Below, in pieces: positions 1 through 64,000 of a stretch of 64,000 bases of DNA (positions are counted from its first letter, which is position 1; every line of letters begins with the position of its first letter). The stretch comes from Sulfuriferula nivalis (lineage in GTDB: Bacteria; Pseudomonadota; Gammaproteobacteria; Burkholderiales; Sulfuriferulaceae): contig NZ_AP021881.1 in assembly GCF_009937995.1 (NCBI RefSeq), forward strand, positions 1 through 64,000, read 5' to 3'. The notes beneath the pieces are model-generated. The model made no database searches and was not told where the DNA came from. It saw nothing but the letters and a program-made list of their open reading frames with translations. The position numbers and the translations under genes are program-made.

Positions 1-148
1 ATTATGTCTTTATATTTGATATATATAACATTAATAACAATAATAATAAGGACTGAATACTATGAATAAGTATAAATTAAATATTATAATCAATAAGTTA
101 TATTAAAATAAACAGTATGCACAATGTTATTGATTGATGTGTGTATTA

Positions 149-157
149 TGTGGATAA
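149..157 (-). promoter_or_regulatory. DnaA box
   Basis: The plus strand reads TGTGGATAA, the exact reverse complement of the consensus DnaA box TTATCCACA. It lies in the AT-rich region before dnaA and could serve both origin function and dnaA autoregulation. Confidence 0.75.
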
Positions 158-183
158 ATATTAACTTAATTAGTTTATAAGAC

Positions 184-192
184 TTATCCACA
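184..192 (+). promoter_or_regulatory. DnaA box
   Basis: A perfect TTATCCACA lies 27 bp from the inverted box at 149-157. The pair forms a divergent DnaA-binding arrangement upstream of dnaA. Confidence 0.75.
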
Positions 193-356
193 AATTAAAA
201 TTAAGTTATTCAAACTCTATCTGTTTTAATATCGCTATAATACTTACTAGTTATAAATAGTTTTTTACACTTATATTAAGTGGTAGATAAACTATATATT
301 CTTAAGCCTTTTGTATTTTTTTACTAATCAATCTTAATAACCTTTAAATTTAATTT

Positions 357-1694
357 ATGAATGAATTTTGGCAGGATGCTTTATCTAAACTTGCGCATGA
401 ATTGCCTGTGCAGCAGTTTAGAACGTGGATCAAACCGCTAAAAATCAATGAATTAGATGGCGATTTAGAATTAGCAGCGCCAAATCGTTTTGTACTTGAT
501 TGGGTAAAGGATAAATATTTAAATCGAATTGAAGAATTAGCGCTTGATTATTATGGTGTGTCTAAAGTTATTAATTTTGCAGTAGAAGTTAAAACGGCTG
601 CTAAAGAACGTCGAATTGAAAAACCTCATATTGTCCCCATTGATATAATCGCACCACCAATTAAAAAAGAAGCACCGAAACGATTAAATCCAAATTTTAC
701 CTTTGACACTTTAGTGACTGGTAAAGCTAATCAATTAGCTCGAGCTGCGGCTATCCAAGTAGCTGAAAATCCAGGCGTTGCTTATAACCCTTTGTTTATT
801 TATGGTGGCGTTGGTTTAGGTAAAACACATTTAATACAGGCAATTGGCAATTATGTACATACACATAACCCTGATGCGAAAATTAGTTATATTCATGCAG
901 AAAATTATGTGTCTGATGTAGTTAAAGCTTATCAACATAAAACATTTGATGAATTTAAAAAGCATTACCACTCACTCGACGTGCTTTTAATAGATGATAT
1001 TCAATTCTTCAGTGGTAAGAATCGTACGCAAGAGGAATTTTTTTACGCGTTTAATGCGCTGATTGAAGCTAAGAAGCAGTTGATCATAACCTGTGATACC
1101 TACCCTAAAGAAATTGCAGGTATGGAAGACAGATTGAAATCTCGGTTTAGTTGGGGATTAACCGTTTCTATCGATCCACCGGAACTAGAAATGCGCGTTG
1201 CTATCTTATTAAAGAAAGCACAGGCTGAAAAAATGCACTTGGAGGAAAATATTGCATTTTTTATCGCGAAACAAGTTCGGTCAAATGTACGAGAACTTGA
1301 AGGTGCGTTGAAGCGAGTGTTTGCATTTTCTAGATTTTCGAATAAGGCGATAACGCTGGAGTCTGCTAAGGAAGCATTAAAAGATTTGCTTGCCGTACAA
1401 AGCCGTCAAGTATCAATAGAAAATATACAAAAAACTGTAGCAGATTTTTATAAGATAAAAATCATTGATTTACACTCAAAAAAGAGAACGCGAGTTTTAG
1501 TGAGGCCTAGACAAATTGCCATGTCTTTGGCAAAAGAATTAACTAACATGAGCTTGCCTGATATTGGCGCCTCATTTGGAGGCAGAGATCATACAACAGT
1601 GATACATGCTTGTCGTAAGGTTGTTGAATTAAAAGAGGAAGATTCAAATATTAACCGTGAATATGCTTTGTTATTGCAAGTGTTAACCAGTTAA
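357..1694 (+). CDS. dnaA: Chromosomal replication initiator protein DnaA
   Basis: DnaA is the AAA+ initiator that binds DnaA boxes and melts oriC. The 445-residue product has the typical N-terminal domain, a Walker A motif GGVGLGKTH near residue 151, Walker [10 protein letters not shown] near residue 216, and the C-terminal box-binding helix-turn-helix ending in the signature [11 protein letters not shown]. The length is normal for the family. ATG at 357 gives the expected N-terminus, beginning MNEFWQDAL. The gene is followed after a box-containing spacer by dnaN. Its codons are AT-rich like the origin region. Confidence 0.98.
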
Positions 1695-1758
1695 AATATT
1701 GCGGGTACAAGTTTAGATTAACTTGTATATAACAGGCATATTTGAATAATATTAATAC

Positions 1759-1767
1759 TTATCCACA
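1759..1767 (+). promoter_or_regulatory. DnaA box in the dnaA-dnaN spacer
   Basis: A perfect TTATCCACA lies in the AT-rich 1695-1893 spacer between dnaA and dnaN. It may belong to a bipartite origin or control dnaN transcription. Only the match itself is seen. Confidence 0.65.
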
Positions 1768-1893
1768 ATTCGTAAATACATTATCAATTGTTTATTAACG
1801 ATGTTAGATTATATTTAATTAATTGATTATTAAAGATATATTATAGTTATAAGTTGAAAACAGGCACTCTTATTATTGTTATTAAGGTTATAT

Positions 1894-3006
1894 ATGTTAT
1901 TACTAGAAACTAATCGAGATACATTACTAACACCCTTACAAACAGTAATGGGTGTTGTTGAAAAACGGCATACCTTACCTATTTTATCTAATGTTTTAAT
2001 TGAAAAAGTGGGTAATCGTTTATCCATGTTAACTACAGATTTAGAAATTCAGATTAAAATAGATACAGAAATCTCTACACCGGCAACGGAAGGAGATTTT
2101 GCTATTACAGTCGCAGCAAAGAAAATGGTCGATATCTGTCGTGCATTTAACGCAAATGCTGTTCTACGTTTAGAAACTGCTGATAATCAGTTACAAATTA
2201 AATCAGGTAAAAGTCGATTTAATGTACAAACGTTGCCTGCTAAAGATTTCCCCACCGTTGATACCAGTATTGAAGCAAATAACCATATTAAAATTGAGCA
2301 AAAGAAACTCAAAAATTTAATTGCTATGGTTCAATATGCTATGGCTCAACAAGATATACGTTATTATCTGAATGGTATGTTGCTGGTATTAGAAGATAAT
2401 GCAATTACAGTAGTTGCGACTGATGGTCATCGTTTGTGTCTTGCGGCAGATACTTTATCTGAATCTGTTAATAAACAAGAAGTTATAATTCCACGTAAAA
2501 CCATATTGGAATTAACAAAATTACTTGCTGATACAGATGAATACGTCACTCTGACTTTGTTCAAAAACCAAATTAAATTTGAACTTGGTAACACACAGCT
2601 AATATCCAAGATTATTGATGGTAAATTTCCTGACTATAATCGTGTTATTCCAACAACCCATAAGAACATACTCACAGCTAACAGTGCTTTGTTACAACAA
2701 TCATTGCAACGTGCGTCGATATTATCTAATGAGAAATTCAGGGGTGTTAGACTAGTGTTATCACAGAACGAGCTAAAAATAGTATGTAACAACAATGAGC
2801 AAGAAGATGCGCAGGAAGAAATTGAGGTTGAATATCAAGGTGAACCTTTAGATATAGGCTTTAACGTTTCATATTTGTTAGATGCGCTTAATCATATCAG
2901 CTCGGAAGAAATATTATGTCACTTTGGTGACGCAAATAGCAGTATGCTAATGACTATTCCAGAAAATGAAAATTATAAATACGTCATTATGCCTATGCGT
3001 ATCTAG
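1894..3006 (+). CDS. dnaN: DNA polymerase III beta subunit (sliding clamp)
   Basis: This is the ring-shaped processivity clamp of the replicative polymerase. The product is about 370 residues, with the three-fold clamp architecture and the C-terminal family ending VIMPMRI. An upstream in-frame start exists at 1876, but ATG at 1894 follows an AAGG ribosome-binding site and gives the usual MLLLETNRD start. It lies between dnaA and gyrB, the standard order near an origin. Confidence 0.97.
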   Translation: MLLLETNRDTLLTPLQTVMGVVEKRHTLPILSNVLIEKVGNRLSMLTTDLEIQIKIDTEISTPATEGDFAITVAAKKMVDICRAFNANAVLRLETADNQLQIKSGKSRFNVQTLPAKDFPTVDTSIEANNHIKIEQKKLKNLIAMVQYAMAQQDIRYYLNGMLLVLEDNAITVVATDGHRLCLAADTLSESVNKQEVIIPRKTILELTKLLADTDEYVTLTLFKNQIKFELGNTQLISKIIDGKFPDYNRVIPTTHKNILTANSALLQQSLQRASILSNEKFRGVRLVLSQNELKIVCNNNEQEDAQEEIEVEYQGEPLDIGFNVSYLLDALNHISSEEILCHFGDANSSMLMTIPENENYKYVIMPMRI

Positions 3007-3087
3007 TATTTATCAAATACATCTTTACAGACATAAATTGTATTTTCAGGCGAGCGCTTGGCTTTATAACAGCACATCTTGTAAATT

Positions 3088-3103
3088 TGTTTCACGTGAA
3101 ACA
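3088..3103. promoter_or_regulatory. parS centromere site (ParB-binding)
   Basis: The 16-bp palindrome TGTTTCACGTGAAACA matches the widely conserved parS consensus exactly. It lies in the 3007-3123 spacer between dnaN and gyrB, very close to the origin, where ParB loading sites normally cluster. The parAB genes are not in the window. In other species they sit just upstream of the origin. Confidence 0.9.
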
Positions 3104-3120
3104 CTAAGAACTGAGTATAA

Positions 3121-5520
<2,400 letters not shown>

Positions 5521-5523
5521 AAT

Positions 5524-5579
5524 TGTAGGATCCCATCAGAGTTTAGATTTTTCCCATTCGTTTAGATTTTGTGGGAATT
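5524..5579 (+). repeat. Left end of the Tn7-like element with TnsB-type repeats
   Basis: The end starts TGTAGGATCCCATC and contains two GTTTAGATTTT repeats at 5541-5551 and 5560-5570, spaced 19 bp apart, as expected of TnsB-binding sites. The same 56 bp occur without a mismatch at 29375-29430. Confidence 0.85.
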
Positions 5580-5979
5580 GAAAGCCTGATGCCGACGGAG
5601 GTTAATTTGACCTTTGTTGGTGACATAACAACGTTGATTCAAGAATATTGCGTGACATTGGTAATTAGCTTTATGAACCAATCCATCGAAGGTTGGCGTT
5701 CGTTGTAATAGCAATGGGCTAGGAACAGAACAGCCAGAGCGAGCGCCATAAAGTGCTGTTATTCGGTATGAATCCAACTAGTAGCTAAAAACGGCTGAAT
5801 CATGGCCGAAACAGTTGGCTATCTTTCATCTTTAAGACACTGGCTGTCGTTGTGTCACACTGATAAACTGTTAAGCCAATCAGAACACTCAAAATGAAGC
5901 ACGGGTTTGTTAAAATCCGTGTAGCGGTGAAGCTGAATTGTCGATAGTGGGATACACCCACACCGTCTGATTCTCATCG
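5580..5979. other. Non-coding left cargo margin
   Basis: About 400 bp lie between the left end and the first cargo gene. No convincing gene is seen. A 71-codon minus-strand frame here has no recognisable protein features. The stretch may hold the promoter of the 5980 operon, but no clear -35/-10 pair was identified. Confidence 0.5.
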
Positions 5980-6225
5980 ATGGCTACGTTGAGGATAGTG
6001 TGGTCGGAAGACAATCGGGCGTTATTTTGCGTCATTTGTGATCCAAAACTAAAGATGCCGACCGAGCTGTCTGGGCGTCAGGTACCTAACCTCTCGCGTG
6101 CTCTTTGTGTGATGGAGAGTTTATGGTTGGTTGAAATCAAGAGTAATGTGCGCGAAATCGAGCCGATTGCACAGTCCACGAATTTTCTGGTGGTGCTGAA
6201 TTTAGCGCAGGGGAAGCAAGAATGA
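5980..6225 (+). CDS. Small winged-helix-type putative DNA-binding protein
   Basis: This is an 81-residue protein. The segment from about residue 30 to 60 (LSGRQVPNLSRALCVMESL) resembles the recognition-helix region of HVO_A0114-like and other MarR-like winged-helix proteins, followed by a wing-like strand. It is shorter than typical members and the N-terminus is weakly conserved by eye, so it may be a truncated regulator. Its stop codon overlaps the start of the DUF3800 gene (ATGA at 6222), suggesting translational coupling and a shared operon. A role as repressor of that operon is inference. Confidence 0.6.
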   Translation: MATLRIVWSEDNRALFCVICDPKLKMPTELSGRQVPNLSRALCVMESLWLVEIKSNVREIEPIAQSTNFLVVLNLAQGKQE

Positions 6226-6920
6226 AATTTGAGGTGTATTGCGATGAAGCTAACCCGGATGTCCTGACGTCTGCGAATCCCCGTGCGCGTTATCTCATGA
6301 TCGGTAGCCTGTGGCTACCGGAGGAACTACGCGATGAGATCAAGGTGCGGATTGGTGCGCTGAGGCAGCGACACCAGGCTTGGGGGGAAATCAAGTGGAG
6401 CAAGGTATCCCCGAATCGCAAGGATTTCTACGTCGAGTTGATTGATCTATTTGTCAGCTACGGTGACAACCTTCGTTTTCGCTGCATTGCTGTAGACCGC
6501 ACCCAGCTTAATCTAGCACTTCATGACAATGATGGCGAGCTTGGGTTCTACAAATTCTATTACCAGCTTTTGCATCACTGGGTGCTCGACTTCAACGCCT
6601 ACCGTATCTTCTGCGATATCAAGAGTAACCGTGATCCCAAGCGCCTGCCTGTGCTCACTCGATGCCTGTCGCGCACCAACCTGACCTCGAACATCGATAG
6701 CATCCAGTCGCTTCCATCTCACGAAGTTGTCCTGATACAGCTTTGTGATTTGCTGCTTGGGGTCGCAAGCAGCCGGATCAATGAAACATTGCGCGACGGA
6801 ACGGCCAAGTCAGCTGTTGTGAGCCGTCTCGAATCTGCTCTGGGTTGTTCGCTCGCACCTACACATAAACGCGAAGAGAAATTCAACATCTTCCAGATTC
6901 GACTGCAGGGAGGTTGGTAA
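6222..6920 (+). CDS. DUF3800 family protein (putative RNase H-fold nuclease)
   Basis: The 232-residue product begins with an acidic motif (YCDEANPD near residue 6), has a central EIKWSKVS segment and FCDIKSNRD, and ends with IQLCDLLLGVASS. These are the spaced acidic and Q-x-x-D elements typical of DUF3800 proteins, which are predicted RNase H-like enzymes common in mobile elements and defence islands. It overlaps the upstream HTH gene by 4 bp and the downstream gene by 1 bp (TAATG), so the three are almost certainly co-translated. The biochemical substrate is unknown. Confidence 0.8.
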   Translation: MKFEVYCDEANPDVLTSANPRARYLMIGSLWLPEELRDEIKVRIGALRQRHQAWGEIKWSKVSPNRKDFYVELIDLFVSYGDNLRFRCIAVDRTQLNLALHDNDGELGFYKFYYQLLHHWVLDFNAYRIFCDIKSNRDPKRLPVLTRCLSRTNLTSNIDSIQSLPSHEVVLIQLCDLLLGVASSRINETLRDGTAKSAVVSRLESALGCSLAPTHKREEKFNIFQIRLQGGW

Positions 6921-7390
6921 TGGCCTTGCCTCCACTGGTTCATTATGCTACCGCCGCTGAATACCGGACGCACTACGAGCAAGTTTACTGTCACGGTACA
7001 ATCCTGACCTTTGAAGGTATTCGAGTCCATTTTTCGTCTAGCAAGTTTGGGCATATGTTTTATGAGAGCACGGCGCGGAATGGAATCAAGGATGCCTTCT
7101 CTCCCGTCCGCGCACAACGCATTGACTGGATCAAGGCGACGCTGGAACACCCTATTGCTGCGCTGTTCGAGGGGTGGGATAAGACTTCGCATCAATACGA
7201 TGCCAGCCGACGGGTGGCGGTTGTGTATGAGGATTTTGTCGTTGTGGTGGCGATGAGTCTGAAGCTCGACGGTTCGCTGAAAGCCAACTTCGTGACTTGT
7301 TACCAGGCAGACAACAGCATCAGCAAGATCAGGAAATCGCCGGTATGGTCCCGGGAGGCTTGCCTTCATCGACTTGGAGGGACGCCTTGA
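6920..7390 (+). CDS. Unknown protein, possibly BECR-fold RNase-like
   Basis: This is a 156-residue protein starting at the ATG that overlaps the DUF3800 stop, with a GGGAGG ribosome-binding sequence just upstream. A frame start at TTG 6914 is less likely. The order of elements (F-SPVRAQRIDWI, then -HPIAALFEGWDK, then a run of beta strands VAVVYEDFVVVVAM ending FVTCYQADNSI) resembles barnase/EndoU/ColicinE5/RelE (BECR)-like domains of phage and mobile elements. That is pattern recognition, not a demonstrated match. Being third in the operon, it could be an effector or toxin. No function is claimed. Confidence 0.65.
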   Translation: MALPPLVHYATAAEYRTHYEQVYCHGTILTFEGIRVHFSSSKFGHMFYESTARNGIKDAFSPVRAQRIDWIKATLEHPIAALFEGWDKTSHQYDASRRVAVVYEDFVVVVAMSLKLDGSLKANFVTCYQADNSISKIRKSPVWSREACLHRLGGTP

Positions 7391-7596
7391 TAGCGCACCA
7401 GAAAAAACAAAGGCCGCTGATTCGCTACGCGGGTTCAGCGGCCGAGACCTCGATTGGTTCAAAGCCGATAGGCAGTGAACTCAACTTGGCATTTTACTCT
7501 GGGTTGCCGCCCTGTCAAGCAGTATCTAGTCTCGTGGTCAGTGGGGGTATTCGCGAGACATAGGTGATAAAAAACAACATAGAATCGAGAATCTGA
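7391..7596. other. Spacer with GC-rich hairpin
   Basis: The spacer between the DUF3800 operon and the methyltransferase gene holds a perfect 9-bp stem at 7412-7420 and 7435-7443 (GGCCGCTGA with TCAGCGGCC) with a 14-nt loop. No T-run follows, so a Rho-independent terminator is doubtful. It could be mRNA structure separating the two operons. Confidence 0.45.
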
Positions 7597-9177
7597 ATGC
7601 CAACGCTAAACTGGATCGGCAAGGAAGCTGTCGTCAAACACCATAAGGAAGTGCCATTCCGGCTACTGGAACCAGTACCGGATTTGTGCTGTGGTGCAGC
7701 CGACAGCGGCAACCTCATCGTGCAAGGGGACAACTTGCATGCGCTCAAGGCTCTACTGCCGCGTTACGCCGGCCAGGTGAAGTGCATCTACATTGACCCG
7801 CCGTACAACACTGGCAACGAGGGTTGGGTCTACAACGACAATGTCAGCAGCCCGGAAATCCGTCGCTGGCTGGGCGAGGTAGTCGGCAAGGAAGGCGAGA
7901 CGCTGGATCGGCACGACCGCTGGCTATGCATGATGTATCCGCGCCTAGTCCTATTGCGTCAGTTTCTCACTGAAGATGGTGTCATTCTGATCTCGCTGGA
8001 CGACGTTGAATCTGGGCATTTACGGTTGTTGTTGGACGAGATATTTGGATTCAAAAATCGGATTGCAACGATTGTTTGGAATACACGGAATACCGACAAC
8101 CGCATCAAGTCGCACCTCTCACCAGACCATGAGTACATCTTTGTCTACGGCAAGTCCGACTCTGCGCGGATTGAAGGGCGCATAATTGATCGCTCGGACT
8201 TTAAGAACCCAGATAAAGATCCGAGAGGCCCCTATGTAACTGATCCGCTCAAAGGAAAAGCCACAGCCACCGAGCGTCCAAATCTTCATGAATACAACAT
8301 GGCGCAACCGGAGACAACCAATATTTGGAAACCCGATCCAGCCAAGGGATGGATCACTGATCGGGCGGGCTACGAAAGACTGCTGGCTGAAGACCGTATT
8401 TGGTGGCCATCCAATCCTGCAACTGGTTGGCCTCGCAAGAAGCGATTTCTTTCCGAAACACAGGAGCGGATGCCTGCCTCAAGTTTTTGGTCGGAGTTCA
8501 AGAGTCAGTCGGGTGCACGAGAGCTTGATGAAATTCTCGACGAGCGCGTATTTGCATTTCCGAAGCCACTCTCCGTTATTCAGCGAGTCATTTCTTACTG
8601 TGCTCCACCTGGTAGCCTAGTGTTGGACTCGTTCGCGGGGACTGGAACTACAGCTCACGCAGTTCTGAGGCAAAATGCAGAAGACAGCGGCAATCGTCGA
8701 TTCATATTGGTAGAGATGGACGATGGAATCGCCCGCAAAGTCACCGCCGAGCGTGTCAAGCGCGTTGCCTCCGGCAACGCCAAAGGTAACACTGGCGGAG
8801 GTTTGGGCGGTGGCTTCCAGTTCTGCCGCCTATCTGCCGAGCCGCTGTTTACTGCCGAGGGACAGATTCGATCCGATGTCACCTTCGCCCAACTGTCCGA
8901 GTTTGTCTGGTTTGCGGAGACCGGCACCGGCTATACAGGGCAAGGGGATACGCCACTGCTTGGCGTGTATGAGGGACGCGGCATATATCTGCTCTACAAC
9001 GGCATCCTCAAGGACAAATCCATCGCCGGTGGCAATGTGTTGACCGGGCCGGTGTTCGACGTGCTGCCGAAATTCGCTGGCCCCAAAGTGATCTACGCCG
9101 CCGCCAACCGCATGGGCGGCCGCGCTGCGCGCGAGGGCATCACCTTCAAGCAAACCCCTTACGCACTGGAGGTGTAA
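7597..9177 (+). CDS. Type III restriction-modification methyltransferase (Mod), N6-adenine
   Basis: This is the modification subunit that methylates adenine in an asymmetric site, protecting host DNA. The 526-residue protein has catalytic motif IV DPPYNTG near residue 67 ahead of the AdoMet-binding motif DSFAGTGTTAHAVL near residue 345. That is the beta-class order, with a target-recognition region between the two. The C-terminus (EGITFKQTPYALEV) is typical of Mod proteins that precede a Res gene. The restriction gene begins 3 bp after its stop. Codon use is GC-rich compared with the neighbouring core genes, in keeping with transfer. Confidence 0.9.
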   Translation: MPTLNWIGKEAVVKHHKEVPFRLLEPVPDLCCGAADSGNLIVQGDNLHALKALLPRYAGQVKCIYIDPPYNTGNEGWVYNDNVSSPEIRRWLGEVVGKEGETLDRHDRWLCMMYPRLVLLRQFLTEDGVILISLDDVESGHLRLLLDEIFGFKNRIATIVWNTRNTDNRIKSHLSPDHEYIFVYGKSDSARIEGRIIDRSDFKNPDKDPRGPYVTDPLKGKATATERPNLHEYNMAQPETTNIWKPDPAKGWITDRAGYERLLAEDRIWWPSNPATGWPRKKRFLSETQERMPASSFWSEFKSQSGARELDEILDERVFAFPKPLSVIQRVISYCAPPGSLVLDSFAGTGTTAHAVLRQNAEDSGNRRFILVEMDDGIARKVTAERVKRVASGNAKGNTGGGLGGGFQFCRLSAEPLFTAEGQIRSDVTFAQLSEFVWFAETGTGYTGQGDTPLLGVYEGRGIYLLYNGILKDKSIAGGNVLTGPVFDVLPKFAGPKVIYAAANRMGGRAAREGITFKQTPYALEV

Positions 9178-9180
9178 GCC

Positions 9181-11886
9181 ATGACCACATTCGCGCCAAA
9201 AACCTACCAGTCGCAAGTGCTCGATAGTGTGGAAGCCTACTTCAAGGCCTGCCACGAACTACCATCACCGTCGATTGCCTTCACCGCCACTACGGAGCGC
9301 TTGTGGGGACGTGGCAATACCTATAACCCGCTCTCGGGCTTCCCGTCCGATATGCCGTACTTCTGCCTGCGCGTGCCCACTGGCGGCGGCAAGACCTGGC
9401 TGGCGGCGAAGAGCGTGGCACTGGTCAACACCCACCTGCTGCGTTGCGAGCACAGCGTCATCCTATGGCTGGTGCCAAGCAAGCCGATCCGCGAGCAGAC
9501 GTTGCGTGCCTTGCGCGACCGTCAGCACCCCTACCACACTGCATTGCGTGAAGCCGGCCCGATCACCGTGCTGGATCTGGAAGAAGCCAAGAGCGTGACT
9601 CGCGCCACGCTGGATACCTCGACCACGATCATTGTGGCCACGCGGCAGGCGTTTCAGGTCGAAGAGGAAGAATGCCGCAAGGTGTACCAATCCAGCGGCG
9701 CGCTGATGCACCATTTCGACAACGTGTCGCCAACGCAGCGCGACGAATTGTTGACCGAAGGCGAAGGCGCGGACCGGATTACGCCCTATTCGCTGGCTAA
9801 CGTGCTGCGTCTGCGTCGACCCTTCGTAGTCGTCGACGAGGCGCACAATAACCGCACCGAACTGGCCTTCGACATGCTGGCGCGATTCCGCCCCAGCGGC
9901 GTGATGGAACTGACCGCCACGCCCGATCTTGAGCGCACGCCTAGCAACGTATTGCACAGCGTATCCGCCGCCGAATTGAAGGCGGAAGAAATGATCAAGC
10001 TGCCGGTGGTGCTCGAAACGGAGCCAAACTGGCAACAGTGTCTGGCCGATGCCATCGGCCGTCGTGATGCCTTGCACAAGCTGGCCGACGATGAACGTCG
10101 GGCGGGTGCCGCCTACTTGCGGCCACTAGTGCTGATTCAGTCGGAGCCGCGCCGGGCGGGTGTCGATACGCTGGACTTCGAGCGTGTGAAGAACGAGCTG
10201 ATTACCAACCACGGCATTCCGGCCAGCGAGATAATCGTAGCCACCAGCGAAGAAAAAGGGCTGGAGCAGATCGATGCGGACTACAAGTTGGGCATTGCCG
10301 ACCCGGCCTGCCCGGTGAAATTCGTCATCACTCAAAAGGCGCTGGCCGAAGGCTGGGACTGCCCCTTTGCTTACATCTTGGTCAGCATGGCCTCGCTGCA
10401 TTCGGCCACGGCGGTAGAGCAGTTGCTTGGGCGCGTATTGCGTCAACCGGGCGCGAGTCATCGGCAGGCGCGCGCGCTGAATCAGTCCTATGCCTTCGTC
10501 GTCTCGCGCAATTTTGCTGAAACTGCCAGCGCCTTGCGTGATCGATTGGTGGCTGGGGCGGGTTTCGAACGCCGCGAAGTGAATGAGTTCGTGACTGCCG
10601 CCAAGGCTGAACAATCGCGATTGGATCTGGAGGGTCACGCCGGGCGCGTTGTCGTTCGGCCGGTGGCGATTACCTTGTCCGAAAAGCCCGATCTCAAGAG
10701 CGTACCCAAGCAGATCCGCGACAAGGTAAGTTGGGATGGTAAGCTGAATACGCTGACTATCAGTACCCCGCTGACCGAGGATGAGGCCGAAAGACTCAAG
10801 GCATCGGTCAAGTCAGAAACCGCAGCGGCGGCCATTGTTGAAGCTGCCGAAGTCAGCCGTACCACCGCTATCGAGTTTTTCCAGACGCCGGCCGAACTCG
10901 GCGAACGTTTCCGCATTCCGCAACTCGCGCTACGGATTCAGGGTGAACTGGCTTTGTTCGACGACCCGGAGGAATTGGAGTACCCGTGGGATCTCTCGCG
11001 TTACGATGCCGCGCCAACGGCCGACGACCTCTCCGCACTCGGTGCTGGTTTCAAGGTTTCGGAAGGTGGCGAGATCGATGTGGACGACGTCTCTGGTCGA
11101 GTCATTTCACGCTTCTTGCCCGATCTTCAACGCGACTTGGGGCTGGTGTACCAACCAGAAAACTGGGATGAGATTCGCCTTGCCACCTGGCTTTGTCGCA
11201 ACCTGCCGGAGCAATCCCTTACCCACGCGAGCAAGCAAGCCTTCGTTGCCGCATGGCTGACCGATCTGCTGCGCCGAGATGATGTCACGTTGGCTCGTGC
11301 TAATCTGCAGAAGTTCCTGATTCGCAATCGTCTTGAGGTGCGCATCCGCGACTTACGCAAACAGGCGGTAAGCCAGGCATTCCAGCAAACGCTATTCGGT
11401 GAAGATGCCGCATCCCGTGTCGGGGTGACCGACGAGTACGCCTTCGAGTTTCATGCGCAGGCCTACGCACCCAGCCGCGATTACGATGGCCGCTTTGGTC
11501 ACTTCGATTTCAGGAAGCACTTCTACGGGCGCATGGGCGAATTCGACAGCAAGGAGGAATTCGAGTGCGCTTGCTGGCTGGATATTCAGGCGCAGCAGGG
11601 CAGTATTCAATTCTGGGTGCGCAATCTGGTGCGGCGCGAAGGGAGTTCGTTCTTCCTGCAGAAGGCGGACGGGCGTTTCTACCCGGACTTTCTGTGCCAG
11701 CTTCCCGGAAAAGCGGACAAGCCCGGACCGATTCTCGCCGTCGAATACAAGGGTGCCGACCGCTGGTTATCGGCCGAGGATGACCGATTGATTGGTGGCC
11801 TGTGGGCCAACCTTTCCGAGGGTCGCTGCCGATTTGTGATGGTGAAAGACAGGAGGTGGGACTGGATTGAAGAATATTTGAAATGA
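9181..11886 (+). CDS. Type III restriction endonuclease subunit (Res)
   Basis: Res is the ATP-dependent translocating nuclease partner of Mod. The 901-residue protein has a superfamily 2 helicase core: Walker A PTGGGKTW near residue 66, DEAH box VVVDEAHNN near residue 216, and the later motif QKALAEGWDCPFAYI near 386. A C-terminal PD-(D/E)xK-type nuclease region (YPDF, then AVEYKG) lies around residues 840-865. ATG at 9181 is preceded by GGAGG. The full length and intact motifs suggest an active type III system together with Mod at 7597. Confidence 0.9.
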   Translation: MTTFAPKTYQSQVLDSVEAYFKACHELPSPSIAFTATTERLWGRGNTYNPLSGFPSDMPYFCLRVPTGGGKTWLAAKSVALVNTHLLRCEHSVILWLVPSKPIREQTLRALRDRQHPYHTALREAGPITVLDLEEAKSVTRATLDTSTTIIVATRQAFQVEEEECRKVYQSSGALMHHFDNVSPTQRDELLTEGEGADRITPYSLANVLRLRRPFVVVDEAHNNRTELAFDMLARFRPSGVMELTATPDLERTPSNVLHSVSAAELKAEEMIKLPVVLETEPNWQQCLADAIGRRDALHKLADDERRAGAAYLRPLVLIQSEPRRAGVDTLDFERVKNELITNHGIPASEIIVATSEEKGLEQIDADYKLGIADPACPVKFVITQKALAEGWDCPFAYILVSMASLHSATAVEQLLGRVLRQPGASHRQARALNQSYAFVVSRNFAETASALRDRLVAGAGFERREVNEFVTAAKAEQSRLDLEGHAGRVVVRPVAITLSEKPDLKSVPKQIRDKVSWDGKLNTLTISTPLTEDEAERLKASVKSETAAAAIVEAAEVSRTTAIEFFQTPAELGERFRIPQLALRIQGELALFDDPEELEYPWDLSRYDAAPTADDLSALGAGFKVSEGGEIDVDDVSGRVISRFLPDLQRDLGLVYQPENWDEIRLATWLCRNLPEQSLTHASKQAFVAAWLTDLLRRDDVTLARANLQKFLIRNRLEVRIRDLRKQAVSQAFQQTLFGEDAASRVGVTDEYAFEFHAQAYAPSRDYDGRFGHFDFRKHFYGRMGEFDSKEEFECACWLDIQAQQGSIQFWVRNLVRREGSSFFLQKADGRFYPDFLCQLPGKADKPGPILAVEYKGADRWLSAEDDRLIGGLWANLSEGRCRFVMVKDRRWDWIEEYLK

Positions 11887-12265
11887 TTTCCTTGCCTACG
11901 GTCGCTGACCTATTCATTACGGCCGTTAGTGGTGCAGAAGCTCAATGACCGTTCAGGTTGATATCCGGAAGTTATCGGCATTGGTAAAAAGCTTCCGCTT
12001 TGTGCCAATATCAGCCCGTCAAGGTTGAAACTGGCTGCCAGAAAGTCGTCGTTCGGCTCTGAATCAACAGAGCTTAGGTGTATACGGCCAGGTAGCGCTA
12101 ATCCAATCTATTCTTTGTGTTAGCATCATGCAAGATGAATAATTGGCGCAAATATGGTTAAGTTGTTACTGCTCCTCACAGATTGCGTTGGAAATATCCT
12201 TCATGCCTGGTGTACTCAACTACCCTCTACTGTAAGTGTTATGTTCTCTTGGAGCCCACCTGATT
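11887..12265. other. Intergenic stretch between res and the SIR2 gene
   Basis: About 380 bp without a convincing gene. The sequence is more AT-rich than res and probably holds the promoter of the SIR2 gene. The in-frame start at 12236 adds ten residues unlike the family, so ATG 12266 is preferred and this stretch is treated as leader. Confidence 0.5.
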
Positions 12266-15200
12266 ATGCAGTTCGTTAAACACGGCCCAGATATTCCTGA
12301 AGCGCTATTGCAAGCCCACGAGGAGGGGCGTGTAGTGTTCTTCTGTGGTGCGGGTATTTCGTATCCAGCAGGGCTCCCTGGATTTCAGGGTTTGGTGGAT
12401 AAAATCTATAGCATCGTCGGCACTGTGCGTAACGACATTGAGAATGAAGCATATTCGCGAGGTCAATACGACGCCACGCTGGATTTGCTGGAACACCGTA
12501 TTCCTGGTCAACGCGTGACTGTGCGCATGGCTCTGGCAACGGTACTAAAACCTAAGCTGCGGCTCAAAGGTGCTACCGAGACTCATGCCGCACTGCTGCA
12601 ATTGGCGCGAAGTCGCGACGGTGCTGTGCGTCTGGTGACCACCAACTTCGATCGCATCTTCCAGCACCTAGTGGAGCGAACTAAGTCAGCTATTCCTGCT
12701 TACCCCGCGCCCTTGCTTCCTATCCCCAAAAACAGCCGTTGGGATGGTGTGGTGTATCTTCACGGTTTACTTCCTAAAACCCCTGACGCGAATAATTTAC
12801 ATCGCTTGGTGTTGACCAGCGGCGACTTTGGTCTAGCTTACCTCACCGAACGATGGGCTGCACGCTTCGTCAGCGAGCTATTTCGAAACTATGTTGTCTG
12901 TTTTGTCGGTTACAGCATCAACGACCCCGTGATGCGCTATATGATGGATGCACTCGCGGCAGACCGAATGTTGGGCGAAATCACACCGCAGGCCTATGCT
13001 TTGGGGGATTGTCAGGTGGGGTGCGAGGCAGAAAAGACTATCGAATGGGAGGCCAAGGGGGTTACTCCGATTCTTTATGAAGTGCCGACTGGCACCCATG
13101 ATCACTCTGCTCTACATCAAACGCTAAAGGCTTGGGCAGAAACCTACCGTGATGGAGTGCAGGGCAAGGAGCGTATCGTGGTCGATTATGCGATGACGCG
13201 ACCATTGGCCAGCACCAAGCAAGATGATTACGTTGGCAGAATGCTCTGGGCTTTATCACACGATTCTGGTTTGCCGGCCAAGCTTTTTGCTGAGTTTGAC
13301 CCAGTGCCATCATTAGACTGGCTGGAGTCGCTAAGCGAGGATCGCTATCGACAAGTTGATTTGCCACGCTTTGGCGTGGCACCCTTGTCGAAGCAAGATG
13401 ACAAACTGTCTTTCAGCCTGACCCGCCGCCCCGCGCCCTACTCTCTCGCACCATGGATGATGCTTACGTTCGGCGGAACTAATAGCAGTGGCTGTGACGA
13501 TGTGATGTTTCAACTCGCTCGGTGGCTGACCCGTCACCTGAACGACCCAGCGCTGGTGCTTTGGCTGACCAAACGCGGGGGACAATTACATGATCGCTTA
13601 ATGTGGTTGATCGAAGGCGAGTTAGACAAATTCACAAAACTGGAGCGTGAGGGAAATACCACCGAGCTTGATCGCATTCGCGCCAACGCACCGAATGCCA
13701 TTCCACAGCCGTTGATGCGCACCGTTTGGCGCTTATTCCTTTCAGGTCGAGTTAAGTCGCCATGGCGTGACCTTGACCTATATCGCTGGAGGGATCACCT
13801 CTCCAACGAAGGGTTCACGACGACGGTACGTTTAGAATTGCGCGATTTGCTCACGCCCAAGGTATTATTAAAGCAACCTTTCCGCTGGGGCGATGAAAGC
13901 GCGGATGCATCCACTCCAAAACAGTTGAAAGAATTGGTTAATTGGGATCTGGTACTAGCTGCAGACCATGTCCACTCCGCATTAAATGACTTGGCAAGGT
14001 CCGAAACGTGGCGAGCTGCCTTACCTACGCTTTTGGACGATTTTCAACAGCTACTTCGCGACGCGCTAGATCTGATGCGCGAGCTGGGTGAGGCAGACGA
14101 TCAGCATGATCGTGCTCATTGGGATTTGCCCTCAATTAGCACGCATTGGCAAAATCGAGGCTTTCATGATTGGGTTGCGCTGATTGAGATGCTGCGCGAT
14201 GCTTGGGATGTCACATACCAAGTAAACCCGGCGCGGGCTGCACGTATCGCACATGACTGGTTTGCACAGCCATATCCTACCTATAAGCGTCTGGCGCTTT
14301 TTGCTGCAACGTATACTGGCGTAACTCCCATCGGTGAGTGGGTGGACTGGCTGTTGATTGATAACGCTTGGTGGTTATGGTCAGTGGAGTCACAGCGCGA
14401 AACGATGCGCCTTTTGGTGCTGCAAGGCTCTAGCCTGCCCGATGCGGCGCGTACTCGGATCGAGACAGGTATTTTGTCAGGTCCGCCGCGCGAAATGTTC
14501 CGTGATGATATTGATCCTGAACAATGGCGTGATCTAGTTGATCACGCCATCTGGTTACGTTTGGCCAAGCTTGTTTTCGGGGGAGTCACACTCGGTGACA
14601 ACGCTGGTGCAAGATTAGCTGAATTGACTGCCGCTCATCCTGAATGGCATGTCGCATTGAATGAAAGTGATGAATTTTCGCATTGGATGAGTGGAACCGG
14701 TGATCCAGACTATCAGGATCGGCGCGTGATCGATATCGCACCGCGCACTAGACGTGAATTGGTTATATGGCTACAACGTCGGCCAGTCAAAGGCCTATTT
14801 TACGAGAATGATTGGAGTGATGTATGTCGGTCGAAATTTTCAACTGCAGCTTGTGCATTGTATGCACTTGCGTGTGTGAATCTATGGCCTGAGGAGCGCT
14901 GGCGAGAAGCCCTGCAAGCATGGAGCGATGAAAAACTGATTCGGAGGTCTTGGCGTTACGTAGCTCCAGTACTAAAGTACATGCCCGATAACGTGCTACT
15001 CGCTACTGCCCATAGCTTCACATGGTGGTTGGATACAGCCTCAAAAGTTGCAGACGGTCACCAAGACATTTTCCTCGATCTGTGTCGACGCTTTATTGCA
15101 ATAGAGCATCAGGGTGGAGTTTCGGAGGAGCGTCCTGTTAGTCAGGCTATCAATCACCCGGTAGGTCATGTTACGCAAGCGCTACTGCATCACTGGTTTC

Positions 15201-15559
15201 GCCGTCTGCCCAATGATGATCAAGGTTTGCCAGACGACTTGAAGCCCATATTTACAGCGCTTTGTAATACCCAAAATCAACAATACCGTCATGCGCGTGT
15301 TTTGTTGGCAACTCACGTGATCGCGTTGTTCCGTGTAGATCGCGAATGGGCTAAGACACATCTTCTACCGTTGTTCAATTGGCAGATATCTGTGAATGAG
15401 GCACGAGCTGCCTGGGAAGGATTCCTCTGGTCACCTCGTTTGTTCCGGCCATTACTCGCTGCCTTTAAGGCTGACTTCCTTGAAACGGCTTGCCACTACA
15501 GTGATCTGGGTGAACATGCTCGACAGTACGCTGCTATTCTTGCTCATGCAGCACGGTAA
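12266..15559 (+). pseudogene. SIR2-domain large defence-type protein, 5' part, disrupted by IS
   Basis: The first 1097 codons of a very large gene encode an N-terminal SIR2-like NADase domain: CGAGISYPAGLPG near residue 27, TTNFDRIF near 127, YLHG near 164, VGYSINDPVM near 208. A long helical C-terminal region of no recognised motif follows, resembling SIR2-DUF4020 type proteins. Such SIR2 proteins are known or predicted to deplete NAD+ during phage infection. The frame is cut by an IS3-family element: the last two codons (R and stop) come from the IS end. The remaining ~170 codons lie beyond the IS at 16752-17264. The truncated product retains the catalytic domain but probably not its sensing or oligomerisation end. 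Confidence 0.85.
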
Positions 15560-15624
15560 TCCCCCCAGCAAATAAGTGCATTTAAAAGTAGAATTTTCTT
15601 AATTAGGATTTGAGGATTTTTTAC

Positions 15625-15891
15625 ATGAAGACTACCCGATTTAGTGACAACCAGATTATGCAGATATTGAAGCTGGCGGAGGCAGGCACGCCAGTGCCTA
15701 CACTATGCCGAGAGCACGGCATGAGTTCAGCGACATTTTACAAATGGCGCGCCAAATTTGGCGGCATGGATGCCTCCATGATGGCCAGGCTCAAAGAGCT
15801 GGAAGACGAGAACCGTCGGCTTAAAAAGATGTATGCTGAAGAACGCCTCAAAGCCGAAATCGTTTCAGAGGCGCTTGCAAAAAAGTGGTGA
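15625..15891 (+). CDS. IS3-family transposase OrfA
   Basis: This is an 88-residue HTH protein: helix-turn-helix in the first 50 residues ([20 protein letters not shown]), followed by a leucine-zipper-like helix ([15 protein letters not shown]) that mediates OrfA/OrfAB assembly. ATG 15625 is preferred over the frame start at 15610. The 3' end contains AAAAAAG at 15879-15885, the usual slippery heptamer for -1 frameshifting into OrfB. Confidence 0.9.
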
Positions 15892-16712
15892 AGCCATCTC
15901 TGCGCCGCGAGATGGCTGTGTTGGTAGTGCAAACTAGGCAAATCAGCATCAGTACTGCCTGCGCTGCCTTTAATATCAGCGAAACCTGCTATCGCTATCA
16001 GGCTAAGCTGTCGTCAGAGAATGCCCTCATCGCCGACTGGCTGATACGTTTGACCACCAACCAACGCAACTGGGGGTTTGGCTTGTGTTATTTTTACCTG
16101 CGTAATACCAAACAGTTTCGTTGGAACCACAAGCGGGTTTACAGAATATATCGCGAGCTGGAATTGAACCTACGCATCAAACCCAGACGTCGTCTGGTAC
16201 GGGAGAAACCAGAGGCGCTTGCCGTACCAACACAAATCAACGAAGTCTGGTCAATGGACTTCATGCACGACCAGTTAGCGGATGGCCGCTGTATCAGGCT
16301 ATTCAACGTCATTGATGACTTTAATCGTGAAGGTTTGTGTATTGATGTGGATTTCTCGCTGCCGTCAGAACGTGTGATTCGGTCACTGGAACAAATCATC
16401 GAATGGCGTGGCGTACCCAAGGTGATTCGATGTGACAACGGCCCTGAGTACATCAGCAATATGACTAAGGAATGGGCTGAACAGCGGGGTATCAAACTTG
16501 ACTTCATTCAGCCAGGCAACCCCCAGCAGAATGCTTATATCGAGCGCTATAACCGCACAGTGCGCTATGACTGGTTGGCGCATTACTTGTTCGATACCGT
16601 CGAGGAAGTGCAAAACTTTGCGACAGCTTGGTTATGGACTTACAATAACGAACGACCAAACACGGCGATTGGCGGTATCCCGCCTAAACACAAACTCGCT
16701 ATGGCCGCTTAA
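15885..16712 (+). CDS. IS3-family transposase OrfB (DDE catalytic part)
   Basis: This is the integrase-like catalytic protein, about 275 residues. The DDE residues sit in [17 protein letters not shown] and [16 protein letters not shown]. The frame overlaps orfA in -1 and begins at a GTG within the slippery region, so the active OrfAB transposase is most likely made by programmed frameshifting. No internal stop is seen, so the IS may still be mobile. Confidence 0.92.
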
Positions 16713-16751
16713 CCTCTACTTTTAACTGCGGTTATTAATGGGGGGATTACC

Positions 16752-17264
16752 CCGGCTGATACATTTACTGCTGCTGAACTGTATGAGGCTACCAGTGTTT
16801 TGCCGCAGGAAGGTTTGCAAGAGTCAGCACAGGCTCTTGTTTATGCACTGGAAGGCGCGGGTGAACAGAGAGAACAGTATTGGAACAACCGCATTCGACC
16901 ATACTGGCAAACTATCTGGCCAAAATCTCGTCCATTGGCTTCAAAAGCTATCGCCGAGCTACTTGCGCGCCTGGCCATAGCTGCGCGAGGCGAGTTCCCT
17001 GCTGCACTGGGCACGGTACGTGACTGGCTGCAACCACTTGAACATCCGCACTATGTCGTTCATCTTCTCCACGAATCGGGACTATGCAGTCGGTTCCCGC
17101 AAGATGTTCTAAAATTGCTGGATTCAATTATTGTTGACCAGCCTTGGGCTCCGCAGGAGCTACGTGATTGTCTAAGAGCACTCGTGGCAGCTTGGGTGGA
17201 AGGCCAGCGGGATATTCGTTATCTACGTCTTATCGAGTACGCGCGGCGACACGGACAAGAATAG
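16752..17264 (+). pseudogene. SIR2-domain protein, 3' remnant after the IS
   Basis: The open frame from the IS right end (PADTFTAAELYEATSVLPQEG...) continues for about 170 codons to a stop at 17262-17264. It has the same helical character and codon use as the end of the upstream SIR2 fragment and is read as its C-terminus. It is in a different frame from the 5' part because of the IS. An internal TTG at 16800 could in principle start a short protein, but no ribosome-binding site is evident. Confidence 0.75.
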
Positions 17265-17431
17265 AAATTTGTTGAAATGCCGTGTTAGACTAAAATGCAA
17301 AAAATGGTCAATTTACAGTGCAAATTTACAGCTATGAAGGTAGATTAGGATCGTGATAAATTAATGTATAACTTATTGATTTATAGATATGTTTATAATT
17401 TATGTTTTTTATGATGGCCTTGTGAGATAAG

Positions 17432-17597
17432 CCCATTTTTTTATGTCAAATCCGAGAAGGTCGTAATGTCCACCAATTAAGATGTCGCAGAATTACTTAG
17501 CTATGAACATAGTTATTTATCTGCTCTGGAAACACTCGCGGCGGATTTGGATGCAGTAATCGCCTGGATTGATGAATTCGAGAAACGCGCTGCTTAG
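17432..17597 (+). pseudogene. Degenerate XRE regulator relic fused to a foreign tail
   Basis: The DNA at 17452-17540 resembles the start of the intact XRE gene at 23190, sharing the DVAELL-YE-SYLSALE segment, but carries an in-frame TAA where the intact copy has QK. After SALE the frame continues into an unrelated tail (DLDAVIAWIDEFEKRAA, stop at 17595-17597), as if two genes recombined. No product is expected. Confidence 0.7.
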
Positions 17598-17616
17598 GTA
17601 ACCATACGGAATAGCA

Positions 17617-17775
17617 TTGTTGAGCTATAAGGATTAAGTAATGAAACTTGTTATTAGAAAACTAGGCAATAGTGCTAGCATTATTTTCCAGCAACCATGT
17701 TGAAATCCCTTAACCTGTCTATTGGTAGCGTTGTGAATGTTGAATAGGCTGATGGGGAACCTGTATTGATACCCG
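17617..17775 (+). repeat. Inverted repeat copy 1 (MazE-like region)
   Basis: This stretch, including the leader ATTGTTGAGCTATAAGGATTAAG and the antitoxin frame, is repeated in opposite orientation at about 19130-19290. The two copies are near-identical over the first 110 bp of coding sequence, differing by a 1-nt deletion and a few substitutions. Confidence 0.75.
17641..17775 (+). pseudogene. Broken AbrB/MazE-type antitoxin
   Basis: The copy begins MKLVIRKLGNSASIIF, matching the intact antitoxin on the minus strand at 19012-19266. It loses frame by a single missing T in the run near 17688, and has a TAG further on where the intact gene has a glutamine codon. No toxin gene follows. It is a decayed duplicate of a toxin-antitoxin component. 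Confidence 0.8.
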
Positions 17776-17890
17776 CGATTATCGCTTCTATTTTATTTGA
17801 TACGGCGGCTTGAAATTGATGAAGGGGCAAAGAAATCTCTAGCAGCACAACAAATCTTAATTGTTGAGACACTAAACCTGGCAAATTAGC

Positions 17891-18430
17891 ATGAAACTTT
17901 CAGACTTTTATATTGGCTTAGAATTCTTTGCGTCTGCTGGATTCGTCTGGCGCTGTACCGATGTGGGTACGCGAACCATTACAGCTATCCAGATTGAAGC
18001 GGATCGTGATGCAAGCTGGTACAAAGGCCCGCCGTATTTGGTTACAGAGACGGTCTTTGACGAACACGATCTACCTGGCTGCTATCTTAGTTTTGATGAT
18101 GCCATTGAAGACGCAATTCACGAAGCCGATACATCAGGACATCCCGGCTTTCCCCATAAAGTTGCCAGTCGAATGATGAGAGAGCGGTTTTCGTCTCAAA
18201 TGGCAAAGTATCGAAACAAAGGGCTATTACGATTTGATCGAGTGCGTGGTGATGGCGAGCTGCTTCACCCCTATGCTGCAAAAAAGTCCGGCGATAGTTG
18301 GAATGTTCGGCTGTATCTACCATTCGTTAATGAATATGCTGAAATGCCAGAGTTGGAGTTTCTTGGATTGCCTATCGCAACAAATGACGATGTAAAACAA
18401 AGAGCAAAAGCGAATTCAATTAATTCATAA
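17891..18430 (+). CDS. Hypothetical protein of unknown family
   Basis: This is a 179-residue soluble protein beginning MKLSDFYIGLEFFASAGFVW. The N-terminal 40 residues look like a small beta-rich module (FYIGLEF, then CTDVGTRTITAI, with conserved-looking W and G positions), followed by acidic helical sequence. I do not recognise the family. It has no signal peptide or membrane segment. It is the only intact plus-strand gene in a zone of decayed toxin-antitoxin pieces, so its reading frame may be under selection. No function is proposed. Confidence 0.6.
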   Translation: MKLSDFYIGLEFFASAGFVWRCTDVGTRTITAIQIEADRDASWYKGPPYLVTETVFDEHDLPGCYLSFDDAIEDAIHEADTSGHPGFPHKVASRMMRERFSSQMAKYRNKGLLRFDRVRGDGELLHPYAAKKSGDSWNVRLYLPFVNEYAEMPELEFLGLPIATNDDVKQRAKANSINS

Positions 18431-18569
18431 CGTGTTGATTACCTCAGCTGGTCTTATGCCTGGACGATCGTTTAGGGTTGTCAAACGGTAATAACGTGCG
18501 GTTGTGTTGGCAGCTCTGCAACAACATATGAGCCACAAATGGCGCATTTTCCGATGTTGGTTCAAACGC

Positions 18570-18779
18570 TTAGTCATTCGAGGACTCTTGCTCGCGGCGC
18601 CGTGGTATAGCTTTAATTTCAGGCATTGAGCCGCCAAGTGCTGCAAGACGTTTGGCGGCTTGCACGCGTATAAAAGTCTTGATGGCTTCTCGGAAGATGT
18701 CCGCCTTGTCCATGTTAGCGTCAGCTAATTCCAGGGCCTTCTCTTAGAGGGTGTCGACGATAGTGACAGTAATACGCAT
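18570..18779 (-). pseudogene. VapB-type antitoxin with in-frame stop
   Basis: The minus strand encodes MRITVTIVDTL, then a TAA at codon 12, then EKALELADANMDKADIF and QAAKRLAALGGSMPE. This is the typical sequence of DUF2191/VapB ribbon-helix-helix antitoxins. A GGAGG ribosome-binding site lies 7 bp upstream of the ATG at 18779. The single premature stop makes it non-functional unless suppressed. No PIN-domain VapC toxin follows downstream on the same strand. Confidence 0.8.
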
Positions 18780-19011
18780 GGAACGGCCTCCATTTATTTA
18801 TCAATAATGATGCTCACTCACATCGAAATTAACATCATTTCGAGCAAGGTATTAAATTGCATGTCGAATTAAGTTACTTTTGGCTGAATATTTGCATTAA
18901 ATATTGACCCGCCTCAAGAAATGCAAACCGTTATGCCGCATGGCTAATTATCAAATTTGGTGGTTCAAACTAAAATGCAAAAGCAGGATAGTCTGCGGTG
19001 CGATTCAACAC

Positions 19012-19266
19012 TCAGACGAATTCCTTTCCAACAGGTTGCATAGATCCCCATGCTTGCATATCGGCAGGTTCAGGTGCGTTTAAGTCGCATTGCGCCATTA
19101 ACTCAGCAAGCTTGTATTTGGTTTTAGTCACTGGTATTAATACAATGTTCCCGTCAATCTGTTCAGCATTCACAACGCTACCAATAGACAGGTTAAGGGA
19201 TTTCAACATGGTTGCTGGAAAAATAATGCCAGCACTATTGCCTAGTTTTCTAATAAAAAGTTTCAT
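19012..19266 (-). CDS. Orphan AbrB/MazE-family antitoxin
   Basis: This 84-residue protein has a swapped-hairpin AbrB domain in the first 45 residues (RKLGNSAGIIFPATMLKSL, then SVVNAEQIDGNIVLIPV). It has a short acidic tail of the kind that would bind a MazF-like or PIN-type toxin. No toxin gene is present downstream (the region before 19012 on this strand has no open frame), so it appears orphaned. It may persist as protection against a related toxin or as a regulator. A broken duplicate lies inverted at 17641-17775. Confidence 0.8.
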   Translation of the reverse strand: MKLFIRKLGNSAGIIFPATMLKSLNLSIGSVVNAEQIDGNIVLIPVTKTKYKLAELMAQCDLNAPEPADMQAWGSMQPVGKEFV

Positions 19267-19533
19267 CCCTTAATCCTTATAGCTCAACAATATATGCATT
19301 AACGTTAAGTTTTTTGACTTCCAATATGGGCAACCCCAAAACCAGTTGAATATTTGAGCCCATAAGCCAAGCGCACGGTCAAAGCTAATATGAACACATC
19401 AAATGAACCCCCACCTAATAATCCCAATTTACCGTACCTATCCTTTATTAATATGCAATTCGTGCCTACAGCATGGCTGAAGCGCAATTAGCCGCTGCCA
19501 TTGACTGCTGCATCAGCCTGAGCACCTAGTTCT
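19267..19533. other. Intergenic region beside orphan antitoxin
   Basis: This contains the antitoxin leader and AT-rich sequence. A 60-codon minus-strand frame (19305-19487) has no ribosome-binding site or recognisable motif and is not accepted as a gene. Confidence 0.4.
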
Positions 19534-19764
19534 TCATCCTCCTGTAGCTCCATATAGGAGCAGGCCAAGGAAAACAGCACATACAATAGCAAAAATTCCA
19601 GATAAAAAAGTGGAGACACGAGCCTTAACACTATTCAGAGGTTTGGTCTCAAAACTGGAACGGCTAAATATGGTTACAAAATCAAATGGAATGCAGGCGA
19701 CTACAGTTAAATATAAACCATAGCTGATTAAGAAAAAAATGGGAAAAAATAATAGCTCATTCAT
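19534..19764 (-). CDS. Small hypothetical membrane protein
   Basis: This 76-residue protein has two clear hydrophobic segments: FFPIFFLISYGLYLTVVACI near the N-terminus and a second near residues 50-72. They are joined by a short basic loop, a hairpin membrane topology. No family was recognised and no strong ribosome-binding site is seen, so it may be a chance frame. The hydrophobic pattern argues for a real product. Confidence 0.45.
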   Translation of the reverse strand: MNELLFFPIFFLISYGLYLTVVACIPFDFVTIFSRSSFETKPLNSVKARVSTFLSGIFAIVCAVFLGLLLYGATGG

Positions 19765-20222
19765 GATATGGCGCTGTTTACTGTATTTGGAGGGCTAAAG
19801 CTATTTTAGCGTAAGAATACTCAATGTGGCTGCGACCAAATAGTGAATATTGAGCACGGCGTGTCCATGCTAATGGCTTGCCTTCCGAGTTCCGATAATT
19901 ATTGCAAATACGAATTCGTCTTAACACTTCATAGCGCCAGTGTAAGTCAACATATATATTGATTGTTAGTCTTACAAAACTCTTGAAAAAAGATAGGGAA
20001 GTGATAAGCTAGGCCGCTTAAAAATAACTAAAAATCTACATTGTAGATTCATTCTCGGTGGATGAAATGAGAGCGCGTTAACAATTATTCTTCAGCGCAG
20101 CGTGGTATTAACAATTAGAGCGATGTCAATTTTAAGCTTACAACAAAGCCTTTTTCTGTAACTACGCATAATTGGCTATTAAATCTATTCCACAATTATT
20201 TACCTTTGATACGGGTTAAGAA
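19765..20222. other. Intergenic region upstream of the Sel1-repeat gene
   Basis: About 460 bp of AT-rich DNA without a convincing gene. It includes the 17-bp palindrome at 20033-20049 and probably the promoter of the Sel1-repeat gene. Confidence 0.45.
20033..20049. promoter_or_regulatory. 17-bp palindrome, possible operator
   Basis: AATCTACA-T-TGTAGATT is a perfect inverted repeat about 175 bp upstream of the Sel1-repeat gene. Its size and symmetry fit a dimeric repressor site. The binding protein is unknown. Confidence 0.4.
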
Positions 20223-21104
20223 ATGAAATGCAACAAATTACTATCTATCACCAGCATTGCATTGAGTTCAACCCTGATTCTGGCATCTGGGGATGCTGCT
20301 GCAATGGATGATGCGCAAGCTAAGCAACTCGCTACGCAAGCATACCAAGGTAATGCGACTGCCTTACAGCAGTTGCAGCAAGACGCGATCAAGGGTGGTG
20401 TTAATGCGGAATTTTGGTATGGCTTACTGTACGTTTACGGCCAAGGTGTGCCACAGGATTTCACCCAAGCCGTAACTTGGTTCAGAAAAGCCGCCGAGCA
20501 GGGAAATGCTATTGCGCAATACAGTCTTGGCTTACGATATGATGATGGTCAAGGCGTACCACAGAACTACGCACAGGCCGCAGCCTGGTACAGAAAAGCC
20601 GCTGATCAGGGGTTTGCTAACGCGCAAAACAACCTTGGTCTGCTATATAACAACGGCCAAGGTGTAGCACAAGATTATGCCCAAGCCGCATTCTGGTACA
20701 GAAAAGCTGCTGATCAAGGTAATGCTGCCTCACAATACGGCCTTGGTTTGCTATGCTACAACGGTCAAGGTGTGCCACAGGATTTCAGCCAAGCCGTAAC
20801 TTGGTTCAGAAAAGCCGCTGATCAGGATTATGCTATAGCACAGAATAATCTTGGCGTAATGTATGGAAAGGGTCAAAGCGTAATTCAGAATAACATCATT
20901 GCCTATGCCCTCTACAATCTATCCGCAAGTCAGGATCATTCGCAAAATAATCCATCTTTATCCAATAGAGATTACTTTGTCTCTAAAATGACAGAAGCAG
21001 AAATAGAATCAGGACAAGCGTTGACGAGAAAAATGATTGCAAACGGGGTTACGAAAGCAATTAATGAATATCTTGGCATAAAAAACCTCAACACATCACG
21101 CTAA
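20223..21104 (+). CDS. Exported Sel1-repeat protein
   Basis: This 293-residue protein has an N-terminal signal peptide (basic start, hydrophobic core, ASGDAAA before the mature chain). It then has at least five 36-residue Sel1-like (TPR-related) repeats between about residues 60 and 230, each with the pattern GQGVPQDF-QAV-WFRKAA-QG-A-AQ-LG. Such solenoids usually mediate protein-protein contacts in the envelope. Two repeats are nearly identical at DNA level (20445 onward and 20769 onward, offset 324 bp, exactly three repeats), indicating recent internal duplication. The C-terminal 60 residues are not repetitive. Confidence 0.88.
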   Translation: MKCNKLLSITSIALSSTLILASGDAAAMDDAQAKQLATQAYQGNATALQQLQQDAIKGGVNAEFWYGLLYVYGQGVPQDFTQAVTWFRKAAEQGNAIAQYSLGLRYDDGQGVPQNYAQAAAWYRKAADQGFANAQNNLGLLYNNGQGVAQDYAQAAFWYRKAADQGNAASQYGLGLLCYNGQGVPQDFSQAVTWFRKAADQDYAIAQNNLGVMYGKGQSVIQNNIIAYALYNLSASQDHSQNNPSLSNRDYFVSKMTEAEIESGQALTRKMIANGVTKAINEYLGIKNLNTSR

Positions 21105-21262
21105 GGAATAACAAGGGTAGAAAACTTAATATCCAATTTGATATGGATATCGCTACGTTTTATGTCTGATTTTGAGTTACTAAACGTGGCTATAGAATCT
21201 GCACTGTACACATTTATAAAAGCAGGCGGCGTAAAAACTGCCAATATAGGGAGAGTAAAATA

Positions 21263-21595
21263 ATGAACAAGTTTCTTTTAGCACTTATGGTCAGTTCTAC
21301 GTGTTTTCTTGGTGGGTGCAACAACACCAGCACGCCGAAACCCGCAGCACCTGCTGCCGATGCGATTGAGCAGAATAATGTTTGTGTCGTGGATAGTATT
21401 TCTCTTGATGAAGCCAAAGCCTGTAAGCCTGGGCAAAAGATTGCGTTTTTGCCTGATAGTTGGGGCAATGAGCAGTTTCCAATCCGATTCGTCCTTGGTC
21501 ATTGTGATATGCGCTATACCGTAGCATTGACCAATGGTGGTGTGGTTTGTATCTTCAAGCCTTTGCAAAACGTGATGGCAGGTAATCAAAAATAG
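21263..21595 (+). CDS. Small lipoprotein of unknown function
   Basis: This 110-residue protein has a lipoprotein signal and lipobox: MNKFLLALMVSSTCFLGGC, with the lipidated Cys at residue 19. A Pro/Ala-rich linker follows (STPKPAAPAADA), then a small globular domain with four Cys in all after the lipobox (NVCVV, ACKPG, GHCDMRY, GVVCIF), possibly two disulfides. GGGAGAG precedes the ATG by a few bases. The fold was not recognised. It probably acts at the inner face of the outer membrane. Confidence 0.75.
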   Translation: MNKFLLALMVSSTCFLGGCNNTSTPKPAAPAADAIEQNNVCVVDSISLDEAKACKPGQKIAFLPDSWGNEQFPIRFVLGHCDMRYTVALTNGGVVCIFKPLQNVMAGNQK

Positions 21596-21958
21596 AGAGT
21601 TTATCGTTCAGTCTGTTGGTTACAGATGCTTTTCAAAAAATGGTATCGACAAACTCAACTGATCAACAAAAATCCAAATCGGAAATTGAAGAAATGGAAG
21701 AAACTAAACCAGTTAAAACTAAAGTTACGTGGGGGTCGTACCATCCGAGAGGATGAGAAACTCTCTTATTCGCTGCCGATATATGTGACTAAGAAGTAAT
21801 CAATAGAAATGTCGTGCACAAAATTGGCGGCGAAGGGTGTGTTAATAAAGCCACTTTGATCTGAGTAATACGGCAAGCTGCAATATGCGGATAAGCCTTA
21901 GCATAAGAATGATTCCGTATTCTAAATCAACCACCATAACAAATAATGGGGAGCATTA
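21596..21958. other. Intergenic region with short uncertain frames
   Basis: About 360 bp. A 57-codon very basic frame (21626-21799) and an overlapping 38-codon frame from 21640 are present, but neither has a ribosome-binding site or recognised motif. A promoter for the 21959 gene is likely here. Confidence 0.4.
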
Positions 21959-22639
21959 ATGACTAAAATACTAAGAAGCTGTATTTATGCAATGCTACTG
22001 TTGGCGTTTATTAATAACGTATATGCAGATGATAAGTTAGCTGATATATCTAATGCGACAGCTACGCAAAACCAAATCACAGATACCACGCCTGCACCTT
22101 ATTCAGTCATAGTAGAAAGAACACGATTTACTAAAAAAGCAGCATGGTTTAACGCTTGGGAAGCTAAATGCAATTGGGTGCATCATGCCGATTTATCTGA
22201 TTTATGCAGTAATGATTTAGCGCTAAATGGTAAGTCAGGCGACAAACATGTTTTTTTTGTTGAGGAAGAATTTATTGGTGATGCACAAAACCTCCATCTT
22301 GAAGGAAGCAAGCCGGAACTAACCAGTGCACAAACGACTTCTAATGCGATAGGAACTGCAGTAACGCTTGGCATTTTATGGGCAACTCGTGGTGTTACAA
22401 CGATCAATACTAATCCATATTTTCCCGAAGATGTAATCACATACGAAGATATTAAAAATGCGCCACCAAATCCGAAGAAAGCAATTTTGACAGAAGTTTA
22501 CGTCACAATGCCTGCCAGTAATGTCGTTTTGGTGCACAAAAGAGAGCAGTTAACGCTGGTATATACTGATATGAGTAATGATGAATTGCGGAAGATACAT
22601 TACCAAAACGCCATAAAACAAGAGTTTAGAATGGAATGA
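21959..22639 (+). CDS. Secreted hypothetical protein
   Basis: This 226-residue protein has a signal peptide (MTKILRSCIYAMLLLAFINNVYA, cleavage after the YA) and a mature chain containing a Trp/Cys-rich segment (WFNAWEAKCNWVHHADLSDLC). There is one weakly hydrophobic stretch near residues 125-150. GGGGAG lies just before the ATG. I do not recognise the family. It is the third exported product in a row in this part of the transposon cargo. Confidence 0.7.
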   Translation: MTKILRSCIYAMLLLAFINNVYADDKLADISNATATQNQITDTTPAPYSVIVERTRFTKKAAWFNAWEAKCNWVHHADLSDLCSNDLALNGKSGDKHVFFVEEEFIGDAQNLHLEGSKPELTSAQTTSNAIGTAVTLGILWATRGVTTINTNPYFPEDVITYEDIKNAPPNPKKAILTEVYVTMPASNVVLVHKREQLTLVYTDMSNDELRKIHYQNAIKQEFRME

Positions 22640-23179
22640 TGATCGTATCTTGGTATGGCGTGGCAGTAGTTTTATACATCATGTATGCTTGCAACCCGCT
22701 AACCATTATCAATCTAGGTTCTATACCCATTTTTCGTTGCACTCATGTGTAAAACATCTTAGTAGGCGCATCACGTCATCTAAACTAAAAACATGAGTGG
22801 TTTTTGTATCGCTCGATAAAACACCAAGTAAAGACTATTAGCCATCATCAACCACCTGATACTAGGCATCAATGCATAATCAGGTATTGTGTTTGGATGC
22901 TCGGACAGTAAAGCAATATCTGCACGAATGAGTCGAATCGTCATGCGCTACCTAAATTGTATTCACGCACCGACAAGCTCTGAGCCTGCGAATAGGATGG
23001 TGGCAATGAAACTTTAACCTTGGCTTCACATAAATAATTACATTATTTTTGTAATTTTTTACAAAAAAGAAGTGAAAAATTTACCAAAAAAATGTATAAA
23101 ACTTACGGATTTTTTAGTAAAAAATTACTATAACTACATGTTTAAAAAAGATATTTGAAAATTATCGCATTTTGCGTTA
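22640..23179. other. Intergenic region, strongly AT-rich toward the XRE gene
   Basis: About 540 bp with no convincing gene. The last 150 bp (23030-23180) are composed almost wholly of A/T runs, typical of a curved, H-NS-like silenced or strong promoter region, and lie just before the XRE regulator. Confidence 0.5.
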
Positions 23180-23196
23180 GGCTCATGGGATGAGCC
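23180..23196. promoter_or_regulatory. Palindrome spanning the XRE gene start codon
   Basis: GGCTCAT-GGG-ATGAGCC is a perfect 7-bp inverted repeat whose right arm contains the ATG at 23190. It could be an autoregulatory operator or an mRNA hairpin sequestering the start. A degraded version occurs before the relic at 17432. Confidence 0.4.
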
Positions 23197-23597
23197 CTTT
23201 TTCATTATTTTTACGCCATATCCGCGAAAGTCGTAATATCCGCCAAAAAGATGTCGCGGAATTACTCGGCTACGAACAAAGCTATTTGTCGGCACTAGAA
23301 AATGGGCTCAAGGGAATTCCTCGCGATGAGTTCATCCAACAATTCACCAAAAAACTCCAATTAAACGAAGATGAAGTCGCTGCAATGCACATCGCTTTGG
23401 CTAATTCCCATCGTACATTAAATATACCGATCTCGGCAAGGGTTGCGGAGTTTAGATTAGCGCACCAATTCGAAAGACTTCTTGGCAATTTAAGTGAAAA
23501 ACAGATTCAATTCCTGGAGCTTGCGCTTGAATTGTCTACAGTCAGTGAGAGTGCGTCAATTGCTAAAACAAAATTATTAAAGGAGAACGAAATGTAA
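23190..23597 (+). CDS. XRE-family transcriptional regulator
   Basis: This 135-residue protein has a Cro/C1-type helix-turn-helix in residues 7-65: FLRHIRESRNIRQKDVAEL then YEQSYLSALENG. The alpha-helical C-terminus probably dimerises. It sits between the cargo and the tnsABC-tniQ operon and is followed by a strong terminator, so it is a separate transcript. A role in controlling transposition or the neighbouring cargo is plausible but inferred. A decayed copy exists at 17432-17597. Confidence 0.88.
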   Translation: MSPFSLFLRHIRESRNIRQKDVAELLGYEQSYLSALENGLKGIPRDEFIQQFTKKLQLNEDEVAAMHIALANSHRTLNIPISARVAEFRLAHQFERLLGNLSEKQIQFLELALELSTVSESASIAKTKLLKENEM

Positions 23598-23601
23598 AAA
23601 A

Positions 23602-23627
23602 GGCAAGCCGGAAAGCTTGCCCTTTTT
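23602..23627 (+). terminator. Rho-independent terminator after the XRE gene
   Basis: The GGCAAGC/GCTTGCC stem (23602-23608 with 23615-23621) is followed by CTTTTT, with a matching A-run before it. It would end the XRE transcript and insulate the tns operon. Confidence 0.85.
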
Positions 23628-23716
23628 GGTAGTGATAGTGCTGTGTGACTGGACATCATCAGTATCTATCTAAGCCAATAAGGCGTCAAGCAATTTTCCA
23701 AAAAGTAGTGCCATCA

Positions 23717-23757
23717 CTGAACGGATTTTAACCGTTCAGCGGGTATTTATTTGCCCG
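23717..23757. promoter_or_regulatory. Two adjacent hairpins upstream of tnsA
   Basis: CTGAACGG-7 nt-CCGTTCAG (23717-23739) is immediately followed by CGGG-10 nt-CCCG (23740-23757). The first is a perfect 8-bp stem about 90 bp before the tnsA start. It may be an operator or an attenuator-like leader limiting transposase expression. Confidence 0.45.
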
Positions 23758-23824
23758 AATTTTGTGATTTTAAAATGCATGCAGAGTCATGTAGGGACTT
23801 TTGCACGCCTAAAAAAGGATAGAT

Positions 23825-24463
23825 ATGCTAGCCAGGAAAGTTGTAACAAGGAGCGGGCGCAAGATTCGCGGGTATTTTCCCAGCCGAAAAATGGGTCGTA
23901 TGATCCAGTGGGAGTCGCTTCTAGAACGTGATGCAATACTGCTGCTGGAGTTTTCATCTGGCATTAAAAGCTTCCGGGAGCAGCCAGAAAGGGTGGTCTA
24001 TTATGCTGGTCAAAAACAGCATGAGTATTATCCGGATTTTGAAATTACCCAAATTGGTGATTCGGTTATCCACCTTGAAGTAAAACCGTTAGCACAAATT
24101 AAAACTCGCAAGATTTCAGAAAAGTTCGCTCACATTGCGAATCACTACGATCACCTAGGGCGGCGCTTCTTGGTTTTGACCGATGATCGCATTCGGCGCC
24201 AACCGTTACTTAGCAACCTAAATCGGCTTCAATATTTTAACCGACCTGGTTACCAAGTTGAGAGTTTGAGCGATAAATATAAATTGCAGTTTGGTAAGGA
24301 TATCCCTATCCCTCTTGCCGCGGTGATTGATGAATTGGGCGAGCCATGTGTGATGACGCTGCTTGCATACGGGATACTCAGCTGTAACTTGGAGCAAAAA
24401 CTTGCCAGTTCGTCTCTGATTTCATGGGTCAAGGAGGATGGCGATGCGTCGATTCTCCTTTAA
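23825..24463 (+). CDS. tnsA: TnsA-like transposon endonuclease subunit
   Basis: TnsA cuts the 5' ends of the transposon so that Tn7-type elements move by cut-and-paste. The 212-residue protein has the expected restriction-like catalytic pattern: WESLLERDAI (Glu), YYPDF (Asp) and HLEVKP (Glu-x-Lys), within the first 100 residues. A C-terminal helical region follows. It starts the four-gene operon and overlaps tnsB by 26 bp. Size and motif spacing fit TnsA rather than the TnsA-lacking Tn5053-type systems. Confidence 0.9.
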   Translation: MLARKVVTRSGRKIRGYFPSRKMGRMIQWESLLERDAILLLEFSSGIKSFREQPERVVYYAGQKQHEYYPDFEITQIGDSVIHLEVKPLAQIKTRKISEKFAHIANHYDHLGRRFLVLTDDRIRRQPLLSNLNRLQYFNRPGYQVESLSDKYKLQFGKDIPIPLAAVIDELGEPCVMTLLAYGILSCNLEQKLASSSLISWVKEDGDASILL

Positions 24464-26411
24464 GAAGGGCCTAGTACTCTTTGACGCGCAGCGGCGCTGG
24501 GAGTTGGTTAGACGCCTAGTCACAGGAAAGCTGCAGTTACAGGATGAGTCAGGCGAGTTATTGAATCTTGATGAGGCTGAGCTCCTTAACCGCTGGCTGG
24601 AGGGGCTTTGGGTTATTGATCAGGATTCTTTGGGCATTGGGAATGACCTGCTTTACACAACGACGCCAAGGGATTTGGCTACTTTTCCGGAGCGCTGGCA
24701 GCAAATTGCGAGGAAGCGGCAAGCATACATCCAGGCGGTTAATCCGGAGCAAAATAAATATAACCCAGCGCGCTGGAGTGAGCTAATTAAAGCCCACGCA
24801 CTAGTGGAACAAGATGACAATCCACCCTGCCCTTCATCCGTTTACTCGTGGTGGAAACGATTTCGGAACACCCGCTCTTTGGCCGATTTAGTTCCGTTTA
24901 CGCGGTCAAACAAACCTCGACATGCGGATAGTCGGTTTGCAGTATTCGAACAGGCGGTATCTGAATTGTATCTGTCGCAGCAGCGCTTGCCAAAACTGGA
25001 TGTGGTCAAACGCGTCCATGAAAAAGTTAGGCAACTGAACCAAGGCAAGCCCGAGACAGAAATAATTAAGGCGCCAACGAAATCAACAATTTATCGTTGG
25101 CTGAGTGATTTACAGCAGGATGTTGTCGATCGGGCAAGGTTAGGTGCTGAGGCCGCAAAAGTGAAGTACCGTATGGTGCTGGGATCATTGAATGTCACTT
25201 CTGTTCTTGAGCGAATCGAGATTGACCATACGCCCGTGGATTTAATCATAATCGACAAACTCACAGGGCTAAACTTGGGAAGGCCTTGGCTAACCATAGC
25301 AAAGGATCGCCACTGTCGCATAGTTTGGGGATACTACCTTTCATTTAATCCACCGTCGACACATTCAGTCTTGCAATGTCTTAAAAATGGAATGTTACCG
25401 AAAACAGCGCTGCTCGCAAAATATCCGGACATAGTAGGCGAATGGCCAGCCTGCGGAATTCCAGATCTGATTGCGGTCGACAACGGAATGGACCTGCATT
25501 CGGCTGGACTCGAAAAAACCTGTCAGGAACTGGGTATCCAGATTTTATATTGTCCGGCGAAAATACCTTGGTTTAAGGGAGCCGTGGAGCGACACTTTAA
25601 AACGATGGCTAATGACTTGATACATCGTATGCCCGGCACAACGTTTTCGAATGTTAAGGATAGAGGGGAGTATCCGGCAGAATCATTGGCTTGTATTGAT
25701 TTCGATTTATTACATGAAGTCGTAGTCCAATGGATAGTCGACGTATTTAATGTATCACCTCATCGGGGAATCGGTACAACACCATTGCTAAAGTGGAAGG
25801 AAGGCGCATCAAAACGCCCCATTGAGTTGCCTGTCTTGCCGCAGCAATTGGACGTGATTACTGGAATACCAGCTGAGCGAGTACTCTTCCATTATGGCCT
25901 TGAGCTTGAAGGACTGCATTACAACAGCCGTCGCCTCCAAGAAATCCGACGTCGATCCGGTGACAACATACGCCTCCAGCTGAAGTTCTACGAGAACACT
26001 GTCGCGCACATTCAAGTGTTTGACCCGTACGCCAAAGAATACATCGAGGTACCTACGATTCAGGAAGCCTACAGCCAGGGCATATCACGCTCTGTGCACA
26101 GACTAGTTCGTGAATACGCTCGTAAAGAATTTGGTGAGAGTTTTTCTAGCGAACAGTTGCAACTGGCGAAGGAAAACATTCAACAAAAGATTGATCGTGC
26201 CGCTCGGGACAAAAAAATGGCTAATCGAAAGCAGGCGCAGCGCTTGAATATGACGGATAGCGACCCGCTGACTCCGTCTAAGGACATCATCAACCAACCT
26301 AGGAAAGGCAGCAAATCACCATTGAACGAGGTGCCACCCGAGCTCCCCGATGGGCTTAATGACGAATTGCCAAAATTTAAACCGTTGGAGAATCCAGATG
26401 AAACCAATTGA
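24438..26411 (+). CDS. tnsB: TnsB-like DDE transposase
   Basis: This is the integrase-superfamily transposase that binds the end repeats and joins 3' ends to the target. The 657-residue protein has N-terminal helix-turn-helix regions, a catalytic core with Asp in IEIDHTPVDLI, Asp in AVDNGMDLHS and Glu in AVERHFKTMAND, and a C-terminal beta-barrel and TnsC-interacting tail. Translation overlaps tnsA upstream and tnsC downstream. It should recognise the GTTTAGAT-type repeats at both ends. Confidence 0.93.
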   Translation: MAMRRFSFKKGLVLFDAQRRWELVRRLVTGKLQLQDESGELLNLDEAELLNRWLEGLWVIDQDSLGIGNDLLYTTTPRDLATFPERWQQIARKRQAYIQAVNPEQNKYNPARWSELIKAHALVEQDDNPPCPSSVYSWWKRFRNTRSLADLVPFTRSNKPRHADSRFAVFEQAVSELYLSQQRLPKLDVVKRVHEKVRQLNQGKPETEIIKAPTKSTIYRWLSDLQQDVVDRARLGAEAAKVKYRMVLGSLNVTSVLERIEIDHTPVDLIIIDKLTGLNLGRPWLTIAKDRHCRIVWGYYLSFNPPSTHSVLQCLKNGMLPKTALLAKYPDIVGEWPACGIPDLIAVDNGMDLHSAGLEKTCQELGIQILYCPAKIPWFKGAVERHFKTMANDLIHRMPGTTFSNVKDRGEYPAESLACIDFDLLHEVVVQWIVDVFNVSPHRGIGTTPLLKWKEGASKRPIELPVLPQQLDVITGIPAERVLFHYGLELEGLHYNSRRLQEIRRRSGDNIRLQLKFYENTVAHIQVFDPYAKEYIEVPTIQEAYSQGISRSVHRLVREYARKEFGESFSSEQLQLAKENIQQKIDRAARDKKMANRKQAQRLNMTDSDPLTPSKDIINQPRKGSKSPLNEVPPELPDGLNDELPKFKPLENPDETN

Positions 26412-27441
26412 TATTATTTCGACCTATCGTGGTGCTGAACAGAGTGGTACAGATGCATTGGGGTTTTCGCTTGCGGGCATTACATTTCAGCATGCTCGCT
26501 TCAAGTCGATTGTGCTGCAAATTGCTGAAAGACATCACCATTCCAGTATTCACGGCGTGAGTGATGGCTTACTTATCACGGGTTTTTCTGGTGTAGGGAA
26601 GAGTAAGATCCTGCGGCACTATCAGTCACTTTTTCCTCGGCGAGTGGAGCGCGGCGTGACCATTATTCCAGCGCTGTTTGCTGAAACGCAAAGCTCCCCA
26701 ACCGTTAAAAGCTTGGCTCAAACAATCCTGGGGGCAATTGGGGATCCAACCGCACATCGGGGAACTGCTGCCGAGAAGACAGAGCGCATCTATAATTATT
26801 TTGCGCGGTGCGGCATTGAAATTTTGTTATTAGACGAGTTCCACCACTTTTACTACACCGCAACTGTTCAGCAGTATCGCGACATTACGGATTGGTTAAA
26901 AGGAATCATGAATAATCTGCGTTGCACTTTGGTATTGTGCGGTCTACCAGAAGCTAAAAATGTCGTCAGGAGTAATAGCCAGTTATGGCGACGGTTTTCA
27001 TCGCAGATTGAGTTGTCACCATTTGCGATGGATGACGCAGAAGATTGGTTGGAGTTCCGTGGGCTTTTGCAAGCTTTTGGCGCACAAATTCCCGTACCCT
27101 TTGATGTGCCATTACACGAATCAAATATGGCGCGGCGAGTTTATATTGCGTCTGGTGGCCGGCTCGACTACGTAAAAAAGCTGTTGGAAGGCGCGATTTC
27201 TGTTGCTGTCCGTACTGATTTGCCTTCCATAGATTTGGCCGTATTGGCTGCGGGATTCAGGGAGCAAATTTGGTCTGATGTCCCAACCAGGCTTAATCCT
27301 TTTCACCCAGAATCACCGCTCAGGCCACTTAATCGAAGTGGAGAACCGTTCGAGCCAGATTCACATGCACAGATGATTGGTTCGCCGATCGCTCGGCGCT
27401 TAGGCGGTGTGCTGAGAAAAGCCAAGAGGGATAACGTATGA
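26398..27441 (+). CDS. tnsC: TnsC-like AAA+ transposition regulator
   Basis: This ATPase filaments on target DNA and links the target selector to TnsAB. The 347-residue protein has Walker A GFSGVGKSK near residue 60 and Walker B ILLLDEFHHF near 143. It is the TniB-like short type rather than the longer Tn7 TnsC. ATG 26398 (MKPIDIIST) overlaps the tnsB end and is preferred over 26350, which would add residues read in another frame of tnsB. Its stop overlaps the tniQ start (ATGA). Confidence 0.92.
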   Translation: MKPIDIISTYRGAEQSGTDALGFSLAGITFQHARFKSIVLQIAERHHHSSIHGVSDGLLITGFSGVGKSKILRHYQSLFPRRVERGVTIIPALFAETQSSPTVKSLAQTILGAIGDPTAHRGTAAEKTERIYNYFARCGIEILLLDEFHHFYYTATVQQYRDITDWLKGIMNNLRCTLVLCGLPEAKNVVRSNSQLWRRFSSQIELSPFAMDDAEDWLEFRGLLQAFGAQIPVPFDVPLHESNMARRVYIASGGRLDYVKKLLEGAISVAVRTDLPSIDLAVLAAGFREQIWSDVPTRLNPFHPESPLRPLNRSGEPFEPDSHAQMIGSPIARRLGGVLRKAKRDNV

Positions 27442-29336
27442 GTCCATTACTGATACGGCCTGAACCAGAAAACAATGAAGGACCGCGAGGATATTTACTC
27501 AGATTGGCTGAAGCTAACTACTTGCAGATGATCGATCTGGAAAAGTTGGGTGTTCTTTTTACTCTCGATTCGTTGCAATCTAATGGGCTGATGCCCAATT
27601 CAGCGCTTGATCCAGTTTTATATGATTACCTGACGCGATTGACTGATTTATGGAACCAAAAACCCCGAATTTGGAATTCACAGGCTGCTCGATTCTGTCC
27701 ACACTGCCTGAAAAACGAGCCGGTTTGGCAAGTTGGGTGGGAGTTGTATTTCTACGATGCCTGTCCGGAGCATGGTGTCTGGTTAATTGATCGATGTAGT
27801 TCCTGTGGACAGAATATCAAGTGGGGTCGCGGAGCCCTTCTACGTTGCCAATGTGGTGCAGATTTGCGACAGGAAGTGCCAGTTGCTAGTAGTTCATCAG
27901 GTACGGCTTTGGTGAAAGTGCTGCAGAATATTCTGCATGACCGCCCAGATGAGGGAGCATTAATTCCTCTCCAAAAGCTGGATATTACTCAAATGCAACA
28001 GCTGACTCGATATATTGGTGCAGGTTTGCGCCCTGGGATGGGAATGCGGGCTCTTAAAATTCGGCATGCTGGAACGATGGCCATATCATGGACAATTACC
28101 TCGCATGCTGCGGAAGTATTTGCCAACTGGCCAGCAGCATTTCATGAATTGCTTAATCAATTTGAGAGGCAAGAATCTAGTCGCTCCTTAAAGTTCGTTA
28201 TAGGGCAGGCATATCGATATCTTTATACGGTTTTGTCTGCACCACAGTTTGACCCTGTGCGGTTTGCATTTGAGGAGTGGTTACTCAGTTCATGGAAAGG
28301 TGGTGTCGCGCGACGTAACCGCCGGTTAGTTGAAACAATTATGCATCGTGCAGAATGGATTCCGGCAAAACTGGCCTGTAGCGAACTTGGGATTTCCATG
28401 AAGCGTATTCAGTTTTTAGTTCAGTCTGGGATGCTGGAAGGGCAAACGACTGTGTATCAATCGGGTCGGCGTTTTCTGACGGTTAAGAAAACTGGGCTGG
28501 ATCAAGTTGCTTCATTCCTAAAAACGGGTATCAATCTTAAAACCGCTGCAAAACTGCTAGGATTTTCTAAGAAACGAATACGGGGAATCTTGCTACTGCT
28601 GTTCCCTAATGCATCTCGATCTGGCGGAGTATCAACGCCATGGTTTGTGCCGCTAGCTGATATCGACGCGGTGCTATCAATCCGAGAGAATTTACCTGTT
28701 GTTGCTCTTCCGGATGAGGGTTGCGTGTCTATTAATCATTTGCTTAGGTACTTTATCTGGACAGAGTCTGAAATGGTTGCACTTATTAAAGAGACCCAGC
28801 AGGGAAATATCAAAGCGGTTGGTGTGCAAGCAGATTTAGTTGGTGTTAATGGGGTGTTATACCGGGAAGCAGAAATCAGAGTATGGCGTGACCGGCATAA
28901 GCAAGGTCAGGGTTCTTGGCTGACCTTGGCCCAGGTGGCTGAAATTTTGATGATCCATAAAGAAGCTGCTAGTGACTTTATTCATCTTGGTTTTCTCCAG
29001 TCAGTGATGTTGCCGAGAATTTTGCCAGGTGGAGGGCATCGGATTTCTAGGGTTGATCTTGAGCATTTTCAGAAAGAGTACGTGACTAGCACAGAGATTG
29101 CCAGACGAGTGGAACAGCCTGCACGTAAAATCAGAGTTGCATTGGCCGGAAATGGTATTGCGCCAATTTCTGGTTCAAAAGTGGACTTTGGAAGACAGAC
29201 GCTATATATTAGAAGCGCTGTTGAGGCGTTTCTAGACTCGTCTGATTTTCTGGATGACAATGTAGGGAAATCTAATTTGATGGGAAATTTGCAGGCTTTG
29301 AGTCCCAACGATGATTCGAAACCCCTTGATTTTTAA
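27438..29336 (+). CDS. tniQ: TnsD/TniQ-family target selector
   Basis: The 632-residue protein has the TniQ N-terminal domain with zinc-binding cysteines (FCPHCL, CPEHG, CSSCG, CQCG between about residues 87 and 145). A long C-terminus contains several helix-turn-helix-like segments (TAAKLLGFSKKRIRG, LAQVAEILMIHKEA). TnsD-type proteins of this size bind a fixed chromosomal site, unlike the short TniQ of CRISPR-associated Tn7 elements. The insertion 3 bp after gyrB suggests its target lies in the gyrB 3' end. Its last codons contain a TnsB-like repeat, and the right transposon end begins just after the stop. Confidence 0.9.
   Translation: MSPLLIRPEPENNEGPRGYLLRLAEANYLQMIDLEKLGVLFTLDSLQSNGLMPNSALDPVLYDYLTRLTDLWNQKPRIWNSQAARFCPHCLKNEPVWQVGWELYFYDACPEHGVWLIDRCSSCGQNIKWGRGALLRCQCGADLRQEVPVASSSSGTALVKVLQNILHDRPDEGALIPLQKLDITQMQQLTRYIGAGLRPGMGMRALKIRHAGTMAISWTITSHAAEVFANWPAAFHELLNQFERQESSRSLKFVIGQAYRYLYTVLSAPQFDPVRFAFEEWLLSSWKGGVARRNRRLVETIMHRAEWIPAKLACSELGISMKRIQFLVQSGMLEGQTTVYQSGRRFLTVKKTGLDQVASFLKTGINLKTAAKLLGFSKKRIRGILLLLFPNASRSGGVSTPWFVPLADIDAVLSIRENLPVVALPDEGCVSINHLLRYFIWTESEMVALIKETQQGNIKAVGVQADLVGVNGVLYREAEIRVWRDRHKQGQGSWLTLAQVAEILMIHKEAASDFIHLGFLQSVMLPRILPGGGHRISRVDLEHFQKEYVTSTEIARRVEQPARKIRVALAGNGIAPISGSKVDFGRQTLYIRSAVEAFLDSSDFLDDNVGKSNLMGNLQALSPNDDSKPLDF
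29261..29287 (-). repeat. Internal TnsB-like repeat within the tniQ 3' end
   Basis: Read on the minus strand this is TTTCCCATCAAATTAGAT followed by TTCCC, resembling the CCCATCAGAGTTTAGATTT repeat of the left end. It lies about 80 bp inside the right end, as expected of a second right-end TnsB site, but falls in coding sequence. Confidence 0.5.
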
Positions 29337-29345
29337 CAACGCAAT

Positions 29346-29369
29346 TTCAATCTAAAATGGGATCCTACA
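29346..29369 (-). repeat. Right end of the Tn7-like element
   Basis: The complementary strand reads TGTAGGATCCCATTTTAGAT. The first 13 bases are identical to the left end, followed by a TTTAGAT motif. The end is only about 10 bp from the tniQ stop codon, so the right end is very compact. Confidence 0.85.
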
Positions 29370-29374
29370 AATTG

Positions 29375-29940
29375 TGTAGGATCCCATCAGAGTTTAGATT
29401 TTTCCCATTCGTTTAGATTTTGTGGGAATTTTGGTGGTTTATCATTTTCGAGTGGCAGAAGTTCCTTAGACCACTTTATTTGTGGGTTTATTGCCTATGA
29501 CGTACGATTTGTTGTTTCTTAACGAGTCAACACCCAAAGATACGCTCTTAAATCGCACGGTATGGCAATTTAAATATTGCTATACCGGTATAAAGGGTTT
29601 GAATCCTAACCATTGAACGCATTGCTTGTGAGTTTGGCTAGCCTCAAGGTTGACCAATTTCAGCAACGAAGAAGCGGCAATTACCCTATTCATTAGCCAT
29701 GATACTGAATAGGGTAAGTTATACTTTAGAGAAAGTATGAAGCGGTGCTTTTATTATCAGCAAGTCTTCATCTTTGGTCAGAATGCTATCCCAAATGGGC
29801 CTTATTTTGTTAAGAAGACACCATAAGGTAATGTAGGGAAATCTGACAAAATGAGAAACGCTTGGCTAGAAATTTCTCATCATGATTTGAAAGTGTATGA
29901 TTTCACGTTACCGATATCTAAACTCTGATGGGAACCTACA
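29375..29940 (+). mobile_element. 566-bp remnant or mini-element of a related Tn7-like transposon
   Basis: It begins with a 56-bp left end identical to that at 5524. It finishes with an inverted end at 29940 (TGTAGGTTCCCATC on the minus strand, followed by GAGTTTAGAT). No intact gene is inside. Near its right side, AATGTAGGGAAATCT at 29831-29845 repeats the end of tniQ and an open frame runs from there to the TGA at 29927-29929, as if it were the tail of an older TniQ gene. It abuts the main element with only AATTG between. Confidence 0.75.
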
Positions 29941-29968
29941 AGATGTTGTAGGTTGTAGTTTCCTAAAG

Positions 29969-30004
29969 TCGGCAGTTAGGCGAGTTATTTCGCTTAACTG
30001 CCGA
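29969..30004 (+). terminator. Strong hairpin, probable displaced gyrB terminator
   Basis: TCGGCAGTTAGGCGA (29969-29983) pairs with TCGCTTAACTGCCGA (29990-30004), a 15-bp stem with one G-T pair and a 6-nt loop. It is the first clear hairpin beyond the transposons. A T-rich tail is weak, so factor-assisted termination is possible. Confidence 0.55.
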
Positions 30005-30024
30005 TTGTGATTTCTGGGAATAAA

Positions 30025-30053
30025 ATCACTTATGCTTTATATGCATAAGTGAT
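30025..30053. promoter_or_regulatory. Palindrome upstream of the DUF455 gene
   Basis: ATCACTTATGC and GCATAAGTGAT form a perfect 11-bp inverted repeat around a 7-nt AT loop, about 40 bp before the DUF455 ATG. It could be an operator. The AT loop resembles a -10 element (TATATGC). Confidence 0.45.
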
Positions 30054-30093
30054 AATCACGTAAATTAACCGCAATACAGCCCAAGTGTAAAAT

Positions 30094-30900
30094 ATGCTCA
30101 CTAATTTATTTGTTAAAACATTAAGCTGCATACAGGCGTGTGATGTTGATTATAAATTAGAGCAGGTAGCTTCTTTGCGTCGTGCGTGGCTGGCTGATGA
30201 AATCAGTTATGCGCATGACGCTACGCCTATTATCCTTATTCCAGACCCAGGCAGGCCATCCAAGCCCGAATTAATCTCGGCGTTACTGGTAGAAAAACGC
30301 AAATTATCTACGGTAGATGGTAGGGCCGCATTGATACATGCGCTCGCCCACATCGAATTTAATGCAATTAACTTGGCGTTGGATGCCATATATCGTTTTC
30401 GTGATTTACCGCGAGATTACTATGAAGACTGGTTACGAGTAGCAGCCGAAGAAGCATATCATTTTTCCTTATTGCGAGCGCATTTGCAAAGCCTGGGTTA
30501 TGAATACGGTGATTTCAGCGCGCATAATGGGTTGTGGGACATGGCGGTACAGACAGCGCATGATCCACTGGTTCGTATGGCGCTGGTGCCGCGGGTGCTG
30601 GAAGCGCGAGGCTTAGATGCGCTGCCAGCTATCATGCATAAGTTGACATCCGTGGGTGCGGATGACGCAGCAGCAATATTGGCGATTATTCTGCGTGATG
30701 AAGTTGGGCATGTCGCAGTAGGCAACCGTTGGTATGCATACTTATGTGCTCAGCAAGGCGTGGAGCCAGTGGCAACATTCCGGCGGCTATTGCGTGAATA
30801 TAATGCACCCAAGTTACGTAAACCCATCCATATTGAAGCACGTATTGCCGCAGGATTTACGCCAGAAGAAATGGATATGTTTGCAGAACTTGCTAACTAG
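30094..30900 (+). CDS. DUF455 ferritin-like protein
   Basis: This 268-residue protein has a diiron-type helical core: Glu and His ligands in HALAHIEFNAINLALDA near residue 89, EEAYHF near 122, and RDEVGHVAVG near 206. Ferritin-like DUF455 proteins often associate with tRNA-modifying or oxidoreductase systems. The exact reaction is not known. It is a core gene just past the transposon insertion, with its own palindromic upstream region. Confidence 0.88.
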   Translation: MLTNLFVKTLSCIQACDVDYKLEQVASLRRAWLADEISYAHDATPIILIPDPGRPSKPELISALLVEKRKLSTVDGRAALIHALAHIEFNAINLALDAIYRFRDLPRDYYEDWLRVAAEEAYHFSLLRAHLQSLGYEYGDFSAHNGLWDMAVQTAHDPLVRMALVPRVLEARGLDALPAIMHKLTSVGADDAAAILAIILRDEVGHVAVGNRWYAYLCAQQGVEPVATFRRLLREYNAPKLRKPIHIEARIAAGFTPEEMDMFAELAN

Positions 30901-30981
30901 CTGAATCTACAATATAATGCTCGGTTTCCCCCCTTGCCCTACCGCTTACGCACGGAGGGCTTTAACCAGAAGGAGTTTTGC

Positions 30982-31359
30982 ATGCGTCATTATGAAATCG
31001 TGTTTATCGTACACCCTGATCAAAGCGAGCAAGTGCCTGCGATGATCGAGCGTTACCGCACCCAAGTTACTACACGCAATGGTCAAATCCATCGCTTGGA
31101 AGACTGGGGTCGTCGCCAAATGGCTTACCCAATTCAAAAAGTTCACAAAGCACACTATGTGTTAATGAACATTGAATGTGATCAAGAAACCCTGGATGAA
31201 TTAGAGCACGGCTTTAAATTCAACGATGCGGTTTTGCGTCATCTGACTGTTCGTATGGATGAAGCTGTGACTGCACCTTCACCAATGATGAAAGATGAAA
31301 AATCACGTTCTTTGACTTCGAACACTGAAGCTGCTCCTGAAGCCGTAGAAGCTGCTTAA
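30982..31359 (+). CDS. rpsF: 30S ribosomal protein S6
   Basis: This 125-residue protein begins [15 protein letters not shown], with typical RNA-binding [13 protein letters not shown] and a C-terminal acidic tail. ATG 30982 is preceded by AAGGAG. A longer frame from 30934 would add an untypical N-terminus. It is the first gene of the rpsF-priB-rpsR-rplI operon. Confidence 0.97.
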
Positions 31360-31364
31360 TTTAT

Positions 31365-31661
31365 TTGCAAGCTAATCAGGTTGAGTTCAGCGGCATACTT
31401 ATCCAACGCGATGCATTACGTTACACGCCAGCAGGTTTGCCTTTAATTGAATGTAAGATTCTGCATGAATCACAGCAAATTGAAGCAAACATGGCAAGGC
31501 AGGTAAAAGTAGAGTTAGCAGCGTTAGCGGTAGGTGATATAGCTAAAAAATTGAGTCAATTAGAATTAGCGCAAACATTAAGCGTCTCTGGATTTCTCGC
31601 GCAAAAGAGTCAGAAAAGTTCACATATAGTGCTGCATATTTGCAGCTTAGAAAACATTTAG
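31365..31661 (+). CDS. priB: Primosomal replication protein N (PriB)
   Basis: This is a 98-residue single OB-fold protein (VEFSGILIQRDALRYTPAG...) that stabilises PriA at restarting forks. The position between rpsF and rpsR is conserved in beta- and gammaproteobacteria. The only fitting start is TTG at 31365, 5 bp after rpsF, with no evident ribosome-binding site, which suggests translational coupling. Confidence 0.92.
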   Translation: MQANQVEFSGILIQRDALRYTPAGLPLIECKILHESQQIEANMARQVKVELAALAVGDIAKKLSQLELAQTLSVSGFLAQKSQKSSHIVLHICSLENI

Positions 31662-31674
31662 ATAGGAGCGCATC

Positions 31675-31947
31675 ATGCCTCGTCCAACTAATAGCAAGAC
31701 CAATACCAAACGTCGGGAAGGTTCCCGTCAGTTGTTCAAACGTCGTAAGTTCTGCCGCTTTACCGTTGAAGGTATCGCTTGGGTAGATTACAAAGATGCT
31801 GAACTGTTAAAAGACTTTGTGGCTGAAAATGGCAAAATCATTCCTGCACGTATCACAGGAACAAAAACCCGTTTTCAACGTCAGTTGTCAACCGCTATCA
31901 AGCGTGCTCGCTTCCTCGCGTTGATGCCTTACACCGACTTGCACTAG
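31675..31947 (+). CDS. rpsR: 30S ribosomal protein S18
   Basis: A 90-residue protein with the S18 core ([34 protein letters not shown]). GATAGGAGCG lies just before the ATG. It is the third gene of the ribosomal operon. Confidence 0.97.
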
Positions 31948-31956
31948 GAGATTACC

Positions 31957-32406
31957 ATGCAAATTATTCTTATGGAAAAAGTGGTTAACCTCGGTACTTT
32001 AGGTGATGTGGTTAAAGTTAAAGACGGTTACGCACGTAACTTCTTGATCCCTCAAGGTAAAGCTAAGCGTGCAACCGCTGCTAACCTGAAGCATTTTGAA
32101 GAGCGTCGTGCTGAATTAGAAAAAGCACAAGCAGCAACATTGGCAGCAGCTCAAGCGCGTGCAGCTAAATTAGTTGAGTACGTTTTAGTCGTATCGCAAA
32201 AAGCAGGTATGGATGGTCGTTTGTTTGGTTCTATCACCAACATCGATATTGCTGAAGGCTTGAATGCAGCTGGTATTGAAGTCGCTAAAGCAGAAATTCG
32301 TATGCCTAATGGCCCATTAAAGGCTATTGGTGATTTCCCAGTTAGCATTTCATTGCATACTGACGTAGTTGCTGAAATCACGGTTACTGTTCAAGGCGAA
32401 CGTTAA
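31957..32406 (+). CDS. rplI: 50S ribosomal protein L9
   Basis: This 149-residue protein has the L9 N-terminal signature [22 protein letters not shown], a linking helix rich in Ala/Glu/Lys, and the C-terminal 23S-binding domain. AGGAG precedes the ATG. It is the last gene of the operon, followed by two hairpins, the second a clear terminator. Confidence 0.97.
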
Positions 32407-32452
32407 TCGTAGTTTACCGATCGGGATTTAATCCCGATTAGGCTACATAAAC

Positions 32453-32479
32453 AAAAAGGACGGTTTAACCGTCCTTTTT
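32453..32479. terminator. Bidirectional terminator between rplI and xerC
   Basis: AAAAAGGACGG and CCGTCCTTTTT are perfect complements (32453-32463 and 32469-32479) with a 5-nt loop. They serve rplI on the plus strand and overlap the end of xerC on the minus strand. A smaller stem TCGGGAT/ATCCCGA lies at 32421-32437. Confidence 0.88.
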
Positions 32480-33355
32480 GTTGTCCGCTCGTTTTTTTGC
32501 GCGCGGATGAGCTTGATCGTAAGTCATAGCCAAGTGTTGAAAATCGAGTTGCGTGTATATCTGCGTCGTACTGATGCTGGCATGGCCGAGCAATTCTTGC
32601 ACCGCACGTAAATCCCCAGACGATTGTAATAAGTGCGAAGCAAAAGCATGGCGCAAGACATGCGGGTGTACATTCGCATTCACCCCGGCTATAGCAGCAC
32701 GTCGTTTCAAACGTAATGCAATTGCACGCTGGCTGAGATGCGTGTTGTTGCGTCCAGGAAAGACAGCATCCGTTTGCGAAGGACGTTGTTCTAGCCATGT
32801 TTGCAAAGCAATAAGCGCAACCTCGCCTATCGGCACAATACGCGCTTTGTTGCCCTTCCCGACTATGTGAATTTCGGCTTGTGCAATGTCCAGTTGGCTC
32901 ATGCGTAAACTGGCGAGTTCGGTCAGTCGCAAACCGGATGAATAAAACAGCTCGAACATTGCACTGTCGCGTACGTCCAGCGCATCATCGGTATGCGTTT
33001 CCAGTAGTTGTTGGGTTTGCTCTACTGACAGACTGTGCGGCAAAGCGCGGCGATGCTTGGGTGCGCGTAAGCCATCACAAGGATTATTGCTATAACCGTG
33101 ACGTAAGTTGAGATAGCGATAAAAACCGCGCCATGAAGATAAGATACGCGCCAGGCTTTTGCCAGATAGCCCTTGTGCGTGCAGACGCGCAACGATACGA
33201 CGTATATCATGCGCCAGTGCCTGTTCCAGCGTTGTGGAATTAAGATGTAGTAATAAAAGTTTGATGTCACGCTGGTAGTTGTCCAGCGTAAGCGCAGCTA
33301 ATCCACGTTCAGCACCGATATAATCGAGATACGCGGCTAGCAGCTGATCGTTCAT
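32465..33355 (-). CDS. xerC: Tyrosine recombinase XerC
   Basis: This is the site-specific recombinase that resolves chromosome dimers at dif with XerD. The 296-residue protein has an N-terminal SAM-like core-binding domain (YLDYIGAERGLAALTLDNY), and catalytic residues Arg in SSGLRLTELAS, His/Arg in HPHVLRHAFASHLL, and Tyr in ISTTQIYTQLD. Its start overlaps the DUF484 gene stop, and DUF484 overlaps dapF: the classic dapF-DUF484-xerC unit. Confidence 0.94.
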   Translation of the reverse strand: MNDQLLAAYLDYIGAERGLAALTLDNYQRDIKLLLLHLNSTTLEQALAHDIRRIVARLHAQGLSGKSLARILSSWRGFYRYLNLRHGYSNNPCDGLRAPKHRRALPHSLSVEQTQQLLETHTDDALDVRDSAMFELFYSSGLRLTELASLRMSQLDIAQAEIHIVGKGNKARIVPIGEVALIALQTWLEQRPSQTDAVFPGRNNTHLSQRAIALRLKRRAAIAGVNANVHPHVLRHAFASHLLQSSGDLRAVQELLGHASISTTQIYTQLDFQHLAMTYDQAHPRAKKRADNKKDG

Positions 33356-33987
33356 GTCATGCGTTGCACACCTGATGCAATTAACTCGCCCAGACGTTGC
33401 AAGTACAAAGTCCCCATTTGCGGGTAAAAACGTTGCGCATCTTCAGATGCAAGTACAAGCACACCTAAGGTCTCATTATGTTTTAATGGGACTGCGGCAT
33501 AGGAACGCAGCATCGTCGTATCACCAAGCCATGACAGCGCCTCCTCGTGCAGATATGCGCCACATTGAGGGTGGGGCATGTTGTTCACCCAACTAATCAG
33601 GTCTTCTGAGCAAGGTGAAAATTCAGCACCCGATCCAGCACCATTCCAAATTCGGATACACGCATGCGGGATGTCGAAAGCTTCACGTAAATTTAAATAC
33701 AGTGCATGAATAAGTGTATCTAGCTCGCGAGCCGCTATGGTGGCGGTAGCTACATGATGCATTTTTTGAGAAATGACATCGTTTTCTTCACCGAATTGTA
33801 TTAACTCAGCCAGTTTGTTTTCAAGTAATGATACTTTATCGCGCAAATTCAGGATCTGACGTTCAGCGATAGGTATCGCGCGTCCATCGTGAGGGTGATT
33901 AAAACGAATATCCGTTAATAAATGCGGGTACTGGTCAAAGAACTCCGGATGAGCGGCGAGATAACGGGCAATTTCTTCAGTTTTCAT
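33352..33987 (-). CDS. DUF484 family protein
   Basis: This 211-residue protein has a GAF-like fold: an N-terminal helical [17 protein letters not shown] motif characteristic of DUF484, a coiled coil ([13 protein letters not shown]), and a C-terminal GAF domain ending [11 protein letters not shown]. Function is unknown, but the gene is almost always between dapF and xerC, overlapping both by 4 bp here. Confidence 0.9.
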
Positions 33988-34814
33988 AACGAGATTTCGG
34001 CTTCAAAAACATTAACAGTAGGGCCAGTCAGCCAAACGGGCGTATTACCACCACCCCATGAAATAGTCAGCGTACCACCATGGGTGCTGACTTCAACTTG
34101 CTGATCCAATAAACCTAAGCTTATTCCTGCAACGACTGCCGCACAAGCACCTGTGCCACAGGCGAGGGTTTCACCTGCACCGCGTTCGAATACACGTAAA
34201 CGGATATGGCTACGGTCAACGATCTGCATAAATCCAGCATTGACTCGATTGGGGAAGCGCGGGTGTATTTCGATAAGCGCACCGCTAGTGGTGACAGGTG
34301 CGGTATCAACATCATCAACCAGCAACACTGCATGCGGGTTACCCATGGAAAGTGCACAGATAGTCAGATCTTTACCGGCAACATCAAGCGTATAAGTGAG
34401 CGCACGCTCTGTCGCTACAAATGGAATGTCAACGGGTTCAAAACGTGGTGCGCCCATGTTGACGGTAACACGACCATCATTTTCCAGTTTGGGCACGATG
34501 ATGCCGGACGCCGTTTCGACGCGAATTTCGTGCTGCTGTGTCAGGCTATGGTCATGCACAAAACGTACAAAACAACGGGCACCGTTGCCACATTGTTCAA
34601 CTTCGCTACCATCAGCATTAAAAATACGATAGCGAAAATCGGCATCATCACGTGTAGGGCGTTCAACCAGCAACAACTGATCACAACCTACGCCCATGTG
34701 TCTGTCGGCAATATGGCGAATTTGCTCGGCGCTGAGATTCACGGTCTGGTTGATTGCATCAATGACAACAAAATCATTGCCGGCACCATGCATTTTGGTA
34801 AATTTAATATTCAT
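33984..34814 (-). CDS. dapF: Diaminopimelate epimerase
   Basis: DapF converts LL- to meso-diaminopimelate for lysine and peptidoglycan. The 276-residue protein begins [16 protein letters not shown] and carries both catalytic cysteines, in EQCGNGARC and [10 protein letters not shown]. It is first in the dapF-DUF484-xerC chain and follows the acyltransferase gene with a 1-bp overlap. Confidence 0.97.
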
Positions 34815-35737
34815 TATTTATACACACTAGTTTCACCTAAAGGGCGTGTTTTGAAACGTTTATGTAACCAGAAGTACTGCTCTGGCATTTCGAGTACACG
34901 CTCTTCAATAAAAGCATTCATGCGGGTAATATCGGCCAGCATATTATCGCTAGGGAAATTATCCCAGGCAGGATAAAACTTTAGCACATAGCCTAGTCCG
35001 TTTGGTAATTGGCGAGTGACTGCAGGCAATATATTCGCGTGAGAGACTTTTGCCAGGCGCGGCAGCGCATTAATAGTTGCAGCGGGAACGCCAAAGAATG
35101 GGGCGAATTCAGCATCTTTTGCACCAAAGTCCTGATCGGGCAGGTAATACAATGCTGCGCCACGCTTGATTTCCCGGATAAGTGGGCGCACACCTTCGTG
35201 GCGTGAGATCAGTGTATGTTCGCCAAACCTGTGACGAGCTTTCAGCATCAATGCATCAAACAGAGGATTCTTCAGCCGGCTATACATAGACACCAATTTG
35301 TAATGCTTAAGTAGTAGTGGCACGCCACCCATATCTAAACCTACAAAATGGGGTGCTAGCAAAATTACTGGTTCATTCTGTATCGCTTCAAAATGTTCCC
35401 ATCCTTCAACTTGCACTAATTTTCCTGCGCGTTGATGGCTGGACCAGAACAAAATGCCATGTTCCAGTGCTGCACGACTCAGGACTTGGAAGTGCCGATG
35501 CAAGACTTGATTACGTTGCTTTTCAGACCATGCAGGAAAACATAAGGCCAGATTTTTCTCACCAATACGGCGGCGTTTACCCGCCAGATAATAAATGACA
35601 TAGCCTATGCCCTCCCCCACTCGTCCAAGTACAGATGAGGGTAATAAATGGAGCAGCCATAGCAAGCCGATACCCAGTCGCGTCATAAGTTGCGAAAAGA
35701 TAGCGGATATCTGCTTGGAAAGTTCTTTGAATAACAA
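34814..35737 (-). CDS. Lipid A biosynthesis acyltransferase (LpxL/HtrB-like)
   Basis: This inner-membrane acyltransferase is predicted to add a secondary acyl chain to lipid A. The product has an N-terminal membrane helix ([18 protein letters not shown]) and the HxxxxD-type catalytic motif [11 protein letters not shown]. It also has [10 protein letters not shown] and DQDFGAKD motifs of the family. The first ATG gives 307 residues. The second in-frame ATG (at 35686, MTRLGIG) matches the usual start better. A paralogue follows at 35752, so the pair may add two different chains. Confidence 0.88.
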
Positions 35738-35751
35738 TTGGAGAATGCCAA

Positions 35752-36636
35752 TTATGCGTCTGGTGGCGGTTCAACACCACCCGGACGTTTGTAACGGTTA
35801 TAACTCCATAAATATTGTGTAGGGTATTTACGGATAAGCTGTTCCAGCGCCACATTGAGTGCGATGCTTGCCGCCTGTTTGTCGCCACTCATATCGGCAT
35901 CTAAGGGCTCGATATGAATAACATAGCCTTGGCCATTGGGCAGTCGTTCACCAAACATCAGCAAGGGTACTGCGCCCGTGGATTGATGTAAGCGTGCAAC
36001 CAAGGTAGGTGTATAAGCAGGTCGACCAAAGAAATTGGCCCATACACCTTCTCCTCGGCTTGCAACCTGATCCGGTAGCACACCAACCGCCTCACCTTTT
36101 TTCAGCGCAGTCAGCAATGCCCGTACACCTTTGACATCAGTGGTGGCAAGGCTAATTTGACCCCGTGCGCGCCCTGCACGCATCATATTCTCTGCCCAAG
36201 CTTGTCTTGGCGGTTTATACATGACCGTCATTGGTCGTCGAGCAGCGTAGTAAAGACTCACTATTTCAAAACAGCCCAGATGCGGAGTCATTGCCAGAAT
36301 ACCTTTGCCCGATTGGGCAGCGGCCTCTACATGCTCCCAGCCATGACATGCTTGTACCAATTTCAAAACATCCTGATAAGGACGTAACCAGATAGGCAAA
36401 ATTTCAGCTGCCCCTCTGCCAATTTCACGCGCTGTCTGTTGTAGTAATCGCTGATAATCTGCGTCATCACTGGCAATCTGACTTTGTGCGAGGTTCTGCT
36501 GAATTTTAGCGGCATAGCGTTTGTCGCTGCGATAAGTCAGCCAGCCACCAAAAGCGCCTATGCCATGCCAGAATCGCAGAGGTAACTTTGCCAATAATCG
36601 AAGAATAAATAAACGCATGCAGTCAGGAGTGAGCAA
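35752..36636 (-). CDS. Second lipid A-type lysophospholipid acyltransferase
   Basis: This protein of about 290 residues has an N-terminal membrane anchor (FILRLLAKLPLRFWHGIG), the catalytic MTPHLGCFEIVSLY (HxxxxE variant), and LPDQVASRGEG. ATG at 36618 (MRLFILRLLA) is the likelier start. Adjacent to the LpxL-like gene on the same strand, it is probably the second late acyltransferase. It is divergent from metK, with the promoters in 36637-36740. Confidence 0.86.
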   Translation of the reverse strand: MLTPDCMRLFILRLLAKLPLRFWHGIGAFGGWLTYRSDKRYAAKIQQNLAQSQIASDDADYQRLLQQTAREIGRGAAEILPIWLRPYQDVLKLVQACHGWEHVEAAAQSGKGILAMTPHLGCFEIVSLYYAARRPMTVMYKPPRQAWAENMMRAGRARGQISLATTDVKGVRALLTALKKGEAVGVLPDQVASRGEGVWANFFGRPAYTPTLVARLHQSTGAVPLLMFGERLPNGQGYVIHIEPLDADMSGDKQAASIALNVALEQLIRKYPTQYLWSYNRYKRPGGVEPPPDA

Positions 36637-36740
36637 ACAGTAGCCGCTATTTTAACTCAAGCGTAGTAAATACAAGGGGTAAACATCAAAATTCCAGCAG
36701 ATATATACACAGATGGAATTGTTAGCTAGAATACGCGCTT

Positions 36741-36806
36741 GGTTTGAGGAGCGTTGCGACGGGGAAACCCTGCCAGGCTCAAACCGTTCATATAGCAACG
36801 ACGCTC
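36741..36806 (+). ncRNA. SAH riboswitch upstream of metK-ahcY-metF
   Basis: The leader matches the SAH riboswitch architecture. P1 GGTTTGAG (36741-36748) pairs with CTCAAACC (36778-36785). Between them lie AGCGTTGCGACGGG, a small GGG/CCC hairpin, and the conserved TGCCAGGCTC. A downstream GCAAC...CGCTC (36795-36806) forms the pseudoknot with GAGCGTTGC. The class binds S-adenosylhomocysteine and activates SAH-recycling genes. Here it stands 45 bp before metK, with ahcY next in the operon. The alignment is by eye, but the GAGGAGCG and CCAGGCTC blocks are distinctive. Confidence 0.9.
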
Positions 36807-36851
36807 ACGTCTTACTTTTTGGTCATTTAACTACAGAAAGGCGTGTGTGCC

Positions 36852-38015
36852 ATGCAAGATTACATTTTCACCTCAGAATCCGTTTCCGAAGGTCATCCCG
36901 ACAAAGTCGCTGACCAAATCTCCGATGCAGTCCTCGATGCTATCCTTACCCAGGATCCACACGCGCGTGTTGCTTGTGAAACGCTGGTCACCACCGGCTT
37001 AGTCGTTATCGCGGGTGAAATTACTACCCACGCGATGATAGATTACAACCAGATCGCTCGCCAAACAGTGAAGCGTATTGGTTACGATAGCTCTGATATC
37101 GGCTTCGATTACAATACCTGCTCTGTGCTTACCACTTTTGGCAAACAGTCAGCTGACATTGCGCAAGGCGTGAATGAAGGTCAGGGCCTGGATCTGGATC
37201 AGGGTGCTGGCGATCAAGGCTTGATGTTCGGATATGCCTGCGATGAAACCCCATCGTTAATGCCTATGCCAATTTATCTTGCGCATCGTTTAGTCGAACG
37301 TCAGGCTGAATTGCGTAAAGATGGCCGTTTGCCATGGTTGCGTCCAGATGCAAAATCACAAGTATCCATTCGTTATGTTGATGGCAAGCCGCAGCATGTT
37401 GATACCGTTGTGCTTTCTACCCAGCATCATCCTGATGTTTCCCACGCGCAAATTCAGGAAGCTGTGATTGAAGAAATCATCAAGCCAGTGATTCCAGCGG
37501 ATATGCTCAAAACCGACGTGCGCTATCTGGTTAACCCGACTGGCCGTTTCGTTATCGGCGGCCCTATGGGTGACGCGGGTCTGACCGGTCGTAAAATCAT
37601 AGTGGATACCTATGGTGGTGCTGCGCCTCACGGCGGTGGTGCTTTCTCTGGTAAGGATCCTACTAAAGTCGATCGTTCTGCTGCTTACGCAGGTCGTTAT
37701 GTTGCGAAAAATATTGTTGCTGCAGGCTTGGCAACCAAATGTCTGGTGCAGGTTGCTTACGCAATTGGTGTGGCTCGCCCAGTCTCATTAATGGTTAATA
37801 CTTTCGGCACAGGTAAAATCAGTGACGAACGTATTGGCGAATTAGTTGCAGCGCATTTCGATTTGCGTCCTAAGGCCATTATTCAAACATTGAATTTACT
37901 GCGCCCTATCTACACTCGCACAGCAAGTTACGGCCACTTCGGCCGCGATGAGCCAGAATTTACATGGGAAGCCACTGATAAAGCAGAAGAATTGAAATCT
38001 GCTGCTGGTCTGTAA
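36852..38015 (+). CDS. metK: S-adenosylmethionine synthetase
   Basis: MetK makes SAM from methionine and ATP. The 387-residue protein has the N-terminal [34 protein letters not shown] and [19 protein letters not shown] motifs. ATG 36852 is used; the frame start GTG 36843 adds only three residues. It heads a metK-ahcY-metF operon preceded by an SAH riboswitch, so all three methyl-cycle genes would respond to SAH. Confidence 0.97.
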
Positions 38016-38048
38016 CCCATTTAGTTAACCTATTGAAAGGAGACCGGT

Positions 38049-39467
38049 ATGAATGCCGTTACCTCAACTTGTAATACCACTGATTATGTAATTGCCGATA
38101 TGTCGCTTGCTTCATGGGGACGTAAGGAACTGAACATTGCTGAAATCGAAATGCCAGGCTTGATGGCAATTCGTGAAGAATTCGCTGCGACCAAACCACT
38201 TAAAGGCGCTCGCATCACCGGTAGCTTGCACATGACCATCCAGACCGGCGTGCTGATAGAAACTCTGCAAGCACTCGGCGCTGAAGTGCGTTGGGCTTCA
38301 TGCAACATTTTCTCTACCCAAGATCACGCTGCTGCTGCGATTGCTGCGACAGGTACACCGGTATTTGCAGTCAAGGGCGAGTCACTGGTTGATTACTGGG
38401 ATTACACCCACCGTATTTTTGAATGGACGGATGGTGGCTATTCCAACATGATCCTCGATGATGGTGGCGATGCGACTTTATTGCTACATCTGGGTGCTCG
38501 TGCAGAAACTGACATCAGCGTGCTGGCACACCCAACCAGCGAAGAAGAGCGTGTACTTTACGCAGCGATTAAAGCCAAATTGGCTGTTGCACCGACCTGG
38601 TATTCAGTACGTCTTGCGCACATCAAAGGCGTAACCGAAGAAACCACCACCGGCGTACATCGTTTATATCAAATGCACGAACGCGGCGAATTGAAATTCC
38701 CGGCGATTAACGTTAATGATTCTGTTACTAAATCTAAATTCGACAACCTGTATGGCTGCCGTGAATCTTTGGTTGACGGTATCAAACGTGCAACTGACGT
38801 GATGGTGGCGGGTAAGATTGCTGTAGTTGCCGGTTATGGCGACGTGGGTAAAGGCTCAGCTCAAGCATTGCGTGCGTTGTCTGCACAAGTGTGGATTACT
38901 GAAATCGATCCTATCTGCGCACTGCAGGCAGCGATGGAGGGTTACCGTGTTGTGACTATGGATTACGCTTGCGATAAAGCGGATATCTTTGTTACCGCGA
39001 CAGGTAACTACCATGTCATTACTCATGACCACATGGCGAAAATGAAAAATCAGGCTATCGTCTGCAATATCGGCCACTTTGACAATGAAATCGACGTTGC
39101 CGGCGTGGAAAAATACCAATGGGAAGAAATCAAGCCACAGGTTGACCATATCATTTTCCCGGACGGCAAGCGTATCATCATGCTGGCCAAGGGTCGTTTG
39201 GTAAACCTGGGTTGTGGTACAGGTCATCCATCGTATGTCATGAGTTCTTCATTTGCTAACCAGACTATCGCACAGATAGAATTGTTTAGTCGTACAGCAG
39301 ATTATCCAGTGGGCGTTTATACCCTGCCTAAACATCTGGATGAAAAAGTTGCGCGTTTGCAATTGAAAACATTGAATGCAGTGTTGACCGAGTTGTCGGA
39401 CCAACAAGCAGCTTACATCGGTGTGGAAAAAACAGGTCCGTACAAAGCAAATCACTACCGTTATTAA
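38049..39467 (+). CDS. ahcY: Adenosylhomocysteinase
   Basis: AhcY hydrolyses SAH to adenosine and homocysteine. The 472-residue protein has [20 protein letters not shown]-binding [15 protein letters not shown] and the C-terminal [19 protein letters not shown] precedes the ATG. It is 33 bp after metK and is the classic target of the SAH riboswitch. Confidence 0.98.
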
Positions 39468-39489
39468 GCTAATCTAAGGGAATATTGTC

Positions 39490-40320
39490 ATGACTGCACG
39501 CACGTTTAGTTTCGAGTTCTTTCCGCCCAAGACTCCTGAAGGCATGGACAAGCTGCGCGACGTGCGTAGCCAATTGGCAACGTTGCATCCCAAGTTTTTT
39601 TCTGTGACATTTGGCGCGGGTGGCTCCACCCGTGACCACTCTCTGGCAACAGTGCTGGATATTCAGCATGCGGGGCTAGAAGCCGCACCGCATCTGTCAT
39701 GCATAGGCTCCACCCGCGACAATATCCGTGCGATATTGGGCGAATATCAAAGTAACAACATCCGCCATATCGTTGCCCTGCGCGGCGATTTGCCTTCGGG
39801 CATGGCCAGTGCTGGCGAGTTTCGCTATGCCAATGAATTAGTAGAATTTATCCGCAATGAAACAGGTGACTGGTTTAATATTGAAGTTGCCGCTTATCCA
39901 GAAGTCCATCCACAAGCTAAAAGTGCGCAGGATGACTTGATGAGCTTCAAGCGCAAAATGGACGCAGGCGCGAATGCTGCGATTACCCAGTACTTCTTTA
40001 ATGCTGACGCCTATTTTGCCTTTGTTGACGACTGCGCCAAGCTGGGTATTACAGCACCTATCGTGCCAGGCATCATGCCTATCGGCAATTTCTCCCAGCT
40101 CGCGCGTTTCTCTGATGCCTGTGGCGCAGAAATCCCACGCTGGATGCGTAAAAAACTGGAAGCTTACAATGACGATATCGATTCCATCCGTGCTTACGGA
40201 CTGGATGTTGTGACTGCGTTATGTGAGCGACTGCTCGCTAACAATGCGCCAGGCTTGCATTTCTACACCATGAATCAATCTGCAGCTACGATGGAGATAT
40301 GGCGTAGATTAGGGTTGTGA
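39490..40320 (+). CDS. metF: 5,10-methylenetetrahydrofolate reductase
   Basis: MetF is the FAD-dependent TIM-barrel enzyme giving methyl-THF for methionine synthesis. The 276-residue protein has SFEFFPPKTPEG at the start, SVTFGAGGSTRD, HIVALRGDLP and AITQYFFNADAY. It is the last gene of the operon, followed by a terminator hairpin at 40324-40346. Confidence 0.96.
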   Translation: MTARTFSFEFFPPKTPEGMDKLRDVRSQLATLHPKFFSVTFGAGGSTRDHSLATVLDIQHAGLEAAPHLSCIGSTRDNIRAILGEYQSNNIRHIVALRGDLPSGMASAGEFRYANELVEFIRNETGDWFNIEVAAYPEVHPQAKSAQDDLMSFKRKMDAGANAAITQYFFNADAYFAFVDDCAKLGITAPIVPGIMPIGNFSQLARFSDACGAEIPRWMRKKLEAYNDDIDSIRAYGLDVVTALCERLLANNAPGLHFYTMNQSAATMEIWRRLGL

Positions 40321-40323
40321 GTT

Positions 40324-40346
40324 AGTTGGGAGATGGCCTCCCAACT
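40324..40346. terminator. Terminator between metF and the convergent GTPase gene
   Basis: AGTTGGGAG (40324-40332) and CTCCCAACT (40338-40346) form a perfect 9-bp stem with a 5-nt loop. It lies between two converging genes and can act on both. Confidence 0.75.
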
Positions 40347-40350
40347 TGGT

Positions 40351-41271
40351 TTAATCTTCACCCAGCGAGTCTACACCGTTCTCGGTTGTACCCAAAGTCG
40401 TCACTGTCTCGCTTGCTAAGGCTAACATCGCTGCACGGCTCTTGGGTGTTTCCAGGCTGATACGCCCTAAAGTACCCAGGCGATAGTCTTGTAATAACGT
40501 CATGCACGCTTTTTCAAAATCCACTGCCCCGCCCTTGAGTCGATAACCTCGTTTGGCGGCGATGGCTTCGATGACCGCTACGGCATCCTTGTCAGCTGTA
40601 TCAAATCCATAACGCAGCTTAATAAGCGGCGCGTAGCTCTGCAACAGGTTTTCCGCTAAAAAGGTGGCAACCTCTTCATCAATCACGGCATTACGTCCTA
40701 TCGCGTGACTGGCGGCTAGCATCAGGCCGTCACTCTGGTGTGCGATGCGTGGCCACATCATGCCAGGGGTGTCGATCAGTATCATGTGATCGTTCAACTC
40801 TAATTTTTGCTGGCTTTTGGTTACCGCTGGCTCATCACCTACTTTAGCAACACGGCGTTTGAGCAGTGCATTCATCAGTGTAGATTTGCCGACGTTGGGG
40901 ATGCCCATGATCATCATGCGTAAAGGTTTGAGTGTCGTGCCGCGATGTGAGGCTAGGGTCAGACACATGGCGGGAATGCGGGCGACATCGGCAGGTTTTT
41001 TACACGACAGCGCAACGGCTTTCACGCCCTTTTGCTTGTTGTAGTATTCCAGCCAGGCTTTGGTGGTGGCGGGGTCAGCCAAGTCTGCCTTGTTTAAGAT
41101 CTTCAAACACGGGCGTTGGCGGAATACGCGCAGCTCTTCTATCATCGGATTGCTGCTGGCTTCGGGCAGCCGCGCATCCAGCACTTCGATAACGATATCG
41201 GTTAATGCCATGGTTTCGGCCGCTTTTTTGCGCGCCGAGGTCATGTGTCCGGGAAACCACTGTATCGCCAT
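40351..41271 (-). CDS. Circularly permuted ribosome-assembly GTPase (YlqF/RbgA-like)
   Basis: This 306-residue GTPase has permuted motifs: G4 (ILNKADLAD) precedes G1 (GIPNVGKSTLMN) and G3 (IDTPGMMWP). It begins MAIQWFPGHMTSARK, the signature of YlqF-type proteins acting in large-subunit maturation. It converges with metF. Members in proteobacteria are less studied than RbgA. Confidence 0.92.
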   Translation of the reverse strand: MAIQWFPGHMTSARKKAAETMALTDIVIEVLDARLPEASSNPMIEELRVFRQRPCLKILNKADLADPATTKAWLEYYNKQKGVKAVALSCKKPADVARIPAMCLTLASHRGTTLKPLRMMIMGIPNVGKSTLMNALLKRRVAKVGDEPAVTKSQQKLELNDHMILIDTPGMMWPRIAHQSDGLMLAASHAIGRNAVIDEEVATFLAENLLQSYAPLIKLRYGFDTADKDAVAVIEAIAAKRGYRLKGGAVDFEKACMTLLQDYRLGTLGRISLETPKSRAAMLALASETVTTLGTTENGVDSLGED

Positions 41272-41388
41272 GTTGTTATCTGCTTTAATTCAAACGACTA
41301 TTTTACATGAAAGCTACCAAGAAAATCATTTGGTTAGCATCACCAGCGGCGGTAAAATAGCACTTTGTTGTTCACTTCGCTGTCCACT

Positions 41389-42987
41389 ATGCTGCGTATT
41401 ACCGAAATTAAACTGCCTTTAGATCATCCAGAATCCGCCTTGTCTGCGGCAATTTGTCAGCGTTTGAAAATCACGGCTGATAAATTAGTGAGTTATACCG
41501 TATTCAGACGTGGTCAGGATGCGCGTAAACGGCCGTTGATTCTGTTTGTTTATACCGTCGATGTGGCAGTGCAAAATGAAGCGGCGGTATTAGCTAAACT
41601 GAAGCAGGACAAGCATATCAGCATCGCGCCAGACATAGGCTATCATCAGGTTGCCAGCGCACCTGCGAATTTGGCGCACCGTCCTGTGGTTATCGGTTTT
41701 GGCCCCGCAGGCATATTTGCTGCGCTGATACTGGCGCAAATGGGTTTTCGCCCGATTGTGCTTGAGCGCGGTAAAGCAGTACGTGAACGCACGCAGGATA
41801 CTTGGGGCTTGTGGCGCAAACGTAAATTGAACCCCGAGTCCAATGTGCAGTTTGGTGAAGGTGGTGCGGGTACGTTCTCGGACGGCAAGCTCTACAGCCA
41901 GATTAAAGATCCTAAGCATTACGGGCGTAAAGTCATAGACGAGTTCATCATCGCAGGTGCGCCGCCGGAGATCGCCTATGTCAGCAAGCCGCATATCGGC
42001 ACGTTCCGTCTGGTTGGCATGGTGGAAAAAATGCGTGCGACTATCGAATCTTTGGGCGGCGAGATTCGTTTTCAGCAACGTGTCGTTGATATTGTCCGTG
42101 AGGGTGATGCAATACAGGGCGTAGTGCTGGCAGATGGCGAACGTGTCATGAGCAATCACATCGTGCTGGCTATCGGACACAGCGCGCGTGATACCTTTAA
42201 GATGTTGAATGAGCGTGGCGTATATATCGAGGCCAAGCCATTTGCCATCGGTTTGCGCATAGAGCATCCGCAACACCTTATCGATCAATGTCGCTTTGGC
42301 GACAGCGCAGGTCACCCGGAATTGGGCGCGGCAGATTACAAATTGGTTCACCACGCCAGCAATGGGCGTGCGGTGTATAGCTTCTGCATGTGCCCGGGCG
42401 GTACAGTGGTCGCGGCGGCATCGGAAGAAGGCTATGTGGTTACTAATGGCATGAGTCAGTATTCACGTAACGAGCGTAACGCCAACAGTGGCATGGTGGT
42501 GAATATCAACCCGGAAGATTGCGGCGAGCACCCATTGGCGGGCATGGAATTCCAGCGCCAGTGGGAACGTAGGGCGTTTGAGCTGGGTGGTAGCAACTAC
42601 AACGCCCCTGCGCAGTTAGTCGGTGACTTCCTGGCGCAACGTCCATCCACACAACTCGGCGAGGTTGTGCCATCTTATACGCCGGGCGTAACTATGTGTG
42701 ATCTGGCTACCGCCCTGCCTGACTATATCATTACTGCTATGCGTGAAGCGCTGCCCGCATTCGATAAACAGATACGCGGCTTCGCCATGCATGATGCGGT
42801 GCTCACCGGTGTAGAAACACGCACCTCCTCGCCTATCCGCATTAAACGCGGTGACGATTATCAAAGCCTGAATACGCGTGGCTTATATCCCACAGGCGAA
42901 GGTGCCGGTTATGCAGGTGGTATCTTATCGGCGGCGATAGATGGTATTAAAGTGGCGGAGGCGTTGGCGTTGGATATGGTGTCGTAG
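41389..42987 (+). CDS. FAD-dependent dehydrogenase family protein
   Basis: This protein of about 532 residues starts at ATG 41389 (MLRITEIKLPLD). It has an N-terminal small alpha/beta domain (to about residue 85), then an FAD-binding GFGPAGIFAALILAQMG, and later VQFGEGGAGTFSDGKLYS, VLAIGHSARDTF and a C-terminal GEGAGYAGGILSAAIDG. This is the conserved NAD(FAD)-dependent dehydrogenase family widespread in bacteria; the substrate is unknown. The FAD sites are intact. Confidence 0.9.
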   Translation: MLRITEIKLPLDHPESALSAAICQRLKITADKLVSYTVFRRGQDARKRPLILFVYTVDVAVQNEAAVLAKLKQDKHISIAPDIGYHQVASAPANLAHRPVVIGFGPAGIFAALILAQMGFRPIVLERGKAVRERTQDTWGLWRKRKLNPESNVQFGEGGAGTFSDGKLYSQIKDPKHYGRKVIDEFIIAGAPPEIAYVSKPHIGTFRLVGMVEKMRATIESLGGEIRFQQRVVDIVREGDAIQGVVLADGERVMSNHIVLAIGHSARDTFKMLNERGVYIEAKPFAIGLRIEHPQHLIDQCRFGDSAGHPELGAADYKLVHHASNGRAVYSFCMCPGGTVVAAASEEGYVVTNGMSQYSRNERNANSGMVVNINPEDCGEHPLAGMEFQRQWERRAFELGGSNYNAPAQLVGDFLAQRPSTQLGEVVPSYTPGVTMCDLATALPDYIITAMREALPAFDKQIRGFAMHDAVLTGVETRTSSPIRIKRGDDYQSLNTRGLYPTGEGAGYAGGILSAAIDGIKVAEALALDMVS

Positions 42988-43094
42988 GCTGCATTGAGCT
43001 TGCCCATCGCCAATGAGCGGTAGTTAAACGCAACTATAGCAATAACGTCACATTTTCCAGTCTATAATTAAGATGACATTATCTGGAGATGGAC

Positions 43095-45452
43095 ATGACG
43101 CAAGCGCTTACTGCTACAGAACTTGATCTCATCAACCGCTATTGGCGTGCAGCCAATTATCTTGCGGTTGGGCAAATTTATTTGCTCGATAACCCCTTAT
43201 TAAAACAGCCCATCACCCTTGCCAACATTAAGCCGCGTTTGTTGGGGCATTGGGGAACGACGCCGGGGTTGAATTTCATTTATGCGCATATGAATCGGGT
43301 AATACGCCGTGATGATCTGAATATGATCTTCATTGCCGGGCCCGGACACGGTGGTCCTGCAGTAGTGGCGAATACTTATCTGGAAGGGACTTACAGCGAG
43401 TTCTATCCAAATATTTCGCAAGATGAGATAGGCATGAAACATCTGTTCCGTCAGTTCTCTTTTCCGGGAGGCATACCCAGCCATGTTGCACCTGAAACAC
43501 CAGGCTCCATACATGAAGGGGGTGAACTAGGTTATGCGGTATCGCATGCTTATGGCGCGGTGTTTGATAATCCGGATTTGATCGCCTGTTGCGTGGTCGG
43601 AGATGGTGAGGCGGAAACCGGACCGCTGGCAACTGCATGGCATTCCAATAAATTTCTGAATCCAAAAAACGACGGCGTAGTGTTGCCGATATTGCATCTT
43701 AATGGCTACAAAATTGCCAACCCTGCAGTGTTGGCGCGTATCAGTCATGAGGAGTTGCGGCAATTGTTTGTGGGATATGGCTATCATCCGTATTTTGTTG
43801 AAGGTGATAATCCTGCGCTGATGCACGAACAGATGGCGGCAACCATGGATACCGTGCTCGCTGAAATCAAACAGATACAGCATCAGGCCAGGGTTGATGG
43901 GAATACCGAGCGTCCGATGTGGCCGATGATTATTTTGCGTTCGCCGAAAGGCTGGACAGGGCCCAAGGAAGTCGATGGTTTGCCAACAGAGGGTTCATGG
44001 CGTTCGCATCAGGTGCCTTTATCGGAAATGGCAACCAAGCCTGCGCACGTACAAATTCTGGATGCGTGGATGCGCCATTATCATCCCGAAGAATTATTTG
44101 ATCAGCAGGGTAAATTGCTGCCCGAACTGGCAGCACTGGCGCCTGTCGGTATGCGACGCATGGGTGCGAATCCGCATGCGAATGGCGGCATATTGTTGCA
44201 TGACCTGCGTTTGCCAGATTTCCGCGATTACGCTGTGGCAGTGCCGCAACCGGGGGCGGTTGATGGTGAAGCGACGCGCGTGTTAGGGACCTATTTGCGT
44301 GATGTCATGCGTCATAACATGGAGAATTTCCGCGTATTTGGCCCAGATGAAACGGCTTCAAATCGGCTGTCTGCGTTATTTGAAGTGACCGATCGCAGCT
44401 GGATGGCAGAGCATCTTGTTACCGATGATCATCTAGCACCCGATGGCCGAGTGATGGAAATATTGTCCGAGCACACTTGTCAGGGCTGGCTGGAAGGCTA
44501 TTTGCTCACGGGTCGACATGGATTCTTTTCCTGTTATGAAGCCTTTATCCATATCATCGATTCCATGTTTAACCAGCATGCCAAGTGGCTGAAAGTGACG
44601 AGTCAGGAAATCCCTTGGCGCAGGCCGATAGCCTCGTTAAATTACTTGCTCACTTCGCATGTATGGCGGCAGGATCACAATGGTTTTTCTCACCAAGATC
44701 CGGGTTTTATCGACCATGTGGTAAACAAGAAATCCGAAATCATCCGTGTGTATTTGCCGCCCGATGCCAACACCCTGCTCTCAGTAGCCAACCATTGCCT
44801 GAACAGTCGTAACTACGTAAACGTCATTGTTGCCGGCAAGCAGCCTGCACCGCAGTGGTTGACTATGGATGCAGCGATCAAGCATTGCACCGCCGGTGCG
44901 GGTATCTGGGAATGGGCAAGTAATGATCAGGCTGATACGCCTGACGTAGTACTTGGTTGCTGTGGCGATGTGCCGACGCTGGAAGTATTGGCGGCAGTGG
45001 ATATATTGCGGCAAGTGGCACCAGAGCTGAAAGTGCGGGTGGTTAATGTGGTTGATTTGATGACCTTGCAGCCTATCGAAGAGCATCCGCATGGTTTGTC
45101 GGATAGAGATTTTGACAGTCTGTTTACTATCGATAAGCCCATCATTTTTGCATACCACGGTTATCCTTGGCTCATTCATCGCCTGACCTATCGTCGGACT
45201 AATCACGATAATTTGCACGTGCGTGGCTATAAAGAAGAAGGGACGACGACGACACCATTTGACATGGTGGTGCTCAATGACCTGGATAGATTCCATCTGG
45301 TCATCGATGTGATGGATCGCGTGCCAAAAATGCAACACCGTGCCGCACACATTAAACAAGCCATGCATGACCGACTGATAGAGCATAAGCAATATATCGA
45401 GCAGTATGGCGAAGATATGCCGGCAATTCGTGACTGGAAGTGGTCTTATTAA
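43095..45452 (+). CDS. xfp: Phosphoketolase
   Basis: This TPP enzyme cleaves xylulose-5-P (and often fructose-6-P) to acetyl phosphate. The 785-residue protein has [18 protein letters not shown]-binding [19 protein letters not shown] and the C-terminal [17 protein letters not shown] 43095 has a GGAGA site 5 bp upstream; ATG 43089 is possible. Its stop overlaps the ackA start (TAATG), so acetyl phosphate would be turned directly to acetate and ATP. Confidence 0.95.
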
Positions 45453-46543
45453 TGCCAATTATTTTAGTCATTAACAGTGGTTCGTCATCGCTCAAGGCCA
45501 GTTTGTTCGCTGCTGACGGGATGCGGCAGGATTTTAATTATCCGCATATAGGGCGAGGCAAGCTGCATGATCAGCACGAAGCATTTGCCGCGCTGATACG
45601 CGATTTGGGTACAACGCAACCAGATGTCATTGGGCATAGGCTGGTTCATGGTGGTGCGATTACTGATGCTGCGCGTTTGATAGACGCGACTGAGCGTAGC
45701 AGGCTGGACAGCATCATTCCGCTCGCGCCATTGCATTTGCCGAGCAATTTACTTGGTGTCGATGTGTGCCTCGAACATTTTGGCGTGCCACAAGTCGCCT
45801 GCTTTGATACAGCTTTTCATGCCACCTTACCCCTCTTGGCGCAACGCTTGCCGATACCGCAGGAACTAGGTTATCGGCGTTATGGTTTTCACGGCATCAA
45901 TTACGCTTACATTGCGCAGCAGTTGCCAGCCATATTGGGTGATGCGGCGAAAGGCAAAATTGTCGTTGCGCATCTGGGCAGTGGCGCGAGCTTGTGTATG
46001 CTGGACAATCTCAAATCTGTGGATACCACCATGGCATACACGCCCGCAGGTGGCATCCCTATGGGTACGCGCAGTGGTGACCTTGATCCGGGTGTGATGC
46101 TGGCGTTGTCAGAACGTTATACAACCGCGCAACTCAGCGACTTGATTTATCACCACATGGGTTTGATCGCCTTATCCGACGGCTTATCCAGCGATATGTC
46201 ACAGTTGCTTGCCAGTGATACCGACACCGCGCAATTTGCAGTTGAGTATTTCTGTCAGCAAGTGCGCGGCGCCATTGGTGCATTGGCCGCAAAGGCGGGC
46301 GGCATTGATGCGCTGGTATTCACGGCAGGTATCGGTGAGCATGCGGCATTGGTGCGCAGCAAAGTTTGTACTCCCTTGGCATTTTTGGGGCTGGCGCTGG
46401 CGGCCGAGCGCAATGCTACCCATCAATCGCAAATTCATGCCACAGGCAGCAAGCCCATATTGATCATACCTGCTGACGAGGAATCCATGATTTGCAGTCT
46501 GGTCAGCACGCTGATGTCGTATCAGGTAAACTTATCGTCTTAG
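45452..46543 (+). CDS. ackA: Acetate kinase
   Basis: AckA interconverts acetyl phosphate + ADP and acetate + ATP. The 363-residue protein begins [15 protein letters not shown], with phosphate-binding VAHLGSGASLCML and ALVFTAGIGEHAALVRSKV. It is a little shorter than the usual ~400 residues. ATG 45452 overlaps the phosphoketolase stop, giving translational coupling. Confidence 0.95.
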   Translation: MPIILVINSGSSSLKASLFAADGMRQDFNYPHIGRGKLHDQHEAFAALIRDLGTTQPDVIGHRLVHGGAITDAARLIDATERSRLDSIIPLAPLHLPSNLLGVDVCLEHFGVPQVACFDTAFHATLPLLAQRLPIPQELGYRRYGFHGINYAYIAQQLPAILGDAAKGKIVVAHLGSGASLCMLDNLKSVDTTMAYTPAGGIPMGTRSGDLDPGVMLALSERYTTAQLSDLIYHHMGLIALSDGLSSDMSQLLASDTDTAQFAVEYFCQQVRGAIGALAAKAGGIDALVFTAGIGEHAALVRSKVCTPLAFLGLALAAERNATHQSQIHATGSKPILIIPADEESMICSLVSTLMSYQVNLSS

Positions 46544-46565
46544 TTATTTATAGTCTGTTTGCCTT

Positions 46566-47468
46566 ATGCTCCATCTCACCCTTCGTCAGCTTCAGGTGTT
46601 TGAAGCCGTTGCGCGCAATTTGAGCTTTTCCAAAGCTGCGCGCGAGCTGCATCTGTCGCAGCCGGCGGTGTCTATGCAAGTTAAACTGCTGGAAGAAAGT
46701 GTGGGTTTGCCTCTGTTTGAACAGCTCGGTAAAAAAATCTTCATGACCGAAGCTGGGCGCGAGATGTTTCACTACAGCAAATCTATTGCCGAGCAATTGC
46801 ATGAAGCGGAAGCGGTATTCACACAAATGAAGGGGCTGGATAAAGGCGAGCTGCGTATCGCCGTTGCCTCTACTGCCAATTATTTTGCTACGCAGTTGTT
46901 AGCGCATTTTTGTCAGGCGCACCCCGATATTGTGGTGCATCTGGATGTGGCCAACCGTGCTGAACTGCTGGCGCAAATGGAACAGAATAGTCTGGATCTT
47001 GCGGTAATGGGACAGCCGCCAGAAGGCCATGATCTAGTCGCCGAGTCGTTCATGGAAAATCCGCTGGTAGTCATCGCCCCGCCCACGCATCCCCTGCAAG
47101 GACAAACGCAGATACCGGCATCCAAGCTCGCAGGTGAAACCATGATCGCACGCGAAGCAGGCTCAGGTACGCGTAGCGCGTCAGAGCGCTATTTTCAGCA
47201 ACATCATATCAAGCCGCGTACGGGGCTGGTAATGAATACCAATGAAGCGATTAAACAGGCCGTGCAAGCGGGGATGGGGCTGGCAGTGGTGTCATTGCAT
47301 ACTGTTGCCCTGGAGCTGCAAACGCAGCGTTTGATTACCTTGGATATTGTTGACTTCCCCATTCGCCGCCACTGGTTTGTTGTGCATAGACAAGATAAGC
47401 GCCTGTCGACAGCGGCATTGGCGTTCAAGCAGTTTCTGCTGGCGCAAGGGGCGAGTGTACAACCCTGA
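46566..47468 (+). CDS. LysR-family regulator (CbbR-like)
   Basis: This 300-residue protein has an N-terminal winged HTH (LRQLQVFEAVARNLSFSKAA, LHLSQPAVSMQVKLLE) and a PBP-like effector domain (NYFATQLLAHFCQAHPDIVVHLD). It resembles CbbR-type regulators of carbon fixation. It follows ackA on the same strand by 22 bp and may be co-transcribed. Whether it controls phosphoketolase or a cbb operon elsewhere is unknown. Confidence 0.88.
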   Translation: MLHLTLRQLQVFEAVARNLSFSKAARELHLSQPAVSMQVKLLEESVGLPLFEQLGKKIFMTEAGREMFHYSKSIAEQLHEAEAVFTQMKGLDKGELRIAVASTANYFATQLLAHFCQAHPDIVVHLDVANRAELLAQMEQNSLDLAVMGQPPEGHDLVAESFMENPLVVIAPPTHPLQGQTQIPASKLAGETMIAREAGSGTRSASERYFQQHHIKPRTGLVMNTNEAIKQAVQAGMGLAVVSLHTVALELQTQRLITLDIVDFPIRRHWFVVHRQDKRLSTAALAFKQFLLAQGASVQP

Positions 47469-47509
47469 TTGTTCAGCCGTGCTCAGAAGCGTGCCAGATG
47501 GAATTCAGA

Positions 47510-48361
47510 TTAACTGATGGCGGTGCGGTAACAGTTTTTGCCATTATGTTTTGCCAAATACATCGCCGCATCAGCAATTTTAATGAGTTGCTCAGCTGTT
47601 TTTCCGTGCGTCGGGTAAATGGCGACACCAATACTTGCACTGACAGAGCAGCTTTTTCCATTAATAGTAAATGGCTGGCTGATGGCATCTATGATTTTCT
47701 TGGCGACTTGGTCTATGGCATCAGGTGTTTGGAGATTGCAAATGACCATTGCAAACTCATCACCGCCAATTCTCGCCACGGTGTCAGAGTCACGCACACA
47801 GCTCACGATGCGTCTGGCTGCTTCGCATAAGAGCGCGTCGCCAGCATTGTGCCCTAGGCTATCATTGATTAGTTTAAAGCCATCAAGATCAAGATAAAGC
47901 GTCGCGATGGAGCGCTCTTCCCGGCGCGCCCGTGCTATTGCCTGATTGAGCCGATCATAAAACAGAATGCGATTAGGCAGTCCGGTGAGGCTGTCGTGGT
48001 AAGCAAGATTGGTGATTTGTTCATTGCTTTTCTTCAAGCGAGTGAGCAAATTCCAGATGAATCGGGCTTGAAATCCCCCAACTACACTACTCATTCCTAA
48101 CAGCGCAGCGGCTTCTGAAGTGACGTTGTCATTACCGGTGAGATTGAATGCAAGGCAAGGACGACTAGCTTCAATTGCTTCGGTGATATTAGCAAAAATA
48201 TTAATATTTGCGCGCTTGGCAATTTGCAACGCAGGTGCCTGCTGGTTGGCATCAACAATACCGACTATCTCAACTAATGGGTCATCAATAAAGATTTCCA
48301 GCATCGCTGTTCCACCCAGTCCTGCACCGATAACGAGTATTCTTTGAGGTGTGATTTCCAT
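47510..48361 (-). CDS. Rossmann-type domain fused to a GGDEF diguanylate cyclase
   Basis: This 283-residue protein begins with a nucleotide-binding Rossmann-like fold (RILVIGAGLGGTAMLEIF, then VEIVGIVDAN) over residues 1-110. A short helix leads into a complete GGDEF domain from about residue 120 (YHDSLTGLPNR, LYLDLDGFKLIND, RIGGDEFAM). The active site is intact and RDSD lies five residues before GGDEF, fitting the inhibitory I-site. No membrane segment is seen. The likely role is c-di-GMP synthesis gated by a dinucleotide or CoA-type ligand (inference). Confidence 0.88.
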   Translation of the reverse strand: MEITPQRILVIGAGLGGTAMLEIFIDDPLVEIVGIVDANQQAPALQIAKRANINIFANITEAIEASRPCLAFNLTGNDNVTSEAAALLGMSSVVGGFQARFIWNLLTRLKKSNEQITNLAYHDSLTGLPNRILFYDRLNQAIARARREERSIATLYLDLDGFKLINDSLGHNAGDALLCEAARRIVSCVRDSDTVARIGGDEFAMVICNLQTPDAIDQVAKKIIDAISQPFTINGKSCSVSASIGVAIYPTHGKTAEQLIKIADAAMYLAKHNGKNCYRTAIS

Positions 48362-48660
48362 TAGTAAGCATCGGATAGTATTGAATTATCTGGATATTAT
48401 AACCAACAAATTGGAATATCCCTAGCTATGGACAGGTTATTGAGTTAGCATGATTTGACCTGAATTTTGCACTACTAGTAAACATTATTTCTTATGTTTA
48501 AATACTTGGATAGGCAGTTTCGATGCGGCTGCTGTTGCAGGATAGGATTTATGGGTATTGTGTACCAAGGTCAGGTTAATACTAAAAGTGGAAAATACAG
48601 CAGGGGTGAGTAATTTACACTGCATATTCATATTTACCCTTTTAGTCAGGAGTAAAGCTA
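48362..48660. other. Divergent intergenic region
   Basis: About 300 bp between the divergent GGDEF gene and the PhnD-like lipoprotein gene. Promoters for both sides are expected. No gene or clear structure was seen. CAGGAG precedes the 48661 ATG. Confidence 0.5.
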
Positions 48661-49557
48661 ATGAGATACTGGGGATTATTGATTTTAGTGCTGTTATTGG
48701 CGGGCTGCGGTAAAACGCATAAGGCAGTTTATGAGCCTAGTTTTAGCACTAAAGCTCCAACAAATATCAAAGCATATGTAGTCGGTATACACCCTTTGCA
48801 CAACCCTCGGCGTTTGATGGAGATGTATGGACCGATACTGGAGTATATCAACGCTACTATGCCTAACGTACATTTCAGAATCGAAGCTTCGCGGAATTAT
48901 GAGGACTTTGAAAAAAAGCTCTACAGTGGACACTTTGATTTTGCGATGCCTAATCCCTATCAAACGGTCTTATCCCTCAAACATGGATACCATGTATTTG
49001 GTAAAATGGGTGACGATAATAATTTTCGTGGTGTCATACTTGTACGTAAAGACAGTGGCATACGTACGATGAACGACCTTAAAGGTGGAAAGGTTGCATA
49101 TCCATCACCTACGGCGTTGGCGGGGAGTATGATGCCCCAGTATTACTTGCATACTCACGGTATAGATGTAAACCATGACATCGAAAACGTTTACGTTGGT
49201 TCGCAAGAGTCAGCCATTATGAATGTATATCGAGGTCATGCAGCTGCTGGAGGTACCTGGATGGTGCCATGGTTGGAATATAGTGCCGAGCATGCTAATC
49301 AGGCCAGTCAGCTTGAAGTAAAATGGCAGACTGGGTCTTTGCCCAACAATGCTTGGGTAGTGCGTCAGGATGTGCCGGCGGCGTTGACCAGTCAATTTGC
49401 AACTGCATTGTTTGGATTAAATAATAGTGTGCAGGGTAGAAAAATGCTTGCGCGGATACCCATCTCTAATTTCGAACCTGCCACCAATGCAACTTATGCT
49501 CCCGTGCGTAATTTTCTTGTTGTGTTTTCCAATAGCGTACGCCAAGTTGAACAATGA
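48661..49557 (+). CDS. Periplasmic phosphonate-type (PhnD-like) binding lipoprotein
   Basis: This 298-residue protein has a lipoprotein signal (LLILVLLLAGC, Cys at residue 16) and a two-lobed binding-protein fold: YVVGIHPLHNPRRLMEMYGP, DFAMPNPYQTVLS, GVILVRKDSGIRTMNDL, VYVGSQESAIMNVYRG. No ABC permease or ATPase follows. Instead its stop overlaps the start of a membrane PAS/GGDEF/EAL protein (ATGA), so it probably serves as a ligand sensor for that protein rather than for import. Confidence 0.87.
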   Translation: MRYWGLLILVLLLAGCGKTHKAVYEPSFSTKAPTNIKAYVVGIHPLHNPRRLMEMYGPILEYINATMPNVHFRIEASRNYEDFEKKLYSGHFDFAMPNPYQTVLSLKHGYHVFGKMGDDNNFRGVILVRKDSGIRTMNDLKGGKVAYPSPTALAGSMMPQYYLHTHGIDVNHDIENVYVGSQESAIMNVYRGHAAAGGTWMVPWLEYSAEHANQASQLEVKWQTGSLPNNAWVVRQDVPAALTSQFATALFGLNNSVQGRKMLARIPISNFEPATNATYAPVRNFLVVFSNSVRQVEQ

Positions 49558-52500
49558 ATACCCCACCCTTCGTTCGCTGGATACCTGAAGCGATTCACGC
49601 TTATTGGCAACAGTCCATACGTCGACAGCTAATGCTGGGATTTAGCATTACTTCGCTGATTTTTATCCTTGTTGCCGGATATATTCAGCATGGTCTGCAA
49701 CGCGATGCACTGTATAAAGAGGAGATGTCAAGTGCCACAGCGTTGGCCCGTGCGCTGGCCAGAAGCAGTTCTTCCTGGGTATTGGCGCGCGATCTGGCGG
49801 GACTGCAAGAGGTCGTGGGGGACGTGTCTGGTACGCCTGATTTGAAACGTGCCTTTATTCTGACGCGCGAAGGTCAGGTGCTCGCCTCTACACAAATCAA
49901 CGAAATTAATCTGTATGTAAACGATACCATCAGCCTTGCTTTGTTGAAATCTCATCCACAAATGCAGGTGTTGGTAGATCGGCCCAATATGCTCGACGTT
50001 GCAGTGCCAGTGATGGTAAGTAACCATCATATCGGATGGGTGCGGGTCGAGCTAACACGTGAATCCGAGAATAAGGCATTAAGTCACTTAACTCAGGTGT
50101 GGCTGAGTTTTGCGCTGATGGCGGTGCTGCTGGTTATATTCGTCGCGTGGATGCTGACACGTGGTTTGTTAAGGGAGTTAAATCACCTCATGGCCGTTAC
50201 CAGCGAAGTGAGTCGCGGCGATAAGGAAGCGCGTGCCAGTATTTTAAATGAGAACGAAGTGGGTGTGCTGGCACGTGATTTTAATCACATGTTGGATACA
50301 ATCGCACATGAAAAGGCATTGTTACGGGGCGTTATCGATGCGACGCCGGATCTGATTTTCTTCAAAGATATAAATGGTGTTTATCTTGGTTGTAATAAAG
50401 CCTTCGAGCTATTTGCGGGGCGACCAGAAAATCAGTTAATTGGTCAGACTGATTTTGATTTTTTTGATCATGAGACGGCGGAATTTTTCCACGATAAAGA
50501 TCAGCTTATGATGAAAAGTGGACATGCTGTCAGAAATGAAGAGTGGGTGACGTATTCGGACGGGCATAAGGTATTACTGGAAACGCTGAAAATCGCTTAT
50601 CGTGGTACAGATGGTAAGGTGCTGGGGCTGGTTGGAACCAGCCGCGACATCACTGAACGCAAGGAAAATGAAATAAAAATTCAGCGGTTGTCCCGGTTCT
50701 ATGCTGCTTTGAGTCAAGGTAATCAGGCTATTGTGCACTGTGCTAATAAAGATGAGTTGTTTTTGCAAATTTGCCAGGTGGCTGTGCAATTTGCCGGGCT
50801 GAGACTGGCATGGATCGGCCTTGTTGACCATGATAGCCAGATGGTTCATCCAGTAGCCAGTTTTGGTATTGGTGCGAATGAGTATCTGAATGAAATTAAG
50901 GTCTCCATCGACGCAGATAGTCCACTAGGACAAGGTCCGACGGGGATAGCCATACGCGAAAAGCAGGCCTATTGGTGTCAGGACTTTCAGCATGATCCAG
51001 CTACTGCGAGTTGGCACGAGCGCGGAGCGCATCTGGGGATTAATGCTTCAGCCTCATTACCTTTGACCCAGGATGGCAAAGTTATTGGCGCCTTTACCAT
51101 ATATGCCAGTGAACTAAATGCTTTTGATGAGGATGTGCGCAGGTTGCTGGTTGAAATGACGGGTGATATTTCTTATGCACTAGATAATTTAGCACGTGAA
51201 GCCGATCGCCAACAGGCAAACGAAGCACTGAAAAATAACGAGCAGTTATTGAAATCCAGCCTGGAAATCTTACCTGTAGGCGTCTGGATTATGAACGAAA
51301 AAGGCGAAATCATATTTGGGAATCCTGAGGGGCAAAAGATCTGGGCAGGAGCGCATTATGTGGGTATAGAACAGTTCGGGGTATATAAAGGCTGGTGGGT
51401 ATCCAGCGGCAAGCTGATAGAAGCGCATGAGTGGGGAGCAGCTCGTGCCATAGAAAAAGGTGAAACATCTATTGAAGATGAGGTTGAAATAGAATGCTTC
51501 GATAGCACGCACAAATTCATCCTCAATTCTGCATTGCCGATGACAGATAGCGACGGGCGCAGAACGGGTGCCATTGTTGTTAATCAGGACATTACTGCAC
51601 GTAAGGCAGCCGAAGAGCGCATCCAATGGCTGGCACATTTCGATGTGCTGACTGGGTTGCCAAATAGGGCGTTATTCACTGAACGCATTGATTATGCTAT
51701 TAGCGTGGCGCAGCGCGCAGAAACTCAGCTGGCAGTGCTATTTCTGGATCTGGATCACTTTAAGAATATTAATGATACCTTAGGGCACCTCATTGGCGAT
51801 GAGTTGCTGATTGAGATGGCAAAACGCCTGCAATCTGTGGTTCGCGATCAAGATACGGTCTCGCGTCAGGGGGGTGATGAATTCATACTGTTGCTGCCGG
51901 ATGTGAATGTGAATGGCGCGGCTCATGTAGCGGAGAAACTGCTGTCGGCAGTTGCTCAAGTTTGTCAGATTGAAAACCATGAACTGGTTGTGACGGCCTC
52001 TATCGGTATCGCCATCTACCCTAATGATGGTGAAAGTTTTGCGGCACTTTCGCAGAGCGCCGATGTTGCCATGTACCGTGCCAAGCAGGAAGGACGTAAT
52101 GGTTACAGTTTTTATACGCCAGAAATGCAGGCACGCTCGGTTCGTAATCTGCAACTGGAAAATGAGCTGCGGCGAGCCTTAGAACGCAAGCAATTACAGG
52201 TTTATTACCAGCCTCAGGTTGCGTTGGAGGATGGTCGTATACTCGGCGCAGAAGCGCTCCTGCGTTGGCAGCATCCTGAGTTTGGGGCGGTTTCACCCGC
52301 TGAGTTTATTCCCATAGCAGAAAATAGCGGTTTGATACTCTCTATTGGTGAATGGGTGCTGCGTACTGCGATGAGCCAGTTGAAGATATGGATGGATGCT
52401 GGTTTGCCTCCTATGGTCGTTGCGGTTAATCTTTCTGCCATACAGTTCCGCCATCACAATTTACCCGACCTGGTAACGCAGATGCTTGATGAAATTCAGG

Positions 52501-52931
52501 TGCCAGCACAATATCTGGAACTGGAATTGACGGAAGGTGTTGCCATGGATGATCCAGAAGGCGCTATGGCGATAATGAATGATTTGCACGGTCGTGGTAT
52601 CCGTATGTCGATAGATGACTTCGGCACGGGTTATTCGTCACTGAGTTATCTGAAGCGTTTTAAGGTCTATAAGCTCAAAATAGACCAGTCTTTTGTGCGC
52701 AACATCGTTGAAGATTCGGAAGATAGAGCCATCGTCAGCGCTATTATCAGCCTGGCAAGCAGTCTGGGTATGCAGACGATTGCTGAAGGTGTGGAGACCG
52801 GTGGTCAGCTCGCATTTTTACAGGAACAAGGCTGTGATGAAATACAGGGTTATTATTTCAGCAAACCTTTGCCTGCCGAGCAATTTGAGTCATTCGTGCG
52901 CGAGGCGCAGGATAACAAACGCTCTTTCTAA
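49554..52931 (+). CDS. Membrane PAS-GAF-PAS-GGDEF-EAL signalling protein
   Basis: This 1125-residue c-di-GMP protein has a TM helix near residues 26-46, a periplasmic region to ~175, TM2 near 183-203, and a HAMP (VSRGDKEARASILNENEVG). Then come PAS (~260-370), GAF (~385-545) and PAS (~555-690). GGDEF (~700-855) has SRQGGDEFILLLPD and an RDQD I-site. EAL (~870-1115) has GAEALLRW, ELELTEG and DDFGTGYSSLSYLKRF. Both catalytic domains look complete, so either synthesis or breakdown is possible. It overlaps the PhnD-like lipoprotein gene by 4 bp, its probable periplasmic partner. Confidence 0.93.
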   Translation: MNTPPFVRWIPEAIHAYWQQSIRRQLMLGFSITSLIFILVAGYIQHGLQRDALYKEEMSSATALARALARSSSSWVLARDLAGLQEVVGDVSGTPDLKRAFILTREGQVLASTQINEINLYVNDTISLALLKSHPQMQVLVDRPNMLDVAVPVMVSNHHIGWVRVELTRESENKALSHLTQVWLSFALMAVLLVIFVAWMLTRGLLRELNHLMAVTSEVSRGDKEARASILNENEVGVLARDFNHMLDTIAHEKALLRGVIDATPDLIFFKDINGVYLGCNKAFELFAGRPENQLIGQTDFDFFDHETAEFFHDKDQLMMKSGHAVRNEEWVTYSDGHKVLLETLKIAYRGTDGKVLGLVGTSRDITERKENEIKIQRLSRFYAALSQGNQAIVHCANKDELFLQICQVAVQFAGLRLAWIGLVDHDSQMVHPVASFGIGANEYLNEIKVSIDADSPLGQGPTGIAIREKQAYWCQDFQHDPATASWHERGAHLGINASASLPLTQDGKVIGAFTIYASELNAFDEDVRRLLVEMTGDISYALDNLAREADRQQANEALKNNEQLLKSSLEILPVGVWIMNEKGEIIFGNPEGQKIWAGAHYVGIEQFGVYKGWWVSSGKLIEAHEWGAARAIEKGETSIEDEVEIECFDSTHKFILNSALPMTDSDGRRTGAIVVNQDITARKAAEERIQWLAHFDVLTGLPNRALFTERIDYAISVAQRAETQLAVLFLDLDHFKNINDTLGHLIGDELLIEMAKRLQSVVRDQDTVSRQGGDEFILLLPDVNVNGAAHVAEKLLSAVAQVCQIENHELVVTASIGIAIYPNDGESFAALSQSADVAMYRAKQEGRNGYSFYTPEMQARSVRNLQLENELRRALERKQLQVYYQPQVALEDGRILGAEALLRWQHPEFGAVSPAEFIPIAENSGLILSIGEWVLRTAMSQLKIWMDAGLPPMVVAVNLSAIQFRHHNLPDLVTQMLDEIQVPAQYLELELTEGVAMDDPEGAMAIMNDLHGRGIRMSIDDFGTGYSSLSYLKRFKVYKLKIDQSFVRNIVEDSEDRAIVSAIISLASSLGMQTIAEGVETGGQLAFLQEQGCDEIQGYYFSKPLPAEQFESFVREAQDNKRSF

Positions 52932-52934
52932 AAA

Positions 52935-53552
52935 TTATTTCTCGTTTTTCAATGCCAAGGTTGCTACTTGAACACGGTTTTTCATACCCAGTTTTTGCAT
53001 GATGTTGGAGAGATGGTTGCGTACGGTGTTTTCCGACAGGTTCAGGCGCGTACTAATAGTTTTGTTGGGCAGGCCTTGCGCGACCAGATCGACTATCTCA
53101 CGCTCACGGTTAGAGAGCTTGCTTAAGACATCCTGCAGCAATTCACCACGGGCAAGCTTTTGCATGATATGTGTGGGTAACATGCTGTTGCCTTGCGCTA
53201 CCGAGTGTATGGCATGGATGAGTTGTTCGGGTTCGGTGGTTTTGAGCAGGTAGCCTTCGACGCCGTGGTTGATGGCTTCGGCAATGTCATCGTCGGTGTG
53301 TGCACTGGTAAACATGATAACGCGGATGTTGGCACGTTTGAAGCTGTCAATTAAGTCCAGCCCATCACCGTCGGGCAGGCCGCGATCAAGCAGCGCGATA
53401 TCAGCACGGCCACCTGAACTAAGCCATTCGCGTACCGAAGCCAGATCAGCACATTGCTGGGTAATATGCATGCCTTCAGTATGCTCGAGCAGGCGCGCGG
53501 TGCCTAGTCGGGTGAGTGGATGGTCGTCGATGAGTATGATGCTGATAGTCAT
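52935..53552 (-). CDS. NarL/FixJ-family response regulator
   Basis: This 205-residue protein has an N-terminal receiver (IILIDDHPLTRLG, phospho-acceptor Asp in ALLDRGLPDGDG, Thr/Ser in IMFTSAHTDD, Lys in YLLKTTEPE). It has a C-terminal LuxR HTH (LSNREREIVDLVAQGLPNK, NLSENTVRNHLSNIMQKL). It converges with the EAL gene. No histidine kinase is adjacent, so its partner is elsewhere. It ends only 4 bp from the EAL gene stop. Confidence 0.92.
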   Translation of the reverse strand: MTISIILIDDHPLTRLGTARLLEHTEGMHITQQCADLASVREWLSSGGRADIALLDRGLPDGDGLDLIDSFKRANIRVIMFTSAHTDDDIAEAINHGVEGYLLKTTEPEQLIHAIHSVAQGNSMLPTHIMQKLARGELLQDVLSKLSNREREIVDLVAQGLPNKTISTRLNLSENTVRNHLSNIMQKLGMKNRVQVATLALKNEK

Positions 53553-53569
53553 GTTTTTTCTCGTGATAG

Positions 53570-54328
53570 TTATAACGGCAATTGGCGCGGCTTATGCGGC
53601 GCATGCTTGAATAATCTATCATACAACGGTCTGGGCAGGACGTGCAGTACTTTTGCGACGATAGCCATTTGCCAGGGTAGCGTAGCATAGGCACGGCGCT
53701 GGCGGATGACTCGGGCAATTTTGGCTGCGGCAACATCGGCCGTCATGATGAACGGCATGGCATAAGGATTGACTGCGGTCATGGGCGTGACGATATAGCC
53801 TGGACTAATGGTAGTCACGGATATGCCACTCGCTTGTAATTCAACCCGCAATGACTCCAGGTAGGTTATCAATGCTGACTTGGAAGCGGAGTAAGCGCTA
53901 CCTCCAGGCAATCCACGTATGCCTGCAACGCTGGCAATGCCGACCAGGCTGCCATGGCCTTGATTGCGCATGGCGGTAATAAATGGCTGAAATGTGGTGA
54001 CAGTACCCAGTACGTTGGTGTTCATGACGGCCTGAAATACCGCAAGGTCGTCACTGTGTTCGGTGAGTGTGCCGACGCTAATACCTGCGGCGGCAATGAC
54101 GATGTCTGGCACGCCAAAACGTGAGATAAAGTCATCAGCGGCGGCTTGCATGGCTGCCCTGTCGCATACGTCTAATGGGTAAGTTATTGCACTGGGGAAT
54201 TGGTTAGATAAGGTGAGTAGAGCATCTGCGCGTCGTGCTACCAGACCTAATGTTGCGCCGAGCGCTGCATAATGGTGGGCAAGTGCGGCACCCAGGCCGC
54301 TACTTGCACCGGTGATGAATACGCGCAT
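53570..54328 (-). CDS. Short-chain dehydrogenase/reductase
   Basis: This 252-residue SDR has NAD(P)-binding TGASSGLGAALAHHYA at the start, an NNAG-like ViAAAGIS, catalytic Ser in GIASVAGIRG, and YSASKSA (Tyr-x-x-x-Lys). The substrate is unknown. Its start overlaps the dsbA stop region by 1 bp, indicating a common transcript. Confidence 0.9.
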   Translation of the reverse strand: MRVFITGASSGLGAALAHHYAALGATLGLVARRADALLTLSNQFPSAITYPLDVCDRAAMQAAADDFISRFGVPDIVIAAAGISVGTLTEHSDDLAVFQAVMNTNVLGTVTTFQPFITAMRNQGHGSLVGIASVAGIRGLPGGSAYSASKSALITYLESLRVELQASGISVTTISPGYIVTPMTAVNPYAMPFIMTADVAAAKIARVIRQRRAYATLPWQMAIVAKVLHVLPRPLYDRLFKHAPHKPRQLPL

Positions 54329-54978
54329 TACTTTTTGCTGGATTTGCTATGCTCTTTACGGGCTTTAACGATAAGTTCGTTAATCGTGCTGAACAAAGCG
54401 GCTTCACTACCCGTCATGGATTCGGAAGTGACATATTTGCCATCAATCACAAATGATGGCACGCCAGTGATTTGCGCATCGCGGATAAGCTGATTGGCGC
54501 GCAATACTTTGCTTTGTACGCTGAATGATTGGTAAGCGTTGATAAAGGCTTGTTTGTTCATCCCCACCTTGCCTGCCCAGTCGTATAAATCACTGTCTTT
54601 TTCTATGATCATGTTATCCATGTGGATGGCATTGAACAGTGCGTCATGATATTTATTGACGACGCCCATCGCTTCCATAGCGTAATAAGCTTTTGCCAGC
54701 GGTACCCAGCTATCGCGCAAGACGGCTGGAATGCGGCGGAAGCTGGTGTCTTTAGGCATGGTTTTCAGCCATTTATTCAGACCAGGCTCCAGGTGAAAAC
54801 AATGCGGGCAGCTATACCAGAAGAATTCAGCAACTTCGACTTTTTTGTCGCTGTCAGTGCCCATAGGGGCGCTCAACACCTGGTAATCTTTACCTTCAAC
54901 AGCAGCTGCATGGCTGGATAACGGCATGAAGGCTGCGAAAGTGAGAAGGCTGGCGCTAATGATTTTACGTAACAACAT
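54328..54978 (-). CDS. dsbA: Thiol:disulfide interchange protein DsbA
   Basis: This periplasmic oxidant introduces disulfides into exported proteins. The 216-residue protein has a signal peptide (MLLRKIISASLLTFAAFMPL, mature after SHAAA), thioredoxin-fold active site FFWYSCPHCFH and cis-Pro segment TGVPSFVIDGKY. It lies between the SPOR protein gene and the SDR gene, all on the minus strand. Confidence 0.95.
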   Translation of the reverse strand: MLLRKIISASLLTFAAFMPLSSHAAAVEGKDYQVLSAPMGTDSDKKVEVAEFFWYSCPHCFHLEPGLNKWLKTMPKDTSFRRIPAVLRDSWVPLAKAYYAMEAMGVVNKYHDALFNAIHMDNMIIEKDSDLYDWAGKVGMNKQAFINAYQSFSVQSKVLRANQLIRDAQITGVPSFVIDGKYVTSESMTGSEAALFSTINELIVKARKEHSKSSKK

Positions 54979-54989
54979 ATCAACTCCGT

Positions 54990-55598
54990 TTAGTTAGTCT
55001 TAGTCCCAGCTTTTGCAGGGATCTTGATGAGACTGGCAGTTATTTTGTTTTGTTCCAGCGCATCGTGGGTTTTATTCGCTTCATCAAGTTTGTAAGGGCC
55101 TAAGCGAACGCGATGCCAAGTCCCTTTGTCAGGGATTTCAGTGGCTTGTATGGAAGCTTCAAAACCCATGAGCGCCAGGCGTGCTTTAAGATTGTCGGCA
55201 TCTTCAGGGTTAGGAAATGCACCTGCCTGGACGAAATATAGCGTATCAGGGGCGACAGTTTTAGCTGTGTCTGCATTGGGTGCAGGATTATCTTTGCCAG
55301 GCAATATTTTATAAAAATCAAATTCTGGCTTGTCCGGCGTATTCGTGGCTTTGGCGAGCGGGTCAATAACGGTGCCCGTGGCCTTTTTATCATGTGCTTG
55401 TTCATCAACGGCTTTGGCTGCAGTCGCTTTTTCACGCGCATCAAATGGGTTGCTGCGCCCTACCCAGTATGCGACGGCGACAGCAGCAATCAAGCCTACT
55501 GCCAGGCCTATCAGTATTCCAGACCAGACTGATGAGCCGCCTGATCGGCGGTCGCTGGATTTGCGTTCGTTAGTGCGGGATTTGTAATCGCGTGCCAT
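54990..55598 (-). CDS. SPOR-domain cell-division-type protein
   Basis: This 202-residue protein has a basic cytoplasmic start, one TM helix (SGILIGLAVGLIAAVAVAYW), a low-complexity linker, and a C-terminal SPOR domain (YFVQAGAFPNPEDADNLKARL... WHRVRLGPYK) that binds denuded peptidoglycan at the septum. FtsN-like in layout. It follows argS on the same strand with a 9-bp gap. Confidence 0.92.
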   Translation of the reverse strand: MARDYKSRTNERKSSDRRSGGSSVWSGILIGLAVGLIAAVAVAYWVGRSNPFDAREKATAAKAVDEQAHDKKATGTVIDPLAKATNTPDKPEFDFYKILPGKDNPAPNADTAKTVAPDTLYFVQAGAFPNPEDADNLKARLALMGFEASIQATEIPDKGTWHRVRLGPYKLDEANKTHDALEQNKITASLIKIPAKAGTKTN

Positions 55599-55606
55599 GT
55601 TGTCTC

Positions 55607-57349
55607 CTACATTTGTGTCGGGCTGGTTACGCCCAACAATGCTAAACCACGTTGCAATACAAAGCGTGTTGCCGTAATCAATGCCATACGGGCGTGACGC
55701 AGTGCTTCATCCTCAACCAGGAATTGCTCTGCATTGTAGTAACCATGCAACGCAGCGGCGATATCTTTGAGGGCGTAAGCGATAGCATGCGGCGCGAGGT
55801 CGCGTGCAGCCATTTCCAGTACCGCAGGGTAAGACGCCAATTGCTGCATGAGCTCAAGCTCGGAGCGCGTGGTGAGTACGCTGCAGTCTATATTTGCCAG
55901 TGCGTTGGCATCACCGCCCCACTGTGTTAGCACGCTGCAGATACGCGCATGGGCATACTGGATGTAATACACAGGATTATCGCTGGTCTGGGATTTAGCC
56001 AAGTCCAGATCGAAATCAAGATGCTGATCGGATTTGCGCAATACATAGAAGAAACGCGCCGCATCATTGCCGACTTCCTTGCGCAATTCACGCAAGGTGA
56101 CAAATTCGCCAGAGCGCGTCGACATCGACGCTTTTTTGCCGTCACGATAAAGGATGGCGAATTGCACCAGCGCGACAACTAGCTTGTCCGGATCCAGATT
56201 CAGTGCTTGTAGTGCGCCTTTTACCCGAGGAATGTAGCCGTGGTGGTCTGCGCCCCACACGTCTATCATGATGTCGAAGCCGCGTTCCAGTTTGTTGATA
56301 TGGTAAGCAATATCCGACGCGAAATAAGTGTACTGGCCATTATCACGCAACACGACACGGTCTTTTTCATCGCCAAAATGAGTGGAGCGGAACCATTTCG
56401 CACCGTCTTGTTCGTAAATATGACCATTCGCTTCGAGCTGGGCAACGATACGCTGTACCACACCTGAGTCATACAATGACTGTTCAGAAAACCATTCGTC
56501 GAACTCTACGCCAAATTCTTGCAAATCATTGCGACCGTCACCGAGTTGCTCAGTCAGCACTAAATCATGCACATAGTGATAATCCGCACCCAGCAGCGCT
56601 TTGGCGTTAATGATCAGACCGTCGAGGTGTGCATCAGGTAGCGTTTCGATGTCAGGTACTTTCGCAAACACATCGGCAGCAGGGCGCAGGTAGCGCGTGC
56701 CATGCTGGTCGAACATGATGCGTGCCATATCATTGACGTAATCGCCCTTGTAGGCGTTAACCGGGAAAGTGACATTTTCACCGCACAGGGTCAAATAGCG
56801 TATCCAGGTAGAAATGGTCAGGATATCCATTTGCCGCCCGGCATCGTTTACATAATATTCGCGTTCTACAGTGTAACCTGCTGCTGCCAGTACATTGGCC
56901 AGGCTGGCGCCATAGGCTGCGCCACGGCCGTGACCAACGTGCAATGGACCAGTGGGATTGGCAGAGACGAATTCAACTTGCACTTTTTTCCCTGCGCCCA
57001 TTTGGCTATTGCCAAAATTCGCGCCCAGGCTGAGTGCATACGGCACAATTTGCTGATGTGCTGCGGGATGTAGATAGACGTTGATAAAGCCCGCGCCAGC
57101 AATTTCGGTCTTGGCAACCATTGCCGAGGCTGGCAATGCCGCATGTATCAGCGTGGCTAGTTCGCGTGGGTTACGGCGCAAGGTTTTAGCGAGTTTCATG
57201 GCGATGCTGCAGGCATAATCACCATGCGCTGCATCACGTGGGCGTTCCATTTCTACACTGACATCAGTCGGCTCAGGACAAACTTGTTGTACCGCTGCGG
57301 TAAACAATTCGACTAGGTGGGATTTAATCTCTATGTAAGGACTCAACAT
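55607..57349 (-). CDS. argS: Arginyl-tRNA synthetase
   Basis: A class I synthetase of 580 residues starting at ATG 57349 (MLSPYIEIKSHL). The upstream in-frame start at 57391 adds 14 unlikely residues. It has the Add-1 N-domain, HIGH-like PLHVGHGRGAAYG, KMSK-like KKASMSTRSG, and a DALR C-domain ending RGLALLGV. It heads the argS-SPOR-dsbA-SDR group. Confidence 0.97.
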   Translation of the reverse strand: MLSPYIEIKSHLVELFTAAVQQVCPEPTDVSVEMERPRDAAHGDYACSIAMKLAKTLRRNPRELATLIHAALPASAMVAKTEIAGAGFINVYLHPAAHQQIVPYALSLGANFGNSQMGAGKKVQVEFVSANPTGPLHVGHGRGAAYGASLANVLAAAGYTVEREYYVNDAGRQMDILTISTWIRYLTLCGENVTFPVNAYKGDYVNDMARIMFDQHGTRYLRPAADVFAKVPDIETLPDAHLDGLIINAKALLGADYHYVHDLVLTEQLGDGRNDLQEFGVEFDEWFSEQSLYDSGVVQRIVAQLEANGHIYEQDGAKWFRSTHFGDEKDRVVLRDNGQYTYFASDIAYHINKLERGFDIMIDVWGADHHGYIPRVKGALQALNLDPDKLVVALVQFAILYRDGKKASMSTRSGEFVTLRELRKEVGNDAARFFYVLRKSDQHLDFDLDLAKSQTSDNPVYYIQYAHARICSVLTQWGGDANALANIDCSVLTTRSELELMQQLASYPAVLEMAARDLAPHAIAYALKDIAAALHGYYNAEQFLVEDEALRHARMALITATRFVLQRGLALLGVTSPTQM

Positions 57350-57424
57350 GACGCAACCAATTGAAAAAGATGCGCTATTATAGCCGTGCATGGCGTAGTT
57401 ACCAATGATAAGGAGAAATCTAAC

Positions 57425-57793
57425 ATGGAATGGGCTTGCACATTGACCCCTGAAATCCCCGTCACCGAGCTATTGGCGCGGTGTACTCTGGCAAATTTAC
57501 CTGCTTTGTGTGCAGACGTTTATAGCGTCGAGCATGTCACCACCGATGGCGCATACGCGCATGTGGGTTGCGTGTGGGGTGAATTTGAAATGGAACGCCG
57601 CCCGATCAAGAACGGGGTACGTTTTGCGCTGATTAGTTGCCCGAATGCGTTTCAATGGTCGATTACCAGTCGTCATGGCGCGACGGTCGTACATGGCAGT
57701 ATCAATCAGATGCAGCCTGATCCTGAGTTTGCTGAATCTATCGTCGATTTTATGCAGAATTTTTGCACAGGCTTGCGGCAGACGACGACATGA
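57425..57793 (+). CDS. Hypothetical protein upstream of yraN
   Basis: This 122-residue protein begins MEWACTLTPEIPVTEL. AAGGAGAA lies before the ATG, which is preferred over 57386. It is a compact beta-rich soluble protein with no recognised family. It overlaps the yraN start (ATGA at 57790), so the two are likely co-translated. No function is proposed. Confidence 0.7.
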   Translation: MEWACTLTPEIPVTELLARCTLANLPALCADVYSVEHVTTDGAYAHVGCVWGEFEMERRPIKNGVRFALISCPNAFQWSITSRHGATVVHGSINQMQPDPEFAESIVDFMQNFCTGLRQTTT

Positions 57794-58125
57794 TAGCGCG
57801 CGGTGCCGCTGCGGAACAGGCGGCTGCGGATTATCTGGCGCAACAAGGGCTGGCATTGGTGACACGGAATTTCCGATGTCGTCTGGGTGAGATAGATATC
57901 ATTATGCGTGATGGCAAGACGCTGGTGTTTGTTGAAGTTCGCGCCCGTGCCAGCCGTGAATTTGGCGGTGCGGCAGCGAGTATCGATGGTCGTAAACAGC
58001 AAAAGCTTATCGCCGCTGCGCAAATGTATTTAACTCAGGTATCCCCCACTCCGCCATGTCGATTTGATGCGGTGCTCATAGAAAACGGTGCGCTACGCTG
58101 GGTGCAGAACGCTTTTCAGACCTAG
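57790..58125 (+). CDS. yraN: YraN/UPF0102 family nuclease-fold protein
   Basis: This 111-residue protein has the UPF0102 core: GAAAEQAAADYLAQQG, NFRCRLGEIDIIMRDG, LVFVEVRAR. The Glu-Asp-Glu-x-Arg arrangement resembles Holliday-junction resolvase-like nucleases. ATG 57790 overlaps the upstream stop; the longer frame from 57763 is unlikely. It precedes gmhA and a BON lipoprotein, an order also seen around E. coli yraN. Confidence 0.93.
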   Translation: MIARGAAAEQAAADYLAQQGLALVTRNFRCRLGEIDIIMRDGKTLVFVEVRARASREFGGAAASIDGRKQQKLIAAAQMYLTQVSPTPPCRFDAVLIENGALRWVQNAFQT

Positions 58126-58152
58126 TGCGGGTATAATTTGCAGCTTAACTAA

Positions 58153-58757
<605 letters not shown>

Positions 58758-58758
<1 letters not shown>

Positions 58759-59345
58759 TGCGTAAAGCGATATTAGTAAGTGTGTTGGGTTTGTCACTGT
58801 TGCAATTACAGGGTTGCGTACCGCTGGTAGCAACAGGTGCAGGTGCTGGTGTGATGATGGCGACGGACAGACGGAGTTCAGGTATTTATATTGAAGATCA
58901 GGAAATTGAATTGCGTGCTGCAAACCGTACACGTGAAGCTTATCCGGCTGATAACGTTCACGTTAATTTCACCAGTTACAATCAACTGGTATTGATTACG
59001 GGTGAAGTGCCCGATGAAGCCACCAAGCAGAAAATCAATACCATCGTGCTGGGTGTTGGCAACGTGAAATCCACCTATAACGAATTGCGTATCTCTACAC
59101 CTACGCTGTTAAGCGCACGGAGTAATGATGCCTATATCACGACCATGGTTAAAACGCGATTCTTTGATGACAAACGTTTCCCTGCTACAGCGGTGAAAAT
59201 AGTCACTGAAAATGGCGTAGTCTATTTAATGGGTATGGTTACGCAACAAGAAGGTGCTGATGCTGCGCAAATAGCCAGTACCACTTCAGGTGTAGCTAAA
59301 GTGGTCAAGTTGTTTGAATACATAGTTAAGGTGCCGAATGCCTGA
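58758..59345 (+). CDS. BON-domain outer-membrane lipoprotein (YraP/DolP-like)
   Basis: This 195-residue protein has a lipoprotein signal (SVLGLSLLQLQGC, Cys near residue 21) and two BON domains (VHVNFTSYNQLVLITGEVPDEATKQ; AVKIVTENGVVYLMGMV). DolP-type proteins bind anionic phospholipids and support outer-membrane integrity. It starts at the base where gmhA ends and overlaps the next gene by 8 bp. Confidence 0.92.
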
Positions 59346-59826
59346 ACATGCAACGCCTGATTTTGAATCTAAAATAGTAACGCCAGCAAACCTGACTGAA
59401 CATCTGGTGCAACTGCAGGTGCCATTGGTATTTACCAATGGCTGCTTTGATATATTACATCGCGGTCACGTGACTTATCTTGCGCAAGCACGTGCACTGG
59501 GTGGAAGTCTGGTCGTGGGTGTGAACAGCGATGCCTCTGTGCGTCGTCAGGGCAAAGGAGATGACCGGCCTATTAATTCGTTAGCCAACCGTATGGCCGT
59601 ATTGGCGGCGCTGGCGTCAGTGGATTTAGTGATCGCTTTTGATGAAGATACGCCGCTTAATCTGATACGTGCTGTTCGTCCGGATTTGCTGGTCAAAGGT
59701 GGCGACTGGGCGGTAGCGGATATGGTGGGTAGTGAAGATGTGCTGAGCTGGGGTGGCAGTGTTTTTTCCATCCCATTTTTGTACGAGACCTCTACTACCG
59801 CGATGCTCAAGCAAATAAGGAAATAA
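59338..59826 (+). CDS. rfaE2: Heptose 1-phosphate adenylyltransferase
   Basis: This 162-residue stand-alone nucleotidyltransferase corresponds to the C-terminal half of HldE. It has VFTNGCFDILHRGHVTYLAQA (HxGH), VGVNSDASVRRQGKG and the end ETSTTAMLKQI. It makes ADP-heptose for LPS inner core. The kinase half is not in the window. It lies next to gmhA in the same operon. Confidence 0.94.
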   Translation: MPEHATPDFESKIVTPANLTEHLVQLQVPLVFTNGCFDILHRGHVTYLAQARALGGSLVVGVNSDASVRRQGKGDDRPINSLANRMAVLAALASVDLVIAFDEDTPLNLIRAVRPDLLVKGGDWAVADMVGSEDVLSWGGSVFSIPFLYETSTTAMLKQIRK

Positions 59827-61290
59827 ATGAAATACCACGACTTGCGCGACTTCATCGCCCAGCTGGAAAAAATCGGCGAACTCAAACGCATTAAAACGCC
59901 TGTCGATCCGGTGCTGGAAATGACGGAGATTTGTGATCGCGTGCTAAAAGCGGGCGGCCCGGCAATATTGTTTGAAAATCCCATAGGTCACAACATGCCC
60001 GTGCTCGCCAATTTGTTCGGCACGCCGCATCGGGTAGCGCTGGGCATGGGCGAGGATAATGTCAGCGCATTGCGTGAGGTAGGTAAGTTATTGGCATTTC
60101 TGAAAGAGCCTGAACCTCCCAAAGGCTTAAAGGATGCATGGGATAAATTCCCGCTGTTCAAGCAAGTGCTGAATATGGCACCGAAAGTCGTCAGCCGCGC
60201 ACCGTGTCAGGATATCGTCTGGGAAGGCAAGGATGTTGATTTATCTCGTCTGCCGATACAAACCTGCTGGCCAGGTGATGCAGGACCGTTAATTACCTGG
60301 GGTTTAGTCGTCACGCGCGGGCCGCACAAATCGCGGCAGAATCTGGGCATCTATCGTCAACAAGTGATTGCACCTAACAAAGTCATCATGCGCTGGTTGG
60401 CACATCGCGGCGGCGCACTGGATTTTCGTGAATTTCAGCAGTTGAATCCAGGCAAGCCTTATCCTGTTGCGGTTGCTCTCGGCGCCGATCCGGCTACCAT
60501 ACTTGGTGCGGTCACGCCGGTACCGGATTCGCTGTCAGAATATCAATTTGCAGGGCTGTTGCGTGGCGCAAAAACTGAAATCGTTAAATGTCTGGGTAGC
60601 GATTTGCATGTTCCTGCCAGTGCCGAGATAGTGCTTGAGGGCTTCATCTATCCCGACGATATGGCTGTCGAAGGTCCATTCGGCGACCATACCGGCTATT
60701 ACAACGAAACCGACAGTTTCCCTGTTTTCACCATTGAGCGCATCACCATGCGCCGTGACCCGATTTATCACAGTACCTACACGGGCAAACCGCCTGATGA
60801 GCCCGCGGTGCTGGGCGTGGCGTTGAATGAAGTGTTTGTGCCGTTGCTGCAAAAGCAATTTACCGAAATTGTCGATTTTTATTTGCCGCCCGAAGGCTGT
60901 TCATATCGAATGGCCATCGTCAGTATCAAAAAATCCTATCCGGGTCATGCCAAGCGCGTGATGTTCGGTATCTGGAGTTTCCTGCGCCAGTTTATGTACA
61001 CCAAGTTCATTATCGTCGTTGATGATGACGTCAACATCCGTGACTGGCAGGAAGTGATCTGGGCGATCACCACGCGCATGGATCCCGTGCGCGACACGCT
61101 GCTGGTGGAAAACACCCCGATAGACTATCTCGACTTCGCCAGTCCGGTGTCAGGACTGGGTGGCAAAATGGGTATGGACGCGACCAACAAATGGCCAGGT
61201 GAAACCAACCGTGAATGGGGCACGCCTATCGTCATGAGCGATGAGGTAAAACAGCGCGTGGACGCGATGTGGGATGAGCTGGGGCTGTGA
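59827..61290 (+). CDS. ubiD: UbiD family 4-hydroxy-3-polyprenylbenzoate decarboxylase
   Basis: The 487-residue prFMN-dependent decarboxylase of ubiquinone synthesis has [38 protein letters not shown], and catalytic-region [19 protein letters not shown]. It starts one base after the heptose gene stop. The UbiX flavin prenyltransferase is not in the window. Confidence 0.96.
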
Positions 61291-61296
61291 GTTTAA

Positions 61297-61530
61297 ATGC
61301 CGTCATCAACTATCCCCTCCCCCTGCATCCGTAATTGTTGTCTGAATGAGGAGGATGTATGCCTGGGATGTTTTCGGCATATTGACGAAATCGTAAACTG
61401 GGGAGCGGCGGGGGATGATGAGCGGCGACAGGTTTTGTTGAACACTGTACAGCGGCGTAATGCGTATCAGCTAAAGTACCCTGATTCGGCCTGGATGTAC
61501 GCTAGGGTTATAAACCCAGATATTGAGTAA
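61297..61530 (+). CDS. DUF1289 family small protein
   Basis: This 77-residue Cys-containing protein begins SPCIRNCCLNEEDVCLGCFRHIDEI, the DUF1289 pattern of four spaced cysteines suggesting metal binding. It lies 6 bp after ubiD. Its 3' end overlaps the convergent 58-residue gene at 61508-61684. Confidence 0.88.
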   Translation: MPSSTIPSPCIRNCCLNEEDVCLGCFRHIDEIVNWGAAGDDERRQVLLNTVQRRNAYQLKYPDSAWMYARVINPDIE

Positions 61531-61684
61531 GCAGTTTAAACGGCCATACCTTTTCCCAAAGAAAATGCTCTATCGGAAAGCCCAGGGTCAAACCTAGCCA
61601 GAAACCGCCAGATAACAGCGCGGATTTGGATTTGTGATAGCACTTCACCATCAAACCATTTTCATCTACATGCGTATGCGACAT
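61508..61684 (-). CDS. Small conserved-looking protein, 58 residues
   Basis: The minus strand encodes MSHTHVDENGLMVKCYHKSK followed by a hydrophobic stretch (ALLSGGFWLGLTLGFPIEHF) and WEKVWPF. The order (soluble start with His/Cys, then a membrane-like segment, then Trp-rich end) looks selected, not random. It converges with the DUF1289 gene, overlapping it by 23 bp. The family is not identified and no strong ribosome-binding site is seen. Confidence 0.65.
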   Translation of the reverse strand: MSHTHVDENGLMVKCYHKSKSALLSGGFWLGLTLGFPIEHFLWEKVWPFKLLTQYLGL

Positions 61685-61847
61685 TGCTTAACCTTATTGT
61701 GTTTATGCCAAATGAAGAGTGTCTCATAATTTTAGACTATGCATGTCAGAAGTTGTTGTCACCAAAAGGTCAAAAAAACTTCATGGAATTCCACTATTCA
61801 AGACTTGCAGTTCTCGTTTATGCTCAGTGCTTTTTGAGGTGAGCTCT

Positions 61848-62219
61848 GTGGAAGAATCTCCATTCAAAGGCAAGACAGGTCCCAAGCGCGTAATCAATGC
61901 ATTTTTCTATTCTGTCGATGGCCTGAAAGCTGCTCTGCAACATGAAGATGCATTCCGTCAAGAAATGTTACTGGCGTTAGTCCTCATCCCATTGGCGTTA
62001 TATCTGGAGCCATCAGCGATCGGGCGTGTGCTGATGATAGCGGCGGTCTTGCTGGTGCTTATCGTCGAGTTGCTCAATTCTGCGGTTGAGGCTGCGGTAG
62101 ACAGAATCTCGTTTGAGCATCATCACCTGATCAAGCGTGCCAAGGACATGGGTAGTGCTGCGGTATTAGTATCGCTGTTGAATGTTGTGGTTACTTGGGG
62201 ATTAATCTTGCTGGGCTAA
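61848..62219 (+). CDS. dgkA: Diacylglycerol kinase
   Basis: DgkA is a small integral-membrane kinase recycling diacylglycerol to phosphatidate. From GTG 61848 the product is 123 residues (VEESPFKGKTGPKRVINAF...), the normal length, with a GAGGTGAG site upstream. The longer frames from 61719 or 61743 would add unrelated residues. It has ALQHEDAFRQE, three TM helices and the signature VELLNSAVEAAVDRI. Confidence 0.92.
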   Translation: MEESPFKGKTGPKRVINAFFYSVDGLKAALQHEDAFRQEMLLALVLIPLALYLEPSAIGRVLMIAAVLLVLIVELLNSAVEAAVDRISFEHHHLIKRAKDMGSAAVLVSLLNVVVTWGLILLG

Positions 62220-62222
62220 GTT

Positions 62223-62251
62223 ATGCATCATGTTATATTTACATGATGCAT
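62223..62251. promoter_or_regulatory. Perfect inverted repeat overlapping the LRR-kinase start
   Basis: ATGCATCATGT (62223-62233) and ACATGATGCAT (62241-62251) pair perfectly around a 7-nt AT loop. The right arm contains both candidate ATG codons of the LRR-kinase gene. It may be an operator or a start-masking mRNA hairpin. Confidence 0.5.
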
Positions 62252-63550
62252 ACTCTACAACAATTACAAAACGGCGAATTAGCGGGGATTAAGCGACTGG
62301 ATTTATCGTGCGGCTTGCGTGAATTTCCCGCTGAAATTTTCAACCTTGCGGACAGTCTGGAAATTCTTAATCTGTCTGGCAATGCATTGTCTACGCTACC
62401 CGATGACCTGCCGCGTTTGCACAAGTTACGGGTAATATTTTGCTCGGATAATCTGTTTACTCATGTGCCCGAAGTATTGGGTAAATGTACGCAGTTGCAA
62501 ATGATAGGTTTCAAGGCCAACCAGATTCAGCACTTGCCAGCCGCTGCCCTGCCCCCGGCTTTGCGCTGGCTGATACTCACCGATAATCAATTGCGCGAGC
62601 TTCCTGACGCGCTGGGGAATTGCACACATCTGGAAAAACTCATGCTCGCGGGCAACCAGTTATCGGCGCTGCCTGATAGTCTGGCGGGGCTGCAGCAACT
62701 CGCATTATTACGTATTTCGGCAAATCAATTTACTGAATTGCCGGACTGGCTATTTCAGCTTCCTCGTCTTGCATGGCTGGCCTATGCTGGAAATCCAGTA
62801 AGTAGGCGCTCACACTTTCCGTCATGTGATACGGTTGCATGGGATGACTTGCAACTGGGTGAGCTGTTAGGTGAAGGCGCATCAGGGAAAATCTATCAGG
62901 CACAATGGCGTGATAATCAGCCCGTGGCGGTGAAGTTATATAAAGGCAGCGTGACCAGCGATGGCTTGCCGAGTTGCGAGCTGGCCGCGTGCGTGACTGT
63001 GGGGGCGCATCCGCAATTGATGCCGTCGCTGGGCATTATCGCCGACCATCCAGAAGCCACAGCGGGTTTAATCATGCCCATGATTGCCACCCACTACATC
63101 AATCTTGCCGCACCACCCAGCCTGGAAAGCTGCACGCGAGATGTTTATGCACCCGATATACAGTTCAGTCTGACCAGCGCTTTGCTGATGGCATCCCGTT
63201 TGGCCAGCGCAGTGCAGCATTTGCATGAATGTGGACTGACGCATGGCGACTTGTATGCGCATAACGTGCTGTGGGATGGCGTGGATGATGTGTTGCTGGG
63301 AGATTTTGGCGCAGCCACGTTGAGTGACGATGTAAGGGCGCAACGACTGGAAGTATTGGCATTTGCGCATTTGTTTGCAGAATTGCTGGAACGCACGGTG
63401 GATACCGATAAGTGTGTGCTCGCAGCCGCATGGCAACTACAGCAGCAGTGCGCGCAAACCGACATGACTCAGCGCCCATTGTTTGCGGCGATTGCAGCGC
63501 AGCTGACGGAACTATGTCAGTTATGCGCCAGTCACACTGGACATAATTAA
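62243..63550 (+). CDS. Leucine-rich-repeat protein fused to a protein kinase domain
   Basis: This protein of about 435 residues starts at ATG 62243 or 62246. Residues ~15-190 are leucine-rich repeats (LEILNLSGNALSTLPDDLPRL, LRWLILTDNQLRELPDAL, LEKLMLAGNQLSALPDSLA). Then comes an eukaryotic-like kinase domain with glycine loop LGEGASGKIYQA, VAVKLYKG, HGDLYAHNVLWDG (catalytic Asp, HGD instead of HRD) and LGDFGAATL. All key residues are present, so an active Ser/Thr kinase is likely. It is soluble. Substrates unknown. Confidence 0.9.
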   Translation: MMHTLQQLQNGELAGIKRLDLSCGLREFPAEIFNLADSLEILNLSGNALSTLPDDLPRLHKLRVIFCSDNLFTHVPEVLGKCTQLQMIGFKANQIQHLPAAALPPALRWLILTDNQLRELPDALGNCTHLEKLMLAGNQLSALPDSLAGLQQLALLRISANQFTELPDWLFQLPRLAWLAYAGNPVSRRSHFPSCDTVAWDDLQLGELLGEGASGKIYQAQWRDNQPVAVKLYKGSVTSDGLPSCELAACVTVGAHPQLMPSLGIIADHPEATAGLIMPMIATHYINLAAPPSLESCTRDVYAPDIQFSLTSALLMASRLASAVQHLHECGLTHGDLYAHNVLWDGVDDVLLGDFGAATLSDDVRAQRLEVLAFAHLFAELLERTVDTDKCVLAAAWQLQQQCAQTDMTQRPLFAAIAAQLTELCQLCASHTGHN

Positions 63551-63559
63551 GGAGCCACC

Positions 63560-64000
63560 ATGTTAATCCGCCGCGCCAATGATATTGCCTCATCAGAAAT
63601 TACGCCCGAAGCGATTTATCGGCAACGTCGCCAGTTTATGCAAGCGAGTGCGTTGTTTGCTACCGGCGCACTGCTACCTGGTATTAGTGAAGCGAATGTG
63701 CGACTGGCAGCGGCGGCGAATGCGCGTTACAGCACCACCGAAACTCCTACACCCTACAAAAGTGTAACGACGTACAACAACTACTACGAATTTGGCACAG
63801 ATAAATCAGACCCCGCTGAAAACGCGCAGAATTTCAGAACTCATCCGTGGACAGTCAGCATAGAAGGTGAAGTCAAACACCCCAAAGTGTGGGATATCGA
63901 CGCGCTGATCAAGGCGTTCCCGCTGGAAGACCGTACTTACCGGTTACGCTGCGTCGAGGGCTGGTCTATGGTGATCCCGTGGGTAGGATTTCCGTTGGCG
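63560..64000 (+). CDS. msrP: MsrP (YedY) methionine sulfoxide reductase, molybdopterin subunit; partial
   Basis: The first 147 codons are in the window and run off its end. The start has a Tat-type signal ([22 protein letters not shown]). Mature sequence includes [15 protein letters not shown], the molybdopterin-binding segment and [18 protein letters not shown], whose Cys ligates Mo. It repairs oxidised methionines in periplasmic proteins. TAAGGAG precedes the ATG at 63560. The heme partner MsrQ would be expected downstream. Confidence 0.94.

Follow-up and report, generated by a model that had tools for sequence, protein, structure and literature searches.

A Tn7-like transposon with a long TniQ selector beside gyrB in Sulfuriferula nivalis, and an apparent family of relatives landing at the end of the same gene

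What brings a 24-kb transposon to rest three nucleotides past the stop codon of gyrB, and does that position reflect a recurrent choice of target? The question is raised by a Tn7-like element at positions 5524-29369 of the Sulfuriferula nivalis DNA analysed here (a stretch of 64,000 nucleotides, hereafter the window), which encodes TnsA, TnsB, TnsC and a TniQ protein of 632 residues. The attachment gene gyrB was located as an open reading frame at 3124-5520 (+ strand), and its 3' end was compared in 18 hosts; its stop codon TAA (5518-5520) is followed by AAT and then by the tip TGTAGGATCCC from 5524, where an earlier note on this DNA had placed the left end. The two tips (TGTAGGATCCC...GGGATCCTACA) agree over 11 bp or more and form inverted TGT...ACA termini with repeated inner sites, which are predicted TnsB sites. 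The gyrB-proximal end (5524-5579, + strand) carries two close repeats, with TTTAGAT at +19 and +38 from the tip, and the distal tip, ATGGGATCCTACA (29357-29369, - strand), ends at 29369, 33 nt past the tniQ stop. The five bases flanking the tips differ (AAAAT on the left, AATTG on the right), leaving no exact 5-bp duplication, and small slips (TG or AA) are a conceivable cause of this imperfection.

The transposition genes form one row on the + strand, with all four frames open and their motifs present. TnsA, the endonuclease (23825-24463), matched PF08722 at 9.1e-7 and the PseTnsAB chain at 1.9e-8. TnsB (24438-26411) gave no Pfam match at 0.001 and was recognised through solved chains, at 7.4e-57 for Tn6677 TnsB and 5.6e-17 for Tn7 TnsB; it carries motifs at D263, D348 and E384, which we take to be those of a DDE transposase. 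The AAA+ regulator TnsC (26350-27441) matched PF05621 (TniB) at 1.1e-29 and Tn6677 TnsC at 2.8e-27 and has Walker-type motifs, and the TniQ/TnsD target selector (27438-29336) matched PF06527 at 6.2e-10 and HTH_17 at 5.6e-12. These domain and solved-chain matches place at 23825-29336 the complete TnsABC-TniQ set that the earlier note had described.

Between gyrB and these genes lies cargo that includes candidate defence functions, all on the + strand: the candidate system PDC-M04, genes A and B (6222-7390; PADLOC 2.2e-74 and 1.3e-65), a type III restriction-modification methyltransferase and restriction subunit (7597-11886; PADLOC 4.1e-187 and 1.4e-119), and a Dsr1 anti-phage sirtuin gene (12236-15559; NCBIfam Dsr1, 1785.8 bits), whose match pairs residues 11-1106 with model positions 1-1096 of 1263 and whose 3' end is cut by an IS3-family insertion. 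An IS3-family transposase gene lies within the cargo at 15885-16712 (NCBIfam 4.2e-63). In keeping with the earlier note, no cas gene was found among the 9 cargo proteins scanned (a subset of the cargo ORFs); the repeats listed for the element include no CRISPR array, and positions 5000-31000 gave no Rfam match at the gathering threshold. Nothing in these scans marks the element as a CRISPR-associated transposon.

The position beside gyrB recurs in other genomes. A TGTAG tip lies 2-11 nt past the gyrB stop codon in 17 other elements whose TniQ is related, although in four of them (G411, G497, G537 and G759) the tip call is made from the TGTAG at gyrB alone; together with the window's element this gives 18, with the tip at exactly 3 nt in 12. 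The same search found TGTAG within 12 nt at none of 11 control gyrB loci that lack such an element. Where element and gyrB are on one contig (15 cases), the element is always downstream and on the gyrB strand, with tniQ 4.5-26 kb away, and the three remaining loci were linked across split contigs by a tip at gyrB and, at the distal tip, a 5-bp duplication that matches. Exact 5-bp duplications flank nine of the 18 elements, each a different 5-mer; in the other nine none was found, for most of them because a convincing distal tip could not be identified. As all 18 elements lie no more than about 11 bases from one spot, they constitute an apparent transposon family that lands at the end of gyrB.

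Searches that started from the selector converge on the same gene. A profile built from the TniQs of the window and of genome G124 was run against 399 genomes of the order, and 11 of the 15 places matched at E <= 1e-49 lie just downstream of gyrB (9 of 13 when the two query rows are left out); the other four follow lysS (twice) and msrB (twice). Between 1e-49 and 1e-20 there were five places, two of them at gyrB (G411 C9 and G759) and three elsewhere (G530, G602 and G671); a scan of named genomes placed 5/5 loci at gyrB, two on the same contig and three through split contigs. The ten TniQs closest to that of the window (28-39% identity) are all at gyrB, three of them through split contigs; the scattering of close relatives that the earlier note had raised as the contrary outcome was not seen.

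The site also appears to have been used more than once in the same chromosome. Directly behind the window's element, 29375-29940 holds a 56-bp end (29375-29430) identical to that of the element and an inverted end at 29916-29940, and we read this segment, from its sequence, as what is left of an earlier insertion. Proximal-end-like sequence follows the distal tip in five of eight elements tested (G000, G653 weakly, G770, G773 and G714), and in G772 one TniQ fragment is followed by another. Comparison of eight distal flanks with the gyrB-downstream sequence of other genomes yielded no clean empty site; it yielded stacked ends and a remnant in the congener G003, where a homologous end lies 3 nt past the gyrB stop codon (83% over 266 nt). 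These same features admit a reading of the window's own element, compatible with the family-level one, as a recombined and perhaps now immobile composite of two same-site elements. The identical 56-bp ends, 23.85 kb apart, the lack of an exact duplication and the IS3 insertion in the cargo speak for it, whereas the four open tns frames with their motifs and the matching tips speak against it; on balance we consider a composite doubtful, though it deserves to be kept in mind.

Taken across genomes, sequence comparison shows elements that keep nearly the same position and always the same strand, that in half of the cases are flanked by exact 5-bp duplications, and whose ends are in places stacked. 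Our main reading, to which we assign a probability of roughly 0.87, is that the window's element is a Tn7-like transposon with cargo, belonging to a family that attaches at the 3' end of gyrB, and that its long TniQ acts as a TnsD. We infer that TniQ itself reads the DNA, and likewise its footprint, the recruitment steps and present activity. The C-terminal array of TniQ would bind a conserved stretch of the gyrB coding sequence close to its 3' end, which would be the recognition sequence; by analogy with Tn7, the footprint may lie about 25-65 bp upstream of the insertion, over approximately the codons V-E-P-R-R-x-F-I-E-x-N-A. The N-terminal region of TniQ would recruit TnsC, which would bring TnsA and TnsB with the paired ends. 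One particular end adjoins gyrB, and the five duplicated bases most often comprise the last two of the stop codon and three more, which leaves gyrB intact; newcomers can insert in front of older elements.

An alternative that we regard as improbable is that another factor, for instance a guide RNA or an additional selector, picks the site, with the long TniQ serving just as a link to TnsC. Partnerships between short TniQs and other selectors are described in PMC10293859, and G124 encodes a second TniQ-matching protein (344 aa) beside its long TniQ; against this, the window's genome has a single TniQ match at E <= 0.001. Targeting by guide RNA can be set aside, given the absence of cas genes from the scanned cargo, of Rfam matches and of any long match to gyrB in the element: the gyrB 3' end shares no exact match longer than 11 nt with it, although the best 32-mer match scores 23, slightly over five shuffles (20-21). 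The insertion site, moreover, tracks the long TniQ on its tree, where the gyrB label requires 4 changes, whereas shuffled labels average 12.1 and 0/500 shuffles are as low, a result that near-copies help; gyrB use is spread over more than one clade. The clustering of relatives at gyrB thus lends support, from sequence, to the earlier proposal that TniQ directs insertion to a conserved gene end.

Less probable still is a single ancestral insertion beside gyrB, inherited vertically and never repeatedly targeted. The gyrB hosts of stated kinship do all belong to one order (13 with the window), but the stacked ends and differing 5-bp duplications argue against simple descent, as do the visibly different cargo ORFs and the failure to find a full-length relative in 17 congeners searched, several of them incomplete. 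Chance placement is ruled out by 18 elements at one place against 0/11 control loci.

Among known systems, Tn7 transcribes its tns operon in the same direction relative to the target gene as the window's element does. The earlier note was right that the operon lies far from gyrB and reads outward; its view that the layout is opposite to Tn7 does not hold for direction, so the difference is one of cargo position, with the window's cargo between target gene and tns operon. Both combine TnsABC with a long TniQ-type selector, and 5-bp duplications recur in the gyrB family; insertion just past an essential gene is likewise shared, but Tn7 uses TnsD to target glmS and inserts about 20 nt past the stop codon, as against about 3 nt here (Tn7 is treated in PMC2918618), so the window's element is not Tn7 sensu stricto. 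The gyrB and parE genes are paralogues. On the other side of that pair, parE is a published attachment site of Tn7-like elements, with TniQ of Tn7017-type I-F3 elements aimed at this type II topoisomerase subunit gene (PMC11406308). I-F3 chains are also the nearest matches of TnsB and TnsC from the window, but the element's site is gyrB and no Cas was found in the scanned cargo, which sets it apart from Tn7017 as described there; it differs from the I-F3 CAST Tn6677, despite the TnsB and TnsC matches given above, in its long selector and in the absence of cas genes from the cargo proteins scanned. Tn6022 is also Tn7-like with one chromosomal site, but it uses a short TniQ together with TnsF, and its target is comM, into which it inserts (PMC10293859); in the window the TniQ is long and the target gene intact. 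No gyrB attachment site appears in the open papers searched, including PMC10293859, PMC8649781, PMC11406308, PMC12452197, PMC9345347, PMC9727169 and PMC2918618, and the suggestion that this site may be new therefore stands.

A general preference of TniQ proteins for gyrB is ruled out: more distant relatives with long TniQs sit after lysS, msrB, fabI or nrdB, G771 has a second copy at another gene than gyrB, and G602 (4.7e-44) and G811 (1.1e-58), strong matches with a 14-row profile, lie away from gyrB. The window's TniQ comprises a TniQ region with conserved cysteines (seven are invariant across 14 TniQs), a helical middle and, at about residues 305-601, some five units predicted to be winged-helix-like. 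Confidence in the structure model is low (pLDDT 57.7, pTM 0.33), a Foldseek search with the whole model returned only two chains of a UFL1-DDRGK1 chimera at E <= 0.001, which, at a target TM of 0.16, we did not regard as meaningful, and sequence alignment of the five units yielded little. We nevertheless offer, tentatively and as a possibility we would not yet favour, that long TniQs are modular, protein-only targeting devices whose winged-helix units are re-aimed among the 3' ends of gyrB, lysS, msrB, fabI and perhaps nrdB while insertion stays shortly past the stop codon, gyrB being the group's main landing site in its order and reached independently by several lineages.

With these elements, gyrB joins the short list of chromosomal safe sites for Tn7-like elements, providing a guide-free insertion site beside an essential gene. 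Related selectors with different target genes form a natural series, so that how TnsD reads coding DNA becomes testable by comparison; were the modular reading true, decoding how units relate to targets could allow the insertion of large cargo to be predicted or redirected. Because elements stack here and the window's cargo includes defence genes, the sequence downstream of gyrB is worth searching for defence islands. In G530 and G671 a different kind of repeated sequence follows gyrB, and reading 14 and 10 kb there by eye revealed no recognisable tns genes.

The genes read as dnaA, dnaN and gyrB open the window, and the gyrB stop codon (TAA, 5518-5520) is followed by AAT and then by the proximal tip of the Tn7-like element, TGTAGGATCCC, starting at 5524. 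The distal tip, ATGGGATCCTACA, has its last base at 29369, 33 nt beyond the tniQ stop, and the space between both tips is filled by cargo together with tnsA, tnsB, tnsC and tniQ, the tns genes lying on the same strand as gyrB. TnsA, TnsB and TnsC of the window match solved chains, with the I-F3 element Tn6677 closest for TnsB and TnsC, and the Tns proteins carry motifs of catalytic type.

With the window TniQ as query, a search of 18 genomes of the same family returned weak matches in two congeners and, apart from the window itself, nothing else. Among 369 genomes of the same class, 10 had any match at 0.001, and the one strong match besides the window was G124, from another family of the same order, whose TniQ is 30% identical to the window's over 78-606 and whose element begins 3 nt past gyrB, with its tns genes at the distal end. 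These two TniQs were combined into a profile, which gave at least one match at 0.001 in 50 of 399 genomes of the order and five loci in named genomes; the position of gyrB was determined in 28 genomes. At E <= 1e-49 the order search gave 15 places, 11 at gyrB (both query rows counted) and four elsewhere, at msrB in G411 (C1) and G739 and at lysS in G658 and G739; five further places between 1e-49 and 1e-20 comprised G411 (C9) and G759 at gyrB, and G530, G602 and G671 elsewhere. All five named-genome loci are at gyrB, in Rhodocyclaceae (two MAGs), Vogesella aquatica, Pseudogulbenkiania subflava and Jeongeupia naejangsanensis; an extra TniQ copy in G771 (Pseudogulbenkiania; 1.0e-76) is located at fabI. 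The gyrB elements total 18, comprising that of the window, 12 others of its order and five from named genomes. Fifteen lie on the gyrB contig, downstream and on the same strand, and in three of the named genomes (G770, G771 and G773) the element is split over contigs, its parts being linked by the tip found beside gyrB and by a 5-bp duplication that recurs at the distal tip. At a cut-off of E <= 1e-30, a 14-row TniQ profile matched two of the 369 class genomes (window and G124) and seven of the 398 searched in the phylum; five of the seven matches are at gyrB and two, G602 of the same order and G811 outside it, are elsewhere. TniQ relatives with 20.7-27.1% identity occur in 6 of 72,556 plasmid records; one tnsABC-tniQ set is on the Pseudomonas putida plasmid p716811-VIM (L163), typed conjugative, and the TniQ of this set shares 26.9% identity with that of the window.

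The landing position is narrow. Across the 18 elements the first TGTAG falls 2 nt (one element), 3 nt (12), 5 nt (one), 7 nt (one), 9 nt (two) or 11 nt (one) past the gyrB stop, the tip call being supported by TGTAG alone in G411, G497, G537 and G759; the 11 gyrB loci located without such an element either lack TGTAG or have it no nearer than 149 nt. Among 12 congeners, G003 and G006 have it at 3 nt and G011 at 5 nt, and in nine it is distant or absent; G003 has a clear transposon end, G006 and G011 are degenerate, and G008 and G010 are end-like by eye. Exact 5-bp duplications flank nine elements (G653 GATGT, G629 TAAGC, G769 AACTA, G770 AAAAA, G771 AAACA, G773 AGGTT, G772 GACGT, G748 GAGTC and G503 TGCTT), and that of G714 is off by one. 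None was found in G124, G408, G611, G411, G497, G537 or G759, and the window flanks differ (AAAAT vs AATTG, no exact 5-bp duplication).

In a tree built from 35 long TniQs, 18 of them labelled gyrB, this label requires 4 changes vs a shuffled mean of 12.1. One group of moderate support (91/69, not starred) unites 14 gyrB rows, including the window; G611, G537, G411b and G759 fall outside it, several branches being long, so that individual placements are unsure. Intermediate rows adjoin lysS, msrB and fabI, and two distant rows (G013, G175) adjoin nrdB; these neighbours were verified by NCBIfam, except lysS in G658, assigned by motif, and the assignments do not extend to 10 further rows labelled other. 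The earlier note had proposed a gyrB-linked site read by the long TniQ, as TnsD reads glmS, and scattered close relatives would have told against it. We now hold it probable, at roughly 0.87, that the 3' end of gyrB is the attachment site of this family and is read by the long TniQ. That a guide RNA or second selector chooses the site, with the long TniQ only bridging to TnsC, appears improbable; counting G602 and the other non-gyrB matches moved our estimates slightly in its favour (the gyrB reading had stood at 0.88). In related long-TniQ elements (L132, L133, L134, L135, L136, L050, L051), tnsA lies shortly past fabI, lysS, msrB or nrdB, with a TGTAG tip within 30 nt past fabI and lysS and none obvious past msrB.

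The 14-row alignment keeps seven cysteines in the TniQ region, and its profile finds TniQs among solved structures (best 1.1e-24) and two TnsDs weakly (0.0096, 0.14). The predicted TniQ model is poor in the middle; its C-terminal half (about 305-601, block pLDDT 47-90) is modelled as about five strand-helix-helix-hairpin-helix units. Local Foldseek matches to BldC and Xis winged helices score a probability of about 1.00 and a target TM of some 0.7-0.8 across about 54 residues, but with E-values of at least 0.15, and Pfam recognises one unit as HTH_17 (494-547). In Tn7 (PMC2918618), TnsD covers the final 36 bp of glmS, with the insertion point about 25 bp further on. Transferred to gyrB, this spacing would probably place the sequence read on about the V-E-P-R-R-x-F-I-E-x-N-A codons, a stretch in which codon positions 1 and 2 are mostly identical across 18 hosts.

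Both ends are available for eight elements. Six of the proximal ends carry T[TC]TAGAT at +19 and +38; the motif occurs once near the distal tip in four and is absent from the distal end in four, with possible deeper sites by eye. The right and left ends of Tn7 are likewise one dense and one sparse in sites, and here the dense end adjoins the target and the sparse end lies away from it. On that view, the target-proximal end would be of the usual type, and the operon is what occupies the other end. G611 differs, with tnsA about 0.56 kb behind gyrB, and the layout therefore varies. An ad hoc test finds a terminator-like hairpin no more than 220 nt from the gyrB stop in 12 of the 18 elements (Markov controls, mean 0.2, maximum 2; interior windows, 0/15), and it is positive for 3 of 11 element-free gyrB loci as well; the window element has none. 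The reverse strand scores in 11 of 18, and many hairpins are therefore two-way. The elements may restore or replace termination behind gyrB through a hairpin just inside the proximal end.

Proximal-end-like sequence follows the distal tip in five of eight elements tested (window, G770, G773, G714 and, for an inner part only, G653) and was not found there in G629, G769 or G771. Further downstream in G772 lies a second TniQ fragment, and the matching distal tip of this element is 7.9 kb behind the first TniQ. Such stacked ends would fit new elements inserting ahead of older ones. In G530 (L107) and G671 (L109), a different repeated sequence, TGTGTCGGGTGACATAGAAAGTGAAAAC-like, starts at or near gyrB, which suggests another element group using the site.

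The literature searched, mainly open papers, yielded no recognisable description of gyrB as a Tn7-like attachment site, and one may possibly be listed elsewhere. PMC10293859, PMC8649781 and PMC11406308 do not mention gyrB in their main texts; it serves as a phylogeny or qPCR marker in PMC12452197 and PMC9345347 and is a network node in PMC9727169. The closest published parallel, reported in PMC11406308, is Tn7017 with its parE-targeting TniQ.

The window cargo matches PDC-M04A/B, a type III restriction-modification pair and Dsr1. The Dsr1 gene (12236-17264) is split by an IS3-family insertion, and by eye its reading frame apparently picks up again near 16754. Long inverted repeats in the cargo, among those listed, lie at 17616-17781 (72-nt arms, 94% complementary) and 19125-19291 (98-nt arms, 87%).
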